Shown one piece after another: positions 1 through 64,000 of a stretch of DNA of 64,000 nt (positions are counted from its first letter, which is position 1; each line of letters opens with the position of its first letter). The position numbers were made by a program, and so were the translations under genes. The notes under the pieces are model-generated. The model saw only the letters and a list, made by a program, of their open reading frames with translations, was not told where the DNA came from and made no database searches. The DNA lies in assembly GCA_001770955.1 (NCBI GenBank), contig MESL01000047.1, positions 62,001-126,000 on the forward strand. Reading direction: 5' to 3'. This DNA is from Burkholderiales bacterium RIFCSPLOWO2_12_FULL_65_40 (lineage in GTDB: Bacteria > Pseudomonadota > Gammaproteobacteria > Burkholderiales > Burkholderiaceae_C).

Positions 1-296
1 AACTGCTCGCCAATGATGAACGCTTGCGCCAGGCCGTCCGGGCTGGGTTGCACGGCGTAATGCAGGTTGATGCCCCACTGGCTGCCGTCGCCCAGCAACT
101 GCTCAAAACGCGGCGTATCTTGGGGCGTGCTGATGACCAGGATGTCTCGGATGCCCGCCAGCATGAGGGTGCTGAGCGGGTAATAGATCATGGGCTTGTC
201 GTACACCGGCAGCAATTGCTTGCTGATGGCCAGCGTGGCCGGGTGCAGACGGGTGCCCGAGCCCCCGGCGAGGATGATGCCTTTGCGTGCAGTCAT
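1..296 (-). CDS. rfbA: Glucose-1-phosphate thymidylyltransferase, 5' part (cut by window edge)
   Basis: Makes dTDP-glucose from dTTP and glucose-1-phosphate, the first step of dTDP-L-rhamnose synthesis. Only the N-terminal 98 codons are present; the gene runs off the left edge. The translation starts [19 protein letters not shown], the nucleotide-binding signature of the RmlA family, followed by the [20 protein letters not shown] stretch that binds sugar phosphate. It starts 10 nt after the rfbD stop codon, so rfbB-rfbD-rfbA form one leftward operon. Family identity is clear; the missing C-terminus cannot be judged. Confidence 0.95.
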
Positions 297-306
297 GGTG
301 TGTACT

Positions 307-1197
307 TCAGAGAATTTCGGTGAGCATGCGCGCCACGCCGGCTTGCCAGTGCGGGAGCTGGAGGCCAAAGGTGGATTGCAGCTTGGCCGTGTTCAGGCGC
401 GAGTTGTGTGGGCGCGTGGCGGGCGTGGGAAAGGCGCTGGTGGGCACGGGCGCCACCTCGGTCGCTTTGATTTTGATAGCTGGTTGCGCTTGTACAGCTT
501 GGCTCAGAACGTATTTCGCATACAAATTCCAATTGGTCTCGCCAGCGGCCACGCAGTGGAACAGGCCGCCATCTTCGGGGCGCTGCTGCAGGTGGCGGAC
601 GGCGTGGGCTGTCACGTCGGCCAGCAGATCCGCACCGGTGGGTGCGCCCCACTGGTCATCGATGACGGTAAGCCGATCGCGCTCCTGCGCAAGACGCAGC
701 ATGGTCTTGGCGAAGTTGCCCCCACGCGCCGCATAAACCCAGCTCGTGCGCAAGATCAGGTGCTGGCAGCCCGATTGCTGGATCAGCTGCTCGCCTTCCA
801 GCTTGGTGCGGCCATAGCAGCTCAGCGGCGCGGGGGCATCGGTTTCCACCCAGGGACGGCTGCCGCTGCCATCAAAAACGTAGTCGGTGCTGTAGTGCAC
901 CAGCCAGGCGCCCAGGCGGCCGGCCTCCTCGGCCAGCACGCCAGGTGTGGTGGCGTTGAGCAGGCGCGCAAACTCCGGTTCACTCTCGGCCTTGTCCACG
1001 GCGGTGTGGGCGGCGGCGTTGACGATGACATCAGGGCGGAGTTGGCGCACAGTGTCGCGGACGCCTTCGGGCTGGCTGAAATCGCCGCAGTGCTCCGGGC
1101 TATCGAAGTCCAGCGCCGTTACCTGGCCCAGCACGGCCAGGCTGCGCTGCAGTTCCCAACCGACCTGGCCACCCTTGCCCAGCAGCAGGATGTTCAT
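307..1197 (-). CDS. rfbD: dTDP-4-dehydrorhamnose reductase
   Basis: Last enzyme of dTDP-L-rhamnose synthesis; reduces dTDP-4-keto-L-rhamnose with NAD(P)H in the cytoplasm. 296 aa, the family length. It has an N-terminal Rossmann motif ([13 protein letters not shown]), the catalytic YSTDYVFDG region and the [13 protein letters not shown]-terminal signature. The ATG at 1197 was chosen because it overlaps the rfbB stop by 4 nt and begins directly before the GxxGxxG motif; the frame stays open upstream but inside rfbB. The variable linker before PTPATRP is encoded by a dispersed repeat copy (466-507). Confidence 0.95.
466..507 (+). repeat. Dispersed AATAGCTGC-type repeat, copy inside rfbD
   Basis: Core GATAGCTGGTTGCGCTTGT matches the shared pattern (A)ATAGCTGCT-(N)GCGCTT of the other copies. 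It lies antisense in rfbD and encodes the linker [13 protein letters not shown], a poorly conserved part of the enzyme. Degenerate copy. Confidence 0.5.
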
Positions 1198-2267
1198 GCG
1201 GCCACCCCGGTGGGGGCGTACTGGGCCTGCACCCAGTCGCGGTAGGCGCCGGTCTGCACGCCCGCCACCCATTCCGGGTTCTGCAGATACCACTGCACGG
1301 TCTTGCGAATGCCGGTGTCGAAGGTTTCTGCGGGCTTCCAGCCCAGTTCGCGCTCGATTTTGCGGGCGTCGATGGCATAGCGCCGGTCGTGGCCGGGGCG
1401 ATCTTTGACGTAGGTGATCTGGCTGCGGTAGCTCTGGCCGTCGGCGCGCGGGAGCAGTTCGTCGAGCAAAGCGCACACCGTATTCACGATATCGATGTTG
1501 GGCTTCTCGTTCCAGCCACCGACGTTGTAGGTCTCGCCCAGGCGGCCCGCTTCGAGCACGCGGCGGATGGCGCTGCAGTGGTCCTTGACGTACAACCAGT
1601 CGCGGATCTGCATACCGTCACCGTACACGGGCAGGCTCTTGCCGGCCAGCGCGTTGACGATCATCAGCGGGATGAGCTTTTCCGGGAAGTGGTAGGGACC
1701 GTAGTTGTTGCTGCAATTGGTGGTGAGCACCGGCAGCCCGTAGGTGTGGTGCCAGGCGCGCACCAGATGGTCGCTGGCGGCCTTGCTGGCACTGTAGGGG
1801 CTGTTGGGCTCGCAGTTGTGCGCTTCGGTAAATGCGGGCGCATCGGGCGCCAGCGTGCCGTACACCTCGTCGGTGCTTACGTGCAGGAACCGGAATGCTT
1901 CCTTTTCAATAGCTGGAAGCGCTTGCCAGTAGTGCCTTGCAGCCTCCAGAAGCCGAAAACTTCCGACCACGTTGGTCTGGATGAAATCCTCCGGCCCGTG
2001 AATGGAGCGGTCCACATGCGATTCGGCCGCAAAATTGACAATGGCGCGCGGCCGGTGTTCAGCCAGGAGGCGCTCCACCAGGGCACTGTCGCCGATGTCG
2101 CCCTGCACGAAAACATGGCGCGCATCGCCCTGCACGCTGGCCAGGTTCTGCAGATTGCCTGCATAGGTCAATTTGTCGAGGTTGACGACGCTCTCCTGGG
2201 AGCAGCCGAGCCAGTCGAGAACGAAATTGGCGCCAATGAAGCCGGCGCCGCCGGTGACGAGGATCAT
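1194..2267 (-). CDS. rfbB: dTDP-glucose 4,6-dehydratase
   Basis: Converts dTDP-glucose to dTDP-4-keto-6-deoxyglucose, the second step of the dTDP-rhamnose pathway. 357 aa, typical length. The translation starts [19 protein letters not shown] (NAD-binding Rossmann), carries HVSTDEVYG with the catalytic Thr-Asp-Glu, and the [15 protein letters not shown] YxxxK motif. First gene of the leftward rfb operon seen here, with a 4-nt overlap into rfbD. Residues around [12 protein letters not shown] are encoded by a dispersed repeat-like sequence without changing the length expected for the family. Confidence 0.96.
1896..1954 (+). repeat. Dispersed AATAGCTGC-type repeat, copy inside rfbB
   Basis: TTTTCAATAGCTGGAAGCGC followed by TTGCC and, about 25 nt on, AGCCTCCAGAAGCC fits the repeat layout (AATAGCTG, then GCGCTT, then AGGCC-like). 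It encodes [12 protein letters not shown] of RfbB on the opposite strand, at a position where homologues have the same length. Confidence 0.5.
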
Positions 2268-2347
2268 GGTAAGGACCGTCCGAAGGGCCTATGGGCAAAG
2301 CTTGGAATTATCCCACTGCCCCCCGGACCCGTCCGTAACCATTCGCA

Positions 2348-2364
2348 GGCCTGCCAGGCAGGCC
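2348..2364. other. Perfect 17-bp palindrome after the acyl-CoA reductase gene
   Basis: GGCCTGCCAGGCAGGCC is a perfect inverted repeat (8-bp arms around one base) starting 7 nt past the stop codon of the gene at 2371-4356. No T-run follows on the minus strand, so a canonical intrinsic terminator is not shown; a transcript-end hairpin is possible. The rest of 2268-2370 holds no gene. Confidence 0.4.
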
Positions 2365-2370
2365 AAGCGC

Positions 2371-4356
2371 TCAGAAATGAATGCCCCGCATCATCTGCTG
2401 CAGCGCAATCGCCTCGGCCGACAGCTGCGGCTTGCCGCTCTTGTCGCCCTTGGCCGCCGTCGAGTCCGGGAACATGCGGAAGCTGGTGTTCATGGCGATC
2501 TGTGCCACGCGCGGCACCAGCGCGTGCAACACCTGCCCCACGGTGCCCAGGCGCGTGGCGATGCGCACGGGCTTGAAGATGCAGGCCTGCGCAATCATGT
2601 CGGCGGCCTCTTCGGGGCTGAGCGTGGGCACGTTGTTGTAGATCTGGGTGGGCGCGATCATGGGCGTGCGCACCAGCGGCATGTTGATGGTGGTGAAGGT
2701 GATCCCCTGGTCGGCAAATTCGCTCGATGCGCAGCGCGTCCAGGCATCCAGTGCCGCCTTGCTGGCCACGTAGGCCGAGAAGCGCGGCGCATTGGTCAGC
2801 ACGCCGATAGAACTGATGTTGACCACATGGCCCTTGCGCTTTTCCACCATGCCGGGCAGAAAGCCCATGGTGACCCGCAGACAACCAAAGTAGTTGAGCT
2901 GCATGGTGCGCTCGAAATCGTGGAAACGGTCGTAGCTCGACTCGATGGCACGGCGGATGGAGCGGCCCGCGTTGTTGATGAGGAAGTCCACCCCGCCGTG
3001 GTCGGCGACAAGCTGCTGCACGAAGCGGTCGCAGTCCTGCATGTCGGCAATATCCGTCGCATACGCGATGAATTCGTAGCCTTTGTCCCGGGCCTCCTGG
3101 CAGGCGGCGTCAAGTTTGTCCTGGTCGCGCCCGCAGATGATGGTAGTGGCGCCCGCCTCGGCAAACTTGTGCGCTGCCGCCAGGCCGATGCCCGACGATC
3201 CGCCCGTCACCAGCACCACCTTGCCCGCCACCGTGCCCTTGAGCGTGCGGTCGATGAACAGCTCGGGGTCGAGGTGGCGCTCCCAGTAGTCCCACAGGCG
3301 CCATGCGTAGTCCTTGAGGTTGGGGCACTGCACGCCCGAGCCCTTGAGCGCCGCCAGCGTCTCGCGGCAATCGAAGCGCGTGGGATAGTTCACGAAGGTG
3401 AGCATGTCCTCGGGCAGCCCCAGGTCCTTGAGGACGGCGTTGCGCACGCGGCGCACCGGGGCAATCGCCATCAGGCTCTTCTTCACGCCCTTGGGAATGA
3501 AGCCCAGCAGCGCTGCGTTGACGAACAGGTTCATGCGCGGCGCATGCGCTGCGCGCGAGAAGATGTCGAGCACGTCACCCACGCGGTAACCCACCGGGTC
3601 CACCAGATGGAAGCATTTCTTGCCGATCGACGGCTGGTGGCTGATGACGTTGATGGCATTGACCACGAAATCGACCGGCACGATGTTCACGCGCCCGCCT
3701 TCCAGGCCCACGGCGGGCATCCACGGCGGCAGCAACTGGCGCATGCGCTGGATGAGCTTGAAAAAATAGTACGGGCCGTCGATCTTGTCCATCTCGCCGG
3801 TTTGGCTGTCGCCCACCACCATGGCCGGGCGGTACACCGTCCAGGGCATCTTGCAGTCCTGGCGCACAATCTTCTCGCTCTCGTGCTTGGTGAGAAAGTA
3901 CGGGTGGTCCAGGCCTTCAGCCTCCTCGAACATATCCTCGCGGAAGACCCCTTCGTACAGGCCCGCAGCAGCAATCGACGAGACATGGTGGAAATGGCCG
4001 GCATCGATGGCTTTGGCGAACTCGACCGTGTTGCGCGTGCCCTCGATGTTCACGGCCACCTGGCTCTCCGTGTCGGCCGACAGGTCATACACCGCGGCGA
4101 GATGGTGAAAATGGTCGATCTGGCCCTTGAGCTTTTTCACATCTTCGGTAGCCACCCCGAGCTTGCGGGCGGTCAGGTCACCGAACACCGGCACGGCACG
4201 CGCTGCGCTCACGCCCCAGTAGCTGCGCAGCTCGGCCACCTTGCCGGCACTTTCCTTGCGCAGCAAAAAATACACCACGCTGCCTTTGCGCTCCAGGAGC
4301 TTTTTGACCAGACGCTTGCCAATGAACCCTGTGGCTCCTGTCACGAAATACTGCAT
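2371..4356 (-). CDS. Fatty acyl-CoA reductase-like two-domain SDR protein
   Basis: 661 aa with two Rossmann domains. Residues about 1-370 form an extended-SDR/male-sterility-type reductase (TGATGFIGKRLVKKLL; catalytic YFLTK). Residues about 380-640 form a classical SDR (VTGGSSGIGLAAA; NNAGRSIRR; YVASK). Length, domain order and many stretches, such as HHVSSIAAAGL and DGPYYFFK, match from memory the Marinobacter fatty acyl-CoA reductase (Maqu_2220 type), which reduces acyl-CoA to fatty alcohol in two NADPH steps. The alcohol-forming activity here is inference. It diverges from the phasin gene, a second storage-lipid-related gene. It could also act on other acyl thioesters. Confidence 0.8.
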   Translation of the reverse strand: MQYFVTGATGFIGKRLVKKLLERKGSVVYFLLRKESAGKVAELRSYWGVSAARAVPVFGDLTARKLGVATEDVKKLKGQIDHFHHLAAVYDLSADTESQVAVNIEGTRNTVEFAKAIDAGHFHHVSSIAAAGLYEGVFREDMFEEAEGLDHPYFLTKHESEKIVRQDCKMPWTVYRPAMVVGDSQTGEMDKIDGPYYFFKLIQRMRQLLPPWMPAVGLEGGRVNIVPVDFVVNAINVISHQPSIGKKCFHLVDPVGYRVGDVLDIFSRAAHAPRMNLFVNAALLGFIPKGVKKSLMAIAPVRRVRNAVLKDLGLPEDMLTFVNYPTRFDCRETLAALKGSGVQCPNLKDYAWRLWDYWERHLDPELFIDRTLKGTVAGKVVLVTGGSSGIGLAAAHKFAEAGATTIICGRDQDKLDAACQEARDKGYEFIAYATDIADMQDCDRFVQQLVADHGGVDFLINNAGRSIRRAIESSYDRFHDFERTMQLNYFGCLRVTMGFLPGMVEKRKGHVVNISSIGVLTNAPRFSAYVASKAALDAWTRCASSEFADQGITFTTINMPLVRTPMIAPTQIYNNVPTLSPEEAADMIAQACIFKPVRIATRLGTVGQVLHALVPRVAQIAMNTSFRMFPDSTAAKGDKSGKPQLSAEAIALQQMMRGIHF

Positions 4357-4581
4357 GTTGAAAACTCCTGTTGATGGCTTCGTTCATTCTTGCCCAACCA
4401 CTGCCCCACGGGCTTCAGCAAAAACCCGCGTCGATGCTAACCACACCACGCCGTGCTAGATGGCCTGCTCTACGTTTTTAGGAGCGCGCGCCTACACGGC
4501 GCGGAGCGCAGCGCGTACAGTCCGTCCTATGCCAAAAGCAGATCGCCGCGGCACCGATTTCAACCCTTCATTGGAGGCCAC

Positions 4582-5250
4582 ATGGTCAAGAAACTGCAAA
4601 AACTCAGCAACGACAAGAAGAAGACGGGCGCCCAGTTGTCCAGCACCGTCAAGGATTCGGCCCAGCAAATCTGGCTGGCAGGGCTGGGCGCTTTCTCCAA
4701 GGCCCAGGAAGAAGGCGGCAAGGTGTTTGAAGCCCTGGTGAAGGAAGGCCTGTCCATCCAGCGCAAGACCCAGGCCGTGGCCGAAGAAAAAATCTCCGAA
4801 GCCACCAGCCGCGTGACCAGCATGGCCAGCGACATTGGCTCGCGCGCCGCAGGTCAGTGGGACAAGCTGGAGAACATTTTTGAAGACCGCGTGGCCACAG
4901 CCCTGTCCAAGCTGGGCGTTCCCACGTCCCGCGACCTCGACGTGCTCAATGCCCGCATCGATGCACTGGCCAAGAGCCTGGGCAAGGCACCGCCCGCCGT
5001 CAAGGCCGCGCCGGTGAAGGCCGCTCCCGCAAAGAAGGCCGCCGCCAAGCCCGTGGCCAAGAAGGCTGTTGCCAAGCCCGCTGCCAAGCCCGTGGCCAAG
5101 AAGGCGGCTGCCAAGCCTGCCGTGAAGGCACCGGCTGCCAAACCCGCCGCCAAGAAGCCCGCTGCCAAGGCCCGCGTTCCCTTCCCCAAGGTCGCACCGC
5201 GCAGCACCGAAGCATCGGCTCCGGCCACGGACGGCGCAGCCAACGCCTGA
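4582..5250 (+). CDS. Phasin family / PHA granule-associated protein with Ala-Lys-Pro tail
   Basis: 222 aa. Residues about 1-130 are a helical phasin-type domain (QQIWLAGLGAFSKAQEEGGK, then EKISEATSRVTSMASDI), which coats polyhydroxyalkanoate granules. Residues about 135-215 are a low-complexity, histone-H1-like tail of AAK/PVAK repeats that probably binds DNA, as in PhaF-type phasins. The ATG at 4582 was chosen over longer frames because GGAGG lies 4 nt upstream and the protein then starts MVKKLQKL, as relatives do. A strong hairpin terminator follows at 5291. It diverges from the reductase at 2371-4356. Confidence 0.85.
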   Translation: MVKKLQKLSNDKKKTGAQLSSTVKDSAQQIWLAGLGAFSKAQEEGGKVFEALVKEGLSIQRKTQAVAEEKISEATSRVTSMASDIGSRAAGQWDKLENIFEDRVATALSKLGVPTSRDLDVLNARIDALAKSLGKAPPAVKAAPVKAAPAKKAAAKPVAKKAVAKPAAKPVAKKAAAKPAVKAPAAKPAAKKPAAKARVPFPKVAPRSTEASAPATDGAANA

Positions 5251-5290
5251 CCCTCTAGGCATGCGGCAGGTCCCTCGTGTTCCTGCCCGA

Positions 5291-5323
5291 TGCGGCTGTC
5301 ACACCCCCGGTGTGACAGCCGCA
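5291..5323 (+). terminator. Intrinsic-type terminator hairpin after the phasin gene
   Basis: Perfect 15-bp arms (5291-5305 and 5309-5323, TGCGGCTGTCACACC and its complement) around a CCC loop, 40 nt after the phasin stop. TTGCATTGCG follows rather than a pure T-run, so termination efficiency is uncertain, but the stem is very stable. Confidence 0.75.
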
Positions 5324-5433
5324 TTGCATTGCGCCCCCGAAAAATGCCGCAGCGCAGCATTCGGAGCATCCAATAACGTCGGTTAGAGTAGCCCCAAAGA
5401 ACCATTCCATTCGATGCATGAGGGCCAGTACAC

Positions 5434-6087
5434 ATGGTGAAAAAAGCGCCGCGCCGCACCGCTGAACGCATACTGGAAGTCACGCTTGAACTGTTCAACC
5501 GGTTTGGCGAGCCGAACGTCTCGACCACCCTGATTTCCGCCGAGCTGCGCATCAGCCCCGGCAACCTCTACTACCACTACCCGGCGAAAGACGAGCTCAT
5601 CAACGCGCTGTTCGACCGCTACGAACGCTCGCTGACTGAGCTGCTGGGAGCCAGTGGCAGCGTGCGCAACGTCGAGGATGCATGGTTCTTCATGCACACC
5701 CTGTTCGAACTGATCTGGCAATACCGTTTTCTCTACCGCGACCTCAACGATCTGCTGTCCAAGAACCGCCGGCTGGAAATGCATTTCCAGACCGTGCTGC
5801 AGAACAAGACCCACGCCGTGCGTGCCCTGCTCGACGGCATGCAGCGTGCGGGGGCCCTGCAGATCGACTCGCGCGAAATCGAACCCACCGCCACCAGCAT
5901 GGTGGTGGTGCTGACCTACTGGCTGAGCTTTGAATATGTGCGCGACCCGCGCCGCGCGCTGGAACCCGAAAGCGCGCAGGCAGCGTTGTTGCGCGGAGCG
6001 CACCATGTGCTGAACCTGCTCATGCCCTACCTGGAACCCGGCCAGCGCGCCCACCTGCTGCAACTGGCCAGCGCTTACCTGAAATGA
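5434..6087 (+). CDS. TetR family transcriptional regulator
   Basis: 217 aa. The N-terminal TetR HTH spans about residues 10-56: RILEVTLELFNRFGEPNVST, then ISPGNLYYHYPAKDELI. The remainder is an all-helical ligand domain. The ATG at 5434 gives the usual basic start MVKKAPRRTAER. No target operator was recognised. The genes for the phasin (upstream) and the fatty acyl-CoA reductase-like protein are nearby and could be targets, but nothing in the sequence proves it. A GC-rich dispersed repeat begins 1 nt after its stop codon. Confidence 0.9.
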   Translation: MVKKAPRRTAERILEVTLELFNRFGEPNVSTTLISAELRISPGNLYYHYPAKDELINALFDRYERSLTELLGASGSVRNVEDAWFFMHTLFELIWQYRFLYRDLNDLLSKNRRLEMHFQTVLQNKTHAVRALLDGMQRAGALQIDSREIEPTATSMVVVLTYWLSFEYVRDPRRALEPESAQAALLRGAHHVLNLLMPYLEPGQRAHLLQLASAYLK

Positions 6088-6088
6088 A

Positions 6089-6236
6089 ACACCCCCCTGA
6101 GTCGCTTCGCGCCTTCCCCCCGCTCTCGCATCGCTGCGCGATGCGGGCAGGGGGACGCCCCCAGCGCACGCCAGAGAAACGCCGCCTGCGCGGCATGGCT
6201 GCCCTTGCGCGGGGGCCGCTGGCCTGGGCCACGCCT
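6089..6236 (+). repeat. GC-rich post-stop repeat, copy 1
   Basis: Begins ACACCCCCCTGAGTCGCTTC directly after the TetR stop and runs through the CCTTCCCCC / GGGGGACGCC stem pair, with an inner GCATCG/CGATGC hairpin, to GCCCTTGCGCGG and CTGGCCTGGGCC. The same layout recurs seven more times in this window. The rest of the gap to 6351 holds no gene. Confidence 0.85.
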
Positions 6237-6351
6237 GTTTCCCGCATTGCGGGCAATGCGACGTCCCAGGACGAACTGCAGCAGCGGTTCTCTTTTCCTT
6301 CCGGCCCCGCCCCCGCCGTTTAAAAATACCAACCGATAACGGAGACACACC

Positions 6352-7125
6352 ATGGCGAAATGGACCCCTTTTCCCCACCCAGGCGACTACCAGTTCGACG
6401 CTGCCAGCCTGAAGAAGCAATGGGCCCGCCTGCACGCCGGCGATGCCGAGCCCCTGCCCAAGGATGCTGCCGTGCTGCAGGCCTGGGTGCACTACCACAA
6501 CGGTGAGTTCCAGCAGGCCGCCGAAGCCGGCCTGGAGGCTGGTGGTGCGGGCATCACGGCCGCCAACAAGGCCACGGCCATCTACGCCACCTATCTGGAG
6601 AAGAAAGAAAAGACGCGCCTGGACCTGTTCCTGCAGGTCGCCGAGCAGGCCGAGGCGCAGGCGGCTCAAGACCCCAAGAATGCCAACGCCTGGTACTGGC
6701 ATGCCTACGCGCTGGGCCGCTACAGCCAGGGCATCAGCGTGGCCAAGGCCCTGGCCCAGGGGTTGGGTGGCAAGATCAAGGAATCACTCGAAAAAGCCAT
6801 TGCCCTCGCGCCCAAGCACGCCGACGCGCGCATCGCACTGGGAGCCTTCCACGCCGAGGTGATCGACAAGGTGGGCTCGCTGATCGGCGGCATGACCTAC
6901 GGCGCCAAGAAGGACACCGGACTCAAGCTGTTCCAGGAAGCCCTCAAGCTCAACCCGGGATCGGCCATCGCCATGATCGAGTATGCCAACGCCCTGGTCA
7001 TGCTCGACGGCGACAAGAAGATGAAGGAAGCCACCGCGCTCTACGAGCAGGCCGCCGCCAGCACTCCTCTGGACGCCATGGAGCGCCTGGACGTGGAAAT
7101 GGCACAGGCAGAGCTGGAAGAATAA
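6352..7125 (+). CDS. TPR-repeat protein of unknown function
   Basis: 257 aa, no signal peptide or membrane segment. Tetratricopeptide-like helices span roughly residues 40-250 (AWYWHAYALGRYSQGISVAK; LEKAIALAPKHADARIALGA; FQEALKLNPGSAIAMIEYAN). TPRs usually mediate protein-protein contacts; no enzymatic motif is visible and no partner is suggested by the neighbours. ACGGAGACACACC before the ATG is a good ribosome binding site. Monocistronic between two GC-rich repeat copies. Confidence 0.8.
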   Translation: MAKWTPFPHPGDYQFDAASLKKQWARLHAGDAEPLPKDAAVLQAWVHYHNGEFQQAAEAGLEAGGAGITAANKATAIYATYLEKKEKTRLDLFLQVAEQAEAQAAQDPKNANAWYWHAYALGRYSQGISVAKALAQGLGGKIKESLEKAIALAPKHADARIALGAFHAEVIDKVGSLIGGMTYGAKKDTGLKLFQEALKLNPGSAIAMIEYANALVMLDGDKKMKEATALYEQAAASTPLDAMERLDVEMAQAELEE

Positions 7126-7145
7126 CGCCCGTCGCAGGGTGCTAT

Positions 7146-7250
7146 GGCGCCCGCCAGTGCCACCGTGGAACTGGCTTTGCCAGGCCACCGGTGGCGTCCC
7201 CCCCTCCCGCAGGAGAGGGGGGGAGGCGCGAAGCGACTCAGGGGGGTGTC
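7146..7250 (-). repeat. GC-rich post-stop repeat, copy 2 (supplies the coaX stop codon)
   Basis: Read on the minus strand it begins ACACCCCCCTGAGTCGCTTC and continues with the CTCCCCCCCTCTCC / GGGAGGGGGGG stem and GACGCCACCGG. The first TGA in the repeat is the coaX stop codon, so the last coaX codons (Gly-Thr-Pro-Pro) come from the repeat itself. Confidence 0.8.
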
Positions 7251-8011
7251 CCAAATCTGCGGGCGGCGATTTCCAGCAGGCCGTCGAAGATCAGGTTGTC
7301 CACCAGTTCGAACGGCCGCGTCATGCTCGGCGCCATCTTCCAGCCCGCGCCACCCGTCATCATGCAGGCGGGCTCCTGGCCACAGTGCTGCAGCAGGTGC
7401 TGGTAGACGCGCTCGACCGCACCGGCAATAGCGTAGGTGCCTCCGCTGGTGAGGGCGTCACTCGTGTTGGTGGGAAACAGGCGAACATCGCCGGTGGGCA
7501 CATGCAGCCCGGCGGTGCCCGATTCCAGCGCGCGCAGCATGATGCCGTGCCCGGGCAGAATCAACCCGCCCAGAAAGCGCCCCTCGGCATCAATGGCCTC
7601 CACGGTCACGGCCGTGCCCACCATCACCACCACCAGGGGCCGCGCTGCGCCCTGCGCCAGGATGCGCTGGCGCGCACCGATCATGGCGACCCAGCGGTCG
7701 CAGCCCAGCCGCGTCGGATGGTCATAGCCGTTGGTCAGGCCCGCCTCCTGGGCGGACGGCACCACCCATTGCGCGGCCACGTCCCACAGCTCCATTTGTT
7801 CCTCTACCCGGCGCTTGACGGCGTCGCCCGCCACCACGCAACCCAGCATGCGCGTGGGTGCGGGCAGATGGGCCCATGCTGTCTCCGACAAGCGGTCGAT
7901 ATGGTCGAGAAATTCGGCGCCTTGCGCCAAGAGGGCAGCCCCGGGGTGGGGTGCTTCGTACAAGGCCCACTTGAGGCGGGTATTGCCAACATCAATGGCC
8001 AGAAAAGTCAT
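7238..8011 (-). CDS. coaX: Type III pantothenate kinase
   Basis: Phosphorylates pantothenate, the first step of coenzyme A synthesis. 257 aa from the ATG at 8011, starting [18 protein letters not shown] with the ASKHA phosphate-1 DxGNT motif. Further family motifs are [22 protein letters not shown] and GGLILPG. An in-frame start 15 nt upstream (MIIRRMTF) is possible but puts extra residues before the conserved beta strand. The gene ends in a GC-rich repeat that provides its stop codon. BirA, a frequent partner, is not adjacent. Confidence 0.93.
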
Positions 8012-8111
8012 GCGGCGGATTATCACGGGTTTTCAGAAACCGCCGTTCGCTGCCGGGACAGCGGCCGGCCCGGGTGGCTGCACGCAGGCGCAGGGGGTTT
8101 GCCGTCCCGCC

Positions 8112-9224
8112 TCAGCCCTGGCGCCAGGGCAGGCCGTGAAAGCGCCACCCCCCTCGCAGGCCACGCCGGGCCTGCTGGTCGGGGTCGCCCTCAAAGCCTT
8201 CCAGCACATTCCAGGCGTCCAGGCCCAGCTCCGTGGCTCGCTGCGCAGCCGCGACCGAGCGCACCCCGCTGCGGCACAGCAGCAGGGCTTTGCGACCCTG
8301 CGGCACCGCCGCCCGGATCTGTGCGTCGAAGTCCGGGTTCATCACCATGCCGGGCCACTGCTTCCAGGGCACGGCCACCGCGCCGGGCACCTCGCCCACC
8401 CAGGCGCGTTCGGCGTCGCTGCGCACATCGACCAGCACCGCCTCTCCCGCCTGCACCCATTGCCATGCCAGCACCGGCGGCACATCACCCGCATAGCCCT
8501 GGGCCGCGCGCGGCACGGGCCGGCCCGAGGCGCCGGCATCGTGGCGCAGGCCGGATGTCTGGTTGGCGGGCACGGCCTCGCCCATGCGTTCGGGCGGCGG
8601 CATATGCAGCCCTTCCATCAGCGCGACGAACTCGTCCTCGCTGCGCCCGGCCACCCGGGCATTGCCGGCCTTTTCGGCGCCGATGGTCGAATGGCCGCGC
8701 CCGTGGTAATCGTGCCCGGGCCACACGGTGGTCTCGGGCGGCAGGGCAAACAGCACCCCGGTAATGCTGTGGTAGAGCTGCCGGGCGCTGCCCGACTGGA
8801 AATCGGTGCGGCCGCAGCCGTTGATGAGCAGGGCATCGCCCGTGAACACATGGCCCCGCCACAGGTACGACATGCTGCCCGCCGTGTGGCCGGGCGTGGC
8901 CAGGGCGCTGAGGCGCTCGCCGCCGAACGCCAGCGTATCGCCCGGCGCCAGCTGCATGCTGGCGGTGCCGATGCCGCAGCCCGCCGGGGCCGCCGTGCGG
9001 GCGCCCGTGTGTTCGGCGAGCAGGCCCGCGCTGGTGATGTGGTCGGCATGGTTGTGCGTCTCCACGGCCCAGCGCAGGGTGAGGCCATGGGCCTGCAACA
9101 CGGCCAGGTCGCGCTCGATCTGCGCATCCACCGGGTCGATGATGAGCGCATCGCGCGTGGCTCGGTCGTGCAGGATGTAGGTGTAGCTGCTGGAAGCCGG
9201 GTCGAAGAGTTGCAGGGGGATCAT
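8112..9224 (-). CDS. Persulfide dioxygenase-rhodanese fusion protein
   Basis: 370 aa. Residues about 1-235 are an ETHE1-like metallo-beta-lactamase domain with the iron-binding THNHADH motif, LATPGHTAGS, FTGDALLINGCGR and VWPGHDYHG. Residues about 255-360 are a rhodanese domain with the active-site loop LLCRSGVRS (Cys nucleophile). By family knowledge it oxidises glutathione persulfide to sulfite, while the rhodanese moves sulfane sulfur to or from thiosulfate. All catalytic residues I can check are present. Single gene; no sulfide:quinone reductase is nearby. Confidence 0.9.
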   Translation of the reverse strand: MIPLQLFDPASSSYTYILHDRATRDALIIDPVDAQIERDLAVLQAHGLTLRWAVETHNHADHITSAGLLAEHTGARTAAPAGCGIGTASMQLAPGDTLAFGGERLSALATPGHTAGSMSYLWRGHVFTGDALLINGCGRTDFQSGSARQLYHSITGVLFALPPETTVWPGHDYHGRGHSTIGAEKAGNARVAGRSEDEFVALMEGLHMPPPERMGEAVPANQTSGLRHDAGASGRPVPRAAQGYAGDVPPVLAWQWVQAGEAVLVDVRSDAERAWVGEVPGAVAVPWKQWPGMVMNPDFDAQIRAAVPQGRKALLLCRSGVRSVAAAQRATELGLDAWNVLEGFEGDPDQQARRGLRGGWRFHGLPWRQG

Positions 9225-9319
9225 GGCGTAAGGGTACGTGCAATGCAGGGGCCACCCGATTCTGACCCAGGGCGCCCGCCATGGCCCAAGACCGGGGGTT
9301 GACCCTGGCGTCTAAATAG

Positions 9320-9381
9320 GACAAAAATAGCCACAAATGCCCGCCCGCAAAGCGCGAGCAGCTATTTATTAGATAGCATTC
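9320..9381 (-). repeat. Dispersed AATAGCTGC-type repeat, intergenic copy
   Basis: On the minus strand: TGCTATCTAATAAATAGCTG, then CTCGCGCTTTGCGGGCGGGC and TTTGTGGC. It shows both parts of the family, an outer GCTAT/ATAGC hairpin and a GCGCTT half. Lies between the fusion gene (start 9224) and the metalloprotease stop (9380). Confidence 0.75.
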
Positions 9382-10303
9382 AATCCCACAATGGTGCGGG
9401 CTCTTCGTGCAGATGGCGGCGCAGGGCCGCGTAGTCGGGGACGACGGTGCGCACGGTGTCCCAGAAACGTGGGCTGTGGTCCATCACGCGCAGGTGCGCC
9501 AGTTCGTGCGCCACCACATAGTCGATCACCGAAGGCGGGTAGTGCAGCAGACGCCAGTTCAGACAGATCGAGCCATCGGCACGCGCGCTGCCCCAGCGCG
9601 TCTGGGCGCTGGACAGGCGCAGGCGGGTCCAGCGCACCCCCAGCAGCGGTGCAAAGTGCTCCAGCCGCTCGGTGAAATGCTGGCGCGCGCCACGCATCAG
9701 CCAGGCCTGCACTGCGTCGCGGATCTGCTCGGGCCGGGCCACGCCCGGCAGGCCGATGTGCAGTTGCCGTGCGGCTTCCGCACCCTCCCCGGCCGTCCGC
9801 AAGGCACCCGCCACGCGCTCGCCTGGGTCGAGCACCACGCGCAGCGGCGCGCCCAGGTAGGGCAGCACAGCGCCGTCCTGCCAGCGGATGCGTGCATGCT
9901 CCAGGCGCTGCTGGCGCTCGCGCGCCTCGTCCAGCTTGCGCAGAATCCAGGCCGATTTTTCGCGCAGCGCGGCATCCACGGCCGCCAGCGTGACCCAGGT
10001 GGGTGCCCGCACCGACAGGCCATCGGCCCCCACAGTGAAGCCGATGCTGCGTCGGCGCGCACGCTGCAGCGCATAGGCCACCACCGCATGGCCGAGCACC
10101 ACCTCGCGGCTGGCCTGAGGGTGGCGAAAGCTCGCGGGGGCCAGCAGGGTCTGCAGCGGCGCAGCGCTGCCAGCAGCATTTGCTCTAATTTCAGTAGCTG
10201 CCAACGCTTTACCATCAAGCGCGGAAGGCACTTTTGGCTCAAGCTTTTCAGGGGCTGGCGGATCGAAGAGATCCAGTGCCATCTGCACAAGCTGCTGCAT
10301 CAT
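9380..10303 (-). CDS. YgjP-like M48-family metallopeptidase (DUF45)
   Basis: 307 aa cytoplasmic protein. The C-terminal half carries the zinc motif VVAHELAHLRVMDHSPRFW (HExxH plus a downstream His), preceded by QTRWGSARADGSICLNWRLL, a signature of the YgjP/DUF45 family. The N-terminal 50 residues are not conserved-looking and include a stretch encoded by a dispersed repeat (10179-10240). Two adjacent ATGs (10303 and 10300) are possible starts. Last gene of the leftward glyQ-glyS-hypothetical-gmhB-like-ygjP operon, 12 nt after its neighbour. Substrate unknown. Confidence 0.85.
   Translation of the reverse strand: MMQQLVQMALDLFDPPAPEKLEPKVPSALDGKALAATEIRANAAGSAAPLQTLLAPASFRHPQASREVVLGHAVVAYALQRARRRSIGFTVGADGLSVRAPTWVTLAAVDAALREKSAWILRKLDEARERQQRLEHARIRWQDGAVLPYLGAPLRVVLDPGERVAGALRTAGEGAEAARQLHIGLPGVARPEQIRDAVQAWLMRGARQHFTERLEHFAPLLGVRWTRLRLSSAQTRWGSARADGSICLNWRLLHYPPSVIDYVVAHELAHLRVMDHSPRFWDTVRTVVPDYAALRRHLHEEPAPLWD
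10179..10240 (+). repeat. Dispersed AATAGCTGC-type repeat, copy inside the YgjP-like gene
   Basis: TTTGCTCTAATTTCAGTAGC, then TGCCAACGCTTTACCATC and AAGCGCGGAAGGCACTTTTG. This is one of the clearest intragenic copies: it has both hairpin halves and the trailing AGGC-TTTTGG. It encodes the variable segment SALDGKALAATEIRANA on the opposite strand. Confidence 0.75.
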
Positions 10304-10315
10304 GGCGGCAGCCGT

Positions 10316-10885
10316 TCAGGCAGGCGTGGCACCCGTCTTTTGCAGCAGATGGTCGGCAAACGCCGCCAGGTCTGCGTGGACCCGCGTCCCCTCGGGCCAG
10401 CCGGGCGGCAGAGGCTGGTCGGGCGCGATACCGGCCGATTCGCCCGTGCACACCAGATGCAGTCGGGCACCGATGGCGGCACCGGCCTGCAGGTGCACCA
10501 GGCAGTTGCCAGCCACCACGATGTCTTCGCAATCCACGCCGTAGCGCTCGCAGATCTGCTCCAGCAGCCCGGGCGCCGGCTTGCGGCAGGTACAGGCCTC
10601 GTCGGGGGCATGCGGGCAGTAGAACACCGCATCGATGCGCCCGCCCACGGCGGCCAGCTGGCGGTGCATCTTGGCGTGGATGGCGTTGAGCGTGGCCACG
10701 TCGAACATGCCGCGCCCCAGCCCCGGCTGGTTGGACGCCACCACCACATGCCAACCCGCACGGTTGAGCCGTGCAATGGCTTCGAGCGCCCCCGGCAGGG
10801 CCACCCAGTCGTCGGGCGAGGCGACGTATTCATCGCTCCCCAGGGCATTGATCGTGCCGTCGCGGTTCAGGATGACGATTTTCAT
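10316..10885 (-). CDS. GmhB-like HAD protein with missing catalytic aspartates
   Basis: 189 aa, HAD superfamily, D,D-heptose 1,7-bisphosphate phosphatase (GmhB) type. The zinc loop CPHAPDEACTCRKP, the Ser/Thr motif VVVASNQPGLGRG and the Lys of CRKP are kept. However, motif I reads ILNRDGTIN where the family has DxD: the first, nucleophilic Asp is Asn (codon AAC). Motif IV reads AGNCLVHLQAG where relatives have GDSxxDLQA, so the Mg-binding Asp residues are Asn and His. Normal GmhB phosphatase activity is therefore unlikely. Position in the glyQ-glyS operon is as seen for gmhB in related genomes. Confidence 0.8.
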   Translation of the reverse strand: MKIVILNRDGTINALGSDEYVASPDDWVALPGALEAIARLNRAGWHVVVASNQPGLGRGMFDVATLNAIHAKMHRQLAAVGGRIDAVFYCPHAPDEACTCRKPAPGLLEQICERYGVDCEDIVVAGNCLVHLQAGAAIGARLHLVCTGESAGIAPDQPLPPGWPEGTRVHADLAAFADHLLQKTGATPA

Positions 10886-10895
10886 GGAGGCATTA

Positions 10896-11513
10896 TCAAA
10901 GATTCGCCGCAGGCGCGTCCCCGGCCTGCCAGCGCGTGACGTAGAGCCCCCGGAATCGCCCATGCGCCCAGTGCAGCAGGATGCGCTGGCCCGGCTGCCA
11001 ACGGGCGGCCTGGGCGTCGTCGATCACCACCTGCTGCACCGCACTGAGCCCGTCCACGCGCAACACCAGCTCGGTACCGCCCACCGCATGCAGGCTCGGT
11101 GGCCGTGGACGGCTGCCCAGCACCTGCGCCTGCACGGGGGCCAGGGGCTGCAGGCCCTGCCGGTTCAGATGGCCCGCCAGCAGTGCCGCGCTGCCCGCCA
11201 GGCACAGCAGCGCCCAGGCCCAGAGCAACATTTTGCGCACCCGCGTCCCGCCCCAGCGGCGCACCGCGCCCGCAATGCCCAGGGCCAGCACCAGCAACAC
11301 CCCCACGCCCCAGAACAGGGGCATGAGCGCGGTCATCAGAGTGCCCCCTTCTGCCAGGGGCTGGAGCGGCAGCGCAGGGGATGGCGCTGCGCGCTCGGAC
11401 TGCCACTGCAGCAACCAGCGCAGCGCAGCCAGCCCTGCCGGAGGAGCAAACAGCCACCAGGCCGTGCGCTGCACCACGGCCGGTGCGGCACCCGTATCAG
11501 GGGATGCAGACAT
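10896..11513 (-). CDS. Hypothetical membrane protein
   Basis: 205 aa, not recognised. Three hydrophobic segments are visible: about residues 18-36 (WWLFAPPAGLAALRWLL), about 60-85 (LMPLFWGVGVLLVLALGIAG) and about 93-113 (MLLWAWALLCLAGSAALLAG). A soluble C-terminal domain of some 90 residues follows (VVIDDAQAARWQPGQRILL). It sits between glyS (22 nt upstream) and the gmhB-like gene (10 nt downstream) on the same strand, so it is co-transcribed with them. No enzymatic motif seen. Confidence 0.7.
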   Translation of the reverse strand: MSASPDTGAAPAVVQRTAWWLFAPPAGLAALRWLLQWQSERAAPSPALPLQPLAEGGTLMTALMPLFWGVGVLLVLALGIAGAVRRWGGTRVRKMLLWAWALLCLAGSAALLAGHLNRQGLQPLAPVQAQVLGSRPRPPSLHAVGGTELVLRVDGLSAVQQVVIDDAQAARWQPGQRILLHWAHGRFRGLYVTRWQAGDAPAANL

Positions 11514-11535
11514 GCGTGGCGGCGCCTGCCAGGGC

Positions 11536-13752
11536 TCAGGCGGCCAGGCGCGAGAGGTCGGCCACGCGGTTCATGGCGTCGTGCAGGGTCTTGAGCAGGC
11601 CCTGGCGGTTCAGGCGCAGATCGAGCTGCTCGGCGTTGACCATCACATCGTCAAAGAACGCATCGACCGGTGCGCGCAGAACGGCCAGCGTCTGCAGGCT
11701 TGCGGTGTAGTCGCCCGCCGCAAACTGCGCATTGGCCTCGGGCACGAAGCGCTGCAGCGCGGCGTACAGGTCTTTTTCGGCCGGCTCCTGCAGCAAGGCA
11801 GGGTTGACGTGGGCATCGACGGGGCCTTCGACCTCGGCCTTTTTCAGGATGTTGCCCACGCGCTTGTTGGCTGCGGCCAGGGCCGGGCTCTCGGGGAGCT
11901 GGGCAAAGGCGCGCACGGCCGCCAGTTGCTTCTCGACCAGTGCCAGGCGCTGCGGGCGCAGGGCCAGCACGGCATCGACCTCTTGCGCGCTGTAGCCCTG
12001 CTCGCGCAGGCTGCCGGCGAGGCGGTCGTAGATGAAGCCCAAGACCTTGCTCCCAGCTTCGGGATCAAATAGAACGCCAACAGAGCCGTGCAAAACCGTT
12101 CCTTGGGGCTTTTGGCTAGGTTCAATGCCAGAGCTAAAAACACGCTCACCAAAAATTGCAGCTGTCGAACCTAGTAGTTCATCCAAGGCCAGTGGGAGCT
12201 CTTTTTCGATGAGCATGCGGATCACGCCCAGCGCATGGCGGCGCAGCGCAAACGGGTCACGGTCGCCTGTGGGCAGGTTGCCGATACCGAACATGCCCAC
12301 CAGGGTTTCGAGCTTGTCGGCCAGCGCCACCACCACACCCGCCATGTTGCGCGGCAGCGCGTCGCCCGCAAAGCGGGGCTTGTAGTGGTCCTCGATAGCG
12401 TCGGCCACCTCGGCAGCCAGACCGTCGTTGAGCGCGTAGTAGCGGCCCATGGTGCCTTGCAGCTCGGGGAACTCGCCCACCATGTCGGTCACGAGGTCGG
12501 TCTTGGCCAGCAGCGCGGCCTGGTCGGCCTGCTGCACAAGCTGGGCATCCCCCAGCTGCGTGGCAATGGCCTTGGCGATGGACCTGACACGCTCCACGCG
12601 CTCGCCCTGCGTGCCAAGCTTGTTGTGATAGACCACCTTGCCGAGGCTGTCCACGCGCGAGGCCAGCGTCTTCTTGCGGTCCTGGTCGAAGAAGAACTTG
12701 GCATCGGCCAGGCGCGGGCGCACCACGCGCTCGTTGCCGCCGATGACGAAGCTCGCGTCTTCGGGGTTGATGTTGCTCACCACCAGGAACTTGTTCGTCA
12801 GCTTGCCCGCCGCGTCGAGCAGCGGGAAGTACTTCTGGTTGGCCTTCATCGTGAGGATGAGGCATTCCTGCGGCACGCCGAGGAACTGCTCCTCGAACTC
12901 GCAGACCAGCACGTTGGGGCGCTCGACCAGGGCCGTCACTTCGTCGAGCAGCGCCTCGTCCTCGATGGGGCGCGCACCGCCGCCCACGCGGGCTGCTGCG
13001 GCAGCGAGCTGGCGGGCGATCTCGGCCTTGCGCTCGGCGAAGCTGGCGATCACCGCGCCGTCGCGCGCCAGGGTGTCGGCGTACTGGTCGGCATGGGCCA
13101 GCACCACCGTGGGCTTGGCGGCCTCGAAGCGGTGCCCGGTGGTGGTGTTGCCGGCCTTCAAACCCAGCGCCTTGACGGGCACCACGGTGCTGCCGTGCAG
13201 CGCGACCAGGCCATGCGCCGGGCGCACGAAGTGCACGCTGCTCCAGCCGGGCAGCTCGCAGTCGGTCTCCAGCTGGTAGCTCATCACCTTGGGGATGGGC
13301 AGCTTGGCAATGGCCTCGTCCAGGGCCTTCTGCAGGCCGGTGTCAAGCGTCGCGCCGGTCACCAGGCTGTCGTAGAACAGCGCCTCGGCCTTGCCGTCGG
13401 GGGCGCGCTTGAGGGCAGCCACGGCGGCGGCGGGGTCGGACAGGTCAGCGCCCAGCGCCTGCAGTTTTTTCAGCAGGGCCGGCGTGGCCTGCCCTTCGGC
13501 ATTCAGGCCCACGCTCACGGGCATGAGTTTCTGCTGCACGGCCTTGTCCTCGGCCTTGAGCCAGACATGGCTCACATGGGCGGCCAGGCGGCGCGGCGAG
13601 GCAAACGCCGTCACGCCCGAGTCCGGGCCCACCAGGCCTTGGGCCTTGAGCTGATCGAACAGCACATTGGCAAAGGCATCGCCCAGCTTCTGGAGCGCCT
13701 TCGGGGGCAGCTCTTCGACAAACAGTTCAACGAGAAGGTTTTGCGTGGTCAT
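11536..13752 (-). CDS. glyS: Glycyl-tRNA synthetase beta subunit
   Basis: 738 aa; with GlyQ forms the alpha2-beta2 bacterial glycyl-tRNA synthetase. The translation begins NLLVELFVEELPPKALQKLG and carries ECLILTMKANQKYFPLLD, RLADAKFFFDQDRKK and the LADKLETLVGMFGIGNLPTG HD-like motif, all typical of GlyS. It follows glyQ by 21 nt. Oddity: positions 12061-12180, encoding part of STAAIFGERVFSSGIEPS through DPEAGSKVLGF, are 48% G+C (58/120), well below the flanks, and look like an in-frame insertion relative to homologues I remember. Confidence 0.96.
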   Translation of the reverse strand: MTTQNLLVELFVEELPPKALQKLGDAFANVLFDQLKAQGLVGPDSGVTAFASPRRLAAHVSHVWLKAEDKAVQQKLMPVSVGLNAEGQATPALLKKLQALGADLSDPAAAVAALKRAPDGKAEALFYDSLVTGATLDTGLQKALDEAIAKLPIPKVMSYQLETDCELPGWSSVHFVRPAHGLVALHGSTVVPVKALGLKAGNTTTGHRFEAAKPTVVLAHADQYADTLARDGAVIASFAERKAEIARQLAAAAARVGGGARPIEDEALLDEVTALVERPNVLVCEFEEQFLGVPQECLILTMKANQKYFPLLDAAGKLTNKFLVVSNINPEDASFVIGGNERVVRPRLADAKFFFDQDRKKTLASRVDSLGKVVYHNKLGTQGERVERVRSIAKAIATQLGDAQLVQQADQAALLAKTDLVTDMVGEFPELQGTMGRYYALNDGLAAEVADAIEDHYKPRFAGDALPRNMAGVVVALADKLETLVGMFGIGNLPTGDRDPFALRRHALGVIRMLIEKELPLALDELLGSTAAIFGERVFSSGIEPSQKPQGTVLHGSVGVLFDPEAGSKVLGFIYDRLAGSLREQGYSAQEVDAVLALRPQRLALVEKQLAAVRAFAQLPESPALAAANKRVGNILKKAEVEGPVDAHVNPALLQEPAEKDLYAALQRFVPEANAQFAAGDYTASLQTLAVLRAPVDAFFDDVMVNAEQLDLRLNRQGLLKTLHDAMNRVADLSRLAA

Positions 13753-13773
13753 GGTGCTTGTTTCCTGCGGCGC

Positions 13774-14694
13774 TCAGGCGGCCTTCTTGGGCATGTTTGC
13801 CACCCACTCACGCGGGGCCATGGGGAAGCCGAGGCGTTCGCGGCTGTCGTAGTAGCTCTGTGCCACGGCGCGCGCCAGGTTGCGGATGCGGCCGATGTAG
13901 GCGGCGCGCTCGGTGACGGAAATCGCGCCGCGCGCGTCCAGCAGGTTGAAGCTGTGCGCGGCCTTGAGCACCTGCTCGTAGGCAGGCAGCGCGAGCTGCT
14001 GCTCCATCAGGTGCTTGGCCTGCTTTTCGTGGGCGTTGAAGGCGGTGAACAGGAAATCGGCGTCGCTGTGCTCGAAGTTGTAGGTGGACTGTTCCACCTC
14101 GTTCTGCTTGTACACATCGCCGTAGGTAAGCTTGCTGCCGTCCGCGCCCTCGGTCCAGACCAGGTTGTAGACGTTGTCCACGCCCTGCAGGTACATGGCC
14201 AGGCGCTCCAGGCCGTAGGTGATCTCGCCCGTGGCGGGCTTGCAGTCGATGCCGCCGACCTGCTGGAAGTAGGTGAACTGCGTCACCTCCATGCCGTTGA
14301 GCCAGACCTCCCAGCCCAGGCCCCAGGCGCCCAGCGTGGGGTTCTCCCAGTCGTCCTCGACGAAGCGGATGTCGTTCTTTTTCAGATCGAAGCCCAGCGC
14401 TTCGAGCGAGCCCAGGTACAGCTCCAGGATATTGCTCGGCGCGGGCTTGAGCACCACCTGGTACTGGTAGTAGTGCTGCAGGCGGTTGGGGTTCTCGCCG
14501 TAGCGGCCGTCCTTGGGGCGGCGGCTGGGCTGCACGTAAGCGGCCTTCCAGGGCTCGGGGCCGATGGCGCGCAGGAATGTGGCGGTGTGCGAGGTGCCCG
14601 CGCCCACTTCCATGTCGTAGGGCTGCAGGAGCGCGCAGCCCTGGGCGTCCCAGTAGGTCTGCAGCTTCAGGATGATTTGCTGGAAGGTCAACAT
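13774..14694 (-). CDS. glyQ: Glycyl-tRNA synthetase alpha subunit
   Basis: 306 aa from the ATG at 14694, starting [20 protein letters not shown] as other GlyQ proteins do; the longer frame (start 14715) adds residues not expected for the family. Motifs seen: [39 protein letters not shown] and the [18 protein letters not shown] core. It catalyses glycyl-adenylate formation. First gene of the leftward glyQ-glyS operon. Confidence 0.97.
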
Positions 14695-14883
14695 GCGTTG
14701 GTGTGCGCGGCGCAAACCGCGCAGGAAGGGGTGTTGGAACCATGGCGCGCCTGACAGGCACGCGAACAGAGGATTTTACGGCCCCGCAAAGCCGACGGCC
14801 CGCCCGTCCTACAGGACAGACGGGCCGCGCGGGCCTCAGGAGGGCTTCAGTTTCTCATGACGCGGGCAGCCCGCGACGCTTGA

Positions 14884-15011
14884 ATCCGGCACGCCCCGAG
14901 CCAGTGGCCCCCGCGCAAGGGCCGCCCCGCCGCGCTGGGGGCGTCTCCCTGCCCGCATCGCGTAGCGATGCGAGAGCGGGGGGAAGGAGCGCAGCGACAC
15001 AGGGGGGTGTT
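14884..15011 (-). repeat. GC-rich post-stop repeat, copy 3
   Basis: Read on the minus strand, AAACACCCCCCTGTGTCGCT follows the fabB stop codon at once. CTTCCCCCCGCTCTCGCATC and the GATGCGGGCAGGGAGACGCC stem partner come next, then GCCCTTGCGCGGG. It fills most of the 317-nt gap between fabB and glyQ. The remaining 14695-14883 holds no gene. Confidence 0.85.
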
Positions 15012-16229
15012 TCACGCCGTCCAGCGGCGCAGCACCAGGCTGGCGTTGGTGCCACCAAAGCCGAAGCTGTTGGACAGCACGTGGGTGAGCCGGGCTTCGC
15101 GGGTCGTGGTGACCAGGGGCATGGAGCCGAGCAACGGGTCGGGCGTCTCCACGTTCACGGAACCGGCGATGAAGCCCTTGTTCAACATGATGAGGCAGTA
15201 GATCGCCTCCTGCGCGCCGGTGGCGCCCAGCGAATGGCCGGTGAGCGACTTGGTGGACGAGAACGGCGGCACCGCATCGCCAAACACCGCCTGCATGGCG
15301 CGCACTTCCTGCATGTCGCCCACGGGCGTGGAGGTGCCGTGCGTGTTGATGTAGTCGATGGGGCCGTCCAGCCCTTCCATCGCCTGCTGCATGCACGCGA
15401 TGGCGCCGTCACCCGAGGGTGCCACCATGTCCTCGCCGTCGCTGGTGGCGCCAAAGCCGACCACTTCAGCCAGGATGGTGGCGCCGCGTGCCTGGGCGTG
15501 CTCCAGGCTCTCCAGCACCACGGCGCCGCCGCCGCCAGCAATCACGAAGCCGTCGCGATTGGCGTCGTAGGCGCGCGCGGCCTTCTCGGGCGTGGCGTTG
15601 TACTTGCTCGACATCGCGCCCATGCCGTCGAACAGCAGGGCCATGCCCCAGGACAGCTCTTCGCCGCCACCGGCGAACATCACATCCTGCATGCCCCAGG
15701 CGATCTGCTGTGCCGCCGCGCCGATGCAGTGCGCCGAGGTGGAGCAGGCCGAGGTGATCGAGTAGTTGATGCCCTTGACCTTGAAGTTGGTCGCCAGGCA
15801 GGCCGACACGGTCGAGCTCATGCAGCGCGTGACCTGGTAGGGGCCCACGCGGCGAATGCCTTTTTCGCGCAGGGTGTCGGCCGCCTCGATCTGGTTGGCG
15901 GGCGATCCGCCGCCCGATCCCATGATGAGGCCGGTGCGCGGGTGGCTCACCTGTTCGGGGCTCAATCCCGCCTGGGCAATCGCGTCTTCAAGGGCGATCT
16001 GGGCGTAGGCGGCCGCGTCGCCCATGAAGCGCAGCTGCTTGCGGTCGATGCGCGCTTCGAGATCGATCTCGGGCACGCCCGCCACCTGGCTGCGCAGACC
16101 CAGCTCGGTGAACTTTTCCACGGCCTTGATACCGCTTCGGCCCGTGCGCAGCGAGGCCTCGACCGTCGCCATGTCGTTGCCAATGCACGAGACAATGCCC
16201 GCGCCCGTGATGACGACCCGCTTTTTCAT
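15012..16229 (-). CDS. fabB: 3-oxoacyl-ACP synthase I (KAS I)
   Basis: 405 aa thiolase-fold condensing enzyme that elongates unsaturated acyl-ACPs. The nucleophile Cys lies in [19 protein letters not shown], and the two His residues in [12 protein letters not shown] and [15 protein letters not shown]. The N-terminus [18 protein letters not shown] is typical. It overlaps fabA by 4 nt (ATGA), the classical fabA-fabB pair for anaerobic unsaturated fatty acid synthesis. A GC-rich repeat abuts its stop codon. Confidence 0.97.
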
Positions 16230-16750
16230 GCTGCGACTCCCTGACCGCCTTCCTCGCGCAGGAACAGCCCCACGCGCAGGTCGTTGGCGACGTAGATTTC
16301 CTTGCCATCGGCCAGCAGGCGTGCGTCACCGATGGCCATGTTGAGCTTGCGCTTGATGACACGCTTGATGTCGATCTCGTAGGTGACGAGCTTCACATCC
16401 GGCCCCACCTCACCGGTGAACTTGACCTCGCCCGCGCCCAGCGCGCGGCCCCGGCCCGGAAGGCGCAGCCAGGTGAGGTAGAAGCCGATGAGCTGCCACA
16501 TGGCATCAAGCCCCAGGCAGCCCGGCATGACTGGATCGCCCTGGAAATGGCAGGCAAAGAACCACAGATCGGGCTTGACGTCGAGTTCGGCAACGATCTT
16601 TCCCAGCCCATGCGCACCGCCATCGCTGTCGATGTGCGTGATGCGATCAAACATCAGCATGGGCGGCAGCGGCAGACGCCCGCTGTCGGGGTTGAACAGC
16701 CGGCCCTCGCCCGAAGCGATCAGTTGTTCATAGGAAAAGGAATCAGCCAT
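16226..16750 (-). CDS. fabA: 3-hydroxydecanoyl-ACP dehydratase/isomerase
   Basis: 174 aa hot-dog-fold enzyme that dehydrates 3-hydroxydecanoyl-ACP and isomerises the product to cis-3-decenoyl-ACP, the branch point to unsaturated fatty acids. The catalytic His and Asp are in [20 protein letters not shown], the FabA signature. It starts [19 protein letters not shown] and translationally overlaps fabB, which supports FabB/FabA co-function. Confidence 0.97.
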
Positions 16751-16832
16751 TTTCAGTCGTGCTCCAGATCAGCGGGCATGCCGCCTTGATTGCTCATCGC
16801 GCCCATCGCTTTTATTGAATTGCAGGGTCGCA

Positions 16833-18422
16833 TTATCCCGTATGGTGCCCGGCATTCCGGCGTCGAACCACCCATGCCGCCAGCACAGCCAGAACCCCCA
16901 GAATCCACAGCGGCCACAAGCCCCAGCGCGCCGCCCAGGCGGCATACGGCGTGACGGGGCCGCTGCGCCCCTGCACCTGGCCTTTCAGAATGCCGCGCAC
17001 ATGGCGCTCGAGCTGGTGCGTGACCACACCCCGGTGGTCGATGATGGCAGTGGCACCTGTGTTGGTGGCGCGCACCATCGGGCGCTCGAATTCGAGGGTG
17101 CGCATGCGGCTGGTCGTGAGGTGCTGGTCGATGGCCAGCGTGTTGCCGAACCAGCCGATGTTGCTCAGGTTCACGAACACCGTCGGCGCGTTGGCGGGGT
17201 CGCGGAAATGCGCCGCCAGTTCTTCGCCAAACAGGTCTTCGTAGCAGATGTTGGGCGCGATGCGCTCGCCACGCCATGCAAAGTGCGGCTGGGCCAAGCC
17301 GCCCCGGCTGAAGTCGCCCAGCGGGATGTTCATGCGCTCGGTGAACCAGCGGAAGAACGGCGGGATGAATTCGCCAAACGGCACCAGATGGTGCTTGTCG
17401 TAGCGGTAAGGCTTTGCCGCACCCGGCTGGAAGCCCACGACCGAATTGGTATAGCCCGCCTCCAGGCTGCCCAGCGGCATGCCGAGCAGCGCGGCGCTGT
17501 CGCCGCTGGCGAAATGCTGCTCGATGGCCTCCAGATACCCGGGCGACAGTTGCTGCGGCAGCAGTGGCAAGGCGGTCTCGGGTGCCACCACCAGAGCGCC
17601 CGCCAGGGACGTCAGGCGGTCGCCATACCACTGCAGCGCCATGGGCACGCCACTGCCCGGCTGGAATTTCTCATCCTGCGGGATGTTGCCCTGCAGCAGG
17701 GCCAGGGGCAGGGGTGGCGCGGGCGACTGAGCAGGTGTCTGGCACTGTTCCACGGCACAGTGGCGCTGCCAGGCGGCACCGGCACCCAGAGAGGCCAGCG
17801 CCAGCGCCAGCGCCCAGGCGCGTGTACTGCGCAGATCGCTGCGGCGCACCTGCACCAGCAGCATGGCCAGCGCAGCCGCGACGCCGCTGATGCCGTAGAC
17901 GCCGATGCTGCGCGCCAGCGCGGCCAGGGGCCCATCGACATGCGCATAGCCGCCCGCGCCCCAGGGGAAACCGGTCCACCAGACGCCGCGGGCCAGCTCG
18001 GCCAGCATCCAGAGCGCTCCGAAAACAATAGCTGCTTGCGCACGCCCACTGGGCTCTAAAGCCTTGAAAATACCTAAAACTGCGGCGTAGTAACTGCCCA
18101 GAAAGGCCGCAAGCGCCAGCACAGCCGCCACGGCCAGCGGCGCGCTCAAGCCGCCGTAGGTGTGCATGGAGATAAACAGCCACCAGAAGGTGCCTGCCAG
18201 CCAGGCGGTGGCGAACAGGCCGCCCAGTGCCGCTGCGCGGCGCCATGTCGGGCTGCTGCGCAAGAGCGCGGCCAGCACTGCCATGGACGCCAGTTGCAGC
18301 CACCAGACGGGCTGGCCGCTGCCCGGCAGCGCGAGCGATGCGGCTTGCGCCAGGCCGGCGCACAACGCTAGCGGCCCGTGCCACGGCGCGGAGCGCGGCA
18401 CAGGCGCAGGGAACGCGGACAT
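16833..18422 (-). CDS. lnt: Apolipoprotein N-acyltransferase
   Basis: 529 aa inner-membrane enzyme that adds the third acyl chain to lipoproteins. An N-terminal multi-pass region (about residues 15-200) precedes the nitrilase-like domain. The catalytic triad is visible as Glu in VVAPETALPLL, Lys in DKHHLVPFGEFIPPF and Cys in PNICYEDLFGEEL. The ATG at 18422 overlaps the corC stop by one base (TGATG), the usual corC-lnt arrangement; longer frames run into corC. One membrane loop is encoded by a dispersed repeat copy (18021-18070). Confidence 0.95.
   Translation of the reverse strand: MSAFPAPVPRSAPWHGPLALCAGLAQAASLALPGSGQPVWWLQLASMAVLAALLRSSPTWRRAAALGGLFATAWLAGTFWWLFISMHTYGGLSAPLAVAAVLALAAFLGSYYAAVLGIFKALEPSGRAQAAIVFGALWMLAELARGVWWTGFPWGAGGYAHVDGPLAALARSIGVYGISGVAAALAMLLVQVRRSDLRSTRAWALALALASLGAGAAWQRHCAVEQCQTPAQSPAPPLPLALLQGNIPQDEKFQPGSGVPMALQWYGDRLTSLAGALVVAPETALPLLPQQLSPGYLEAIEQHFASGDSAALLGMPLGSLEAGYTNSVVGFQPGAAKPYRYDKHHLVPFGEFIPPFFRWFTERMNIPLGDFSRGGLAQPHFAWRGERIAPNICYEDLFGEELAAHFRDPANAPTVFVNLSNIGWFGNTLAIDQHLTTSRMRTLEFERPMVRATNTGATAIIDHRGVVTHQLERHVRGILKGQVQGRSGPVTPYAAWAARWGLWPLWILGVLAVLAAWVVRRRNAGHHTG
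18021..18070 (+). repeat. Dispersed AATAGCTGC-type repeat, copy inside lnt
   Basis: GAAAACAATAGCTGCTTGCG, CACGCCCACTGGGCTCTAAA and GCCTTGAAAA match the family core AATAGCTGCTTGCGC plus a trailing CTNAAGCC. On the opposite strand it encodes KALEPSGRAQAAIVF in a variable loop/membrane segment of Lnt. Confidence 0.65.
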
Positions 18423-19300
18423 CAGGCGGCGGGGACCTGGTCCGGCGCCACGGGAGTCACCTTGAACCAGCGTACCGCGCCGCCCTTGGTGTGCAGCACG
18501 ACAAACTGCAGGCCGCACAGCTCGGTCTGCTCGCCACGCTTGGGCACATGGCCCATCTCGTGGGCAATCAGGCCGCCAATGGTTTCAAAGGTTTCGTCGG
18601 GGTCGCTGCCCGCAATGGTCACGCCGAAGGCTTCGGACACTCGCTCGATGGGCGTGTCGCCGCTGACGCGGTAGGTGCGGTCGGCCAGGGCGAAGATGTC
18701 GCCCTCGTCCTCGGGAATGTCGAACTCGTCCTCGATCTCGCCCACGATCTGTTCGAGCACATCCTCGATGGTCACCAGCCCCGCCACGCGGCCGAATTCG
18801 TCAATCACCACGGCCAGGTGGTTGCGGTTGCCGCGGAATTCGCGCAGCAGATCGTTCAGCCCCTTGGTCTCGGGCACAAAAACCGCCGGGCGCAGCAAGG
18901 CGCGGATGTTCAGCTCCGGCGAACGCTGGAGCTTGAGCAGGTCCTTGGCCATGAGAATGCCGATGATGTTCTCGCGCTCGCCCTGGTACACCGGGAAGCG
19001 CGAGTGCGCGGTGTTGATCACCACATGCAGCAGCTCGTCAAAGGGTGCATCGATATGGATGAGATCCATGCGCGGCGCGGCCACCATCACGTCGCCGGCG
19101 GTCATGTCGGCCATGCGGATCACGCGCTCAAGCATCACGCGGGAATCCGCGCCGATCACATCGTTGCTCTCGGCCTCGGCCAGGGTTTCGATCAGTTCTT
19201 CGGTCGAATCGGGTCCGGGATGGATGAACTCCACCACTTTTTGCAGGAATGTGCGCTTGTCTTCCTTTTCAGGCGATCGCGCGGGGTGCGGGTCTGACAC
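18422..19300 (-). CDS. corC: HlyC/CorC family CBS-domain transporter-associated protein
   Basis: 292 aa cytosolic protein. Tandem CBS domains span about residues 65-190 (RMADMTAGDVMVAAPRMDLI; HSRFPVYQGERENIIGILMA; HLAVVIDEFGRVAGLVTIED), and a C-terminal CorC_HlyC domain spans about 205-285 (FETIGGLIAHEMGHVPKRGE). CorC/YbeX proteins are linked to Mg/Co efflux and ribosome homeostasis; the exact role is not settled. The frame starts with GTG at 19300, as no in-frame ATG gives the conserved MSDPHP start. One-base overlap with lnt. Confidence 0.92.
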   Translation of the reverse strand: MSDPHPARSPEKEDKRTFLQKVVEFIHPGPDSTEELIETLAEAESNDVIGADSRVMLERVIRMADMTAGDVMVAAPRMDLIHIDAPFDELLHVVINTAHSRFPVYQGERENIIGILMAKDLLKLQRSPELNIRALLRPAVFVPETKGLNDLLREFRGNRNHLAVVIDEFGRVAGLVTIEDVLEQIVGEIEDEFDIPEDEGDIFALADRTYRVSGDTPIERVSEAFGVTIAGSDPDETFETIGGLIAHEMGHVPKRGEQTELCGLQFVVLHTKGGAVRWFKVTPVAPDQVPAA

Positions 19301-19400
19301 AGCCTTGGGGTGCAGGACGTGCGGTAGTGAAACAGGCCGTTAGGATAACGGATTGCCATGACACTATCTCCCCTGACCTGGCCCAGGGGCCAGGCGCAGC

Positions 19401-20129
19401 TCACCCGCCGGACTGGTGGCGTGCGTTGCGCACGCCTTCGCGGACTTCCTGCACACCGGCCAGAAAGTCCCAGAACTGCTTGGCCTGGCGCTTGATCTGG
19501 TAGTCCACCTCGGCGAACTGCTGCTCGACCATCTCGGTCATGCGCGTATCGAGGTTGGCGGGCGGCAACTGCAGGAAAGCCTCTGATTCGGAGCCATCGC
19601 GGTGCACCACGGCACCCGCATTGCGCGCGATCTTGAGCATGGCGGTGTTTTCCGACAGGGCATGGATGAACACCATGCTGACGCCTTCGTTGCGGGCATG
19701 CATCACGGCACGCTCGAACAGCCGGGCCCCATAACCCCGCCCCCGTGCCGTCTTGAGCACCGACACGCCGAACTCGGCGCAGTTCTGGTGCTCGGGCAGG
19801 GAGGTGTAGGCCAGATGCGCCATGGCGATGAGCTCCAGGCGGCGGTTGTAGATGCCGAAGATATCGTCGCGCTCGAAATTCAACTGCTCGGCATAGCGCC
19901 GGATCTGCTCATCGCTGGCGGGGTAGCCAAAGCGCAGATAGCGGTCGGCAGGCTCCAGTGCCAGCAGATGCGCAGTGATGCGCTCGCGGTACGTGGGCCC
20001 AAGAGAACGGATCGGCACCATCAGGGGTGTGCTGACTTTGCCGGGCTTGGGCTCGCCAACACCCACCGGACGCAACAGGTCGGTGCCTGCGTTCCAGGAT
20101 GCCTTGAGCCAGTCTTTGGTTTCGATCAT
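19401..20129 (-). CDS. GNAT family N-acetyltransferase
   Basis: 242 aa. The acetyl-CoA-binding motif A is visible as VLKTARGRGYGARLFERAVM around residue 135, followed by ENTAMLKIARNAGAVVHRDG (motif B). The substrate is unknown. Residues 35-75 (TPLMVPIRSLGPTYRERI) resemble a family of standalone GNATs common in Burkholderiales. Monocistronic; the gap to the Lrp gene (20130-20289) holds no gene that I can see. Confidence 0.85.
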   Translation of the reverse strand: MIETKDWLKASWNAGTDLLRPVGVGEPKPGKVSTPLMVPIRSLGPTYRERITAHLLALEPADRYLRFGYPASDEQIRRYAEQLNFERDDIFGIYNRRLELIAMAHLAYTSLPEHQNCAEFGVSVLKTARGRGYGARLFERAVMHARNEGVSMVFIHALSENTAMLKIARNAGAVVHRDGSESEAFLQLPPANLDTRMTEMVEQQFAEVDYQIKRQAKQFWDFLAGVQEVREGVRNARHQSGG

Positions 20130-20289
20130 GGCTCCAATATAGGGGTTTTCCCGGGGGTTTCCAAGTCTTTTTTGCTGCGCTGCAACAATTTAGAACCAAA
20201 TACCCAATTGCCGAATGAAATCAAGCTCTTAAGTGCGCCCGGCGCGGGCTTTGCAGCAGGGAGTGCTGTCGGCCGCGCGACAGGCGCCA

Positions 20290-20772
20290 TCACACCGGCA
20301 CGGCGGTCGTGGCCTTGACGTGGTCGAGCACGAAGCTGGTCTTGCAGTCCTGCACGCTGGGGTGCTTGAGGAGGGTGTCCATGATGAAACGGCTGTAGTG
20401 CGCCATGTCGGCCACCACCACGCGCAGCAGGTAGTCCATCTCGCCGGTGAGGGACGCGCACTCCACCACCTCGGGCCAGGTCTGCACGCTGGCGCGAAAG
20501 ACATCCATGGGGTTGCGCTTGTGGCTCTCGGTGTGCTTTTCCAGCCGCACGTTGAGGTAGGCCGTGAGGCCCAGGCCCACCGCCTCGGGCCGGACCAGCG
20601 CCACGTAGCGATCGATCACGCCGCTGTCTTCGAGCCGCTTGACCCGCCGCAACACGGCACTGGGCGACAGCCCCACCTGCTCGCCGACCACGTCGTAGGT
20701 TTCGCGGCCGTTTTGCTGCAAACAGCGCAATATGGCCCGATCCAGCTTGTCCAATGCGTCATTTGCACTCAT
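20290..20772 (-). CDS. Lrp/AsnC family transcriptional regulator
   Basis: 160 aa. An N-terminal HTH spans about residues 8-57 (LDKLDRAILRCLQQNGRETY; VGLSPSAVLRRVKRLEDSG), then the AsnC/RAM ligand domain (VQTWPEVVECASLTGEMDYL; SFVLDHVKATTAVPV). Members sense amino acids and often control neighbouring catabolic genes. It faces away from the lipase operon and lies about 2.3 kb from HPPD; targets cannot be read from the sequence. Confidence 0.93.
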   Translation of the reverse strand: MSANDALDKLDRAILRCLQQNGRETYDVVGEQVGLSPSAVLRRVKRLEDSGVIDRYVALVRPEAVGLGLTAYLNVRLEKHTESHKRNPMDVFRASVQTWPEVVECASLTGEMDYLLRVVVADMAHYSRFIMDTLLKHPSVQDCKTSFVLDHVKATTAVPV

Positions 20773-20874
20773 AGCGCACGATTTTATGCTGTTGGGCGCG
20801 TTTCAGACAGCGTTACCGGAGGCATCGGGTATGTCCCGATGGTGACAGTGTGGCGTATGTAGAAAAATTTCAAC

Positions 20875-20904
20875 TGCAAAAACGCACGGTCGTTCGTTTT
20901 TGCA
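20875..20904 (+). promoter_or_regulatory. Inverted repeat in the lipase leader
   Basis: Perfect 10-bp arms TGCAAAAACG (20875-20884) and CGTTTTTGCA (20895-20904) around a 10-nt loop, 33 nt upstream of the lipase ATG. It could be an operator or an mRNA hairpin. AGGAGA at 20926-20931 is the ribosome binding site of the lipase. Confidence 0.45.
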
Positions 20905-20937
20905 TCCAAACCAAAAATTATTTTTAGGAGACATTCC

Positions 20938-21879
20938 ATGACCGGTTTCTTCGGCCGCCTGCTGCGCGGCCTCGCTTTTGCTTCGGCGGCCCTGACCCTG
21001 CTGCCCCTGCAAAACGCCCACGCCCAGAGCACCTACACCCAGACCCGCTACCCCATCGTGCTGGTGCACGGGATTTTCGGGTTCGACTCGGCGCTGGGTG
21101 TGGATTACTTCTACGGAATCCCGAGCGCCCTTCGAAGCGACGGCGCCAAGGTGTATGTCGCGCAGGTTTCGGCTGCCAACAGCCACGAAGTGCGCGGCGA
21201 GCAGCTGCTGGCCCAGGTGAAAAACATCCTGGCCGTCACCGGTGCGTCCAAGGTCAATCTCGTCGGCCACTCGCAGGGCAGCCCGACCTCGCGGTACGTG
21301 TCGGGTGTCGCCCCCCATCTGGTGGCGTCCGTCACCTCCGTTGGCGGCGTGAACCGTGGATCGCGCGTCGCCGACATCGTGCGCGGCGTGGCCCCGGTGG
21401 GCAGCGTGAGCGAGACTCTGGCGAACTCCACTGCGCTGGCGCTGACCTCCCTGATCAACGTGCTCTCGGGTGGCACCAGCCTTCAGCAGCTGCCGACCGC
21501 TGCGCTCGACTCGCTCAGCACGGCCGGCTCCGCCAAGTTCAACCAGCGCTTTCCTGCGGGCGTACCGACCAGCGGCTGCGGCAACGGTGCCGAGCTGGTC
21601 AACGGCGTGCGTTACTACTCGTGGACCGGCACCAAGCCGATGACCAACGTGCTCGACGTGAGCGACGGGCTTCTGGGCGTGCTCGGCCTGGTGTTCGGCG
21701 AAGCCAACGACGGCCTGGTGTCGGCCTGCTCGACGCGCCTGGGCAAGCACCTGGGTGACTACCGCCAGAACCACCTGGACGAAGTCAACCAGGTCCTGGG
21801 CCTGCGCGACTGGTTCTCGACCGACCCGGTCACGCTGTACCGCCAGCACGCCAACCGCCTGAAAGTGGCCGGCCTGTGA
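20938..21879 (+). CDS. Secreted triacylglycerol lipase (foldase-dependent family I)
   Basis: 313 aa. Sec signal peptide of about 29 residues ending NAHAQS. The mature part has the oxyanion-hole HGIFGFDSALG, the nucleophile elbow VGHSQGSP, a catalytic Asp/His region (GEANDGLVSACS; GDYRQNHLDEVNQVLG) and two Cys (SGCGNG, SACSTR) that can form the family disulfide. By family knowledge it is exported through Sec and a type II system and needs the Lif foldase encoded next, which it overlaps by one base (TGATG). Symbol withheld because lipA clashes with lipoate synthase. Confidence 0.93.
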   Translation: MTGFFGRLLRGLAFASAALTLLPLQNAHAQSTYTQTRYPIVLVHGIFGFDSALGVDYFYGIPSALRSDGAKVYVAQVSAANSHEVRGEQLLAQVKNILAVTGASKVNLVGHSQGSPTSRYVSGVAPHLVASVTSVGGVNRGSRVADIVRGVAPVGSVSETLANSTALALTSLINVLSGGTSLQQLPTAALDSLSTAGSAKFNQRFPAGVPTSGCGNGAELVNGVRYYSWTGTKPMTNVLDVSDGLLGVLGLVFGEANDGLVSACSTRLGKHLGDYRQNHLDEVNQVLGLRDWFSTDPVTLYRQHANRLKVAGL

Positions 21880-22853
21880 TGCGCAAGGGTGCCCTGGCAC
21901 TGGTGGCCTGCGCCCTGCTGGGTGCGGGCGCCTGGTGGTGGACACAACAGCCGGACGGCGCCTCGCAGGCGTCCGGCGTCCCTGGCGCCAGCGCGCTGGG
22001 GCGTCCTTTCGCGTCGGGCGCCCAGACCGACGGCGCCCATCCCGGTGGCTCGCACTTGCTCGCACGCGCGGCAGCCGGCAAGGGGTTGGACAGCGGGGCG
22101 GACCCGCTGCTGCAACCCGGCCTGCGCGATGCGCTGGAAGCCTTGCTGCACGCGGCGGGCGACGCCGCCGATCCGCAGGCCCTCAAACAGCGCCTTGAAG
22201 GCCTGGTGGGACAACACTTTCCGCCCGAACTGGCCACCCGCGCGCTGGCGCTGGCGCATCGCTATGTGGACTACCGCGTGGCCCTGGGCCAACTGCGCGC
22301 TCCCACGGATTTGAGCGACCCGCGCACCCTGCGCAATGCCCTGGAGGCACGCCAGAAGGTGCGCCTGCAGTATTTCGACGGCGACGAATTCGATGCGCTT
22401 TTTGCGCAGGAGATGACGCTTGATCAATCCATGCTGGCCCGGCTGGAAATCGAGCGCAACAGCCAGCTGACCCCCGAACAAAAACGCAGTGCGCTGCAGG
22501 CGGCCGAGGAAATGCTTGATCCCGCCCAGCGCGCCCTGCGCGCCGAGGCCGTGGTCCATGTCGGGGTGGCGCAGCAGACCGCTGCCTTCAATGCCCAGGG
22601 CATCGACGACTCCACCCGCCATGCCCTGCGCAGTGCGCAACACGGCACGGAAGCCGCCCAGCGCCTGGCGCAACTCGACCAAGAGGAGCGCGACTGGAAT
22701 GCCCGCCTCGACCAGTACCAGCAGGCGCGGAGCAGCACGCAGGATGCGGCCCGGCTGCAGCAGTTGCGCGGCCAGCTTTTCTCGCCCGAGGAGCAGTTGC
22801 GCATCGAAGGCGCGCTGGCCCTGCGCGCCCAGCCTGCCACGGCAGCCCAGTGA
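21879..22853 (+). CDS. lifO: Lipase-specific foldase (lipase chaperone)
   Basis: 324 aa. A single N-terminal membrane anchor (ALALVACALLGAGAWWWT) is followed by an Ala/Pro/Gly-rich linker and a long helical periplasmic domain (RLEGLVGQHFPPELATRALA; FDALFAQEMTLDQSMLARLE; LTPEQKRSALQAAEEMLDP). This architecture defines steric lipase foldases that fold the lipase in the periplasm. The ATG at 21879 overlaps the lipase stop; a GTG 3 nt upstream is possible. The usual RxxFDY-S-x-GE motif region reads only loosely here. A short GCCCCCAAGGGGGC hairpin follows (22865-22878). Confidence 0.88.
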   Translation: MRKGALALVACALLGAGAWWWTQQPDGASQASGVPGASALGRPFASGAQTDGAHPGGSHLLARAAAGKGLDSGADPLLQPGLRDALEALLHAAGDAADPQALKQRLEGLVGQHFPPELATRALALAHRYVDYRVALGQLRAPTDLSDPRTLRNALEARQKVRLQYFDGDEFDALFAQEMTLDQSMLARLEIERNSQLTPEQKRSALQAAEEMLDPAQRALRAEAVVHVGVAQQTAAFNAQGIDDSTRHALRSAQHGTEAAQRLAQLDQEERDWNARLDQYQQARSSTQDAARLQQLRGQLFSPEEQLRIEGALALRAQPATAAQ

Positions 22854-23029
22854 CCGGCCACCCGCCCCCAAGGGGGCAAACATGATGCGCCGCGCATGGT
22901 TTTGACAACGCGCAACTTTCCTGCAAATAGCCCGCAGAACAGGCTTCAATACGCCTGAATGCTGAGGATCACTCTCCCTACAGTGCATGGCTTAGGTATG
23001 ACCTGAATCAATTCACTGACGGAGACACC

Positions 23030-24175
23030 ATGAACGCAGCACTGCCCGGGCAGGCCCTGAACGAGATCGCCGCATGGGACAACCCCATGGGCACCGACGG
23101 CTTCGAATTCATCGAGTACGCCGCTCCCGACCCCGTAGCCATGGGCCGCGTGTTTGAAGGCATGGGCTTCAAGCCGGTGGCGCGGCACCGCCACAAGAAC
23201 GTGCTGCTGTACCGCCAGGGTGGCATCAACTTCCTCATCAACACCGAGCCCGACAGCTTTGCCCAGCGCTTCGCGCGCCTGCACGGCCCGAGCGTCTGCG
23301 CCATTGCGTTCCGCGTGCACGACGCCAAGGCGGCCTACGAGCGCGCCGTATCGCTGGGCGCCTGGGGCTATGCCGGCAAAGCGGGACCGGGCGAGCTGAA
23401 CATCCCGGCCATCAAGGGCATCGGCGACAGCCTAATCTATTTCGTGGACCGCTGGCGCGGCAAGGGCGGCGCACAGCCCGGCGACATCGGCAACATAGGC
23501 TTCTTCGACGTGGACTTCGAGGCCCTGCCGGGGGTAAGCGCTGATGAAGCGCTACACCCCTTCGGCCACGGCCTGACCTACATCGACCACCTCACGCACA
23601 ACGTGCACCGGGGCCGCATGGCCGAGTGGGCCGACTTCTACGAACGCCTGTTCAACTTCCGCGAGATCCGCTACTTCGACATCGAGGGCCAGGTCACAGG
23701 CGTCAAGAGCAAGGCCATGACCAGCCCCTGCGGCAAGATCCGCATCCCGATCAACGAGGAAGGCAAGGACAAGCCGGGCCAGATCCAGGAGTACCTCGAC
23801 ATGTACAAGGGCGAGGGCATCCAGCACATCGCCATGGGTTCGGACGACCTGTACGCCACGGTGGACAAGCTACGCGCCAGCGGCGTGCGCCTGCTCGACA
23901 CGCCCGACACCTACTACGAACTGGTGGAAAAGCGCATCCCGGGCCATGGGGAACCCCTCGAAGCCCTGCGCGAGCGCGGAATTCTCATCGACGGCAAGAA
24001 GGATGCGCTGCTGCTGCAGATCTTCAGCGAGAACCAGCTCGGGCCCATCTTCTTCGAATTCATCCAGCGCAAGGGTGACGAGGGTTTTGGCAACGGCAAT
24101 TTCAAGGCGCTGTTCGAGTCCATCGAGCTCGACCAGATGCGCCGCGGCGTGCTGCAGGCCCCCACGGGAGCGTAA
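23030..24175 (+). CDS. hppD: 4-hydroxyphenylpyruvate dioxygenase
   Basis: Converts 4-hydroxyphenylpyruvate to homogentisate in tyrosine catabolism. 381 aa, two VOC-fold halves. Iron ligands are visible as His in YIDHLTHNV, His in GIQHIAMGSDDL and Glu in PIFFEFIQRKGDEGFGNGNF, the C-terminal HPPD signature. ACGGAGACACC precedes the ATG. It lies 184 nt before phhA on the same strand. A GC-rich repeat starts 2 nt after its stop, so read-through into phhA is uncertain. Confidence 0.97.
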   Translation: MNAALPGQALNEIAAWDNPMGTDGFEFIEYAAPDPVAMGRVFEGMGFKPVARHRHKNVLLYRQGGINFLINTEPDSFAQRFARLHGPSVCAIAFRVHDAKAAYERAVSLGAWGYAGKAGPGELNIPAIKGIGDSLIYFVDRWRGKGGAQPGDIGNIGFFDVDFEALPGVSADEALHPFGHGLTYIDHLTHNVHRGRMAEWADFYERLFNFREIRYFDIEGQVTGVKSKAMTSPCGKIRIPINEEGKDKPGQIQEYLDMYKGEGIQHIAMGSDDLYATVDKLRASGVRLLDTPDTYYELVEKRIPGHGEPLEALRERGILIDGKKDALLLQIFSENQLGPIFFEFIQRKGDEGFGNGNFKALFESIELDQMRRGVLQAPTGA

Positions 24176-24177
24176 GA

Positions 24178-24305
24178 AACACCCCCCTGTGTCGCCTGCG
24201 GCGCCTTCCCCCTGCTCTCGAATGGCTACGCCATTTCGGGAAGGGGGACGCTCCCAGCGCGGCGGGGCGGCCCTTGCGCGGGAGCCTTGGCTTGGGCCGC
24301 GCCTG
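24178..24305 (+). repeat. GC-rich post-stop repeat, copy 4
   Basis: AAACACCCCCCTGTGTCGCC begins 2 nt after the hppD stop. CTTCCCCCTGCTCTCGAATG and the mate CGGGAAGGGGGACGCTCC form the stem, with an AATGGC/GCCATT inner hairpin. GCCCTTGCGCGGGAGCC and TTGGCTTGGGCCGCGCCTGT end the element. Confidence 0.85.
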
Positions 24306-24359
24306 TGTCATGCGCCGCGAATAGCACGTGCACCATACAAAACCAGAAAGGAGACTCCC

Positions 24360-25199
24360 ATGGCCGTCGAACCCGTCGTCTATGGCGCCAGCGAACGCCC
24401 ACCGCGCGGCGACTATGCCCGCGCGGGCGCCGACTACACCTGCGCCCAGAACCATGCCGCGTACACCCGCGCCGACCACGACACCTACCGGCGCCTGTAC
24501 GAGCGCCAGAGCGCCCTGCTGCCGGGCCTGGCCAGCGAGGCCTTCATCGCCGCCCTGCCCTCTCTGGGTATCAAGGACCACATCCCTCGCTTCGAGGAGA
24601 TCAACGAGCGCCTCTACCGCGCCACGCGCTGGGAGATCGTGGCCGTGCCGGGGCTGATTCCCGAGGTGCCGTTCTTCACACTGCTGGCGAACCGGAAATT
24701 CCCGGTGACCGACTGGATCCGCACGCCCCAAGAGTTTGACTACATCGTCGAACCCGACATCTTCCACGACCTCTTTGGCCATGTGCCGCTGCTGTTCAAC
24801 CCGGTGTTCGCCGACTATGTGCAGCGTTATGGCCAGGGCGGTCTCAAAGCCCAGCAGCTCGGCGCGTGCGAGATGCTCTCGCGCCTGTACTGGTACACCA
24901 TCGAGTTCGGCCTGATCCGGGAGCACGGCGGCCTGCGGGCCTATGGGGCGGGCATCCTCAGCTCCTCGGGCGAATTGCCCTATGCCGTGCAAAGCCCGGA
25001 ACCGCAACGCCTGCCGCTGCAGCTGGAGCGCACCATGCGCACGCGCTACAAGATCGACAGCTACCAGCAGACGTATTTCGTGATCGACAGCTTCGAGCAG
25101 CTATTCGACATGACGGCGGCGGACTTTGCGCCGGTGTATGAGCGGCTGCGGGGGTTGGGGGAGTTTGCGGCGGATGAGCGGGATGGTGTGGTGGCTTGA
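24360..25199 (+). CDS. phhA: Phenylalanine 4-monooxygenase
   Basis: Hydroxylates phenylalanine to tyrosine using a tetrahydropterin and non-heme iron. 279 aa, the bacterial length. The 2-His-1-Glu triad lies in DIFHDLFGHVPLLF and YWYTIEFGLI; the pterin/substrate region is EIVAVPGLIPEVPFF. The ATG at 24360, preceded by AAAGGAGA, was chosen; the open frame upstream is only the shadow of hppD. No pterin-4a-carbinolamine dehydratase (phhB) gene is adjacent. With HPPD it feeds phenylalanine to homogentisate. Confidence 0.96.
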   Translation: MAVEPVVYGASERPPRGDYARAGADYTCAQNHAAYTRADHDTYRRLYERQSALLPGLASEAFIAALPSLGIKDHIPRFEEINERLYRATRWEIVAVPGLIPEVPFFTLLANRKFPVTDWIRTPQEFDYIVEPDIFHDLFGHVPLLFNPVFADYVQRYGQGGLKAQQLGACEMLSRLYWYTIEFGLIREHGGLRAYGAGILSSSGELPYAVQSPEPQRLPLQLERTMRTRYKIDSYQQTYFVIDSFEQLFDMTAADFAPVYERLRGLGEFAADERDGVVA

Positions 25200-25210
25200 T
25201 TTTTTTAAGT

Positions 25211-25273
25211 GAAATTTGGTTCTAGCGCTTATCTGTATTGCGGTAGCAGCTATTGTTTTAATAGTTGGTTTTG
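25211..25273 (-). repeat. Dispersed AATAGCTGC-type repeat, intergenic copy after phhA
   Basis: On the minus strand: ACTATTAAAACAATAGCTGC, TACCGCAATACAGATAAGCG, CTAGAACCAAATTTC. This copy is close to the family consensus: a CTATT/AATAG hairpin, AATAGCTGCT, and AAGCGCTAGA with a trailing AT-rich end. Confidence 0.8.
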
Positions 25274-25286
25274 AGCTTTTTTGAGT

Positions 25287-25991
25287 GCGGGAGCCGGGGT
25301 GTGCTCCCGGCGGCGCAGTAACTTTCTCTTGTCTCGCCAAGAGAAAGTCACCAAAGAGAAGGCGACCCTACTGTGCGTGTCCCTTCGCTGCGCTACGGGC
25401 AACCTGCGATGCTCGGGCAGGGGGTGCGCCGCGTAACTCACTGCGCGCTTGCAGCGCTCCGTTCAAACAACTGCGGCGAGTCAGTGCACGAAGTGCGTGT
25501 GTCCTACGGCACACGCACGCACCCCCTGCCCTGCGCTTCTCGGCACGCACAGAAGGGAACCCGCAACCGGACATCCACACGGGCCATCGCTTCGCTCGGC
25601 CCCGTCTGCGCGGGCGCAAGCGCCTCGCGCTGCGCTATCCAGGCCGAACGCAGCGATGGCCCGTATGGCTGTTGGGCTGTTGGGCTGTTGGGCTGTTGGG
25701 CTGTTGGGCTGCCACCCCCCTTCTGTATGCGCCTGGGGCGCGCAGGAGGCGGGGTGGCGTGGGTGAGCCGCAGGACACACCCGCGCTTCGTCAACTGACT
25801 CGCCGCGTCTGTCTGAACGGAGCGCCGCAGGCGCGCAGTGAGTTACGCGGCGCACCCCGCATCCGAGCACCCCAGGTTGCCCCGTAGCGCAGCGAAGGGG
25901 TCGCAGACAGTAGGGTCGCCTTCTTTTGCCTTCTTTTCTTGGCGAGACAAGAAAAGAAGGTGCGCCGCCGGGCGCACACCCCGGCTCCCGC
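25287..25991. repeat. Large imperfect inverted-repeat block (no gene)
   Basis: The left arm 25287-25557 and right arm 25716-25991 are imperfect inverted copies of each other. Both outer ends read GCGGGAGCCGGGGTGTG inward. Both share TTGTCTCGCCAAGA, AAGGCGACCCTACTGT, CCTTCGCTGCGCTACGGG and GCGCCGCGTAACTCACTGCG. The centre holds a second inverted repeat (ACGGGCCATCGCTTCGCTCG versus its mate near 25635-25665) and an 8-bp tandem array. Open frames here are repeat artefacts with Arg/Pro/Ala-rich translations. It could be an attenuating or insulating structure or a mobile repeat. It is the main content of the 871-nt gene-free gap 25200-26070. Confidence 0.85.
25667..25711. repeat. 8-bp tandem repeat (TTGGGCTG)n
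   Basis: Five perfect TTGGGCTG units (25672-25711), preceded by a partial unit GGCTG (25667-25671). Such short arrays expand and contract by slippage; no coding frame depends on it. It sits in the loop of the large inverted repeat. Confidence 0.9.
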
Positions 25992-26013
25992 CCGTCGGAA
26001 AGGCACGCAGATA

Positions 26014-26072
26014 ACTATAAAAACCATAGCTGTCAGCGAAAGCCAGACAAGCGCCAGAGACCAATTTGGCTC
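26014..26072 (+). repeat. Dispersed AATAGCTGC-type repeat, copy at the hydrolase 3' end
   Basis: ACTATAAAAACCATAGCTGT, CAGCGAAAGCCAGACAAGCG and CCAGAGACCAATTTGGC follow the family order. The 3' end touches the stop codon of the alpha/beta hydrolase at 26071. Confidence 0.75.
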
Positions 26073-26973
26073 AAACCCCATCCTGGGCAATCAAATCCAG
26101 ACACTCCCGCATCACCCCCGGATCGAGCGCCATCTCCACATGCGCCACCCCCTCCACCAAGCGGTTATCAGCCCCCGCCAAGGCCGCCGTGCTCGTGGGG
26201 AACACGATGTTGTCGCAGTTCGAATACCAGCAGGTGAACAGGCTGGCACGCGCAGGCGGCTCGGTCGTGCGCAGCTGCCGCACCCATTCGCTGCCCAGCT
26301 GCATCTGCCGACCGTTGGCGGACCTGCTGAAGCGCCCCAGCCAAGTGCCGCCGTGCGGTGTGCCCAGCGTGATGATGTGGTGCACACGGGCGTCGGCCTG
26401 GCAGGCGCGCAGCCAGGCGCGCGTGGCCAGCCCGCCCATGCTGTGACCGATGACCACGGGCGCCATGCCGGTGGCCTGGGTCACGCGGCGCACAGCGTCG
26501 TCGATGATCGCCGGGTAGTCGTCGATGGAGCCGAACACCGGCTCCAGATTCACCGCCACATAGGCATGGCCGCCGGCACGAAACCGACCCATCCAGGGCA
26601 GCCACAACCCGCGGTTGCACAAAAAACCGTGCACCAGCACCACACCGCGCTGCCCCGTGGGGGCGGCGGGCAGCCAGTCGGGTTTCGAGCGGCTGCGAAA
26701 CGGCTGGCGCCAGCAGAACACCACCAGCGCCACGCCCATCTCGACCCACCAGGCGCGCCAGACCTGCGCTGCGCTGGCGCGCGGCGCCGGGTCGGAGCGG
26801 TTGGCGGCGTGCATCAGCACGAACTGCAGGCCCATCACCAGGGCGAAAACCACCCAGCCAGCCACCACGCCCCCCAGCGCCCAGGCCGGCGAATGCTGCC
26901 ACAGCACCACCAGCCAGACGAGCGGCCCCAGCACCAGGGCCAAGGTCCAGACAATTTGTATGCGAGCAATCAT
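26071..26973 (-). CDS. Alpha/beta hydrolase, membrane-anchored lipase/esterase-like
   Basis: 300 aa. Two N-terminal hydrophobic helices (about residues 5-25 and 31-53) and a third at about 73-90 anchor it, followed by an alpha/beta hydrolase domain. Visible: the VVLVHGFLCNRGLW oxyanion-hole HG, the nucleophile elbow VIGHSMGGLATRAW and a probable catalytic His in VEGVAHVEMAL. Resembles PGAP1-like/triacylglycerol-lipase family esterases; substrate unknown. It diverges from the gene at 27127; the 153-nt gap between them presumably holds both promoters. Confidence 0.85.
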   Translation of the reverse strand: MIARIQIVWTLALVLGPLVWLVVLWQHSPAWALGGVVAGWVVFALVMGLQFVLMHAANRSDPAPRASAAQVWRAWWVEMGVALVVFCWRQPFRSRSKPDWLPAAPTGQRGVVLVHGFLCNRGLWLPWMGRFRAGGHAYVAVNLEPVFGSIDDYPAIIDDAVRRVTQATGMAPVVIGHSMGGLATRAWLRACQADARVHHIITLGTPHGGTWLGRFSRSANGRQMQLGSEWVRQLRTTEPPARASLFTCWYSNCDNIVFPTSTAALAGADNRLVEGVAHVEMALDPGVMRECLDLIAQDGV

Positions 26974-27126
26974 GGAGGCAATAGGTTCGTTGGACTTCCA
27001 CCGTTCCCGGCGCAGCGTAACCGAAAGCGCCGGCCGTGCATTCGAGTGACCTGTCGAAAGAAGATGCGCTGCCCGCCGTGTTTTTTGGGTCTAATGGGCT
27101 TTCATCGTGCCAACCCACTGGAGCCC

Positions 27127-27867
27127 ATGGACGCCGCCGAAACCATTCGCAACTGCATCGCCGACGTGACGGCGCTGCGCATGCACCGCACGGGCGACCC
27201 GACGCTGGCCCAGGCCGTGCTGGAGGTCAAGGAGTTGCAATCGCGCCGCTTCACCGGCACCTATGCCGACCTGATGGCCGACCCCACCGTTCAGCCTGCC
27301 ACGCATTTTTTTCTGGACGAACTCTACAGCCCGGGCGACTTCACCGCCCGCGACGACCAGTTCGGCCGCATTGCCGGCACCTTGCAGACCGTGTTTCCCA
27401 AGCCCGTTGTGCAGACGGCCGTGTCGCTGGCGGTGCTGCATGCGCAGACCGAAGAACTCGACCAGGCCATGGGCCGCGCCTGGCGCGACCTGACCGGCGC
27501 ACCCGGCGAGGCCGCGCGCTACACCAGCGCCTGGCGTGCCGTGGGCGAGCGCCACGCGCGCTACCAGCAGCTGGGCAGCGTGATCAGCATCGGGCAGGAC
27601 CTTGCGCGGCTCACACGCATGCCGGGCCTGCGCACCATGCTGCGCATGATGCGCCGCCCGGCCCAGGCGGCCGGCCTGGGCGCGCTGCAGCACTTTCTGG
27701 AGTCGGGCTTCGACACCTTCGGTGAACTGGCGCGCCAGCGCGGCGCCGTCGAGCGCTTTCTGGAGACGGTGCATGAGCGCGAATCGCACCTGATGCAGAT
27801 CATGTTCGAGGCCCCGTCTGTCGCCTGCGAGACCGAATTGACCCGCACCCTAGGACAAGCCCGATAA
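27127..27867 (+). CDS. Conserved hypothetical protein with FFLDELY motif
   Basis: 246 aa, soluble and helix-rich, with no catalytic motif that I recognise. The segment THFFLDELYSPGDFTARDDQ is characteristic of a proteobacterial family of unknown function. The ATG at 27127 was taken; an in-frame ATG at 27094 would add 11 residues. It precedes fadD by 70 nt on the same strand, which may indicate co-transcription and a role near fatty acid metabolism, but this is only positional. Confidence 0.75.
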   Translation: MDAAETIRNCIADVTALRMHRTGDPTLAQAVLEVKELQSRRFTGTYADLMADPTVQPATHFFLDELYSPGDFTARDDQFGRIAGTLQTVFPKPVVQTAVSLAVLHAQTEELDQAMGRAWRDLTGAPGEAARYTSAWRAVGERHARYQQLGSVISIGQDLARLTRMPGLRTMLRMMRRPAQAAGLGALQHFLESGFDTFGELARQRGAVERFLETVHERESHLMQIMFEAPSVACETELTRTLGQAR

Positions 27868-27937
27868 CACCAAGCACCCGCTTGCTTGGACAATCGCGAC
27901 CCACCCCTTTTTCTCCCTTTTGACCGCAGAACAAAGC

Positions 27938-29623
27938 ATGGACAAGATCTGGCTGAAGAATTACCCCGCTGGCGTACCGCATGACGTGGATCCCGAGCAG
28001 TACCGCTCGGCAGCGCATCTGCTGGAAGAAGCCATGCGCAAGCATGCCTCCAGCCCCTTCTCGGTGTGCATGGAACGCTGGATGACCTACGGCGAGCTCG
28101 ACCGCTACTCGGCCGCCCTGGGTGCCTGGCTGCAAGGCCAGGGGCTGGAGCCCGGTGCGCGCGTGGCCATCATGCTGCCCAACGTGCCGCAGTTCGCCGT
28201 GACCATGGCCGCCGTGCTGCGTGCGGGCTACACCTGCGTGAACGTCAACCCGCTCTACACCGCGCGCGAGCTCGAGCACCAGCTCAAGGACTCGGGCGCC
28301 ACCGCCATCGTCATCCTGGAGAACTTCGCGCACACGCTGTCCGAGGTCATCGACCACACCGGCATCCGGCATGTGGTCATGGCCTCGATGGGCGACCTGC
28401 TGGGCTTCTGGTACGGCCGATGGATTTCTTTCGCCGTGCGCCACCTGGCCAAGATGGTGCCCAGCTACGAACTGCCTTTGACCGGCGGGCGCAAGGTCAC
28501 CAGCTTCAAGAAGGCCCTGGCCCTGGGCGCGCGCCGCAGCCTGCAACCCAGCCAGGCCAACCACGACTCCATCGCCTTCCTGCAATACACGGGCGGCACC
28601 ACGGGCCTGTCCAAGGGCGCAGTGCTGACGCACCGCAACATCATTGCCGCCACGCTGCAGGCCGAAGCCTGGTTTACACCGGCGCTGGCAAAAATAGGTG
28701 ACCTGAGCAAGGCCAACAGCATCGCCGCTCTGCCGCTGTACCACATCTTCGCGCTCACGCTGTGCCTGCTGGCTATCCGCCAGGGTTCGCGCCTGACGCT
28801 GATACCCAACCCGCGCGACATCCCCAAGTTCGTCGAGGTGTTGAAGAAACGCCCCTTCCACATGCTGCCGGCCGTGAACACGCTGTTCAACGCACTCTTG
28901 CAGAACCCGCAGTTCCGCACGCTCGACTTCTCGCACCTGTGCGTCTCGCAGGCCGGCGGCATGGCGGCGTCGGAGGGCACGGCCAAGCAATGGCAGAAGG
29001 TTACCGGCACCACCATGATCGAGGGCTGGGGCATGAGCGAAACCTGCGCCATCGGCACCAACAACCCGGTCAACAACACCACGTTCACCGGCAGCATCGG
29101 CCTGCCGCTGCCGGGCATCGACATCGCCATCAAGGATGACGCGGGCAACAGCGTGCCGCAGGGCGAGTCGGGCGAAATCTGCATCCGGGGCCCCAACGTG
29201 ATGCCGGGCTACTACAACCAGCCCGAGGAGAACGCCAAGGCTTTCACCCCCGACGGCTTCATGCGCACGGGCGACATCGGCATCATGGACGCCGAGGGCT
29301 ACACGCGCATCATCGACCGCAAGAAGGACATGATCCTAGTCAGCGGCTTCAACGTTTTCCCCAACGAGATCGAGAACGTCATCTCCACCTGCCCCGGTGT
29401 GCTCGAATGCGCTGCCATCGGCATTCCCGACGAAAAGCAGGGTGAGGCCGTCAAGGTGTTCGTGGTGCGCAGCGACGCAGCGCTGGACGAAGACGCCGTG
29501 GTGCGCTTCTGCCACGACAACCTCACCGGCTACAAACGCCCCAAGTACATCGAGTTCCGCGACGATCTGCCCAAGACCAACGTGGGCAAGATCCTGCGGC
29601 GCGAACTGCGTTCGGGCAAGTAA
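27938..29623 (+). CDS. fadD: Long-chain fatty acid-CoA ligase
   Basis: 561 aa, the length of E. coli FadD, with the conserved start MDKIWLKNYPAGVP (ATG at 27938; a TTG 18 nt upstream is less likely). ATP/AMP signature YTGGTTGLSKGAVLTH; GWGMSETCAIGTNNP; the linker motif GFMRTGDIGIMDAEGYTRII; C-terminal Lys in KTNVGKILRREL. It activates fatty acids to acyl-CoA for beta-oxidation and could supply the acyl-CoA reductase-like protein at 2371. The MBL hydrolase gene follows 21 nt downstream. Confidence 0.95.
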   Translation: MDKIWLKNYPAGVPHDVDPEQYRSAAHLLEEAMRKHASSPFSVCMERWMTYGELDRYSAALGAWLQGQGLEPGARVAIMLPNVPQFAVTMAAVLRAGYTCVNVNPLYTARELEHQLKDSGATAIVILENFAHTLSEVIDHTGIRHVVMASMGDLLGFWYGRWISFAVRHLAKMVPSYELPLTGGRKVTSFKKALALGARRSLQPSQANHDSIAFLQYTGGTTGLSKGAVLTHRNIIAATLQAEAWFTPALAKIGDLSKANSIAALPLYHIFALTLCLLAIRQGSRLTLIPNPRDIPKFVEVLKKRPFHMLPAVNTLFNALLQNPQFRTLDFSHLCVSQAGGMAASEGTAKQWQKVTGTTMIEGWGMSETCAIGTNNPVNNTTFTGSIGLPLPGIDIAIKDDAGNSVPQGESGEICIRGPNVMPGYYNQPEENAKAFTPDGFMRTGDIGIMDAEGYTRIIDRKKDMILVSGFNVFPNEIENVISTCPGVLECAAIGIPDEKQGEAVKVFVVRSDAALDEDAVVRFCHDNLTGYKRPKYIEFRDDLPKTNVGKILRRELRSGK

Positions 29624-29625
29624 AC

Positions 29626-29688
29626 GCTATCACTTCAATAGCTGATGACGCATAACTACCAAGCGTTGGCACCCGGAATTACTGTATT
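29626..29688 (+). repeat. Dispersed AATAGCTGC-type repeat providing the start of the MBL gene
   Basis: GCTATCACTTCAATAGCTGA, TGACGCATAACTACCAAGCG and TTGGCACCCGGAATTACTG match the family layout. The copy starts 3 nt after the fadD stop and contains the ATG (29645) and about the first 14 codons of the following MBL-fold gene. Confidence 0.75.
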
Positions 29689-30574
29689 CGAGCGGGGCTG
29701 GCTGTCGTCGAACAACATCCTGTTCGTGGGCCAGCGTTCAGGCAGCGCGCTGGTGGACACGGGCTATTGCACGCACAGCGCGCAGACCCTGGCCCTGGTG
29801 CAATCGGCGCTGGGCGAGCGACCGCTGGAGCGCATCCTCAACACCCACCTGCACAGCGACCACTGCGGCGGCAACGCCGCGCTGCAGCAGGCCTGGCCGG
29901 GAGTGCAGACGGCCATCCCGCCCGGGCAGGCCGCGCATGTGCGCACCTGGGACGCCTACGCCCTGAGCTACACCCCCACAGGCCAGGAATGCCCGCAGTT
30001 CCGCTGCGACGCGCTGCTGCAGCCCGACACCGAGGAACTGCTGGGCGACCGCCCCTGGCAGGTGCACGCCGCGCCGGGGCACGACCCCCACTCGGTGGTG
30101 CTGTTCGAGCCGCACGACCGCGTGCTGATCTCGGCCGACGCTCTGTGGGAGAACGGGTTTGGCGTGGTCTTTCCCGAGCTGGAAGGCGAGGACGCCTTCG
30201 ATGAGGTCGCGCGCACGCTCGACCTCATCGAACGCCTGTCTCCGCGCACCGTGATCCCGGGCCACGGCCCGGTGTTTCACGACGCAGAACGCGCCCTGAC
30301 CGTGGCGCGCAAGCGGCTCGATGGCTTTGCCAGCAACCCGGTCAAGCACGCACTCTATGCCGCCAAGGTACTGCTCAAGTACAAGCTGCTGGAGTGGCAG
30401 CGCATCGAGCTGACCGACCTGCACGCCTGGGCCAGCGCCACCCCCTACTTCGGTGCCTTGCATGCAAGGCATTTTGGTGACCAGCCCCAGGCTCAATGGC
30501 TTCAGGGCCTGGCCGACGATCTGGTGCGCTCGGGCGCCGCGCGGCGCGAGGGCGATGGGCTGGTGAACCTGTGA
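29645..30574 (+). CDS. MBL-fold metallo-hydrolase
   Basis: 309 aa. The metal motif NTHLHSDHCGGN (HxHxDH) lies near residue 67, with further ligands in AAPGHDPHSV, ISADALWENG and VIPGHGPVF. A C-terminal helical region of about 100 residues follows. Similar to glyoxalase II-like and thioesterase-like MBL proteins; substrate unknown. The encoded N-terminus MTHNYQALAPGITVF is contributed by a dispersed repeat copy. No alternative start keeps the first beta strand, so the repeat seems to have become coding. Confidence 0.85.
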   Translation: MTHNYQALAPGITVFERGWLSSNNILFVGQRSGSALVDTGYCTHSAQTLALVQSALGERPLERILNTHLHSDHCGGNAALQQAWPGVQTAIPPGQAAHVRTWDAYALSYTPTGQECPQFRCDALLQPDTEELLGDRPWQVHAAPGHDPHSVVLFEPHDRVLISADALWENGFGVVFPELEGEDAFDEVARTLDLIERLSPRTVIPGHGPVFHDAERALTVARKRLDGFASNPVKHALYAAKVLLKYKLLEWQRIELTDLHAWASATPYFGALHARHFGDQPQAQWLQGLADDLVRSGAARREGDGLVNL

Positions 30575-30630
30575 TGCCGGTGGACTCGGCTACCCACCGC
30601 TGTGGACGATGGATGGCTGAGAACCCCGAG

Positions 30631-30688
30631 ACTGCTATTCAATGAAGAGCTGCAGGCGCTTTGCAGTTATGGCCTAGAGGCCCCAAAC
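30631..30688 (+). repeat. Dispersed AATAGCTGC-type repeat, intergenic copy next to slt
   Basis: ACTGCTATTCAATGAAGAGC, TGCAGGCGCTTTGCAGTTAT and GGCCTAGAGGCCCCAAA follow the family order, including the AGAGGCC end. It lies between the MBL gene stop and the slt stop, which are convergent. Confidence 0.75.
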
Positions 30689-30690
30689 CA

Positions 30691-32673
30691 TCAAGGAAGC
30701 TCCTTGTTCGACTCGGGCTCTGCACTCCCCCGGGGCCCCACGGTGCCCAGGCGGCTCTTGAGCGACTGGGGCTGGCCGGTGATCAGGGCGGCGTAGTTCG
30801 TCGTGTTGGCCAGCACCTTCTTCACGTAGTCACGCGTTTCGGCAAACGGCACGTTTTCGGCCCAGATGGCGGCGTCGAGCACCGCGCCGTTGCGCCAGCT
30901 GCGCGGACGGCCCGGGCCGGCGTTGTAGGCGGCGGCGGCCATGGGCATGGAGCCGGCGAAGTCGTCCAGTGCCAGCTTGAGGTAGGCCGTGCCGATGGCG
31001 ATGTTGGTGTCACGCTGGGTGATGTGTTCGGGCCGGAAGTCGGTCAGCCCGATCTTCCTGGCCGTCCAGCGCGCCGTGGCAGGCATGACCTGCATGAGGC
31101 CCGAGGCGCCGACGTGCGAGCGAGCGTCCATGATGAAGCGGCTTTCCTGCCGGATCAGGCCGTACACATAAGCGGGGTCCAGGCCGATGGCGCGCGAGCG
31201 CTCCAGCACGGCATCGCGGAACGGCATGGGAAAGCGTTGCGCCATGTCGATCACTTCGCGCGTGCGTTCGCTGGTGTTGATGCAGCGGTCCCACACCTCG
31301 CGCTCGCAGGCAAAGTCGGCGGCAGCGAGCAGTTCGCGGTCGTTCATGCCGCCGTTCTGGTGCCGGTTCGTGGTGTAGTTCCATTCGCGCACGCCTTCGC
31401 CCCGGATGCCCAGCAGGATGGCGTACAGCCCCCGGTTCAGTCCCAGGTTGGCGCGCGCAGCGGCTTTTTCTTCAGCGGTCAGCGGTGCGGGCACGGGCGG
31501 CAGTGCCACCTTCTGGCCCAGCTCCTCCAGCGCCAGTTGCTCATAGAAACCGCGTGTGCCGGCAATGCCCTGCAACAGCCGCTGTGCCTCGGCACGTTCG
31601 GCCTCGTGGGGCCTGCCTGCCAGCAGGGCACGCGCTTTCCAGTACACCCAGGTGCTGTCCTGCCGCGCCTCGTCGCTCATGGCATCCACGGCCTTGCGCA
31701 CCACGGCCCATTGCCCCGCGCGCAGGGCAGCGCGCACCTTCCAGGCCAGCAGCTCATCGTTCAGGTCGGTATCGCGCGTCACATTGGCGAAGTAGGCCGT
31801 GGCATCGGGTGAAAGCTTCTGGGCAGCCACCCTGCCGATCACCCCCCAGGCCCAGTTGCGCTCCTCGGCCGAGAGGTGCACGCCCCATTTGCTGTCGAGT
31901 TGCCCGGCAGCAGCCTCCACATCGCTGGTGGCCAGCTTGATGAGCGCCAGCAGCACGAGCTCCTGGCGCACTTTGCCGCCCGCCGTGGAATGGGCTTTCA
32001 GGTATTTGGTGGGGGAATCGAGCAGCGCCCCCACCTTTTCCAGCGCTTCGGGCGCCACGATGGCAACGGCATTGCGGGCCACCCGGGGGCGGTTGGCCTC
32101 GACGGCCAGGCGCGCCTTGCGCCACACATCGAGGGCGCTGAGCTTCTTGCCGGCATACAGCTCGCTGGCCGCATGGGTGCAGCCGTCGTCGGCGTCGCGC
32201 AGCCCGTACCAGGCACGGCGGACTTCTTCGCCCACATGGGCGGGCGCCGTGCCCTTGATGTCATCGATCAGCAGCGCATAGCAACGCACCTCGCGGTCGT
32301 CCTGCATGCGGTACGCCGGGTGTGCCTCGGTAAACTGCGACCAGTTGCGGCGCTGGCCCAGCAACAGCAGCCAGTCGTTGCGCAGACGGTCTTCCTGGTA
32401 GGTGCCGGCGTAGCGCTGCAAAAAGGCCTGCACCTCCTCGGCTGTGGCCTCATCCAGCCGCGCTTTCAAGGTCCAATAGGCTGCCCAGGGTTCAAGCGCA
32501 TGGCCACGCGCCGAAGGCAGGAGTTGTTCAAGTTTCTTGCGCTCGCCTTTGCGGAAAGCCTGGTGCATGTCCAGCAGCACCTGATCGCCCTTGGATTGGG
32601 CCAGGGCAGGTGCCGTGGGCGTGGCCAGCAGCGCACAGGCCACCAGCGGTGTCAGAATCTTCAATAAATGCAT
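30691..32673 (-). CDS. slt: Soluble lytic murein transglycosylase
   Basis: 660 aa, Slt70 size. The signal peptide of about 25 residues ends PALAQS. A long alpha-superhelical (U-shaped) domain spans about residues 30-450. The SLT catalytic domain lies near 490-640, with catalytic Glu in YGLIRQESRFIMDARS followed by VGASGLMQVMPATA and AAYNAGPGRPRSW. It cleaves periplasmic peptidoglycan to 1,6-anhydro products. The start codon lies only 14 nt from that of the divergent cyclo-ligase gene. Confidence 0.94.
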   Translation of the reverse strand: MHLLKILTPLVACALLATPTAPALAQSKGDQVLLDMHQAFRKGERKKLEQLLPSARGHALEPWAAYWTLKARLDEATAEEVQAFLQRYAGTYQEDRLRNDWLLLLGQRRNWSQFTEAHPAYRMQDDREVRCYALLIDDIKGTAPAHVGEEVRRAWYGLRDADDGCTHAASELYAGKKLSALDVWRKARLAVEANRPRVARNAVAIVAPEALEKVGALLDSPTKYLKAHSTAGGKVRQELVLLALIKLATSDVEAAAGQLDSKWGVHLSAEERNWAWGVIGRVAAQKLSPDATAYFANVTRDTDLNDELLAWKVRAALRAGQWAVVRKAVDAMSDEARQDSTWVYWKARALLAGRPHEAERAEAQRLLQGIAGTRGFYEQLALEELGQKVALPPVPAPLTAEEKAAARANLGLNRGLYAILLGIRGEGVREWNYTTNRHQNGGMNDRELLAAADFACEREVWDRCINTSERTREVIDMAQRFPMPFRDAVLERSRAIGLDPAYVYGLIRQESRFIMDARSHVGASGLMQVMPATARWTARKIGLTDFRPEHITQRDTNIAIGTAYLKLALDDFAGSMPMAAAAYNAGPGRPRSWRNGAVLDAAIWAENVPFAETRDYVKKVLANTTNYAALITGQPQSLKSRLGTVGPRGSAEPESNKELP

Positions 32674-32687
32674 GGGGGAATTATGTG

Positions 32688-33260
32688 ATGGACAAAGCAG
32701 CCCTACGGCGCGCTCTGGTGGAACAACGCCTGAACCTGCCCGACCGCCTACAACGCGCCGACCTGCTGCAGCAGGTGATGCGCATCTGGCTCGTGAACCG
32801 GCCCGACGCCATCATCGGCGCCTACTGGCCCATCAAGGGCGAATTCGACCCCCTGCCCGCGCTGCACCGCTGGAAGGAGGACGGCGAACTGCAGGGCGAC
32901 CCCCAGCTGCGCCGCATCGGCCTGCCCGTGGTGAACAAGCAGCACAAGACCCTGACCTTCCACGCCTGGTACCCCGGCTGCCCCATGGAAGAAGACGCCT
33001 ACGGCATCCCCAAGCCCAAGGACACCGAACTCATCGTGCCCACGCTGCTCTTTGTGCCCTGTGTGGGCTACGGCCCGGGCGGCTACCGGCTGGGCTACGG
33101 CGGCGGCTTCTACGACCGCACCCTGGCCACGCTGCAGCCCCGCCCTTTCACCGTAGGGCTGGGCTACACCCAGGGCTATCTGGACGACTTCGAACCCGAA
33201 CTGCACGACCAGCCGCTGGACGCCATCCTGAATGACAACGGTGTGGTGTGGCCTGTATAG
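32688..33260 (+). CDS. 5-formyltetrahydrofolate cyclo-ligase
   Basis: 190 aa. Converts 5-formyl-THF to 5,10-methenyl-THF with ATP. The signature VGYGPGGYRLGYGGGFYDRT is intact, as is the basic N-terminal MDKAALRRALVEQR. The ATG at 32688 was chosen; longer frames read through slt antisense. Because only 14 nt separate it from slt, its promoter and that of slt must overlap each other's 5' coding ends. A GC-rich repeat follows the stop codon. Known as ygfA/fau in other species. Confidence 0.93.
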   Translation: MDKAALRRALVEQRLNLPDRLQRADLLQQVMRIWLVNRPDAIIGAYWPIKGEFDPLPALHRWKEDGELQGDPQLRRIGLPVVNKQHKTLTFHAWYPGCPMEEDAYGIPKPKDTELIVPTLLFVPCVGYGPGGYRLGYGGGFYDRTLATLQPRPFTVGLGYTQGYLDDFEPELHDQPLDAILNDNGVVWPV

Positions 33261-33262
33261 GG

Positions 33263-33372
33263 CCCATCCCCCCGAGCGGCTGACGCCGCTCCCCCCTTCT
33301 CTGCGCGCCGCAGTGCCGCGCGGGAAGGGGGGCGACACCAGCGCGGCGGGGCGGCCCTTGCGCGGTGTCTGC
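33263..33372 (+). repeat. GC-rich post-stop repeat, copy 5 (variant)
   Basis: CATCCCCCCGAGCGGCTGAC starts 3 nt after the stop. CTCCCCCCTTCTCTGCGC and GCGCGGGAAGGGGGGCGAC form the stem, followed by ACCAGCGCGGCGGGGCGGCC and CTTGCGCGGTG, identical to the other copies' tails. The head is more divergent. The remaining sequence up to 33516 holds no gene. Confidence 0.75.
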
Positions 33373-33470
33373 TGAACCTCGCCGCTGACGCCGCAACGTC
33401 GGCGCGCAGTACGCCCACCGCATCGACAGGCAAAACCAGCGAACCGTAGCGGCTTGTCACGCCCTGTTTT

Positions 33471-33507
33471 ATTACACATATTTGCTCAAACTTTGTATTT
33501 GTGTAAT
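33471..33507 (+). promoter_or_regulatory. Probable operator/promoter of the PaaX-like gene
   Basis: Perfect 8-bp arms ATTACACA (33471-33478) and TGTGTAAT (33500-33507), 21 bp apart, end 9 nt before the ATG at 33517 in an AT-rich island within GC-rich DNA. Position and symmetry suit an autoregulatory repressor site. No footprint data exist, so the link to PaaX is inference. Confidence 0.5.
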
Positions 33508-33516
33508 ATTTAATGC

Positions 33517-34362
33517 ATGACCTCCTTTATCGAAGCCAAGGTCCAACCCAAGCACCTGCTGCTGGAACTGCTGCTCGCCAGCGGCGACGACGCGCTGCCG
33601 GTCAGCCACGCCGTGGCGGCAGGCGCAGTGTTCGGCATCAGCGAAAACCATGTGCGCGTGACGCTGGCACGGCTGGCCGCGCAGGACATGGCACAGGCCA
33701 CCGAGCGTGGCGCCTGGCGCCTGGGGCCGGCGGCGCAAAGCCTGGCGCAGGACGTGGCCCACTGGCGCCACACCGCCGAGCGCCTGCGCCCCTGGAACGG
33801 GCAGTACGTGGCCGTGCACTGCGGCGCCCTGGCGCGCGGCGACCGTGCCGCCATGCGGCAGCGTGAGCGCGCGCTGCACCTGCTGGGCTTCGCCGAACTG
33901 CAGCGTGACTTCTGGCTGCGCCCGGACAACATCGAAGTGGACATTGCCGCCATCCGCACGCGCCTGCTTGCGCTGGGCCTGGAGGCGCAGGCCGTGGTCT
34001 GCGGCTGCACCCAGCTCGACGCCACCACCGAGGCCGCCGTGGACGCGCTGTGGGACGGCGCGGCCCTCAACCAGGGCTACCGCGCCACGCAGGAGCGCCT
34101 GCAGCGCTGGCTGGAGGGCGCAGCGCGCCTGCCGATCGACCAGGCAGCGCACGAGTCGTTCTTCCTCGGTGGCGCGGCCATCCGCCAGCTGGTGTACGAC
34201 CCGCTGCTGCCCGAGCCCATGGTGGACGGCGCACTGCGCGCAGCCTTCATCGACAGCGTGCACACCTTCGATGCGGCGGGCCGCGCCATCTGGGACCGCT
34301 TCTACGACACCCTGGCCACCCCCGACACCGCCACGCGCAAGGCCCGCCTGCGCGTGGCCTGA
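33517..34362 (+). CDS. PaaX family transcriptional regulator
   Basis: 281 aa. N-terminal winged-helix-like region (LLLELLLASGDDALPVSHAV; GISENHVRVTLARLAAQDMA) and PaaX C-terminal domain (LRPWNGQYVAVHCG; RDFWLRPDNIE; RFYDTLATPD). PaaX proteins repress phenylacetate and related acyl-CoA catabolic genes by binding acyl-CoA ligands. It lies 28 nt upstream of an acyl-CoA dehydrogenase on the same strand, which suggests local control. There is no clear Shine-Dalgarno before the ATG at 33517. Confidence 0.85.
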   Translation: MTSFIEAKVQPKHLLLELLLASGDDALPVSHAVAAGAVFGISENHVRVTLARLAAQDMAQATERGAWRLGPAAQSLAQDVAHWRHTAERLRPWNGQYVAVHCGALARGDRAAMRQRERALHLLGFAELQRDFWLRPDNIEVDIAAIRTRLLALGLEAQAVVCGCTQLDATTEAAVDALWDGAALNQGYRATQERLQRWLEGAARLPIDQAAHESFFLGGAAIRQLVYDPLLPEPMVDGALRAAFIDSVHTFDAAGRAIWDRFYDTLATPDTATRKARLRVA

Positions 34363-34390
34363 CGCCCCCTTTCACCCCGGAGAACCCGCC

Positions 34391-36076
34391 ATGAACGCGC
34401 TGAACGACACCACCGCCCTGCACACCCGCTACCTGGCCGACACCCACCAGGTCGAGAACGTGTCCTGCGAACTCGCCGACTACAACATGTACGCGCAGGA
34501 CACCGCGCTGCGCGAGGCCGTGCAGCGCGAGGGCGCCGCCTGGGCCGACACCGACCTGCAGCGCTTCGGCCAGCTCACTGGCTCGGCCGAGTACCTGGAG
34601 CAGGGCATGCTCGCCAACAAACACCAGCCCGAGCTGGAAACACACGACCGTTTTGGCCACCGCATCGACCTGGTGAAGTTTCACCCCGCCTACCACCGCT
34701 GCATGGGCACGGCGATTGAACACGGCCTGCACTCCTCCCCCTGGACCCACCCGAAAGACGGCGCCCATGTGGCGCGCGCCGCAGGCAACTACCTGCACAC
34801 CCAGGTGGAAGCCGGCCATGGCTGCCCCATCACCATGACGTTTGCCGCCATCCCCGCGCTGCGCCTGCAGAGCGACCTGGCGGCGCTGTGGGAACCCAAA
34901 ATCACCGCCCGCGTCTACGACCCGCGCAACGTGCCGGTGGAGCAAAAACAGGGCGTGACCATCGGCATGGCCATGACCGAAAAGCAGGGCGGCTCCGACG
35001 TGCAGGCCAACAGCACGCGCGCCTACCCCGTGGGCCAGGGCGGCCCCGGTCAGGCGTATGAACTGGTGGGCCACAAGTATTTCGTCTCGGCGCCGATGTG
35101 CGATGCCTTCCTGGTGCTGGCGCACACCGACAAGGGCCTGTCGTGCTTTCTGCTGCCGCGCTGGCGCCCGGACGGCACGAAGAACCCGTTCCAGGTGCTG
35201 CGCCTGAAGAAGAAGATGGGCAACGCCTCCAACGCATCGAGCGAGACCGAACTGCGCGGCGCGCTGGCCTGGATGGTGGGCGAGGAAGGGCGCGGCGTGC
35301 GCAACATCATCGAGATGGTGGCCATGACGCGCTTTGACTGCATGGTGGGGTCGAGCGCGGGCATGCGCATGGCGCTGTCGCAGGCGCTGCACCATTGCGC
35401 GCACCGCAGCGCCTTTGGCGCACGCCTCAACCAGCAGCCGCTGATGCAGAACGTGCTGGCCGACCTGGCGCTGGAGAGCGAGGCCGCGATGACACTGTCG
35501 ATGCGCGTGGCCCGCGCGCTGGACCACCGCGACAACCGCCACGAGGACCTGCTCGTGCGCATGGTGACCGCCGTGGGCAAATACTGGATCTGCAAGCGCA
35601 CGCCCGGCCACGCCTACGAGGCCATGGAATGCATCGGCGGCAGCGGCGTGATGGAGGACAGCATGTTCCCGCGCCTGTACCGCGAGGCACCGGTCAACGC
35701 CATCTGGGAAGGCAGCGGCAACATCCAGTGCCTGGACGTGCTGCGTGCCATGGCCAAGACGCCCGAGGTGGTGGACGCCTTCTTCGCCGAACTGCGCCAC
35801 ACCCAGGGCCAGAACACCTTGCTCGACCAGCATGTGCGCGACCTGGGCAAGGAGTTTGCCGACACCACCGACCTGCAGTACCGCGCACGCCACGTGGTCG
35901 AGCGCATGGCGCTGGCGTTGCAGGCCTCGCTGCTGGTGCGTGGTGCTCCGGCCTTCGTGGCCGACGCGTTCTGTGCCTCGCGCCTGGCACCCGAGGGCAG
36001 CTTTAACTACGGCACGCTGCCACGCGGCGTCGATGTGGCCGCCATCATCGAGCGGGCCACGCCACAGGTAGGGTGA
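34391..36076 (+). CDS. AidB-like acyl-CoA dehydrogenase
   Basis: 561 aa, larger than ordinary acyl-CoA dehydrogenases and near AidB length. Flavin/substrate motifs are MAMTEKQGGSDVQANST, GHKYFVSAPMCDAFLVL and AMECIGGSGVMEDSMFPRLY, with REAPVNAIWEGSGNIQCLDV near the C-terminus, all typical of the AidB/isovaleryl-CoA-dehydrogenase-like clade. The ATG at 34391 follows the PaaX-like gene by 28 nt; the longer open frame upstream is a PaaX shadow. In E. coli AidB is an alkylation-response protein; here a catabolic role beside PaaX is equally plausible. Confidence 0.9.
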   Translation: MNALNDTTALHTRYLADTHQVENVSCELADYNMYAQDTALREAVQREGAAWADTDLQRFGQLTGSAEYLEQGMLANKHQPELETHDRFGHRIDLVKFHPAYHRCMGTAIEHGLHSSPWTHPKDGAHVARAAGNYLHTQVEAGHGCPITMTFAAIPALRLQSDLAALWEPKITARVYDPRNVPVEQKQGVTIGMAMTEKQGGSDVQANSTRAYPVGQGGPGQAYELVGHKYFVSAPMCDAFLVLAHTDKGLSCFLLPRWRPDGTKNPFQVLRLKKKMGNASNASSETELRGALAWMVGEEGRGVRNIIEMVAMTRFDCMVGSSAGMRMALSQALHHCAHRSAFGARLNQQPLMQNVLADLALESEAAMTLSMRVARALDHRDNRHEDLLVRMVTAVGKYWICKRTPGHAYEAMECIGGSGVMEDSMFPRLYREAPVNAIWEGSGNIQCLDVLRAMAKTPEVVDAFFAELRHTQGQNTLLDQHVRDLGKEFADTTDLQYRARHVVERMALALQASLLVRGAPAFVADAFCASRLAPEGSFNYGTLPRGVDVAAIIERATPQVG

Positions 36077-36183
36077 AAACCCTGGAGAGGTCAGCGGCAT
36101 GCGAGTGCCGCGCTTCGCGCCCTCCGCACCTTGCCGCACAATGGGCCGCTCTTTTGCGGCCCCTTTTCTTCAGCAGGTGAACC

Positions 36184-36867
36184 ATGCTCCAGCTCTACAT
36201 CGGCAACAAGAACTACTCCTCCTGGTCCATGCGCCCCTGGGTGCTGCTGCGCCAGGCCGGCATTCCTTTCGAGGAAGTGCTCGCGCGGTTCGACAGCTTC
36301 GACCCCGATTCGCGCTTCAAGGCCACCCTGGCGGGCATCTCGCCCACCGGCAAGGTGCCTGTGCTGGTCGATGGCAACCTGGCCATCTGGGACACGCTGG
36401 CCATCGCCGAATACCTCGCCGAGACCTACCCCGATAAAAACCTCTGGCCCCAGGAAAAGACCGCCCGCGCCCGCGCTCGCAGCGTGTGCGCCGAGATGCA
36501 CAGTGGCTTCACGGCCCTGCGCGGTGCCTGCCCCATGAACATCGAGGCCCACCTGCCCGATACCGGCGCCCTGCTCTGGCGTGACAAACCCGCCGTGCGC
36601 GCCGATGTGCAGCGCCTGGTCGAGATGTGGACCGGCCTGCTGGAGCAGCACGGCGGCCCGATGCTGTTCGGCGCATTCACCATCGCCGACGCCTTCTACG
36701 CCCCGGTCTGCATGCGCCTGCACAGCTACGGCCTGCCGGTGCCGCAGCACATTGCCGACTACGTGCAGCGCGTGCGCGCATTGCCCGGCGTCAAAGCCTG
36801 GATTGACGGCGCACTGGCCGAACAAGACTTCCGCGAGTTCGAAGAGCCGTACCGGCTGGGGCGTTGA
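36184..36867 (+). CDS. Glutathione S-transferase family protein
   Basis: 227 aa. The thioredoxin-fold N-terminal domain has NKNYSSWSMRPWVLLRQ (likely catalytic Ser) and SPTGKVPVLVDG (cis-Pro glutathione site); the C-terminal helical domain includes FGAFTIADAFYAPVCMRLHS. Substrate unknown; resembles YfcF/zeta-like bacterial GSTs. Separate transcription unit 107 nt after the dehydrogenase. Confidence 0.88.
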   Translation: MLQLYIGNKNYSSWSMRPWVLLRQAGIPFEEVLARFDSFDPDSRFKATLAGISPTGKVPVLVDGNLAIWDTLAIAEYLAETYPDKNLWPQEKTARARARSVCAEMHSGFTALRGACPMNIEAHLPDTGALLWRDKPAVRADVQRLVEMWTGLLEQHGGPMLFGAFTIADAFYAPVCMRLHSYGLPVPQHIADYVQRVRALPGVKAWIDGALAEQDFREFEEPYRLGR

Positions 36868-36888
36868 GAGCCAGGACTTCGGTGGATG

Positions 36889-37155
36889 AGGGCCTGTTCA
36901 CCCTATTTTTGCCAGTGCGAACGGGGTGAAAACCGCGCCAATCTAGGCGCGTGACGACGCCAAGGCTGGGGCCTTGGCTAGGAGGGCAACGACGAGTGGC
37001 GCGGCTTTCTCCCCGCTCCCTTCGGGTTGCGACCAAAAAGGGCCATGCGCGGCGTTGCCAAGCCTCACTGGGGCACCACCCAGCTTCGTTTAGCGCCTAA
37101 CGCCTGGCCCTTTTTGGTCGCAACGCATCTGGCAAAAATAGGGTGAACAGGCCCT
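36889..37155. mobile_element. MITE-like element with perfect 27-bp terminal inverted repeats
   Basis: 267 bp bounded by perfect inverted repeats at 36889-36915 and 37129-37155 (outer sequence AGGGCCTGTTCACCCTATTT, then TTGCCAG). Inside is a second perfect 20-bp inverted repeat (GTTGCGACCAAAAAGGGCCA at 37026-37045 and its complement at 37105-37124). There is no open frame for a transposase and no obvious flanking target duplication. Either a non-autonomous transposon or a large intergenic hairpin element. It fills the gap between the GST and the toxin-antitoxin genes. Confidence 0.75.
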
Positions 37156-37161
37156 GGTCCA

Positions 37162-37401
37162 TCACGGCAACGCATCGCCCTCTATCGGCGGAACGTCGGG
37201 CACCAGATCCAGCGCGGCCTTGTATTTTTCAGAACTGGCGCGCTGGCCGCGCTGGGCGATGTAGTCCTCGGCAGCCAGGGCCGCCAGCTTTTCGGCCAGT
37301 GCGGTGGCAGCCAACTGGTTGACAGAGATGCCCTCCCGCTGGGCATAGAGCTTGGCGTTCTGGTGAATCGATTGCGGCAAGCGCAGACTGAGTGTGCTCA
37401 T
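37162..37401 (-). CDS. Ribbon-helix-helix antitoxin-like protein
   Basis: 79 aa. N-terminal RHH fold: MSTLSLRLPQSIHQNAKLYA, then REGISVNQLAATALAEKL. The C-terminal tail is flexible and acidic. Such proteins bind DNA as dimers and neutralise a partner toxin. The ATG overlaps the upstream PIN gene's stop by 4 nt, so the order is toxin first, antitoxin second, opposite to most VapBC loci. The stop codon lies 7 nt from the MITE-like element. Confidence 0.8.
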   Translation of the reverse strand: MSTLSLRLPQSIHQNAKLYAQREGISVNQLAATALAEKLAALAAEDYIAQRGQRASSEKYKAALDLVPDVPPIEGDALP

Positions 37402-37829
37402 GGTGCGGCTCCATCCAATAGCTTCAAAAACTGGCCGGGCGTGACCACCTGGACTTCGAACCTGCCCGCAGCGGCAAAGTCCCGCAGGTTGTGCGTGACC
37501 AAATAGCCTGCCGATGCGTTGACCGCTGCCTCCAGCACCAGTTCATCGCTGGGGTCACGCAATTGGGGACGCCATAAAAAATGGACTGGCTGCTGGACCG
37601 CGACGGCACACACCATGTCCAGAACAGCGTTGATCGCGTCGACAGGCAAGGGCAACAGCCCGGGACGGTGCAAGACATCCTCGTACTCCATGGCCAATGG
37701 CACCGTCAGATGCAAGCGATATTGCCCTGTAGGCAAGCGCCGGAGCAATTCAAACGACGCGCCATTGCGTGAACGCAGCCCCGCCACCAACACGTTGGTG
37801 TCCAGAACAATCTGGGGAGGCGCTTTCAT
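37398..37829 (-). CDS. PIN-domain toxin (putative RNase)
   Basis: 143 aa PIN-family protein. Acidic catalytic residues are visible as Asp in IVLDTNVLVAGL, Glu in MEYEDVLHRP, Asp/Glu in DPSDELVLEAAV and Asp in THNLRDFAAAG. The ATG at 37829 gives MKAPPQIVLDTNVL as in the 'putative toxin-antitoxin system toxin component, PIN family'. Likely a ribonuclease toxin paired with the RHH protein that overlaps its 3' end. The pair faces a truncated ParE-like toxin relic upstream. Confidence 0.85.
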   Translation of the reverse strand: MKAPPQIVLDTNVLVAGLRSRNGASFELLRRLPTGQYRLHLTVPLAMEYEDVLHRPGLLPLPVDAINAVLDMVCAVAVQQPVHFLWRPQLRDPSDELVLEAAVNASAGYLVTHNLRDFAAAGRFEVQVVTPGQFLKLLDGAAP

Positions 37830-37943
37830 GGTATTGGCGATGATACCACATTGAGTTTTCGACCCTGCATCAACACGACCAATCTGCGGGCCCATGGGTC
37901 GTACCGGCGCGTCGCCGGGACGCGCCACGTGAGCCGCCGCCGC

Positions 37944-38120
37944 ATGCCGCACTTCGAACCGGCCCCGGAAGTACCGGCCGACTTCGACCTCTTTCGCGAC
38001 CACTTCGCCCGATACGCCCCCGAATCGGCGCCCGAGCGCATGGGCACCGTCTTGGAGGTCCTGCCCACCCTCGCTCACAGGCCGTGGATCGGGCGGCCTG
38101 TGCAATGCGGCAAACGCGCG
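37944..38120 (+). pseudogene. RelE/ParE-family toxin, 3'-truncated relic
   Basis: The plus-strand frame MPHFEPAPEVPADFDLFRDH, FARYAPESAPERMGTVLEVL, PTLAHRPWIGRPVQCGKRA reads like the first two thirds of a ParE/RelE toxin (family pattern xFDRF..H.....AP.R......L..L...P.IGRPV..GKREL). After GKRA the resemblance stops: the conserved LVIG...YVALYRY..... C-terminus is missing and the frame runs antisense into the cytochrome gene. No antitoxin frame was recognised upstream. Identification is from memory of the family. Otherwise 37830-38148 holds no gene. Confidence 0.55.
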
Positions 38121-38148
38121 TGGGCGCTCAGGCGCACGGAGCAAGCCC

Positions 38149-38910
38149 TCAATCGTCGTCTTTTTCCCGCTTGCGACGTTTGGAGTCCTTGCCCTCGCCC
38201 CGGCCCTTGCCAAAGTCGCCGCGGATATCGTGCTCATCCGCATTCCGGTGGCATTCCACGCAGTTGTTGAAGTCGCGGATGCCCTCCTCGATATGTTCGC
38301 GGCGGATCTTCTGCTCTGAATGCTCGTGGCAGCCGTAGCAGGTGTAGCGGCTGTAGTCATTGCGCACGTGGCAGGTCACGCACTGGACGTTGTGGTCGCG
38401 GTCGAGTTCGAAATACTTCCTGTGGTCAAAGGTGGCGGGGGTCCATTTGTCCTGGCTGTGGCATTGGCTGCATTGGCCCGTGACCTGCCGGTGCAGATCG
38501 TCCGTGGGGGCCTTGTGACAGGTCTGGCACTCGGCGCGCGCGGTCTTCTCCAGCAGGAGGTGGTTGAACCGGCCCGTGGTGCGGAAGCGCTTCACGCCGG
38601 CGTGGTCGCTGTGACAGGCCACGCAATCCGAGCTGACGAGCTTCTGGTGAAACGGCGTCTTCGTCAGCGGTTTGTCGATGGGCAAGCCCACGGTGGTGAG
38701 TTTGCCGATGTCTTGCGGCTTGTGGCAGGTGGTGCAGCGCTGTGATTCGGCCCCGGTGAACGCGGAGTGGCAGGCAAAACAGTCGGCTTCCAGCTTGGCA
38801 TGACCGGGGATCAGCTTGCCGGGGCCCACCATCAGGTGGGGATAGACGAACGCCAGAATGGCCAGCACGGCCAGATTGACGGCCAGGATCCACTTCAGTG
38901 TGCGGCTCAT
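38149..38910 (-). CDS. Membrane-anchored eight-heme cytochrome c
   Basis: 253 aa. One N-terminal membrane anchor (WILAVNLAVLAILAFVYPHL) is followed by a periplasmic region with eight CxxCH heme sites: CFACH, CTTCH, CVACH, CQTCH, CSQCH, CVTCH, CYGCH and CVECH. The C-terminus is a charged Lys/Arg/Asp tail (KGRGEGKDSKRRKREKDDD). The ATG at 38910 overlaps the upstream cytochrome b gene by 4 nt. Probably the periplasmic electron carrier fed by the two genes upstream; terminal acceptor unknown. It looks like a multiheme class III/NapC-NrfH-like mosaic rather than a named enzyme. Confidence 0.88.
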   Translation of the reverse strand: MSRTLKWILAVNLAVLAILAFVYPHLMVGPGKLIPGHAKLEADCFACHSAFTGAESQRCTTCHKPQDIGKLTTVGLPIDKPLTKTPFHQKLVSSDCVACHSDHAGVKRFRTTGRFNHLLLEKTARAECQTCHKAPTDDLHRQVTGQCSQCHSQDKWTPATFDHRKYFELDRDHNVQCVTCHVRNDYSRYTCYGCHEHSEQKIRREHIEEGIRDFNNCVECHRNADEHDIRGDFGKGRGEGKDSKRRKREKDDD

Positions 38911-39485
38911 GCCCAGCCCCAGAACAGGAAGATGCTGAGGATGTGGCCCAGCGCCAGGACCGCGAAGACGATGAAGATCGGGATGTGGACCTTGCGCCAT
39001 TTGGCCATGGCGTCGAGCGTGACCGCGTCCCAGAACACCGCGCGCTCGATGTCTTCCTTGGACATGCCGCGCAGCTGATAGTGGTCACGCTGCCCCAGCA
39101 CATGCTCGCGCGAGCGGCCCAGAAGCAGTTTGCCCACCATGCCGCTGATGACGTTGACGCCCATGGCCACCGTGGCCAGCCAGGGCAGGATGGCGTTGAA
39201 ATGGATGCCGGCGTGCAGCAGCACCATCAGCGAGCCCAGCCAGGTGCCCACTTCGTGCATGCGCAGCCAGGACTTCACATTGCCCGAGGCGATCATCTTG
39301 CGCTTGCGCAGCGAATAGAACAGCGAGGCAATGATGAGCAAGGTGCCCGGAATGCCCAGGTAGCGCCCGATCCAGACCAGGTTGAACCGGTGCAGCAGAA
39401 AGTCGCCCACCAGGGTGGCGGCCCCCAGAAGCCCCACCAGCAGTGTGAAGGGGAGGATATGGCTGCGCCAGAGGTTGTGGGTCAT
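38907..39485 (-). CDS. Cytochrome b561-like membrane protein
   Basis: 192 aa with four likely transmembrane helices: about residues 11-30, 40-57, 80-105 and 170-190. Conserved-looking membrane His residues occur (RMHEVGTWLGSLMVLLHAGI; KWRKVHIPIFIVFAVLALGH), suitable for heme b ligation. It is sandwiched, with overlap or a 0-nt gap, between a flavin/iron-sulfur reductase and a multiheme cytochrome c, so it likely passes electrons across the membrane between them. Not assigned to a named family with certainty. Confidence 0.75.
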   Translation of the reverse strand: MTHNLWRSHILPFTLLVGLLGAATLVGDFLLHRFNLVWIGRYLGIPGTLLIIASLFYSLRKRKMIASGNVKSWLRMHEVGTWLGSLMVLLHAGIHFNAILPWLATVAMGVNVISGMVGKLLLGRSREHVLGQRDHYQLRGMSKEDIERAVFWDAVTLDAMAKWRKVHIPIFIVFAVLALGHILSIFLFWGWA

Positions 39486-40784
39486 CTAGGCCTCCAGAGT
39501 GACGCTGGTCTTGGGGGTGCAGGTGCAGAGCAGGCAGCTCCCCGGCTCGGGATCGAAGTCCGGCGGATGGCCGTAGGCCACTTCCCCCGACCGGATGGCC
39601 GTCTGGCAGCTGCCGCAACTGCCCGCCCGGCAGCCTGAATCCACCCGCACCCCGTGGGCCTCGGCCAAATCCAGCAGGCTCGCCACGCCCGGTTTCCAGG
39701 GCAGCTGCTTGCCCGATTTGGCAAAGGTGACAACGATGTCGCTGTGCTCTGCCACGCCCGGCTCCGGGGCGGCAGCGCCGGATGCCGGCTTGATCGATGC
39801 CGGACCAAAGGCCTCGTAATGGATGCGCCCGTCCGGCACGCCCCAGGCTTGCAGACCGGCGACGATGCTCTCCATCAGCGGGTTCGGGCCGCAGATGTAG
39901 AAGTGGTAGGGCCGCAGCAGCAGTTCGGCACGGAACAGCGCGACATCCACACGCCCGTGGTGGTGGAAGTCCTTGCCCGGCTGATCGCCCGGCAAGGGGT
40001 TGCTGAAGCACAGGCGCAGACGGAAGTTCGGGTGGGCCGCAGCCAGCGCTGCAAGGTGGGCGGCATGGATGACTTCGCTGCTGTTGCGCACGCCGTAGTA
40101 CAGCCAGACTTCGCGGCCCGGCTGCTCCGCCAGGCACCAGTTCAGCATGGACAGCACCGGCGTGATGCCGATGCCACCCCCCACCAGAACGACCGGCGCG
40201 TCGCTGCGGTCCATGTAGAAATGCCCGCCCGGCGCACGCACCTGCAGTGTGCTGCCCACCTGCACATGGTCATGGAAGTGGTTGGACGAGCGCCCGGGCG
40301 GTACGCTGCTGCCCGCCGGCGCGGGCACGCGCTTGATGGAGACACGGTAATACTGAGGGTGCGGCGCATCTGACAGGGAGTAGCAGCGCACCACCTGGGC
40401 GGTGGTGCCGTCCGGCGTGGAAACGTCGAGGCGAAACGTCAGGAACTGGCCCGGCAGGAATGCAGGAAGGGGCGCTTTGTCTTCCGGCACCAGATAGAAC
40501 GAGGCAATGGACTGGGCGCCATCCTCCATTTCCTTGCGATCGACCCGGAAGGCCCGGAACCCGCTCCACGCCGCCACGGCGGCCGGCTCGGACGCCGCAG
40601 GCTGCAGGGTTGCCGGAGAATGCATTGCCGCCCCGTCACCCGGCCGCAGGCCTGCGCGCAGGGCCTGGTACTCGCCCCAATGCTGCCAGAAACCGATGCC
40701 GAGCCACAGCACGACCTGCAGCAATATCCCTGCGGCAATCCACAGCACGAGGGAGAGGGAGGTCATTTCGGGTGGATTGGGCAC
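39486..40784 (-). CDS. FAD/NAD(P)-binding oxidoreductase with C-terminal 2Fe-2S ferredoxin domain
   Basis: 432 aa. N-terminal membrane helix (LSLVLWIAAGILLQVVLWLG). The ferredoxin-reductase fold has the FAD motif VVRCYSLSDAP and the NAD motif LVGGGIGITPVLSML, plus YICGPNPLMESI. The C-terminal plant-type 2Fe-2S domain has CRAGSCGSCQ and a distal Cys (SCLLC). It would take electrons from NAD(P)H into the cytochrome b and c encoded downstream. The frame begins with GTG at 40784; an ATG at 40766 (MTSLSLVLW) is an equally good start. A perfect FNR box lies 84 nt upstream. Confidence 0.85.
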   Translation of the reverse strand: MPNPPEMTSLSLVLWIAAGILLQVVLWLGIGFWQHWGEYQALRAGLRPGDGAAMHSPATLQPAASEPAAVAAWSGFRAFRVDRKEMEDGAQSIASFYLVPEDKAPLPAFLPGQFLTFRLDVSTPDGTTAQVVRCYSLSDAPHPQYYRVSIKRVPAPAGSSVPPGRSSNHFHDHVQVGSTLQVRAPGGHFYMDRSDAPVVLVGGGIGITPVLSMLNWCLAEQPGREVWLYYGVRNSSEVIHAAHLAALAAAHPNFRLRLCFSNPLPGDQPGKDFHHHGRVDVALFRAELLLRPYHFYICGPNPLMESIVAGLQAWGVPDGRIHYEAFGPASIKPASGAAAPEPGVAEHSDIVVTFAKSGKQLPWKPGVASLLDLAEAHGVRVDSGCRAGSCGSCQTAIRSGEVAYGHPPDFDPEPGSCLLCTCTPKTSVTLEA

Positions 40785-40867
40785 GATGTTCAGTCTTCTG
40801 CGGCCCGCTTGAGCAAGCGTTCATCGCCGTCGATGCACCACCCTACGCGCGAAGAAAGGGTAGCCCA

Positions 40868-40881
40868 TTGATGTGAATCAA
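40868..40881 (-). promoter_or_regulatory. FNR/Dnr-type box upstream of the cytochrome operon
   Basis: TTGATGTGAATCAA matches the consensus TTGAT-N4-ATCAA at every position. With the usual -41.5 spacing, transcription would start near 40833 and TAGGGT (minus strand, 40846-40841) could serve as -10. This predicts anaerobic induction of 40784-38149. The symmetry gives no direction; orientation is assigned from the downstream operon. Confidence 0.75.
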
Positions 40882-40941
40882 ACACCGGCACAGCCATGGG
40901 CTGGCCGGCCCGTCAACCCGCGCCCTTGCGCAGGCCCGCCC

Positions 40942-41400
40942 TCACCCCTGCCGGAACTGCTTGCGCAAAAACGGCTTGTGCCGCGCGATGTGCGCCATCT
41001 GCGCGGGGGCGATGCTGCCGCCCAGGGTCTCGTCCTCGGTGTTGAGCACCGCGTTGGCATGCCCCATGGCACGGCTCACCACCTCGGCTTCGCTCACGCC
41101 CTGCTGTGCGGCCAGATCCACGGCCACGCGGCGCATGGCGCGTTGCGACAGCACCCACATGGCGCCGAAGGCGTCCCATGCGGCAGCGGCCTCCAGAGCT
41201 TTGTCGCGGTCGGCCAGGATCTCGTTCAGGGGCTTGGCCAGCAATTCCTGCAGGCCTTCGAGCTGCTCCTGCAGCGCCTCGGCGCGCTGCTGCAACTGCG
41301 CGGCGGCGGCCTCAGTGGCGCTGGGGGCGGACGGAGCCGGAATGGGCAGGCTGCCGTCGGGGTTGGGCTGGACGATGGTGATGGCGGGGGGCGTGGACAT
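40942..41400 (-). CDS. Conserved hypothetical protein
   Basis: 152 aa, not recognised. A Pro/Ala-rich N-terminus (about residues 1-30) is followed by a coiled-coil-like stretch (AAAAQLQQRAEALQEQLEGL, QELLAKPLNEILADRDKALE) and a helical C-terminus ending ARHKPFLRKQFRQG. No signal peptide or membrane segment. It diverges from cca (start codons 61 nt apart). Confidence 0.6.
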   Translation of the reverse strand: MSTPPAITIVQPNPDGSLPIPAPSAPSATEAAAAQLQQRAEALQEQLEGLQELLAKPLNEILADRDKALEAAAAWDAFGAMWVLSQRAMRRVAVDLAAQQGVSEAEVVSRAMGHANAVLNTEDETLGGSIAPAQMAHIARHKPFLRKQFRQG

Positions 41401-41461
41401 GGGCAGACTCCGGGCGCGAACAGTGCCTTGAAGGGGCGTGAATAGTAACTACACTGCCCGC

Positions 41462-42709
41462 ATGCAAATCTACATGGTGGGGGGCGCCGTGCGCGACCGG
41501 CTGCTGGGCCGCCCCGTGAACGACCACGACTGGGTGGTGGTGGGCGCAACGCCCGAGCAGATGATCGAGCTGGGTTACCTGCCCGTGGGGCGCGACTTTC
41601 CGGTCTTTTTGCACCCCCAGACGCGCGAGGAATACGCCTTGGCGCGCACCGAGCGCAAGAGCGGGCGCGGTTACCGGGGCTTTGTGGTGCAGACCTCGCC
41701 CGATGTGACGCTGGAGGAAGACCTCTCGCGGCGCGACCTTACTATCAATGCAATAGCTAGCAGCGCAGACGGGGTGGACGCTGAAGCCATTTTTGACCCC
41801 TATTTTGGTGCACGCGACCTGCAGGACAAGGTGCTGCGCCACGTCACCGACGCCTTCCACGACGACCCGGTGCGCATCCTGCGCGTGGCGCGCTTTGCGG
41901 CGCGCTTCACCGATTTTTCCGTGGCACCCGAAACGATGGCGCTGATGCGCTCCATGGTGGCACACGGCGAGGCCGACCACCTGGTGGCCGAGCGCGTGTG
42001 GCAGGAGCTGGCGCGCGGGCTGATGGAAGAACAGCCCTCGCGCATGTTCGAGGTGCTGCGCCAGTGCGGTGCGCTCAAGGTGGTGCTGCCCGAGGTGGAT
42101 CGCCTCTGGGGCGTGCCCCAGCGCGCCGACTACCACCCCGAAATCGATACCGGTGTGCACCTGATGATGGTGCTGGACATGGCCGCGCGCCTGCAGGCGC
42201 CGCTGGGCGTGCGCTTTGCCTGCCTCACGCACGACCTGGGCAAGGGCACGACGCCCCAGGACGTGCTGCCGCGCCACATCGGCCACGAGCAGCGAAGCAG
42301 CAAGCTGCTCAAGGGCTTGTGCGAGCGCCTGCGCGTGCCCACGGACTGCCGCGAACTGGCCGATGTGGTGGCGCGCGAGCACGGCAACATCCACCGCAGC
42401 GGCGACCTGGGCGCCGCTGCGCTGGTGCGGCTGCTGGAGCGCTGCGATGCCATCCGCAAGCCGGCGCGGCTCGACGAGATCCTGCTTGCCTGCGAGTGCG
42501 ACGCGCGCGGGCGCCTGCATTTCGAGGAATCACCCTATCCGCAGCGCGCACGGATCAATGCCGCGCTCGCCGCAGTGCAATCGGTTGCTACCAGTGTGAT
42601 AGCTGCTCACGCAGCATCCAAGGGCGTTACAGGCCAAAAAGTGGGGGAATTGATCCACGCCGCGCGCGTGGAGGCCGTGGCCGCCTGGCTGGCCCAGCCC
42701 ACGCCGTAA
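41462..42709 (+). CDS. cca: Multifunctional CCA-adding protein (tRNA nucleotidyltransferase with HD domain)
   Basis: 415 aa. The nucleotidyltransferase head MQIYMVGGAVRDRLLGRPVN carries the DHDW acidic pair; RRDLTINAIA is the next family motif. The HD phosphohydrolase domain has FACLTHDLGKG and VAREHGNIHRS. It adds or repairs the tRNA 3' CCA end and may remove 2',3'-cyclic phosphates. The ATG at 41462 was chosen; upstream frame residues (MNSNYTAR) are not family-like. Two dispersed repeat copies lie inside the gene (41741 and 42585) without breaking the frame. Confidence 0.95.
   Translation: MQIYMVGGAVRDRLLGRPVNDHDWVVVGATPEQMIELGYLPVGRDFPVFLHPQTREEYALARTERKSGRGYRGFVVQTSPDVTLEEDLSRRDLTINAIASSADGVDAEAIFDPYFGARDLQDKVLRHVTDAFHDDPVRILRVARFAARFTDFSVAPETMALMRSMVAHGEADHLVAERVWQELARGLMEEQPSRMFEVLRQCGALKVVLPEVDRLWGVPQRADYHPEIDTGVHLMMVLDMAARLQAPLGVRFACLTHDLGKGTTPQDVLPRHIGHEQRSSKLLKGLCERLRVPTDCRELADVVAREHGNIHRSGDLGAAALVRLLERCDAIRKPARLDEILLACECDARGRLHFEESPYPQRARINAALAAVQSVATSVIAAHAASKGVTGQKVGELIHAARVEAVAAWLAQPTP
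41741..41797 (+). repeat. Dispersed AATAGCTGC-type repeat, copy 1 inside cca
   Basis: ACTATCAATGCAATAGCTAG, CAGCGCAGACGGGGTGGACG and CTGAAGCCATTTTTG fit the family order. The first codons encode the conserved TINAIA motif of Cca, so at least part of the match must be under protein selection. Confidence 0.55.
42585..42640 (+). repeat. Dispersed AATAGCTGC-type repeat, copy 2 inside cca
   Basis: TTGCTACCAGTGTGATAGCT, GCTCACGCAGCATCCAAGGG and CGTTACAGGCCAAAAA show the GCTA/ATAGC hairpin, ATAGCTGCT and the trailing AGGCCAAAAA. It encodes VATSVIAAHAASKGVTGQK near the Cca C-terminus. Confidence 0.7.
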
Positions 42710-42721
42710 CGCCAGCCCCGC

Positions 42722-43363
42722 TCACCAGCGCAACACGCGCGGCCCCAGCCACGCCCCCGCCAACGTCGGCAAGGCCATGCCCGCCAGGTACCACACGGCC
42801 AGGAAGGGCGTGGCCATTTCCGGGCAGTGCAGCGCATAGGCCAGCGCGCCCAGTGCACCCGCCAGCAGCCCGGCCCCGGCGCCCGCCCAGGCCAGGCGCG
42901 TGGGCGCCGCGCCGCGCAGCGCCCAGAGGCAGGCCACGAAAGCGGGCAGCGACAACGCCGCGATGTTGAAGGCACAGGTGCGCCAGGTGCTGCCCAGCAC
43001 CAGTCCCAGGCGCTCGGCAGGCCCGGCCTGCCCCAGCGCCACGGCGGCCAGGCCCCACAGCACCAGCGGCGGCAGCGCCAGCAGCAGCAGGCTGTACCCC
43101 AGGCCCATGCCGGGGCGCGCCAGGCGGCGCAGCACGGCCACGCAGCCGACGGCCAGCAGGGCGGCAAATAGCAGCTTGCCCCAGAACATGGACAGCCCCA
43201 TGTCTTGCACCAGCCCGGGTCGCACGCCAAACAGCACCAGCATCAACACCAGGCCGCCGGCCAGCCCGGCCAGCGTCGCCATGGCAAAACGCTGCTCGAT
43301 AGCGTGCGGCGCCACCGGCTCTGCGTCCTGCGCCAGCAGGCCAATCAGTTCATCCGTTTTCAT
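42722..43363 (-). CDS. nrsF: NrsF-type anti-sigma factor (DUF1109)
   Basis: 213 aa with six hydrophobic helices, an N-terminal cytoplasmic [20 protein letters not shown] segment and the pattern of DUF1109 membrane proteins. NrsF-like proteins hold their ECF sigma factor at the membrane and release it on a signal. The ATG overlaps the sigma gene stop by 4 nt. CHCPEMATP near residue 180 ([19 protein letters not shown]) includes a Cys that could sense metal or redox; that is inference. Confidence 0.85.
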
Positions 43364-43902
43364 GTCGTTCCCCTGATCCGGGCCGCCAGGGCCTTGAGGC
43401 CCCGGTGCACGCCGATTTTGACTGCCGACTCCGACAGCCCCGTGATACGCGCCGTTTCCACCACCGACAGCCCTTCGAGCTTGACGTGCACGATGGGCAG
43501 GCGCTGGCGGTCGGGCAGCGTCTGCAGCAACTGGCCCAGGTCGCGCCGGGCCTCGGCCGCTTCGCTGTCGCTGCTGGAAAACAGCTCGGTGGCATCGTCC
43601 AGCGGCACATCGAGCGCGCCCTTGACCGCATGCGCGCGCAGCCAGTCGATGAACTTGTAGCGCGCAATGGCATGCGCCCAGGCCGTCACCGGCAGGTCGT
43701 GCCGGTAGGTGTGGCGCTGGTTGTGCACGGCCAACAGGGTTTCCTGCACCAGGTCCTCCACTTCATCGGGCCGCTGGGCCAGGCGGCGGCGCAAAAAGGC
43801 CCGCAAATGCGCGCTCAACTCCTTCAGAAAGCGCTGGTAGGCGTCGGTATCGCCCTCCAGGCCCTGCAGCAGCAGCGGGCGCAACCGCTGTTCAGTCTCC
43901 AT
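43360..43902 (-). CDS. sigF: ECF sigma factor, SigF type
   Basis: 180 aa sigma-70 family protein. Region 2 ([40 protein letters not shown]) and region 4 ([40 protein letters not shown]) are visible. It pairs with the overlapping NrsF-like anti-sigma gene and faces the bufferin operon across a 189-nt gap. A GTAACC-N16-CGAA promoter immediately upstream (43921-43946, minus) suggests it activates its own transcription. Confidence 0.9.
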
Positions 43903-43920
43903 GGCGTCTCCCGTGGGTTA

Positions 43921-43946
43921 TTCGGGGCTGGGGTGCTGCGGGTTAC
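43921..43946 (-). promoter_or_regulatory. SigF-type promoter of sigF-nrsF
   Basis: On the minus strand GTAACC (43946-43941), exactly 16 nt, then CGAA (43924-43921). This equals the GTAACC-N16-CGAA consensus I recall for Caulobacter SigF. The sigF ATG follows within about 20 nt (start 43902), preceded by GGGAGA. Confidence 0.8.
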
Positions 43947-43988
43947 AGCGGGGGTGAAAAAAATACTTCTGCATTTTTTTCATGCAGC

Positions 43989-44014
43989 GTAACCGCTGCA
44001 GCGTTGCCTGCGAA
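43989..44014 (+). promoter_or_regulatory. SigF-type promoter of the bufferin operon
   Basis: GTAACC (43989-43994), exactly 16 nt, then CGAA (44011-44014), identical in form to the promoter on the other strand 43 bp away. It lies 78 nt before the bufA ATG (44092). Two perfect, oppositely directed matches in one intergenic gap are very unlikely by chance. Confidence 0.85.
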
Positions 44015-44091
44015 TTACAGCGCAGACCGGCCGGAAACACACCTCCGGCAATGGTCTGGATCTTTTGTTCGCAACCCAAGGAGAAACCACC

Positions 44092-44388
44092 ATGTCCCCA
44101 CGCACCCTGACCCTCGGCGCCCTGGCCTTTGCCGCCCTCACTTCTGGCGCTGCCATGGCCCAATCCGACACCACGAAATCCGGCGACATGGCCAAACCCG
44201 CCATGGAGAAGTGCTACGGCGTTTCCATGGCCGGCAAGAACGACTGCGCCGCCGGCCCTGGCACCACCTGCGCGGGCACCGCCAAGGTGGATTACCAGGG
44301 CAACGCCTGGAAGTATGTGCCCGCAGGCACCTGCACCAGCATCCAGACGCCCAAGGGCATGGGCTCCCTCAGCGTCATCAAGGCCTGA
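44092..44388 (+). CDS. bufA: Bufferin-type RiPP precursor (BufA1, DUF2282)
   Basis: 98 aa exported precursor. Signal peptide to about residue 23 ([12 protein letters not shown]). The core has four Cys: [38 protein letters not shown] and [11 protein letters not shown], the DUF2282 pattern. In described bufferins the core Cys are modified by a DUF692 (MNIO) enzyme and its partner and then bind copper in the periplasm. The next two genes are exactly those enzymes. AAGGAGAAACCACC precedes the ATG. Metal specificity here is inference. Confidence 0.9.
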
Positions 44389-44407
44389 TCCCCGATAGGA
44401 ACGCACC

Positions 44408-45250
44408 ATGCCCCACCTTCTCACCGCAGGCCTGGGCCTCAAGCCCCAGCACTATGACGAGGCCCTGCACTGCACCGCCAGCGGCCTGTGGTGGGAGGTG
44501 CACCCCGAGAATTACCTGTCGGGCGGTGGCCCGCGCCTGGCCTGGCTTGAAGCCATCCGGGCGCAGCACCCGGTGTCGCTGCACGGCGTCTCGCTCTCGC
44601 TCGCGGCCGATGCGCCGCCCGATGCGGGCCACCTGCACCGCCTGGCGCAACTGGCGCGGCGCATCGAGCCCGCGCTGGTGTCCGAGCACCTGGCCTGGTC
44701 GGCCTGGCGCGGGCGCTACCACCCGGACCTGCTGCCTTTTCCTCGCACGCAAGAGGCGCTGGCACGCATTGCAGCCAACATCAGCACCACGCAGGACGCC
44801 CTGGGCCGCACCATCGCCATCGAGAACCCCACGCACTACCTGCACATCGACGGGCACGACTGGAGCGAGACCGATTTTCTGGCCGAGCTGGTGCGTCGCA
44901 CCGGCTGCGGCCTGCTGCTGGACGTGAACAACGTGTACCTCAGCGCGCACAACCTGGGCGCTTGCGCCAGCGACTACCTCGACGCCTTTCCGGTGCACGC
45001 CATCACCGAGATCCACCTCGCGGGCCACCATGCCGACCCGCGCTTGGGCGACGTGCTGCTCATCGACAGCCACGACGCGCCCGTGGCCGAGCCCGTGTGG
45101 GCACTGTACGAGCGCCTGATCGCGCGCACCGGCCCTCGGCCCACGCTGATTGAGCGCGACGACGCGATCCCGCCCCTGCCCGAGCTGCTGGCCGAGCGCG
45201 AGCGCGCGCACCGCATGCTCGCGAACCTGGAGGCCCTGCCATGCACCTGA
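44408..45250 (+). CDS. bufB: MNIO family (DUF692) RiPP-modifying enzyme
   Basis: 280 aa TIM-barrel multinuclear non-heme iron oxidase. Putative metal ligands are visible in [61 protein letters not shown] and [10 protein letters not shown]. It converts Cys residues of the precursor to oxazole-type groups in related systems. It begins 19 nt after bufA and overlaps bufC by 10 nt, consistent with a stoichiometric enzyme-partner pair. Confidence 0.92.
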
Positions 45251-46014
45251 GCGATTTCCAGGACGGCCTGGCCAGCGCCCTGCTGCCCCCACCCGGCGCC
45301 AGCGCGCCGCCGCCCGCCTGGCTGGATGCGCTGCTCGCCCAGCCCGGCTTTGCCGTGTACCGCAACACCGTGGCCAAGGGCTGCATCGACGCGCTGCAGG
45401 CCAACTACCCCGCCGTGCACACCCTGGTGGGCAGCGACTGGCTGCGCGCCGCGGCGCATGCCTTCGTGCACCAGCATCCGCCGACGGACGGGCGGCTCAT
45501 GGGCTATGGCGCGGGCTTTGCCGACTTCCTGGAAGGCTTTGGCCCCGCCGCCGACCTGCCCTACCTGGGCGCGGTGGCACGGCTGGACCGCTGCTGGACC
45601 GAGGCCCACCTGGCGGCCGACGCAGCCACACTGCAGGCCGCATGGCTGGCCCAGCAGCCGCCCGAGACCCTGGCGCTGCTGCGCCTGCAACCCCACCCGG
45701 CCGCGCGCTGGCAGTGGTGCGAAGACCACCCGGCTTACAGCCTGTGGCAGCGCCAGCGCGACGGCCTGGCGTGGGATGCGAACCTGCCCTGGCAGGGCGA
45801 AGGCGCGCTGCTGACCCGCCCGCACGATGCCGTGCAATGGGCGCCGCTGCCGCACGCAGGCTGCGCGCTGCTGGACGCCTGCGCTGCGGGTGCCTCGTTC
45901 GAGGATGCCGCCACCCAGGCCCTGCAAGCCGACCCAGCGGCCGACCTGTCCCAGCTCGTCGCGCTGCTACTGCACACCGGCGCTTTGCGCACCCCCGAAA
46001 CCCCGTTGAACTAG
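45241..46014 (+). CDS. bufC: DUF2063 partner protein (BufC)
   Basis: 257 aa. The N-terminal DUF2063 domain ([55 protein letters not shown]) is the precursor-recognition subunit in MNIO systems. The C-terminal half is variable. It overlaps bufB by 10 nt. No catalytic residues are expected. Confidence 0.88.
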
Positions 46015-46025
46015 GAGAGAACCCC

Positions 46026-46508
46026 ATGTACACCACCCATGCATCCACCGGCACCGCCCTTGCGCCCCACTCCGGCTCGCGGGGGCTGTGGAACGGCCTG
46101 GCCGAGCGGCTGGAGCAGCTCACGCCGCACGGCCTGATCGCGCTGGCTGCGCGCCTGGCGCTGGCGGGCATTTTCTGGATGTCGGGCCGCACCAAGGTCG
46201 AAGGCGTATTCACGATCACCGACACCACCTACCTGCTGTTCCGCGAGGAATACAAGTTGCCGCTCATCCCCCCGGAATGGGCGGCGCAGATGGCCACCGT
46301 GGCCGAGCATCTGTTCCCGGTGCTGCTGGTGCTGGGACTCTGCACACGCCTGTCGGCCCTGGCGCTGCTGGGCATGACGCTGGTGATTCAGTTGTTTGTG
46401 TACCCCGATGCCTGGCCCACGCACCTGTCGTGGGCGGCGCTGATGCTTTACCTTGCCGGGCGCGGCGCTGGCAGCCTGTCGCTGGACCGCTGGCTGGGAC
46501 TGCGCTGA
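46026..46508 (+). CDS. DoxX family membrane protein
   Basis: 160 aa, four transmembrane helices (about residues 38-58, 85-105, 110-128 and 136-150). The start [20 protein letters not shown] is the DoxX signature. Last gene of the bufferin operon, 11 nt after bufC; DoxX proteins frequently accompany bufABC, possibly in redox or membrane adaptation. The ATG at 46026 follows AGGAGAGAACCCC. Confidence 0.88.
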
Positions 46509-46518
46509 AACTCGCACA

Positions 46519-46953
46519 TCACAGCACCGAACGCACCCAGCGCTCGATGTCCGCCGCGCCCAAGGCCCCCGAGATGCGCGCCACCTCGCGCCCGCCCTGG
46601 AACAGCACCATGGTGGGAATGCTGCGGATGTTGTAGGGCGCCGCCAGCTGCGGGTGCGCCTCGGTGTCGAGCTTGGCCAGCCGTACCCGGGGCTCCAGCG
46701 TGCGCGCGGCCTGGGCAAAGGCCGGCGCCATCTGGCGGCACGGCCCGCACCAGGGCGCCCAGAAATCGACCAGCACCGGGATATGGCTGCGCTGCACATG
46801 CTTGCCAAAGCTGGTGGCGTCGAGCGCCAGCGGTGCGCCCGTGAACAGCGGCTGGTGGCAACTGCCGCAGTCAGGCTGGCTGCCCAGTTGCGCCGCCTGG
46901 ACGCGGTTGGTGGTGTGGCAGTGGGGGCAGACGATGTGCAGGGATTCGGTCAT
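46519..46953 (-). CDS. trxC: Thioredoxin 2 (zinc-binding thioredoxin)
   Basis: 144 aa from the ATG at 46953. The N-terminal zinc module has two CxxC pairs (IVCPHCHTTNR; DCGSCHQPLF), followed by a thioredoxin fold with the active site FWAPWCGPCRQMAP and cis-Pro in RSIPTMVLF. A redox-stress thioredoxin that reduces cytosolic disulfides. Convergent with doxX (10 nt between stops). A longer start at 46974 is possible. Confidence 0.93.
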   Translation of the reverse strand: MTESLHIVCPHCHTTNRVQAAQLGSQPDCGSCHQPLFTGAPLALDATSFGKHVQRSHIPVLVDFWAPWCGPCRQMAPAFAQAARTLEPRVRLAKLDTEAHPQLAAPYNIRSIPTMVLFQGGREVARISGALGAADIERWVRSVL

Positions 46954-47015
46954 GCGGGCTCCAAGGGACTGCACCCCACATCGGGCCGTGCGGTGTGCAA
47001 TTCAAGGGCGCGGGG

Positions 47016-47210
47016 TCAGATCCACTTCACGGCCAGACTCAACACCAGGCTCAGCAGCACCGTGCTGGCCAGCGGGATGTACCAATCGCGCCCGAAGAGG
47101 CGGAACCGGAAATCCCCCGGCAACTTGCCCAACCCCAGGCGCTGCAGCCAGGGCGTGAGCCCGTTGATGAGCACCAGCGCCAGGAAGACGACGATGAGCC
47201 AGCGAATCAT
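47016..47210 (-). CDS. DUF2905 small membrane protein
   Basis: 64 aa from the ATG at 47210. Two transmembrane segments (about residues 2-18, WLIVVFLALVLINGLTPW, and about 46-62, STVLLSLVLSLAV) flank the conserved GLGKLPGDFRFRLFGRDWYI. Family of unknown function, widespread as a short inner-membrane protein. The 5' extension in the open frame is GC-rich repeat DNA, not gene. Confidence 0.85.
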   Translation of the reverse strand: MIRWLIVVFLALVLINGLTPWLQRLGLGKLPGDFRFRLFGRDWYIPLASTVLLSLVLSLAVKWI

Positions 47211-47262
47211 CGCAGTGACCCTACCGCGTGGCACGCCACCCACAGCGCTGGACACCGGCGCG

Positions 47263-47378
47263 GCTCAGCCAGTGGCCACCGCGCAAGGGCCGCCCCGCAG
47301 CGCTGGTGGCGTCCCTCTTCCCGCATCGCGCAGCGAGGCGAGAGAAGGGGGAAGGCGCGTAGCGCCTCAGGGGGATGC
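47263..47378 (-). repeat. GC-rich post-stop repeat, copy 6
   Basis: Read on the minus strand: GGCATCCCCCTGAGGCGCTA, CGCGCCTTCCCCCTTCTCTC, then GAAGAGGGACGCCACC and GCGGGGCGGCCCTTGCGCGG. It starts 1 nt past the methyltransferase stop codon at 47380, in the same orientation as in the other copies. Confidence 0.85.
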
Positions 47379-47379
47379 C

Positions 47380-48513
47380 TCATAACCTGTGCGTGCGGTC
47401 GCCATTCGCAAAGCCCACCGGCTCCCACGGCTCGCCCTTGCACAGTGCCAGCACCTTGAACAGCTCGCCCATTTCGTGTTCCATGATCAATTTGGCCGCT
47501 ATCGCCCGCTGGGAAAGCGCCTGATGCTCCATTTTTGGGAGCAAACCACAGTTGATGAGAAAGTGTGCCTGCGTGGTGTAGCCCAGCACGTTCCAGCCCT
47601 GGCCCTCGGGCAGGGGCTGGTCCTGCGCGGCCAGCGCCATGGCGGTGAAGTTGACGTGGGCGGTAATGTCCTTGAGGCCCACATCCTGCAGCGGATCGTC
47701 GTCGGAGCGGTGCGCGCGGTGGCACATCACCGTGCCCATGTGGCGCTGCGGGTGGTAGTACTCACTCTCGCCAAAACCATAGTCCAGTAGAAGCACTGCG
47801 CCGCGCACCAGCCGGTCGCCCAGGGTGTGGATGAAGGCCTCGGCCTGCGGGTGGATCTCGGTCAGGTAGTCCTGCGGGCCCTCGATTTCGACGGGCGGGC
47901 GCAGGTCGGTAGGCCGGTCTTCCCAGGCAAAGCTGCCGTTCTGCACCACCACGCCGCGCTCGTGCCACACGCCGCCCTGCGCGCCGCCGTGGCGCGCGAG
48001 CAGCTTCACGGGCATGGCGTCGAGCACCTCGTTGCCCACCACCACGCCCTCCATGCGCTCGGGCAGCGCATCGACCCAGCGCACTTTGCCTTCGTGCGCC
48101 GTCAGCAGCGCCTGCTGGCGCGCGCGCAGGCTGCCCGAAAGATCGACGATGGTGTAGCGCTGCACGGCGTCGCCCAGCGCATCGAGCAGCTGCAGCGCCA
48201 GCGCGCCCGAGCCGGCGCCGAACTCCCAGACCTCGCAGGTAGCGGTGCGCTGCAGTGCCTCGGCCACCTGCACGGCCAGCGTCTGGCCGAACAGCAGCGT
48301 CATCTCGGGGGCGGTCACAAAGTCGCTGCCCGAGTCGGGCAGCGTGCCAAACTTGGGCAGATCGCCCGCGTAGTAGCCCAGGCCGGGGGTGTAGAGCGCC
48401 AGCTCCATGAAACGGTCGAAACCGATCCAGCCGCCATGGGCTGCAATGGCCTGCGCGATGTGGGTCTGCAGGGCGGTCGTTAAACTTGTGGGTTCTGTCG
48501 TCACGGCCTGCAT
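47380..48513 (-). CDS. SAM-dependent methyltransferase, MidA/NDUFAF7 family
   Basis: 377 aa. It starts at the ATG at 48513 and then shows FMELALYTPGLGYYAGDLPK, the family N-terminus. The SAM motif I is VWEFGAGSGALALQLLDALG, followed by GNEVLDAMPVKLLARHGG and LLLDYGFGESEYYHPQR. In mitochondria the homologue methylates an Arg of complex I; the bacterial role is not established. It diverges from the SDR gene with 9 nt between start codons. The C-terminal region includes a degenerate dispersed repeat. Confidence 0.9.
   Translation of the reverse strand: MQAVTTEPTSLTTALQTHIAQAIAAHGGWIGFDRFMELALYTPGLGYYAGDLPKFGTLPDSGSDFVTAPEMTLLFGQTLAVQVAEALQRTATCEVWEFGAGSGALALQLLDALGDAVQRYTIVDLSGSLRARQQALLTAHEGKVRWVDALPERMEGVVVGNEVLDAMPVKLLARHGGAQGGVWHERGVVVQNGSFAWEDRPTDLRPPVEIEGPQDYLTEIHPQAEAFIHTLGDRLVRGAVLLLDYGFGESEYYHPQRHMGTVMCHRAHRSDDDPLQDVGLKDITAHVNFTAMALAAQDQPLPEGQGWNVLGYTTQAHFLINCGLLPKMEHQALSQRAIAAKLIMEHEMGELFKVLALCKGEPWEPVGFANGDRTHRL
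47498..47538 (+). repeat. Degenerate AATAGCTGC-type repeat inside the methyltransferase gene
   Basis: CGCTATCGCCCGCTGGGAAA, then GCGCCTGATGCTCCATTTTT, keeps GCTAT, AAGCGCCTGA and a trailing CCATTTTTGG, but the central AATAGCTGCT is poorly kept. Weak member of the family. Confidence 0.35.
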
Positions 48514-48522
48514 TGTCCCCGA

Positions 48523-49308
48523 ATGTCCACCGCTCCCCGTCCGCGTACCGTCCTGGTCACCGGCGCCGCCCGGCGCCTGGGCCGCAGCATTGCGCTGGAG
48601 CTGGCCGCTGGCGGCTGGCAGGTGGCCGTGCACTACCGGCAGTCCGAGCAGGATGCTATCGATACCGTAGCTGCTTGCGCAGAACTGTCGGGCGCCAGCG
48701 CCCATTTTGATGCGGATTTTCAGAACGAGGCCTGCGTGCGCGCCCTGCTGCCGCGCGTGGTGGCGCACTTTGGCAGCGTGGATGCCGTGGTCAACAGCGC
48801 GTCGCTGTTCGAGCACGACGACGCCGCCAGTTTCGGCTTTGCCACGCTGGAGCAGCACCTGCGCAGCAACACCGGCGCGCCCATCGTGCTGGCCCAGGCC
48901 CTGCACGCGCATCTGCTGGAGCGTGCCGCCAAGGGCGAGATGGATGCGCAGGGCGCCGTGGTCAATCTGCTGGACCAGAAGCTCTGGAACCAGAACCCCG
49001 ATTTTCTGAGCTACACCCTGTCCAAGGCCGCCCTGGAGGCTGCCGGCACCATGCTGGCCCTGGCCCTGGCGCCGCGCGTGCGCGTGGTGGGCGTGGCGCC
49101 GGGACTCACGCTCACCAGCCACCTGCTGAGCGAGGAGCAGTTCCGTCAGCGGCACACGCTCAGCCCGCTGGGGCGCTCGTCCACGGCCGAAGATGTCGCC
49201 AGCGCGGTCCGTTTCGCGCTGGAAAACCGCTCCCTCACCGGCACCACGCTGCTGGTCGATGGGGGCCAGCATCTGATGAAGTTCGACCGCGACTTCTCCC
49301 TGATGTAA
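48523..49308 (+). CDS. SDR oxidoreductase, FolM-like pteridine reductase
   Basis: 261 aa short-chain dehydrogenase. NADP motif LVTGAARRLGRSIALEL (TGxxxRxG, as in pteridine reductases), NSASLFEHDD, catalytic FLSYTLSKAALEA and a C-terminal LVDGGQHL. It sits 15 nt upstream of folB. By analogy with FolM it may reduce dihydromonapterin or dihydrofolate, and so could supply the tetrahydropterin cofactor of PhhA (24360). A dispersed repeat copy encodes QDAIDTVAACAELSGASAHF near the N-terminus. Confidence 0.85.
   Translation: MSTAPRPRTVLVTGAARRLGRSIALELAAGGWQVAVHYRQSEQDAIDTVAACAELSGASAHFDADFQNEACVRALLPRVVAHFGSVDAVVNSASLFEHDDAASFGFATLEQHLRSNTGAPIVLAQALHAHLLERAAKGEMDAQGAVVNLLDQKLWNQNPDFLSYTLSKAALEAAGTMLALALAPRVRVVGVAPGLTLTSHLLSEEQFRQRHTLSPLGRSSTAEDVASAVRFALENRSLTGTTLLVDGGQHLMKFDRDFSLM
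48653..48711 (+). repeat. Dispersed AATAGCTGC-type repeat, copy inside the FolM-like gene
   Basis: ATGCTATCGATACCGTAGCT, GCTTGCGCAGAACTGTCGGG and CGCCAGCGCCCATTTTG match the family (TGCTAT hairpin, TAGCTGCTTGCGC, trailing GCGCCNATTTTG). The reading frame is kept through it. Confidence 0.7.
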
Positions 49309-49323
49309 CCACCCCGCCGCCCC

Positions 49324-49695
49324 ATGAACCACACCACCGGCCTGCAGACCCTGACCCTGACCGGGCTGCGCTTCAATGCCAACCTGGGCATCCTCGCGCA
49401 CGAGAAGAACGCGCCCCAGCCCATCCAGGTCGATGCCGAGCTGAGCCTGGGCGCGCAGCCGCTGGCGCCGCACGACGACGATATCGAGCATGTGCTCGAC
49501 TACCGCAAGGTGCGCCAGATCATCATCGACGAATGCACGGCCGAGCATGTGAACCTGCTAGAGAGCCTGATCGGCAAGCTCGCGCACCGGCTCATGCTGC
49601 TGCCCGGCGTGCGCGGCGTGCGCGTGAAAATCGCCAAACTGGAAATCTTCGACGACTGTGAAGTCGCCATCCGCATGGAAACCGGGCAGTGGTAA
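49324..49695 (+). CDS. folB: Dihydroneopterin aldolase
   Basis: 123 aa tunnelling-fold enzyme of folate synthesis that cleaves 7,8-dihydroneopterin to 6-hydroxymethyl-dihydropterin. Family features: [20 protein letters not shown], the catalytic region [34 protein letters not shown] and a C-terminal [15 protein letters not shown]. Co-transcribed with the FolM-like reductase (15 nt) and ttcA (17 nt). Confidence 0.92.
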
Positions 49696-49712
49696 AGCCG
49701 CTGCAAGACACT

Positions 49713-50651
49713 ATGACCCCCTGGACCGACGAACCCGAAACCGCCGCCCCCGCCACGCCGCAGGGCCGCCCCGACTTCAAGATCGAGCGCGAGGCGCACA
49801 AGCTCGAAAAACGCCTGTGCCGCGAGGTCGGCAAGGCCATCGTGCAGTACAACATGATCGAAGAGGGCGACAAGGTCATGGTCTGCATGTCGGGCGGCAA
49901 GGACAGCTACGCCCTGCTCGACATCCTGCTCAAGCTGCAAAAGCGCGCGCCCATCCACTTCGACCTGGTGGCCGTGAACCTCGACCAGAAGCAGCCGGGC
50001 TTTCCCGAGCATGTGCTGCCCGACTACCTGCGCGCGCAGGGCATCCCGTTCCATATCGAGAACGAGGACACCTACAGCATCGTCAAGCGCCTCATCCCCG
50101 AGGGCAAGACCACCTGCAGCCTGTGCTCGCGCCTGCGCCGGGGCATCCTCTACCGCGTGGCGGACGAGCTGGGCGCCACCAAGATCGCCCTGGGCCACCA
50201 CCGCGACGACATCCTGCAGACGCTGCTGCTCAACATGTTCTTCGGCGGCAAGCTCAAGAGCATGCCGCCTAAGCTCGTGAGCGACGACGGCCGCCATGTG
50301 GTCATCCGCCCGCTGGCCTTCGTGTCCGAAAAGGACACGACGCGCTGGGCGGCGCAGCGCAACTTCCCCATCATCCCGTGCAACCTCTGCGGCAGCCAGG
50401 AGAACCTGCAGCGCAAGCAGGTGGGCGAGATGCTGCGCGAGTGGGAAAAGAAGTACCCCGGCCGCGTGGAGAACATGTTCAACGCCCTGCAGAACGTGGT
50501 GCCCAGCCATCTGCTCGACGGCCAGCTTTACGACTTCAAGGGCGCCCAGGCCACAGGCATCGCCAGCGAAGACGGCGACAAGGCCTTCGACCAGGAAGAA
50601 TTCCCTGCGCCGCCCCAGCTTCCGGGCATGCAGGTCGTGCATATTGGGTGA
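49713..50651 (+). CDS. ttcA: tRNA 2-thiocytidine(32) synthetase
   Basis: 312 aa PP-loop ATPase with [20 protein letters not shown] (ATP motif). A Fe-S cluster Cys pair lies in [15 protein letters not shown], with a third Cys in [18 protein letters not shown]. It adds sulfur to C32 of certain tRNAs. The ATG at 49713 was chosen; a GTG 24 nt upstream overlaps the folB end. It is followed without a gap by a GC-rich repeat. Confidence 0.95.
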
Positions 50652-50780
50652 CACCCCCCTGTGTCGCTGCGCTCCTTCCCCCCGCTCTCGCCTCGCTGCG
50701 CGATGCGGGCAGGGGGACGCCACCAGCGCTGCGGCGCGGCCCTTGCGCGGCGGCCGCCGGCCTGGGCCGCGCCAGTACCA
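50651..50780 (+). repeat. GC-rich post-stop repeat, copy 7
   Basis: The last base of the ttcA stop is followed by CACCCCCCTGTGTCGCTGCG. CCTTCCCCCCGCTCTCGCCT pairs with GATGCGGGCAGGGGGACGCC. ACCAGCGCTGCGGCGCGGCC, CTTGCGCGG and GGCCTGGGCCGCGCC end the copy. Confidence 0.88.
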
Positions 50781-50866
50781 TGCCTCGCGTGTAGTACGAC
50801 GCGCCACGGGAAACCGGTACGACAATGGCGGTGTCTTTCCCCATTCTTTTCCAGGAGGCAAGAACC

Positions 50867-51466
50867 ATGACCCCGCTCTGGCTCCGCCGCTCTTTCCTCT
50901 GCGCCAGCGCCGTCGCCGTCGCGCTGCTGTCGGGCTGCGCCTCGGTGCGCGTGGTCGACAGCCAGGTGCAGAGCTGGTCCACGCTCACGGCCCTGCCCGC
51001 GCCGCCGACCTACCGGCTCGAAAAGCTCCCCTCGCAACAGGCATCCGACAAGGCCTTCGCACCCATCGAGGCGCTGGCGCACCAGGCCCTGCAGCGCGCG
51101 GGCCTGCGCCGCGACGATGCCGGCGCGCGCCTCGTCGCGCAGGTGGAGGTGCGCTCCAGCGCCGCCCTGCCCGACTGGCCGCACTACCCGCCGATGTGGG
51201 GCTGGGGCGTTGGCTGGAACGGGCGACCCGGCCTGCGCGCAGGCATGATGCTGCGCGAAATGCCGCCCACCCTGCACCGGCGCGAGGCCAGCCTGCTGCT
51301 GCGCGACGCGGCCACGCAGCAGGTGGTCTATGAAACCTCGGCCCTGCACGAAGACGTGTGGACCGACGACCCGGCCATTTTTGGCGTGCTGTTCGACGCC
51401 GCGCTCAGCGGCTTCCCGCAGCCACCGGCCGGCCCGCGCCAGGTCCATATCCCCATGCAGCGCTGA
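50867..51466 (+). CDS. DUF4136-type lipoprotein
   Basis: 199 aa. Lipoprotein signal peptide with lipobox LLSGCAS (Cys near residue 24), so it is likely an outer-membrane lipoprotein. The mature region (TYRLEKLPSQQASDKAFAPI; ASLLLRDAATQQVVYETSAL) fits DUF4136 proteins of unknown function. ATG at 50867 with AGGAGG 8 nt upstream. It is 4 nt from the phosphatase gene, so it is co-transcribed with 51471-53262. Confidence 0.8.
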   Translation: MTPLWLRRSFLCASAVAVALLSGCASVRVVDSQVQSWSTLTALPAPPTYRLEKLPSQQASDKAFAPIEALAHQALQRAGLRRDDAGARLVAQVEVRSSAALPDWPHYPPMWGWGVGWNGRPGLRAGMMLREMPPTLHRREASLLLRDAATQQVVYETSALHEDVWTDDPAIFGVLFDAALSGFPQPPAGPRQVHIPMQR

Positions 51467-51470
51467 CCCC

Positions 51471-52109
51471 ATGCAAGCCACCCGCATCATCGCCATCCGC
51501 CATGGCGAAACCGCCTGGAACGTGGACACACGCATCCAGGGCCACCTCGACATCCCGCTCAACGACACCGGCCTGTGGCAGGCGCGCCAGCTGGCGCGCG
51601 CCCTGGCGGGCGAGCCGCTCAGCGCCATCTACGCCAGCGACCTGCAGCGCGCCCACACCACAGCGCGCGCCATTGCCGAGACCACGGGCGCGCCGCTGGT
51701 GCCCGAACCCGCCCTGCGCGAGCGCAGCTTTGGCGAGCTGGAGGGCCGCACCTTCGCCGAGATCGAGGCCGAGCTGCCCGAGCAGGCGCGCCGCTGGCGC
51801 CAGCGCGACCCGCATTTCGCGCCCGAGGGCGGCGAGACGCTGGTGCAGCTGCGCGAGCGCATCGCCGCCACCACGCACCGCCTGGCTGCCCAGCACACCG
51901 GCGGCCTGGTGGTGCTGGTGGCCCACGGCGGCGTGCTCGACGTGCTCTACCGACTGGCCACGGGCCAGGAACTGCAGGCGCCGCGCACCTGGCAACTGAC
52001 GAACGCCGCCATCAACCGCCTGCTCTGGACGCCCGAGGGCCTGACCCTGGTCGGCTGGGCCGACACCCAGCACCTCGACACGGCCACGCGCGATGAAACC
52101 ACTGCCTGA
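51471..52109 (+). CDS. Histidine phosphatase family protein
   Basis: 212 aa phosphoglycerate-mutase-like fold. The phosphohistidine motif IIAIRHGETAWNVD (RHG) is followed by IYASDLQRAHTTA, ERSFGELEGRTFAEIE and VVLVAHGGVLDVLYRLATG (second catalytic His). Could be GpmB-like or CobC-like; the substrate cannot be told. It overlaps the next gene by 17 nt. Confidence 0.9.
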   Translation: MQATRIIAIRHGETAWNVDTRIQGHLDIPLNDTGLWQARQLARALAGEPLSAIYASDLQRAHTTARAIAETTGAPLVPEPALRERSFGELEGRTFAEIEAELPEQARRWRQRDPHFAPEGGETLVQLRERIAATTHRLAAQHTGGLVVLVAHGGVLDVLYRLATGQELQAPRTWQLTNAAINRLLWTPEGLTLVGWADTQHLDTATRDETTA

Positions 52110-53262
52110 GTATTTACAAGGGTGCGTCGGCCAGCGCACCAGCGCGATCGACACGCCCGCGCTGGTGGTGGACCTCGACGCCATGGAGCGCAACATCGCG
52201 CGCATGGCCGAGTTTGCGCGCAAGCACCAGGTGCTGTGGCGCCCGCACGCCAAGCTGCACAAAAGCGCCGAGATCGCGCTGATGCTGCAGCGCGCCGGCG
52301 CCGTGGGCGCCTGCGTGCAGAAGACAGCCGAGGCCGAGGCGCTGGCCGCTGGCGGCGTGCGCGATATCACCATCACCAACCAGGTCATCGCGCACCCCAA
52401 GCTACTGCGCGTGGCGCGACTGGCCGCCGCGCTGCAGGCCCAGGGCGGTCGCCTGGCGCTGGCCGTGGACAGCGCCGAGGGCATCCAGCGGCTGGCCGAG
52501 GCCATGGCCCAGGCGGCGCCGCAGGCACGCATCGACGTGCTGGTCGAGATCGACGTCGGCCAGGGCCGCTGCGGCGTGCCGCCGGGCGAACCGGCCCTGG
52601 CGCTAGCCCAGGCCGTGGCGCGGCTCACGCAGCTGCGCTTCGCCGGCCTGCACGCCTACCATGGCCGTGCCCAGCACCTGCGCGGCGCGGCCGAGCGGCG
52701 CGAGGCTATTGGCGCCGCCGTGCAGGCCGCGCGCCACACGCGCGACCTCATCGCCGCCGCCGGGCTGCCGGTGCCGCTGGTCACCGGCTCGGGCACGGGC
52801 ACGCTGGTGCACGAGGCCGCCAGCGGCGTCTATGGCGAGCTGCAGGCGGGCTCCTTCCTGTTCATGGACGCCGACTACGCGCAGAACGAGCGCGAACCCG
52901 CGCAGCCCACGTTCGAGCACGCGCTCTACGTCAAGACCCAGGTCCTCTCGGTGCAGGGCGACCGCGCCGTGTGCGACGCCGGCCACAAGAGCCACGCCAT
53001 CGACTCCGGCCTGCCGCGCGTGGCGCTGCTGCCGCCCGAGCGCGCGCTGCGCTACGCCAACGGCGGGGACGAGCACGGCATCCTCACGGCGCAGGGCGCA
53101 CAGGCCCGGCTGCCGGCCATCGGCCGCATGCTCTGGCTGATCCCCGGCCACTGCGACCCCACAGTGAACCTGCACGATGCCCTGATCGGCGTGCGCGGCG
53201 GGCTGGAGACCGGGGTGGTGGAGCGCGTCATCCGGGTTGATGCCAGAGGCGCGCTGAGCTGA
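52093..53262 (+). CDS. DSD1-family PLP enzyme (D-threonine aldolase-like)
   Basis: 389 aa, fold III (alanine-racemase-like barrel). The PLP Lys is probably in LWRPHAKLHKSAEIALM; GSGTGTLVHEA binds phosphate; the metal site is in WLIPGHCDPTVNLHDALIG (His and Cys). These are features of D-threonine aldolase / D-3-hydroxyaspartate aldolase / D-serine dehydratase enzymes, which need PLP and a divalent metal. It overlaps the phosphatase gene by 17 nt. Confidence 0.88.
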   Translation: MKPLPEYLQGCVGQRTSAIDTPALVVDLDAMERNIARMAEFARKHQVLWRPHAKLHKSAEIALMLQRAGAVGACVQKTAEAEALAAGGVRDITITNQVIAHPKLLRVARLAAALQAQGGRLALAVDSAEGIQRLAEAMAQAAPQARIDVLVEIDVGQGRCGVPPGEPALALAQAVARLTQLRFAGLHAYHGRAQHLRGAAERREAIGAAVQAARHTRDLIAAAGLPVPLVTGSGTGTLVHEAASGVYGELQAGSFLFMDADYAQNEREPAQPTFEHALYVKTQVLSVQGDRAVCDAGHKSHAIDSGLPRVALLPPERALRYANGGDEHGILTAQGAQARLPAIGRMLWLIPGHCDPTVNLHDALIGVRGGLETGVVERVIRVDARGALS

Positions 53263-53329
53263 TCGGCGCCAGAATCGGTGGCTTCGCGCGGCCTGGCCGC
53301 GCCCTGCCCTGTTCTGGAATGCCCTGCCC

Positions 53330-54175
53330 ATGCACGCCCTGCCGACGCCCCCTCACCCGATCCTGCGCCCTTTCGCCGCCGTGCTGGCGGTGCTGCTGCT
53401 CGCCGCGCTGACCGCGCTCATCGTGCAGCCCCCCGCCGCCCTGCCGCTGTGGGTGGCCGCCTGGCTCACCGCCGCCTGGGCCCTGTGGGCGCTGCTGCGC
53501 GGGCGCATCGGCATGCTGCTGGCGCTGGTGGTGCAGTGCGGTGCGCTGGCCACGGTCACCAGTGCCACGGGGCTGCTGCAGTGGCACTGGCTGTTCAAGC
53601 CTTTGACCATGGTGATTGCTATTGTTTTAGTAGCTTACAGCGCTCGCCAATCAAGCGCCGGAGGCCGATTGGATCCAAAACCCTGGTGGTTGCTCGGCGC
53701 GGCGCTGGTGGGCTCGCTCGCGGGCGACGCCTTCCTCATGGTCGAGGGCTTCTTCATCCCCGGGCTGGTGAGCTTTCTGCTGGCCCACATCGCCTACATC
53801 GTGCTGTTCCGCCAGGGCGTGGCTTGGCTGCCCCGGCCTGGCGCCTTGGCCGCCACGCTGGGCGTGGGCGGCGCCATGTATGCGTATCTGTGGCAAGGCG
53901 GACTGCCCACCGAACTGCGCATTCCGGTGGCGGTGTATGTCACCGCGATCGCGCTCATGGCGGCGCAGGCCCTGGGCCGCGCCAGCGTGCTGGGCGACCG
54001 CGCGGCGCGCCAGGTGGCGCTGGGGGCCTGCTTCTTCATGCTCAGCGATTCGCTGCTGGCCACCAACCGCTTCGTGCAGCCGCTGCCGCTGGCGCAGGTG
54101 GGCGTGCTGGCCACCTACTATGCGGCGCAGGCCTTCATCGTGCACGGCATGGTGGTGGGCCTACGCCAGCGCTGA
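53330..54175 (+). CDS. YhhN-like lysoplasmalogenase family membrane protein
   Basis: 281 aa with about eight hydrophobic helices. The GSLAGDAFLM and FMLSDSLLATNRF Asp-containing helices and the C-terminal LATYYAAQAFIVHGM are typical of the YhhN/TMEM86 family, which hydrolyses lysoplasmalogens or related ether lipids in animals; bacterial function is uncertain. A dispersed repeat copy (53617-53675) encodes IAIVLVAYSARQSSAGGRLD, a helix end plus loop. Confidence 0.85.
   Translation: MHALPTPPHPILRPFAAVLAVLLLAALTALIVQPPAALPLWVAAWLTAAWALWALLRGRIGMLLALVVQCGALATVTSATGLLQWHWLFKPLTMVIAIVLVAYSARQSSAGGRLDPKPWWLLGAALVGSLAGDAFLMVEGFFIPGLVSFLLAHIAYIVLFRQGVAWLPRPGALAATLGVGGAMYAYLWQGGLPTELRIPVAVYVTAIALMAAQALGRASVLGDRAARQVALGACFFMLSDSLLATNRFVQPLPLAQVGVLATYYAAQAFIVHGMVVGLRQR
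53617..53675 (+). repeat. Dispersed AATAGCTGC-type repeat, copy inside the YhhN-like gene
   Basis: TTGCTATTGTTTTAGTAGCT, TACAGCGCTCGCCAATCAAG and CGCCGGAGGCCGATTGG show every part of the family: a GCTATT/TAGC hairpin, GCGCT...AAGCGC and GGAGGCC. Translated in frame. Confidence 0.8.
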
Positions 54176-54823
54176 TCATTCGGCGTCGGGCTGGCGCGCC
54201 GGGTGCGCAGCCTGGAAGGGTGCAAGACCCTCGCAGTGCTCCGCGATGCGCCGCACCGTGGGGTACGGCGCCAGGTCCAGGCCGAAGCGCCGCGCGTTGA
54301 ACACCTGGGGCACCAGGCAGCAGTCGGCCAGGGTGGGCGTGTCGCCATGGCAGCACAGGCCGGTCTGCGCGTCGCGCGCCAGCTGCGCCTCGATGGCTTC
54401 CAGGCCCAGCGCCATCCAGTGGTGTATCCAGGCGGTGCGCTGCGCGTCGGTGGCCTGCAAGGTGCCAGTGAGGTAGTTGAGCACGCGCAGGTTGTTCAGC
54501 GGGTGGATGTCGCAGGCCACGCCGAGCGCCAGCGCGCGCACGCGGGCGCGGCCCACGGCGTCGGGCGGCAGCAGCGCGGGCGCGGGGTGCGTCTCTTCCA
54601 GGTATTCGAGAAGGGCGAGCGACTGCGTGAGCGTGGCGCCCCCGTCCTGCAGCGTGGGCACGAGCGCGGCCGGGTTCACGGCGCGGTAGGCGGCCTGGAG
54701 CTGCTCGCCGCCGCCGCGCAGCAGGTGCACGGGCACGCTGTCATACGCCAGCCCCTTGAGCGCGAGCGCGATGCGCACGCGGTAGGCGGCCGAGCTGCGG
54801 AAGTAGGTGTAGAGCCGCAGCAT
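54176..54823 (-). CDS. maiA: Maleylacetoacetate isomerase (zeta-class GST)
   Basis: 215 aa. N-terminal LYTYFRSSAAYRVRIALALK (SSxxxxR glutathione site of zeta GSTs), NPAALVPTLQDGGATLTQSL, and C-terminal DTPTLADCCLVPQVFNARRF. Isomerises maleylacetoacetate (or maleylpyruvate) with glutathione, the step before FAH. The ATG at 54823 lies 2 nt after the FAH stop. Gentisate rather than homogentisate as the upstream substrate cannot be excluded. Confidence 0.92.
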   Translation of the reverse strand: MLRLYTYFRSSAAYRVRIALALKGLAYDSVPVHLLRGGGEQLQAAYRAVNPAALVPTLQDGGATLTQSLALLEYLEETHPAPALLPPDAVGRARVRALALGVACDIHPLNNLRVLNYLTGTLQATDAQRTAWIHHWMALGLEAIEAQLARDAQTGLCCHGDTPTLADCCLVPQVFNARRFGLDLAPYPTVRRIAEHCEGLAPFQAAHPARQPDAE

Positions 54824-54825
54824 GG

Positions 54826-55848
54826 TCACTCGGGCGCTGGCACGCGGCGCACGGTCTGGTCGATGGCGCCGAAGATGCTCTGGCCGGTGGCGTCGAACAT
54901 CTCGATGCGCACGCGGTCGCCAAAGCGCAAGAAGGGCGTGACGGGCGCGCCGCCCTCGATGGTCTCGACCATGCGCAGCTCGGCCAGGCAGGCGTAGCCC
55001 ACGCCGCCGTGCGCGATGCGGGAGCCATGCAGGCTGCCGTGCTTGTTCGACACCGTGCCCGAGCCGACGATGGAGCCCGCCGCCATGGCGCGCGTTTGGG
55101 TCACATGCGCCACGAGCTGGGCGAAGCTGAAGGCCATGTCCTGGCCCGCATCGGGGCAGCCGAAGGGCTGGCCATTGAGCTGCACGTTCAGGGGACGGTG
55201 CAGCTTGCTGCCTTGCCAGGCATCGCCCAGCTCGTCGGGCGTCACGGCCACGGGCGCGAAGCTGCTCGCGGGCTTGGACTGGAAGAAGCCGAAGCCCTTG
55301 GCCAGCTCGGCGGGAATGAGGTTGCGCAGGCTCACGTCGTTGACCAGCATCACCAGGCGGATGGCCTGCGCGCACTGCGCCTCGCCCGCGCCCAGCGGCA
55401 GGTCGCCCGTAACCACGGCCACCTCGGCCTCGAAGTCGATGCCCCAGTCCTCGGTGAGCGCGTCGATGGGGGCCAGCGGCGGCACAAAGCTGTCCGAGCC
55501 ACCCTGGTACATCAGCGGGTCGGTCCAGAAGGACTGAGGCATTTCGCTACCGCGCGCCTTGCGCACCAGCTCCACGTGGTTGAGGTAGGCCGAGCCGTCG
55601 GCCCACTGGTAGGCGCGCGGCAGCGGCGAATGGCATTGCGCCGGATCGAAAGGCTGGGCGCCGGGCGCCTGGCCCGCATTGAGCGCATCGGACACCTGCT
55701 GGAGCTGGGGCGCGCGGCGCTCCCAGTCGTCCAGCGCGGCCTGCAGCGTGCGCGCGATGGCGGGGACGGGCTGGCAGCGGGTGAGGTCTCGGCTGACGAC
55801 GACCAGCGCGCCGTCGCGGCCGCCTTGCTGGAGGGTGGCAAGTTTCAT
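54826..55848 (-). CDS. Fumarylacetoacetate hydrolase family protein
   Basis: 340 aa. The FAH domain has metal ligands in DWGIDFEAEVAVVTGDLPLG (E..E) and a Lys/Asp region VMLVNDVSLRNLIPAELAKG, then GSGTVSNKHGS. Cleaves fumarylacetoacetate (or fumarylpyruvate) to fumarate and acetoacetate (or pyruvate). Operon with VOC upstream (15 nt) and MAI downstream (2 nt), under a divergent LysR gene. Confidence 0.9.
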   Translation of the reverse strand: MKLATLQQGGRDGALVVVSRDLTRCQPVPAIARTLQAALDDWERRAPQLQQVSDALNAGQAPGAQPFDPAQCHSPLPRAYQWADGSAYLNHVELVRKARGSEMPQSFWTDPLMYQGGSDSFVPPLAPIDALTEDWGIDFEAEVAVVTGDLPLGAGEAQCAQAIRLVMLVNDVSLRNLIPAELAKGFGFFQSKPASSFAPVAVTPDELGDAWQGSKLHRPLNVQLNGQPFGCPDAGQDMAFSFAQLVAHVTQTRAMAAGSIVGSGTVSNKHGSLHGSRIAHGGVGYACLAELRMVETIEGGAPVTPFLRFGDRVRIEMFDATGQSIFGAIDQTVRRVPAPE

Positions 55849-55863
55849 GGGGAGGCTCCGGAA

Positions 55864-56403
55864 TCAGGTCTGGCGGTGGCTGCCGTCGTGCATCCACGCG
55901 GCGTGCTTGGGCGCTTTCTTGGTGCGCGCCCATTCGTTGAGCATGTCCCACTTCACGTCGTCGAGCTTTTGCAGCATCTCGGGCGTGCCGGTGTTCACGG
56001 CCAGTTCCAACCGGTGGCCGCTCGGGTCGAAGAAGTAGATCGACTGGAACAGGGTGTGGTCGGTCGGGCCGATGACCTCGATGCCGTCCGCCTGCAGGCG
56101 CGCCTTGGCGGCGAGCAGTTCGTCCATCGAATCCACCTGCAGCGCCAGGTGCTGCGTCCAGACGGGCGTGTTGCGGTCGCGGTCCATGGGCGGCTGCCCC
56201 GGCAGCTCGAAGAAGGCGAGCACATTACCCTGACCCGCGTCCAGGAAGATGTGCATGTACGGGTCGGGCTCGCCGGTGGAGGGCACGCTGTCTTCGGCGA
56301 TGGCGAGCACGAAACCCATGTTGAGGTACTTGCCGTACCACTCGACGGTCTGCTTGGCATCCTTGCAGCGGTAGGCCACGTGGTGAATTTTCTGAATCTG
56401 CAT
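55864..56403 (-). CDS. VOC (glyoxalase/dioxygenase-fold) family protein
   Basis: 179 aa. VOC fold: KIHHVAYRCKDAKQTVEWYG (metal His), MHIFLDAGQGNVLAFFELPG, QHLALQVDSMDELL (second His) and SIYFFDPSGHRLELAVNTGT (Glu). Metal residues appear complete. A ring-cleaving dioxygenase or isomerase role in the same aromatic route as FAH and MAI is plausible, but the substrate is unknown. First gene of the leftward operon. Confidence 0.85.
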   Translation of the reverse strand: MQIQKIHHVAYRCKDAKQTVEWYGKYLNMGFVLAIAEDSVPSTGEPDPYMHIFLDAGQGNVLAFFELPGQPPMDRDRNTPVWTQHLALQVDSMDELLAAKARLQADGIEVIGPTDHTLFQSIYFFDPSGHRLELAVNTGTPEMLQKLDDVKWDMLNEWARTKKAPKHAAWMHDGSHRQT

Positions 56404-56505
56404 GGCGGTGTCTCCTGTGCCGTTCGTGGCACCTTGGATGGCATTACACGGCCTTTCAATTTATCATTCAAACGGTATTTTTTTATTCATTTATCAATTT
56501 TTCAT

Positions 56506-57420
56506 ATGAATGTGACCCTGCGGCAGTTGCGCGCCCTGGTGGCGCTGGTGCGCACAGGCAGCTTCACCCAGGCCGCCGCCTCGCTGCATGTGACGCAATC
56601 GGCACTGAGCGGGCAGATCAAGGAACTGGAACAGACCCTGGGCGTGCGCCTGGTCGAGCGCAGCACGCGGCGCATCGGCCTGACCGAGGCGGGGCGCGGC
56701 TTCTACCCGCTGGTGGACAAGATCCTGCAGGACCTCGAAGGCGTGCTGCACGGCATTGATGACCTCAAGGCGCTCAGGAAGGGCGTGGTGCGAATCGCCG
56801 CGCCTCAGCTGATGGCCTGCACGCTGCTGCCCGAGGTGATTGCGACTTTCCACCAGACACACCCCGAGGTGCATATCCGCCTGGCCGATTGCGAAGTGGA
56901 CAGTGTGCTGGCGCGCGTGGCCAGCGGCGAGGTGGATTTCGGCGTGGGGCCCGAGCGCCCCACGGGCTTCGACATCACGGCACAACCGCTGTTCGAGCTG
57001 CCGTTCATGATCGTCTTTCCACCGGACCATGCGCTGGAGCGGCTCGCGACCATCGGCTGGAGCGATGTGGTGGGGCACCCGTTCATTGCGCTGCAGGGCC
57101 AGTTCACCGAGCTGCTGGAACACGACCTGCACGGCGCACTGCGCGACCTGACGCTGCGCCCGAGCCACGAGGTCACCTTCATGACCACAGCGCTGAGCCT
57201 GGTGCGGGCGGGTCAGGGCATCACGGCGTGCCTGCCCTATGCGGACTCGCTGGTCAGGCTCTACCAGTTGAAGATGCGCCCACTGCAAACCCCCGAACTG
57301 CGGCGCACGTTCCAGGTCTACCAGCGCGCCGGCGCCTCGCTGGCCCCGGCGGCGGCGGAGTTCGCGCGGTTCCTGCATGCGCAGGTGGCGTCCCGCGGCT
57401 GGAGTACCGCCAGTGCATGA
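56506..57420 (+). CDS. LysR family transcriptional regulator
   Basis: 304 aa. N-terminal HTH (LRQLRALVALVRTGSFTQAA; LHVTQSALSGQIKELEQTLG) and periplasmic-binding-like effector domain (RIAAPQLMACTLLPEVIATF). Divergent from the VOC-FAH-MAI operon with a 102-nt AT-rich gap (56404-56505), the classical LysR layout. ATTCAT (56485-56490) and ATGAAT (56506-56511) form a small inverted repeat at the start codon, but no LysR box was fixed. ATG at 56506. Confidence 0.93.
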   Translation: MNVTLRQLRALVALVRTGSFTQAAASLHVTQSALSGQIKELEQTLGVRLVERSTRRIGLTEAGRGFYPLVDKILQDLEGVLHGIDDLKALRKGVVRIAAPQLMACTLLPEVIATFHQTHPEVHIRLADCEVDSVLARVASGEVDFGVGPERPTGFDITAQPLFELPFMIVFPPDHALERLATIGWSDVVGHPFIALQGQFTELLEHDLHGALRDLTLRPSHEVTFMTTALSLVRAGQGITACLPYADSLVRLYQLKMRPLQTPELRRTFQVYQRAGASLAPAAAEFARFLHAQVASRGWSTASA

Positions 57421-57464
57421 CCCCGTGCTGCCCTGCATTTCGTCGGTGCGCATGAACGAACACG

Positions 57465-57554
57465 GCTCAGCCGCGCAAGGGCCGCCCCGCAGCGCAGAGC
57501 AAGGCCCCCCTCCCGCAGGAGAGGGGGAAGGCGCGAAGCGACACAGGGAGTGTT
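57465..57554 (-). repeat. GC-rich post-stop repeat, copy 8
   Basis: Minus-strand ACACTCCCTGTGTCGCTTCG, CGCCTTCCCCCTCTCCTGCG, then GGAGGGGGGCC, GCGGGGCGGCCCTTGCGCGG. It lies 2 nt from the nirE stop codon (57557), in the standard orientation. It also separates the convergent LysR gene. Confidence 0.8.
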
Positions 57555-57556
57555 GA

Positions 57557-58387
57557 CTACCTCAGTGCCGGTCCGCCGATGCGCTCCTGCAGCGACACCG
57601 TGTCGCCGATCATGATGAGCGCAGGCGGGTGCACGCCGTGCTTCACGCTCAGCGCGGGCAGGGTTTCGAGCGTGCCGACGATGGTGCGCTGGTCGGGCCG
57701 GGTGGCGCGCTCGACCAGGGCCGCAGGCGTGTGGCCGCTCAATCCATGCTCAACCAACTTGGCACAGATCACCGGCAGCGTGCCGACGCCCATGTAGATC
57801 ACCACTGTCTGGTGCGGCCGGGCCAAGGCAGCCCAGTCCAGCGCCACAATGCGCTCTTCGCCCTCACCCTGCAGGTGGCCGGTGGCAAACACCAGCATGG
57901 CGGCGTGGTCACGGTGCGTAAGCGGAATGCCAGTGCTGGCAGACGCGCCCTGGGCCGCGCTGATGCCGGGGACGGTCTCGCAGGCAATGCCTTCAGCGGC
58001 CAGCGCCTCGGCTTCCTCGCCGCCTCGTCCAAAGATGTAGGGATCACCCCCCTTCAGGCGCACCAGCGACTTGCCCGCCTTGGCCAGGCGGACCATGAGT
58101 TCGATGATGCCCTCCTGAGGCAGCGTATGGTTGCTGCTCCGCTTGCCGACATAGATGCGCTCTGCATCCTGCGGAATAAGGCGCAACACGTCGTCGGACA
58201 CCAGGTTGTCGTAAAGCACCACGCGCGCGCTGGCCAGCACGCGCGCGGCCTTGAGGGTCAGCAGTTCGGCATCCCCTGGCCCGGCGCCCACCAGAACCAC
58301 GCCCCCCCATTCGGAGGGCTGCAGGACAGGGGTTGCGGGTGCTGCTGGCTGCGAGGCGTCATGCGCGGAAGGTCGGGCGGTATCCAT
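57557..58387 (-). CDS. nirE: Uroporphyrinogen-III C-methyltransferase (heme d1 branch)
   Basis: 276 aa SUMT: VVLVGAGPGDAELLTLKAAR, LVRLKGGDPYIFGRGGEEAE, GISAAQGASASTGIPLTHRD and YMGVGTLPVICAKLVEHG, all class III methyltransferase motifs. Makes precorrin-2 from uroporphyrinogen III, the entry to siroheme and heme d1. Named NirE because it diverges from nirC-nirJ across a shared FNR-type box; sequence alone would also fit CobA. Start taken as the ATG at 58387; a TTG lies one codon upstream. Confidence 0.88.
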   Translation of the reverse strand: MDTARPSAHDASQPAAPATPVLQPSEWGGVVLVGAGPGDAELLTLKAARVLASARVVLYDNLVSDDVLRLIPQDAERIYVGKRSSNHTLPQEGIIELMVRLAKAGKSLVRLKGGDPYIFGRGGEEAEALAAEGIACETVPGISAAQGASASTGIPLTHRDHAAMLVFATGHLQGEGEERIVALDWAALARPHQTVVIYMGVGTLPVICAKLVEHGLSGHTPAALVERATRPDQRTIVGTLETLPALSVKHGVHPPALIMIGDTVSLQERIGGPALR

Positions 58388-58456
58388 CAATGCTCCGTGA
58401 AAGCGGAATGCTCTTTGTCGTTGCCCCCATTGTCAAAAGCCCTTGCCATGAAGCAC

Positions 58457-58470
58457 TTGACCCACGTCAA
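58457..58470. promoter_or_regulatory. FNR/Dnr-type box between nirE and nirC
   Basis: TTGACCCACGTCAA fits TTGAC-N4-GTCAA, a common variant of the FNR/Anr/Dnr site. At -41.5 spacing rightward, transcription would start near 58505 with GAATAT (58493-58498) as -10. Leftward it would start near 58422 with GACAAT as -10. One box may therefore serve both divergent nir units. Confidence 0.75.
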
Positions 58471-58540
58471 GGACATGCGGAACCATTGCGGTGAATATCC
58501 GCATATGTCGGTCGCCCATCGTGCACTGCCGTTCCTTACC

Positions 58541-58933
58541 ATGGTAAACCTCCACTCTCCTCCCCCACCGCATGGCCTGCAAAGACACGCCCGGCGGCTC
58601 TGGGGTACCGCACTGGCCCTGGGGCTGGCGAGCTTTGGCGCATTCGCGCAGCAGGGCGCGCCCGACGTGGCGCGCCAGAAGGAACTGGTGCGCATGGTGC
58701 GCCAGGACTGCGGCTCCTGCCATGGCCTGTACCTGACCGGCGGCCTGGGCCCCGCGCTCACCCGCGAGGCACTGGCCGACAAGCCCCTTGACTCCATGGC
58801 CGCCACCATCTACGGCGGCCGCCCGGGCACGCCCATGGCGCCCTGGAAGGCCATGCTGACCGAAGCCGAGGCCCTGTGGATTGCCCAGCAACTGATGGCC
58901 GGTTTCCCCGAGCCCCAGAAAGACCCCCGATGA
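58541..58933 (+). CDS. nirC: c-type cytochrome, NirC-like
   Basis: 130 aa. A Sec signal (LWGTALALGLASFGAFAQQG) is followed by a single heme site CGSCH (RMVRQDCGSCHGLYL) and a likely Met ligand in GTPMAPWKAM. Small periplasmic cytochromes of this type accompany heme d1 and cd1 nitrite reductase genes as electron carriers or maturation partners. Start taken at the ATG at 58541 for a leader consistent with the FNR box; an ATG at 58505 is possible. It overlaps nirF by 4 nt. Confidence 0.8.
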   Translation: MVNLHSPPPPHGLQRHARRLWGTALALGLASFGAFAQQGAPDVARQKELVRMVRQDCGSCHGLYLTGGLGPALTREALADKPLDSMAATIYGGRPGTPMAPWKAMLTEAEALWIAQQLMAGFPEPQKDPR

Positions 58934-60111
58934 AACGCCGCGACTGCCTAGCCCTGATGGGCGCCTCCTCTCTGTTGCTGGCCGGTTGCGCCGGAATCCC
59001 GGCCGCCACCGGCACGGGCGATCTCGGCGTCGTCGTGGCGCGTTCCACAGGCACGCTGGCCATTGTCAACACCACCCAGCGCACGCTGCTGGCCGAGGTC
59101 AAGGGCCTGGGCGACCTCTCGCACGCCTCGGTGGTGTTCTCGCGCGATGGCCGCTACGCCTTTGTCTTCGGACGCGACGGCGCACTCACCAAGGTCGATC
59201 TGCTGACGCGCCGCATCGCCGCCCGCGTGATGCAGGCCGGCAACTCGATTGGCGGCGCCATCAGCGCCGACGGCCGCCTGGTGGTGGCGCAGAACTACAC
59301 GCCCGGCGGCATCAAGGCCTTCGACACCGCCACGCTGGAGCTGGTGGCCGACATTCCGGCCGAATACGCGCCCGGCAAGCTCTCGCGCGTGGTCGGGCTG
59401 GTCGATCTGCCCGGGCACCGCTTCGCCTACAGCCTGTTCGATGCCGACGCCATCTGGATCTCCGATCTGTCCGACCGGGCCAACCCCGTCACCACCAAGC
59501 TGCCCAACATCGGCCGCCAGCCCTACGACGCGCTGGTCACGCCCAACGGCCGCCACTACATCGCGGGCCTGTTCGGCGAGGACGGGCTGGCCATGGTCGA
59601 CCTGTGGGAAGAAACCCCGCGCGTGCGCCGCATCCTGGGCGGCTACGGTCGGGGCCAGGAGCCGCTGCCGGTCTACAAGATGCCGCACCTGCGCGGCTGG
59701 GCCGTGGCAGGGCGCCGCGCCTACCTGCCCGCCATCGGCCGCCACGAGGTGCTGGTGGTGGACACCGACACCTGGCAGGAGGTGGGCCGCATCCCGGTGG
59801 CGGGCCAGCCCGTGTTCGTGATGGCGCGTCCCGACGGCCGCCAGGTGTGGGTGAACTTCTCGGTGCCCGACTACCACCGCGTGCAGGTCATCGACACCAC
59901 CACGCAGAAGATCGTTCGCACACTGGAGCCCGGCAAGGCCGTGCTGCACATGGAGTTCACGCCGCGCGGCGAATCGGTCTGGATCAGCTCGCGCGACGAC
60001 CACCGCGTCAGCGTGATCGACACGCAGACCTTCGCCACCCAGGCGACCATGACGGTCGATTCGCCCAGCGGCATTTTCTTCACCTCCCGCGCTGCGCGGG
60101 TGGGGTTCTAG
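58930..60111 (+). CDS. nirF: Heme d1 biosynthesis protein NirF
   Basis: 393 aa beta-propeller. The N-terminus is a lipoprotein-type signal (MGASSLLLAGCAG). Blades with GRYAFVFGRDGALTKVDLLT, RLVVAQNYTPGGIKAFDTAT and LPNIGRQPYDALVTPNGRHY match NirF and resemble the d1 domain of NirS. NirF is needed late in heme d1 synthesis and acts in the periplasm. 4-nt overlap with nirC; nirDL starts right after its stop. Confidence 0.92.
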   Translation: MKRRDCLALMGASSLLLAGCAGIPAATGTGDLGVVVARSTGTLAIVNTTQRTLLAEVKGLGDLSHASVVFSRDGRYAFVFGRDGALTKVDLLTRRIAARVMQAGNSIGGAISADGRLVVAQNYTPGGIKAFDTATLELVADIPAEYAPGKLSRVVGLVDLPGHRFAYSLFDADAIWISDLSDRANPVTTKLPNIGRQPYDALVTPNGRHYIAGLFGEDGLAMVDLWEETPRVRRILGGYGRGQEPLPVYKMPHLRGWAVAGRRAYLPAIGRHEVLVVDTDTWQEVGRIPVAGQPVFVMARPDGRQVWVNFSVPDYHRVQVIDTTTQKIVRTLEPGKAVLHMEFTPRGESVWISSRDDHRVSVIDTQTFATQATMTVDSPSGIFFTSRAARVGF

Positions 60112-61143
60112 ATGGCCCCCGACGCCGACCTGCACCTGGCGCTGCTCAACCCTTGGCAGCGCGGCTTTCCGCTGGTGCGCGAGCCCTTTGGGCACATTGC
60201 AGGCACGCTGGGCCTGTCGGTCGATGAAGTTCTGGCGGGCTACGCCCGGCTGCAGCGCGAAGGCGCACTGAGCCGCATCGGCGGCGTGTTCGCGGGCAAC
60301 GCCGGCGGTGCGGCGCTGCTGGCCGCCATGGCGGTGCCCCCCGAGCGGCTGGACGCCGTGGCCGCCGTGGTGTCCAGCCACCCGGGCGTGAACCACAACT
60401 ATCAGCGCGAGCACCACTTCAACCTCTGGTTCGTGATGACCGGGCAGGACGATGCCGCCGTGCGCGCGGCCATGCGCTCGCTCGAAGACGCCACAGGCCT
60501 CCCCGCGTTGCAACTGCGCATGCAGCGCGCCTACCGCATCGACCTGGGCTTTGATCTGCGCGAACGCACCGCTCCTGCACCCATGGCCGCCGCGCGCGAG
60601 GCCACACCGGTGCTGGATGCCGACCGGCCGCTCGCTGCCCTGCTCGAAGACGGCCTGCCCCTGGTGCCCCGCCCCTACGACGCCTGGGCGCAAGCGCTGG
60701 ACCGCACGGGCGAATCGGTGCTGCAAACGCTGCAGCAGTGGCTGGACCAGGGCACGGTGCGTCGCATCGGCGCCATCGTGCGCCACCACGAGCTGGGCTT
60801 TGATGCCAACGCCATGACGGTGTTCAACATTCCCGACGCGCAGGTGGATGCCTGCGGTGAAGCCCTCGCCCGTGTGACCGGCGTGACGCTGGCCTACCGG
60901 CGCGAGCGCGCCGGGGGCTGGCCCTACAACCTGTACTGCATGGTGCATGGCCGCGACCGCGCCGCCGTACTGGACGTGATCGCGCGCGCCATCGCCGACG
61001 CGGGCCTGGCGCAGTACCCGCACGAGGTGCTGTTTTCATGCCGCCGCTTCAAGCAGACCGGCCCTCGGCGCTTCCGCGCCCTGCCCGAAGCCGCAGCCCC
61101 CAGCGCCGCCACACTGGAGGTGCTTGATGCTGTCGCCGGATGA
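60112..61143 (+). CDS. nirDL: Siroheme decarboxylase, fused NirD-NirL
   Basis: 343 aa made of two AsnC-like halves. Residues about 8-160 are NirD-like (LLNPWQRGFPLVREPFGHIA; VNHNYQREHHFNLWFVMTG). Residues about 180-335 are NirL-like (LLEDGLPLVPRPYDAW; VRRIGAIVRHHELGFDANAM; GGWPYNLYCMVHGRD). With NirG and NirH it decarboxylates 12,18 acetates of siroheme to didecarboxysiroheme. No DNA-binding role is expected despite the AsnC fold. It overlaps nirG by 17 nt. Confidence 0.92.
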   Translation: MAPDADLHLALLNPWQRGFPLVREPFGHIAGTLGLSVDEVLAGYARLQREGALSRIGGVFAGNAGGAALLAAMAVPPERLDAVAAVVSSHPGVNHNYQREHHFNLWFVMTGQDDAAVRAAMRSLEDATGLPALQLRMQRAYRIDLGFDLRERTAPAPMAAAREATPVLDADRPLAALLEDGLPLVPRPYDAWAQALDRTGESVLQTLQQWLDQGTVRRIGAIVRHHELGFDANAMTVFNIPDAQVDACGEALARVTGVTLAYRRERAGGWPYNLYCMVHGRDRAAVLDVIARAIADAGLAQYPHEVLFSCRRFKQTGPRRFRALPEAAAPSAATLEVLDAVAG

Positions 61144-61597
61144 TGCCCGCCTGCTGGAACGCCTGCACGGTGATCTGCCGCTGACCGAGCGGCCCTTCGC
61201 AGACGTGGCCGCCGAGTTCGGCTGGACAGAGGAATACGTCATCGGGCGGCTCTCGGCCCTGCTGGAGAGCGGCATGCTCACGCGCTTCGGCCCGCTGTTC
61301 CAGATCGAGCGCGCGGGCGGTCTGTTCGTGCTGGCCGCCATGTCCGTGCCCGAGGAGCGCTACGAGGCCGTCACGGCGCAGGTCAACGCCCACCCCGAGA
61401 TCGCGCACAACTACCGGCGCGCGCATGCGCTCAACATGTGGTTCGTGCTCGGCACCGAAACCCCGGCGCAGTGCGCGGCCGCGATCGAACGCATCGAGGC
61501 CGAGACGGGTTTGCCCGTACTGGCCTTTCCGAAGGAGCGCGAGTTCTTCGTCGAACTCAAGCTCCCCCTGACGAGCGGAGAAGCCCATGGCGCTTGA
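61127..61597 (+). CDS. nirG: Siroheme decarboxylase subunit NirG
   Basis: 156 aa AsnC-like protein with LERLHGDLPLTERPFADVAA, ESGMLTRFGPLFQIERAGG and the catalytic-type IAHNYRRAHALNMWFVLGTE, like the NirD half of NirDL. Start at the ATG at 61127 (a TTG precedes it). Overlaps nirDL and, by 11 nt, nirH, so all four decarboxylase parts are translationally coupled. Confidence 0.9.
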   Translation: MLSPDDARLLERLHGDLPLTERPFADVAAEFGWTEEYVIGRLSALLESGMLTRFGPLFQIERAGGLFVLAAMSVPEERYEAVTAQVNAHPEIAHNYRRAHALNMWFVLGTETPAQCAAAIERIEAETGLPVLAFPKEREFFVELKLPLTSGEAHGA

Positions 61598-62069
61598 CGA
61601 TTTCGACCGCCAGCTGATCGCCGCCACCCAGGGCGGCCTGCCGCTGGTGCCGCGCCCCTACGACGCCGTGGGCGAACGCCTGGGCGTCTCAGGCCTGCAG
61701 GTGCGCGAGCGCCTGGCGCAATTGCTGGAAACCGGCCTGGTCCGCCGCATCGGCGCCGTGCCCAACCACTACCGCCTGGGCTTCACGGCCAACGGCATGA
61801 GCGTCTGGGACGTGGACGACACCCAGGTGGACATCCTCGGCGAGCGCATCGGCCAGCTGCCCGGCGTGAGCCACTGCTACCGCCGCCCACGCCGCCTGCC
61901 CGACTGGCCCTACAACCTGTTCGCCATGCTGCACGGCCGCTCACGCGCCGAGGTCGAGCAGCAGGCCGTGCAGTTGCAAGAGTTGCTGGGCACCGCCTGC
62001 CGGGGCCACGACATCCTGTATTCCACCGCCATCCTCAAAAAGACCGGTCTGCGTCTCAAGGAAAGCTAA
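61587..62069 (+). CDS. nirH: Siroheme decarboxylase subunit NirH
   Basis: 160 aa AsnC-like protein similar to the NirL half of NirDL: LIAATQGGLPLVPRPYDAVG, LVRRIGAVPNHYRLGFTANG and LPDWPYNLFAMLHGRSRAEV. It forms the heterodimeric decarboxylase with NirG in known systems. nirJ begins 3 nt after its stop. Confidence 0.9.
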   Translation: MALDDFDRQLIAATQGGLPLVPRPYDAVGERLGVSGLQVRERLAQLLETGLVRRIGAVPNHYRLGFTANGMSVWDVDDTQVDILGERIGQLPGVSHCYRRPRRLPDWPYNLFAMLHGRSRAEVEQQAVQLQELLGTACRGHDILYSTAILKKTGLRLKES

Positions 62070-62072
62070 ACC

Positions 62073-63326
62073 ATGTTCCGTATCAGCCAATACATGCGCG
62101 AGCTCGCGCAAGCCCAGGCGACTGGCACCTACCCCGTTCCCGCCCGCCGGGGCAGCGGTCAGCCGCCCGGCCCGGTGGTGATCTGGAACCTGATCCGCCG
62201 CTGCAATCTCACCTGCAAGCACTGCTATGCGCTGTCGGCCGACCACGACTACGAGGGCGAGCTGTCCACGCAGGAAGTGTTCGGCGTGATGGACGACCTC
62301 AAAGCCTATAAGGTGCCGGTGCTGATTCTCTCGGGCGGCGAGCCGCTGATGCGGCCCGACATCTTCGAGATTGCCGAGCGCGCCAAGGCGATGAAGTTCT
62401 ATACCGGCCTGTCCACCAACGGCACGCTGATCGACGAACCCATGGCCGACCGCATCGAGGCCATGGGCTTCGACTACGTTGGCATCAGCCTCGACGGTCT
62501 GCGCGAAACGCACGACCATTTCCGCCGCCTCGATGGCGCCTTCGACCGCAGCCTGGCCGCCGTGCGCTACCTGCACCAACGCGGCGTGAAGGTGGGCCTG
62601 CGTTTCACCATGACCGCGATGAACGCGCACGACTTCCCGGCGCTGCTGAACCTGATGCGCGAAGAGGCCGTGGACAAGTTCTACTTCTCGCACCTCAACT
62701 ACGCCGGGCGCGGCAACATCCACCGTGGCAAGGACGCGCAGTTCCAGGCCACGCGCGACGCCCTCGACCTGCTGTTCGAGCGCGCCTGGCAGTCCGCGCT
62801 GGAAGGCCGCGAGGAAGACTACGTGACCGGCAACAACGACGCCGACGGCCCCTATCTGCTGCAGTGGGTGCGCGAGCGCATGCCGCAGTGGGAGGCACCG
62901 CTGCGCGAGCGCCTCCTGGCCTGGGGTGGCAATTCAAGCGGCGTGAACGTGGCCAACATCGACAACCTGGGCACCGTGCACCCCGACACCATGTGGTGGC
63001 ACCACGACCTGGGCAACGTGCGCCAGCGCCCGTTTTCAAGCATCTGGTCCGACACCTCCGAGCCGCTGATGGCGGGCCTCAAGGCCAAGCCGCGCCCGGT
63101 GGGCGGGCGCTGCGCGCAATGCCACTACTTCAGCATCTGTGGCGGCAACACCCGCGTGCGCGCTCAGCAGCTCACGGGCGACGCCTGGGCCGAAGACCCC
63201 GGCTGCTACCTGCGTGACGACGAGATCGGTCTGGAAACAGGCAGCGATGCGCAGCGCGTGGCGGTGACGCCGTTCAGCCACCGCCGCCGCACCATCGAGA
63301 TCCACCCGGAGTCGGAAAATGCCTGA
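62073..63326 (+). CDS. nirJ: Radical SAM heme d1 synthase NirJ
   Basis: 417 aa. Radical SAM 4Fe-4S motif CNLTCKHCYALSADHDY near residue 46, ILSGGEPLMRPDIFEIAERA, and a C-terminal SPASM-like Cys set (GGRCAQCHYFSICGGNTRVR; DPGCYLRDD). It replaces two propionates of didecarboxysiroheme with oxo groups in heme d1 synthesis. Last complete gene of the nir operon. Confidence 0.94.
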   Translation: MFRISQYMRELAQAQATGTYPVPARRGSGQPPGPVVIWNLIRRCNLTCKHCYALSADHDYEGELSTQEVFGVMDDLKAYKVPVLILSGGEPLMRPDIFEIAERAKAMKFYTGLSTNGTLIDEPMADRIEAMGFDYVGISLDGLRETHDHFRRLDGAFDRSLAAVRYLHQRGVKVGLRFTMTAMNAHDFPALLNLMREEAVDKFYFSHLNYAGRGNIHRGKDAQFQATRDALDLLFERAWQSALEGREEDYVTGNNDADGPYLLQWVRERMPQWEAPLRERLLAWGGNSSGVNVANIDNLGTVHPDTMWWHHDLGNVRQRPFSSIWSDTSEPLMAGLKAKPRPVGGRCAQCHYFSICGGNTRVRAQQLTGDAWAEDPGCYLRDDEIGLETGSDAQRVAVTPFSHRRRTIEIHPESENA

Positions 63327-63504
63327 GCTCCTGCGACGCTGGATAGCGACCGTTGGCAAGCTGGCCCTGAGCGCCGGCCTGCTCTGGATGGGCGTAGACC
63401 TGGCCCATGCACAGCCCACCCCCGCGTCGGTGGCAGCAGCGCCCGCATGGGTCGCTTCCATCGACACAATGGCGGCGGATGGCGGCTGCTCACACGGGCT
63501 TTGA
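63319..63504 (+). CDS. Short exported peptide after nirJ, possibly a truncated gene
   Basis: 61 aa. An Arg-rich N-terminus and hydrophobic helix (LALSAGLLWMGVDLAHAQP) make a convincing signal peptide, but only about 28 residues follow (PTPASVAAAPAWVASIDTMA...). It overlaps nirJ by 8 nt, as a true downstream gene would. NirN, an exported cytochrome expected in heme d1 clusters, often follows here, so this may be a nirN remnant. Its stop codon is the TGA at the edge of a dispersed repeat (63503-63562). Function cannot be assigned. Confidence 0.4.
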   Translation: MPELLRRWIATVGKLALSAGLLWMGVDLAHAQPTPASVAAAPAWVASIDTMAADGGCSHGL

Positions 63505-63562
63505 TGCTATTTTTTTAATAGCTATTGACGCTTGACGAACAATCGTTACGGGTCATTTTTAA
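63503..63562 (+). repeat. Dispersed AATAGCTGC-type repeat, intergenic copy before lolD
   Basis: GATGCTATTTTTTTAATAGC, TATTGACGCTTGACGAACAA and TCGTTACGGGTCATTTTTAA follow the family order. It begins at the end of the short exported ORF and ends at the lolD stop codon. Confidence 0.75.
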
Positions 63563-64000
63563 TGAAACTCTGCTGACGTCGGCATGGGCTCATCGCGCGC
63601 GATACGGCCGTCAATCAATTCCACCAGCCGGTCGCAGCGCACCGCCAGGCGCGGGTCGTGCGTGACCACAACAAAGGCCGTGCCGCGCTCGGCGTGGATG
63701 CGCCGCATCAAGGCAAACACTTCTGCCGATGAGACGGTATCGAGGTTGCCGGTGGGCTCGTCGGCCAGCACCAGCGGGGGGTTCATGACCAGCGCACGGG
63801 CCATCGCCACGCGCTGCTGCATGCCCCCCGACAGCTCTGCCGGCCGTTTGTCCATGGCCTGGGCCAGTCCCACGGCGTCCAGCAGACTGCGGGCATGCTC
63901 GCGCTGCGCGCTGCTGACACGGCCTTCGGCCATGAGGGCCGGCAGCGTGACGTTCTCCAGTGCCGAGAACGCGGGCAGCAGGTGGTGGAACTGGAAGACA
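63559..64000 (-). CDS. lolD: Lipoprotein-releasing ABC transporter ATPase LolD, 3' part (cut by window edge)
   Basis: The C-terminal 146 or so residues of an ABC ATPase; the 5' part lies beyond the right edge. Q-loop region [20 protein letters not shown] (typical of LolD), signature [16 protein letters not shown], Walker [14 protein letters not shown] and H-loop VVVTHDP. LolD powers LolCE, which extracts outer-membrane lipoproteins from the inner membrane. MacB-like ATPases are the alternative, but the [14 protein letters not shown] sequence favours LolD. Confidence 0.85.

Follow-up and report, generated by a model that had tools for sequence, protein, structure and literature searches.

A dispersed three-dyad motif of about 70 bp in Comamonadaceae genomes and its possible role as a duplex DNA signal

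Several families of short dispersed DNA elements are known in bacteria. REPINs are defined by a GTAG/GGAG hairpin pair, attC sites carry a GTTRRRY core with a bulged hairpin, and Rickettsia palindromic elements (RPE) are palindromic DNA lying in frame inside protein-coding genes, to which they add a peptide insert. The repeat described here was analyzed in a window of 64,000 nucleotides (the whole stretch studied) from Burkholderiales bacterium RIFCSPLOWO2_12_FULL_65_40. It resembles the REP/REPIN-RAYT systems in its hairpin-like dyads and its many vertically kept copies; it differs from them in that its consensus lacks the GTAG/GGAG pair, its copy number does not track the Y1 transposase (35 genomes) and copies lie in coding frames. 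The attC core is likewise absent from the consensus and, unlike RPE, the copy in a folM-like gene, and the cca copies within the genus, leave gene length unchanged.

Parallels are also found in the uptake signals (USS and DUS) of Pasteurellaceae and Neisseriaceae. USS arise by point mutation and not as inserted elements (PMC7811141, available part), and DUS, which are highly conserved, occupy permissive places of the core genome, for the most part intergenic ones, and arose in many cases by recombination (PMC2397512, available part). Similarly, our motif is present in many copies on both strands, is rich between genes, keeps its positions, appears mostly length-neutral at the orthologous sites compared within the genus, consists of a conserved core with A/T-rich flanks, and, as far as the search went, was confined to a single family. 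It differs in extending over about 70 bp, against USS/DUS cores of 9-12 bp, so that it does not have their short core, in its dyads with loops either way round, in its presence in integron cassettes, and in that its uptake role is conjectural. The beta-proteobacterial repeat element (BRE; Hot et al. 2011) is found in Betaproteobacteria including Comamonadaceae, between genes and sometimes in coding sequences, and in Bordetella averages 69% G+C with some copies in tandem (PMC3110155, available part). As far as this partial source goes, BRE is similar to our motif in length, host group and intergenic, occasionally coding, placement; our motif has 44% G+C and is dispersed, and G+C and arrangement, not sequence comparison, set the two apart.

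Recovery and anatomy of the repeat

The initial annotation of the window, made from its letters, had proposed fifteen copies of a double-hairpin repeat. All fifteen were recovered, and no other site, by a gapless 72-column matrix trained solely on 90 copies outside the 64-kb window, those 90 having been chosen by an earlier matrix whose training had included the window. The sites score 30-73 bits; the best other place in the window reaches only 0 bits, nothing in the reversed window exceeds 0 bits, and the best score in 20 simulated order-2 Markov windows was -8.1 bits. The repeat is confirmed as real, and conserved without gaps. The copies are as follows:

458..529, plus strand: inside rfbD (RmlD; Pfam RmlD_sub_bind), antisense, phase 2; 47 bits
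1891..1962, plus strand: inside an rfbB-like dehydratase gene, antisense, phase 2; 32 bits
9312..9383, minus strand: immediately downstream of the ygjP-like gene, whose 3' end it touches; 59 bits; orthologues in genomes G022, G003 and G014
10176..10247, plus strand: inside the ygjP-like gene, antisense, phase 2; 60 bits
18010..18081, plus strand: inside lnt, antisense, phase 2; 46 bits
25200..25271, minus strand: intergenic; 73 bits
26008..26079, plus strand: intergenic; 62 bits
29620..29691, plus strand: boundary copy over the start of a metallo-beta-lactamase-fold gene (Pfam Lactamase_B); 44 bits
30628..30699, plus strand: boundary copy; 32 bits
41735..41806, plus strand: first cca copy, over TINAIA and the next linker, sense, phase 0; 42 bits
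42581..42652, plus strand: second cca copy, in the C-terminal part, sense, phase 0; 30 bits
47477..47548, minus strand: weak copy in a methyltransferase-like gene (as named in the initial annotation), deviating frame; 38 bits
48649..48720, plus strand: inside a folM-like SDR gene, sense, phase 0; 55 bits
53612..53683, plus strand: inside a yhhN-like gene, sense, phase 0; 62 bits
63500..63571, plus strand: intergenic or boundary copy; 73 bits

Leaving aside the weak copy at 47498, the eight in-gene copies use one frame per strand (phase 0 in 4/4 sense copies, phase 2 in 4/4 antisense copies); the weak site is the least certain, since it lies on the minus strand in a reading frame unlike that of the others. 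That in-gene copies mostly hit variable linkers, as first proposed, held in part, but the conserved TINAIA motif, too, lies under the first cca copy. The folM-like gene has the same length in G002 and G005, both without the motif there. At the 9312 site the source genome and G003/G022 differ in length by 72 bp, but this difference is not the motif, which is present on both sides of the comparison.

In all, 467 kb of the source genome hold 105 copies, against none in the reversed sequence; the exact core occurs 48 times in the genome, its reversed pattern never. Over-representation is strong on both strands and rich between genes: 54 copies are intergenic, 25 lie at boundaries and 26 inside genes, by a rough gene caller (87% coding) that errs on strand in places, so that its phases were not used and frames were taken from Pfam-supported genes. 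The proposal of a genome-wide repeat tolerated in coding DNA is supported, and its lower G+C (44%, against 67% for the window) was also as claimed. Degraded copies are scarce, only 2 of 107 matches of at least 12 bits falling under 25 bits. Curated Rfam covariance models gave no match in the window at the gathering threshold, and no named family emerged from a limited literature search, in agreement with the initial annotation.

The information in the motif is spread over about 70 bp and is highest across about 16 bp, where the strongly conserved core ATAGCT-nn-T-n-GCGCTT is flanked by A/T tracts, of one kind or the other, and by weaker dyad arms. Relative to the A of ATAGC, the A+T footprint extends from about -17 to +54, with no composition signal beyond it. 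Three dyads are present, centred at about -4, 19 and 39 (20-23 bp apart), with half-sites unequal in conservation. The loops of all three occur both ways round (gains of 255, 231 and 295 bits, against at most 2.5 in shuffled columns), each free in orientation and independent of the others. The double-hairpin description is supported in part, by the loops in both orientations; the dyads are three, not two, and the stems show no clear compensation. Compensatory changes, proposed as a check on the stems, showed no excess over shuffles in 63 copies, and among 25 pairs in 397 copies the top Watson-Crick z was 2.4; in the third dyad pairing was weakly in excess, with z 3.1 at one pair once G-U was counted in the 397 copies. 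Helical phasing gave peaks near 7.5, 10.5 and 24-25 bp without a single clean one. Spacing between copies is mildly regular (coefficient of variation 0.56-0.89 in six blocks, significance not assessed). Along two single-contig genomes the full lists of copies show mixed strands, so that the motif is orientation-free and replichore polarity was dropped; an apparent strand bias had arisen from the order in which copies were listed.

Stability and spread of the sites

Orthologues were compared among 8 genomes of the genus, giving 342 ordered comparisons that are not independent, since both directions are counted; in 267 of them the motif stands at the same site and strand. In 26 of the 75 comparisons lacking it the orthologues match exactly in length, and in none is the one without the motif 64-74 bp shorter; no insertion polymorphism with target duplication was seen in the 8 genomes. 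The mobile element suggested by the initial annotation, for which orthologues with and without the insert were to be compared, is not supported in the sample, which shows no clean insertion or excision, and one site is common to several genera; ectopic gene conversion may still have played a part. Between G003 and G022, high-information columns differ at 26 of 400 positions (0.07), against 272 of 1520 (0.18) in the flanks, and four other genome pairs give 0.13-0.16 against 0.22-0.32; the flanks were ungapped, so that indels inflate their divergence, and sites that lost the motif are uncounted.

The exact core was found in 53 of 250 sampled genomes of the family and 36 of 141 genera, among them Acidovorax, Simplicispira, Ottowia and Comamonas. 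Copy number differs strongly between genomes, even within one genus (0 exact cores in G002 and G008, 129 in G001), and is graded, not all-or-none, many genomes having 1-4. ComEC (PF03772) is present in 39 of 40 genomes, motif-bearing or not, and was uninformative as a discriminator. A RAYT/Y1 transposase was rejected as trans factor: among 35 genomes checked, Y1 occurs in motif-free ones, and none was found in the draft genome G003, which has 84 exact cores.

The first cca copy shows how far a single site is shared. Of 20 motif-bearing genomes, 19 have it at an identical place, which covers 12 of 13 other genera, whereas none of 6 motif-free genomes has it; both sets were hand-picked by exact-core counts (11 to 306, and 0). 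The Ile codon ATA, which makes up 3% of Ile codons, is used there in 30/30 genomes with the motif and 1/9 without, ACT in 29/30 and 0/9, and GCT in 26/30 and 0/9; this contrast is conditional, since the groups were picked by motif presence. G228, with 69 exact cores and none at cca, is in neither group, and G007, with the motif only elsewhere, was put in the motif-free one. Mean third-position identity does not rise in the element (0.702, against 0.697 for the rest of the gene); the cca signal resides in the kind of codon, not in average identity. Within the genus the cca copies show no length change. Across the family, five alleles (G160, G054, G184, G267 and G167) have the motif plus extra codons, and in 4 of 6 motif-free alleles the linker is 12 bases shorter; length has therefore changed at cca in the history of the family.

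Candidate explanations

We tentatively prefer, at somewhat less than even confidence, to read the motif as an orientation-free duplex DNA signal of about 70 bp, read by a protein and serving in uptake or recombination as the Pasteurellaceae and Neisseriaceae signals do; the protein reader, the duplex as active form and the role are what we infer from these comparisons. A trans-acting protein of these bacteria would read the motif as double-stranded DNA, selection or drive would hold it at fixed genomic positions, and sites would fall between genes if they can, and within genes to the extent that the encoded protein permits. The most likely reader would be part of natural transformation or homologous recombination. 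According to the available part of one study, natural transformation occurs in Acidovorax temperans, A. facilis and Verminephrobacter, uptake in Verminephrobacter appears selective (that part names no signal), and DNA of A. facilis, A. defluvii or A. delafieldii failed to transform A. temperans (PMC4212676). The motif alone would not explain this specificity, because A. temperans, A. defluvii and A. delafieldii all carry it. Other observations count against an uptake role: known uptake sequences are several times shorter, ComEC is present regardless of the motif, copies occur in mobile DNA, copy number is graded, cca changed in length, G228 lacks the motif at cca despite its many exact cores, and the motif-free gap in G022 described below also contains secretion-system genes.

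The loops present in both orientations would also suit an old REP/MITE-type hairpin element, once spread by a transposase or ectopic gene conversion and now domesticated or kept by conversion. One orthologous pair has a flipped loop (G012-G007, 1/7 matches direct against 5/7 inverted), and the cca alleles with extra codons, the copies in integron cassettes and the weak pairing excess in the third dyad point the same way. We nevertheless hold this origin rather doubtful, given the lack of clean insertion polymorphism in the 75 comparisons, RAYT-like Y1 transposases that occur in motif-free genomes and were not found in the motif-rich draft, the absence of clear compensatory changes and the few degraded copies. 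Unlikely, too, is an architectural site for a nucleoid, replication or repair protein with no uptake role. Dyads 20-23 bp apart on the duplex, with loops free and independent as expected for symmetric dimers, and A or T tracts of either kind would fit it; unequal half-sites and the lack of a single clean 10.5-bp peak do not, and the large copy-number differences within the genus fit a dispensable trait such as transformation more easily. A neutral, decaying mobile insert would be dispersed on both strands and rich between genes, as the motif is, but it is largely contradicted by conservation (one site retains rare codons in 13 genera, conserved columns change more slowly than the flanks, and remnants are few) and is very improbable. 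Still more so is a structured RNA element active in transcripts: the three inverted repeats suggest it, but genes carry the motif in sense and antisense alike (4 and 4 of 8), RNAalifold found only 2 pairs, and compensatory changes are not clear.

Should the motif prove to serve uptake or recombination, sequence-addressed DNA exchange would have one more independent lineage besides Pasteurellaceae and Neisseriaceae, and the selectivity of transformation in Verminephrobacter and Acidovorax could be tested directly. Irrespective of function, the rare synonymous codons that this 70-bp motif holds in cca throughout 13 genera point to an undescribed DNA-reading system. It is arguable, if doubtful, that Comamonadaceae have a genome-wide 70-bp addressing system of a new type, in which a duplex site of three dyads is recognized by a putative protein reader and has been written over coding sequence largely by substitution, each loop free either way; such sites would number hundreds per genome and predate the genera that share them.

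Mobile DNA and DUF1010

Copies are also present in integron cassettes, on plasmids and in some contigs filed as viral; a BLAST search of 50,697 phage records gave 3 matches, weak and partial. In integron cassettes a separate attC-like stretch adjoins the motif, as judged by eye. Genome G022 has a motif-free gap of 29 kb that includes a lower-G+C polysaccharide cluster and secretion-system genes. The first 25 or so positions of Pfam DUF1010 (PF06231) are the antisense translation of the motif. The family has 66 positions and covers more of the integron cassette, whereas most dispersed copies match its first part only; among the plasmid matches listed, DUF1010 is annotated under the motif in 26 of 30 records. 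The start of this protein family is the translation of a DNA motif.

Anatomy and number of the motif copies

The motif (core ATAGCT-nn-T-n-GCGCTT, with position 0 at the A of ATAGC) has a gapless consensus from about -16 to +51 in 29 exact-core copies, and an alignment of 63 copies, all cut beforehand to equal length, ran over 72 columns without a gap. Iterating a matrix built from these 63 copies, we found 105 copies scoring at least 20 bits in 467 kb taken from the window's genome, mostly picked around exact cores so that the copy density there is biased, and none in the reversed sequence; below 20 bits, two matches scored 13 and 16 and the remainder 7 or less. Training on 90 copies that lie outside the window gave a matrix that recovered exactly the 15 sites of the initial annotation. 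At 15 copies per 64 kb, the 3.77-Mb draft genome to which the window belongs would have about 880; contiguous blocks of five relatives hold one copy per 6.7 to 9.4 kb. A covariance model gave at least 150 candidates in the window's genome, and the 150 scored all had E ≤ 1.3e-8. At three loci (L012, L017 and L025), inverted motif pairs with 44-bp spacing form longer palindromes.

The motif had been described as a double hairpin. Dyads are indeed present, but they number three: GCTAT-7-ATAGC, CTnGCGCTT-7-AAGCGCnAG, and a weaker GGCC-5-GGCT. Conservation peaks at positions 0 to 15 and declines outwards, and the A+T footprint has sharp limits, at -17 and +54. Compensatory base changes in the stems, the check proposed with that description, were weak or absent. 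Dependence between columns was strongest for neighbours, many within loops, and loop inversion accounts for much of it. In 397 thinned copies of at least 40 bits, drawn from all the sequences collected, a model allowing each loop either way round gained 255, 231 and 295 bits over the plain matrix for the three loops (at most 2.5 with shuffled columns and 0.8 in four control segments). A free two-component mixture gained 305, 273 and 427 bits (control segments, 96-137), its components being exact reverse complements in loop 2 (GATGGAT and ATCCATC) and near ones in loops 1 and 3. The three orientations were mutually independent (rho about 0), and flips at orthologous sites were rare, with one clear case (loop 1) in 27 printed pairs. 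Either-way loops could reflect physical flipping in hairpins, or a symmetric reader indifferent to orientation. Positions 23-24 were AA in 287 of the 397 copies, GG in 55 and rarely AG or GA (17), a pattern as if changed in one step.

Orthologous sites and constraint

We compared syntenic blocks in eight genomes of the genus (handles G000, G003, G004, G007, G012, G014, G022 and G023). The motif was at the same place and strand in 267 of 342 ordered comparisons. Among the 75 comparisons in which it was lacking, 26 had equal length (many being weak copies close to the 20-bit threshold), and none had an allele shorter by 64-74 bp. A mobile element had been suggested; at the studied sites the motif does not look like a recent insert in this eight-genome sample. 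Motif-free orthologues of cca (relatives G002, G005 and G007) and folM (G002 and G005) have unchanged length, similar protein and G+C-richer codons. Aligned motif-free sites in these three genomes score -11 to -107 bits (background in one G002 stretch: median -86, maximum -7), and those of cca1, the first of two copies in cca, rank among the top few per cent of background scores, as expected from shared protein sequence.

Beyond the genus, 20 motif-bearing genomes from 13 other genera were compared, and 19 of them, covering 12 of the 13 genera, have cca1 at the same place; G228 has no copy there, nor has any of six motif-free genomes. The linker in these six is 12 bases shorter in four and longer in two, and five motif-bearing genomes have extra codons; therefore, site length changed during the history of the family.

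At sites where both genomes keep the motif, its core diverges more slowly than the flanks in 8/8 pairs and its loops faster in 6/8, with flank divergence inflated, most clearly in G012-G007, because flanks were compared ungapped and indels counted.

Divergence between genome pairs (fraction different: high-information columns, loops, flanks)
G003-G022: 0.07, 0.20, 0.18
G022-G023: 0.02, 0.06, 0.11
G003-G023: 0.06, 0.21, 0.15
G000-G003: 0.14, 0.44, 0.25
G000-G022: 0.13, 0.36, 0.22
G000-G014: 0.15, 0.46, 0.32
G003-G014: 0.16, 0.40, 0.25
G012-G007: 0.15, 0.34, 0.47

Codon 98 of cca is ATA, which makes up 3% of Ile codons, in all 30 genomes with the motif there. In-gene copies keep to one frame per strand (4/4 and 4/4). 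The frames used have the fewest stops on each strand (201 and 230 of the 397 copies contain a stop, compared with 245-382 for the remaining four frames).

Distribution and the DUF1010 family

An extended core pattern matched at least 118 stretches; among the 80 listed, named genomes included Acidovorax, Simplicispira, Ottowia, Paenacidovorax, Extensimonas, Comamonas and Giesbergeria. The exact core occurs in 22 of 40 relatives, namely the window's genome plus 21 of the 23 other members of its genus, and in none of 16 genomes from other families of the order. Across the family sample it was found in 53 of the 250 genomes, belonging to 36 of the 141 genera, with up to 306 cores per genome and often only 1-4; the reversed pattern occurred twice in all 250. 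A scan of viral contigs gave at least 120 stretches; in the 1.11 Mb of these 120 the matrix found 71 copies at or above 20 bits, which leaves at least 49 of the 120 without a copy. Phage records gave three weak partial BLAST matches to a single 72-base query, insensitive to diverged copies.

Partial matches at E up to 1 were found in 1822 of 72,556 plasmid records, mostly enterobacterial, with DUF1010 annotated beneath the match in 26 of the 30 listed. In the one examined, the enterobacterial plasmid pUMNK88, a 58-bit copy (locus L356:3987-4058) lies between aadA and a YciI gene, within a cassette of a class 1 integron. It carries an antisense annotation as DUF1010, and this antisense frame matches the Pfam model (PF06231) at 3.8e-33. 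A Diaphorobacter plasmid has a 90-bit copy. In the window's genome, 10 of 13 DUF1010 matches listed overlap an independently found motif copy, in each case on the opposite strand. In dispersed copies the match covers mostly the first 20-45 DUF1010 positions, often with stops, and full-length ORFs cluster in integron-like cassette arrays of the motif's bacterial family. Such full-length matches cluster in G159 (a tandem array, 320-bp period, 5.8 copies), G001, G175, G005 and G000; the cluster loci L359, L360, L358, L361, L362 and L363 contain 13, 8, 3, 2, 6 and 8 motif copies, with attC-like stretches seen by eye in the two loci printed. We conclude that the start of DUF1010 is the translated motif, antisense, and that the plasmid cassette bears a Comamonadaceae-type motif.

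Candidate functions and neighbouring repeats

The motif is best read as a putative duplex DNA signal, which a trans-acting reader would recognise, because its place is kept, rare codons are conserved, it is strand-indifferent, copy number varies greatly between genomes and paired stems are not clearly maintained. Its behaviour is closest, among known systems, to that of uptake signals, and it may serve in DNA uptake or recombination, which we consider plausible at somewhat below even chances. USS and DUS are likewise place-stable, but the motif differs in its length. USS evolve by point mutation, not insertion (PMC7811141); DUS lie in permissive core-genome places and are highly conserved there, many arising by recombination (PMC2397512). 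PMC4212676 documents naturally transformable members of the motif's group in which uptake appears selective, with no signal named in the passages on this. Against uptake we count the motif's length, the copies in integron cassettes, the absence of a competence gene that discriminates motif-bearing genomes, and the failure of cross-species transformation between motif-bearing Acidovorax species, reported in that paper.

An old hairpin element, kept through conversion or domestication, is rather unlikely; 31 of the 35 genomes searched have at least one Y1-transposase (RAYT-like) match, whether or not they carry the motif, and G000 has a single such gene (G000:C7:127442-127771). Some other architectural DNA site is a similarly unlikely alternative to an uptake or recombination signal.

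Rfam gave no match, and the listings from our searches of open-access literature no description of the motif; the initial annotation likewise knew of no named family. BRE, found in Bordetella and Polaromonas (PMC3110155), is the nearest named repeat; its G+C content and its tandem arrangement are unlike those of the motif. The window also holds a second dispersed repeat, G+C-rich, about 125 bp long, with copies 76-89% alike; BLAST gave 21 matches in 467 kb of the window's genome and many in relatives.

Copies of the second, G+C-rich repeat in the window
50650-50780
47254-47377
14888-15010
6089-6238
24179-24306
33265-33365

Two further G+C-rich stretches (25275-25460 and 25880-26010), mutually inverted and with an arm rich in TTTCT and AGAAA, adjoin the motif copies at 25200 and 26008, and comparable stretches flank motif copies in G003, G022 and G023, all of them identified by eye.
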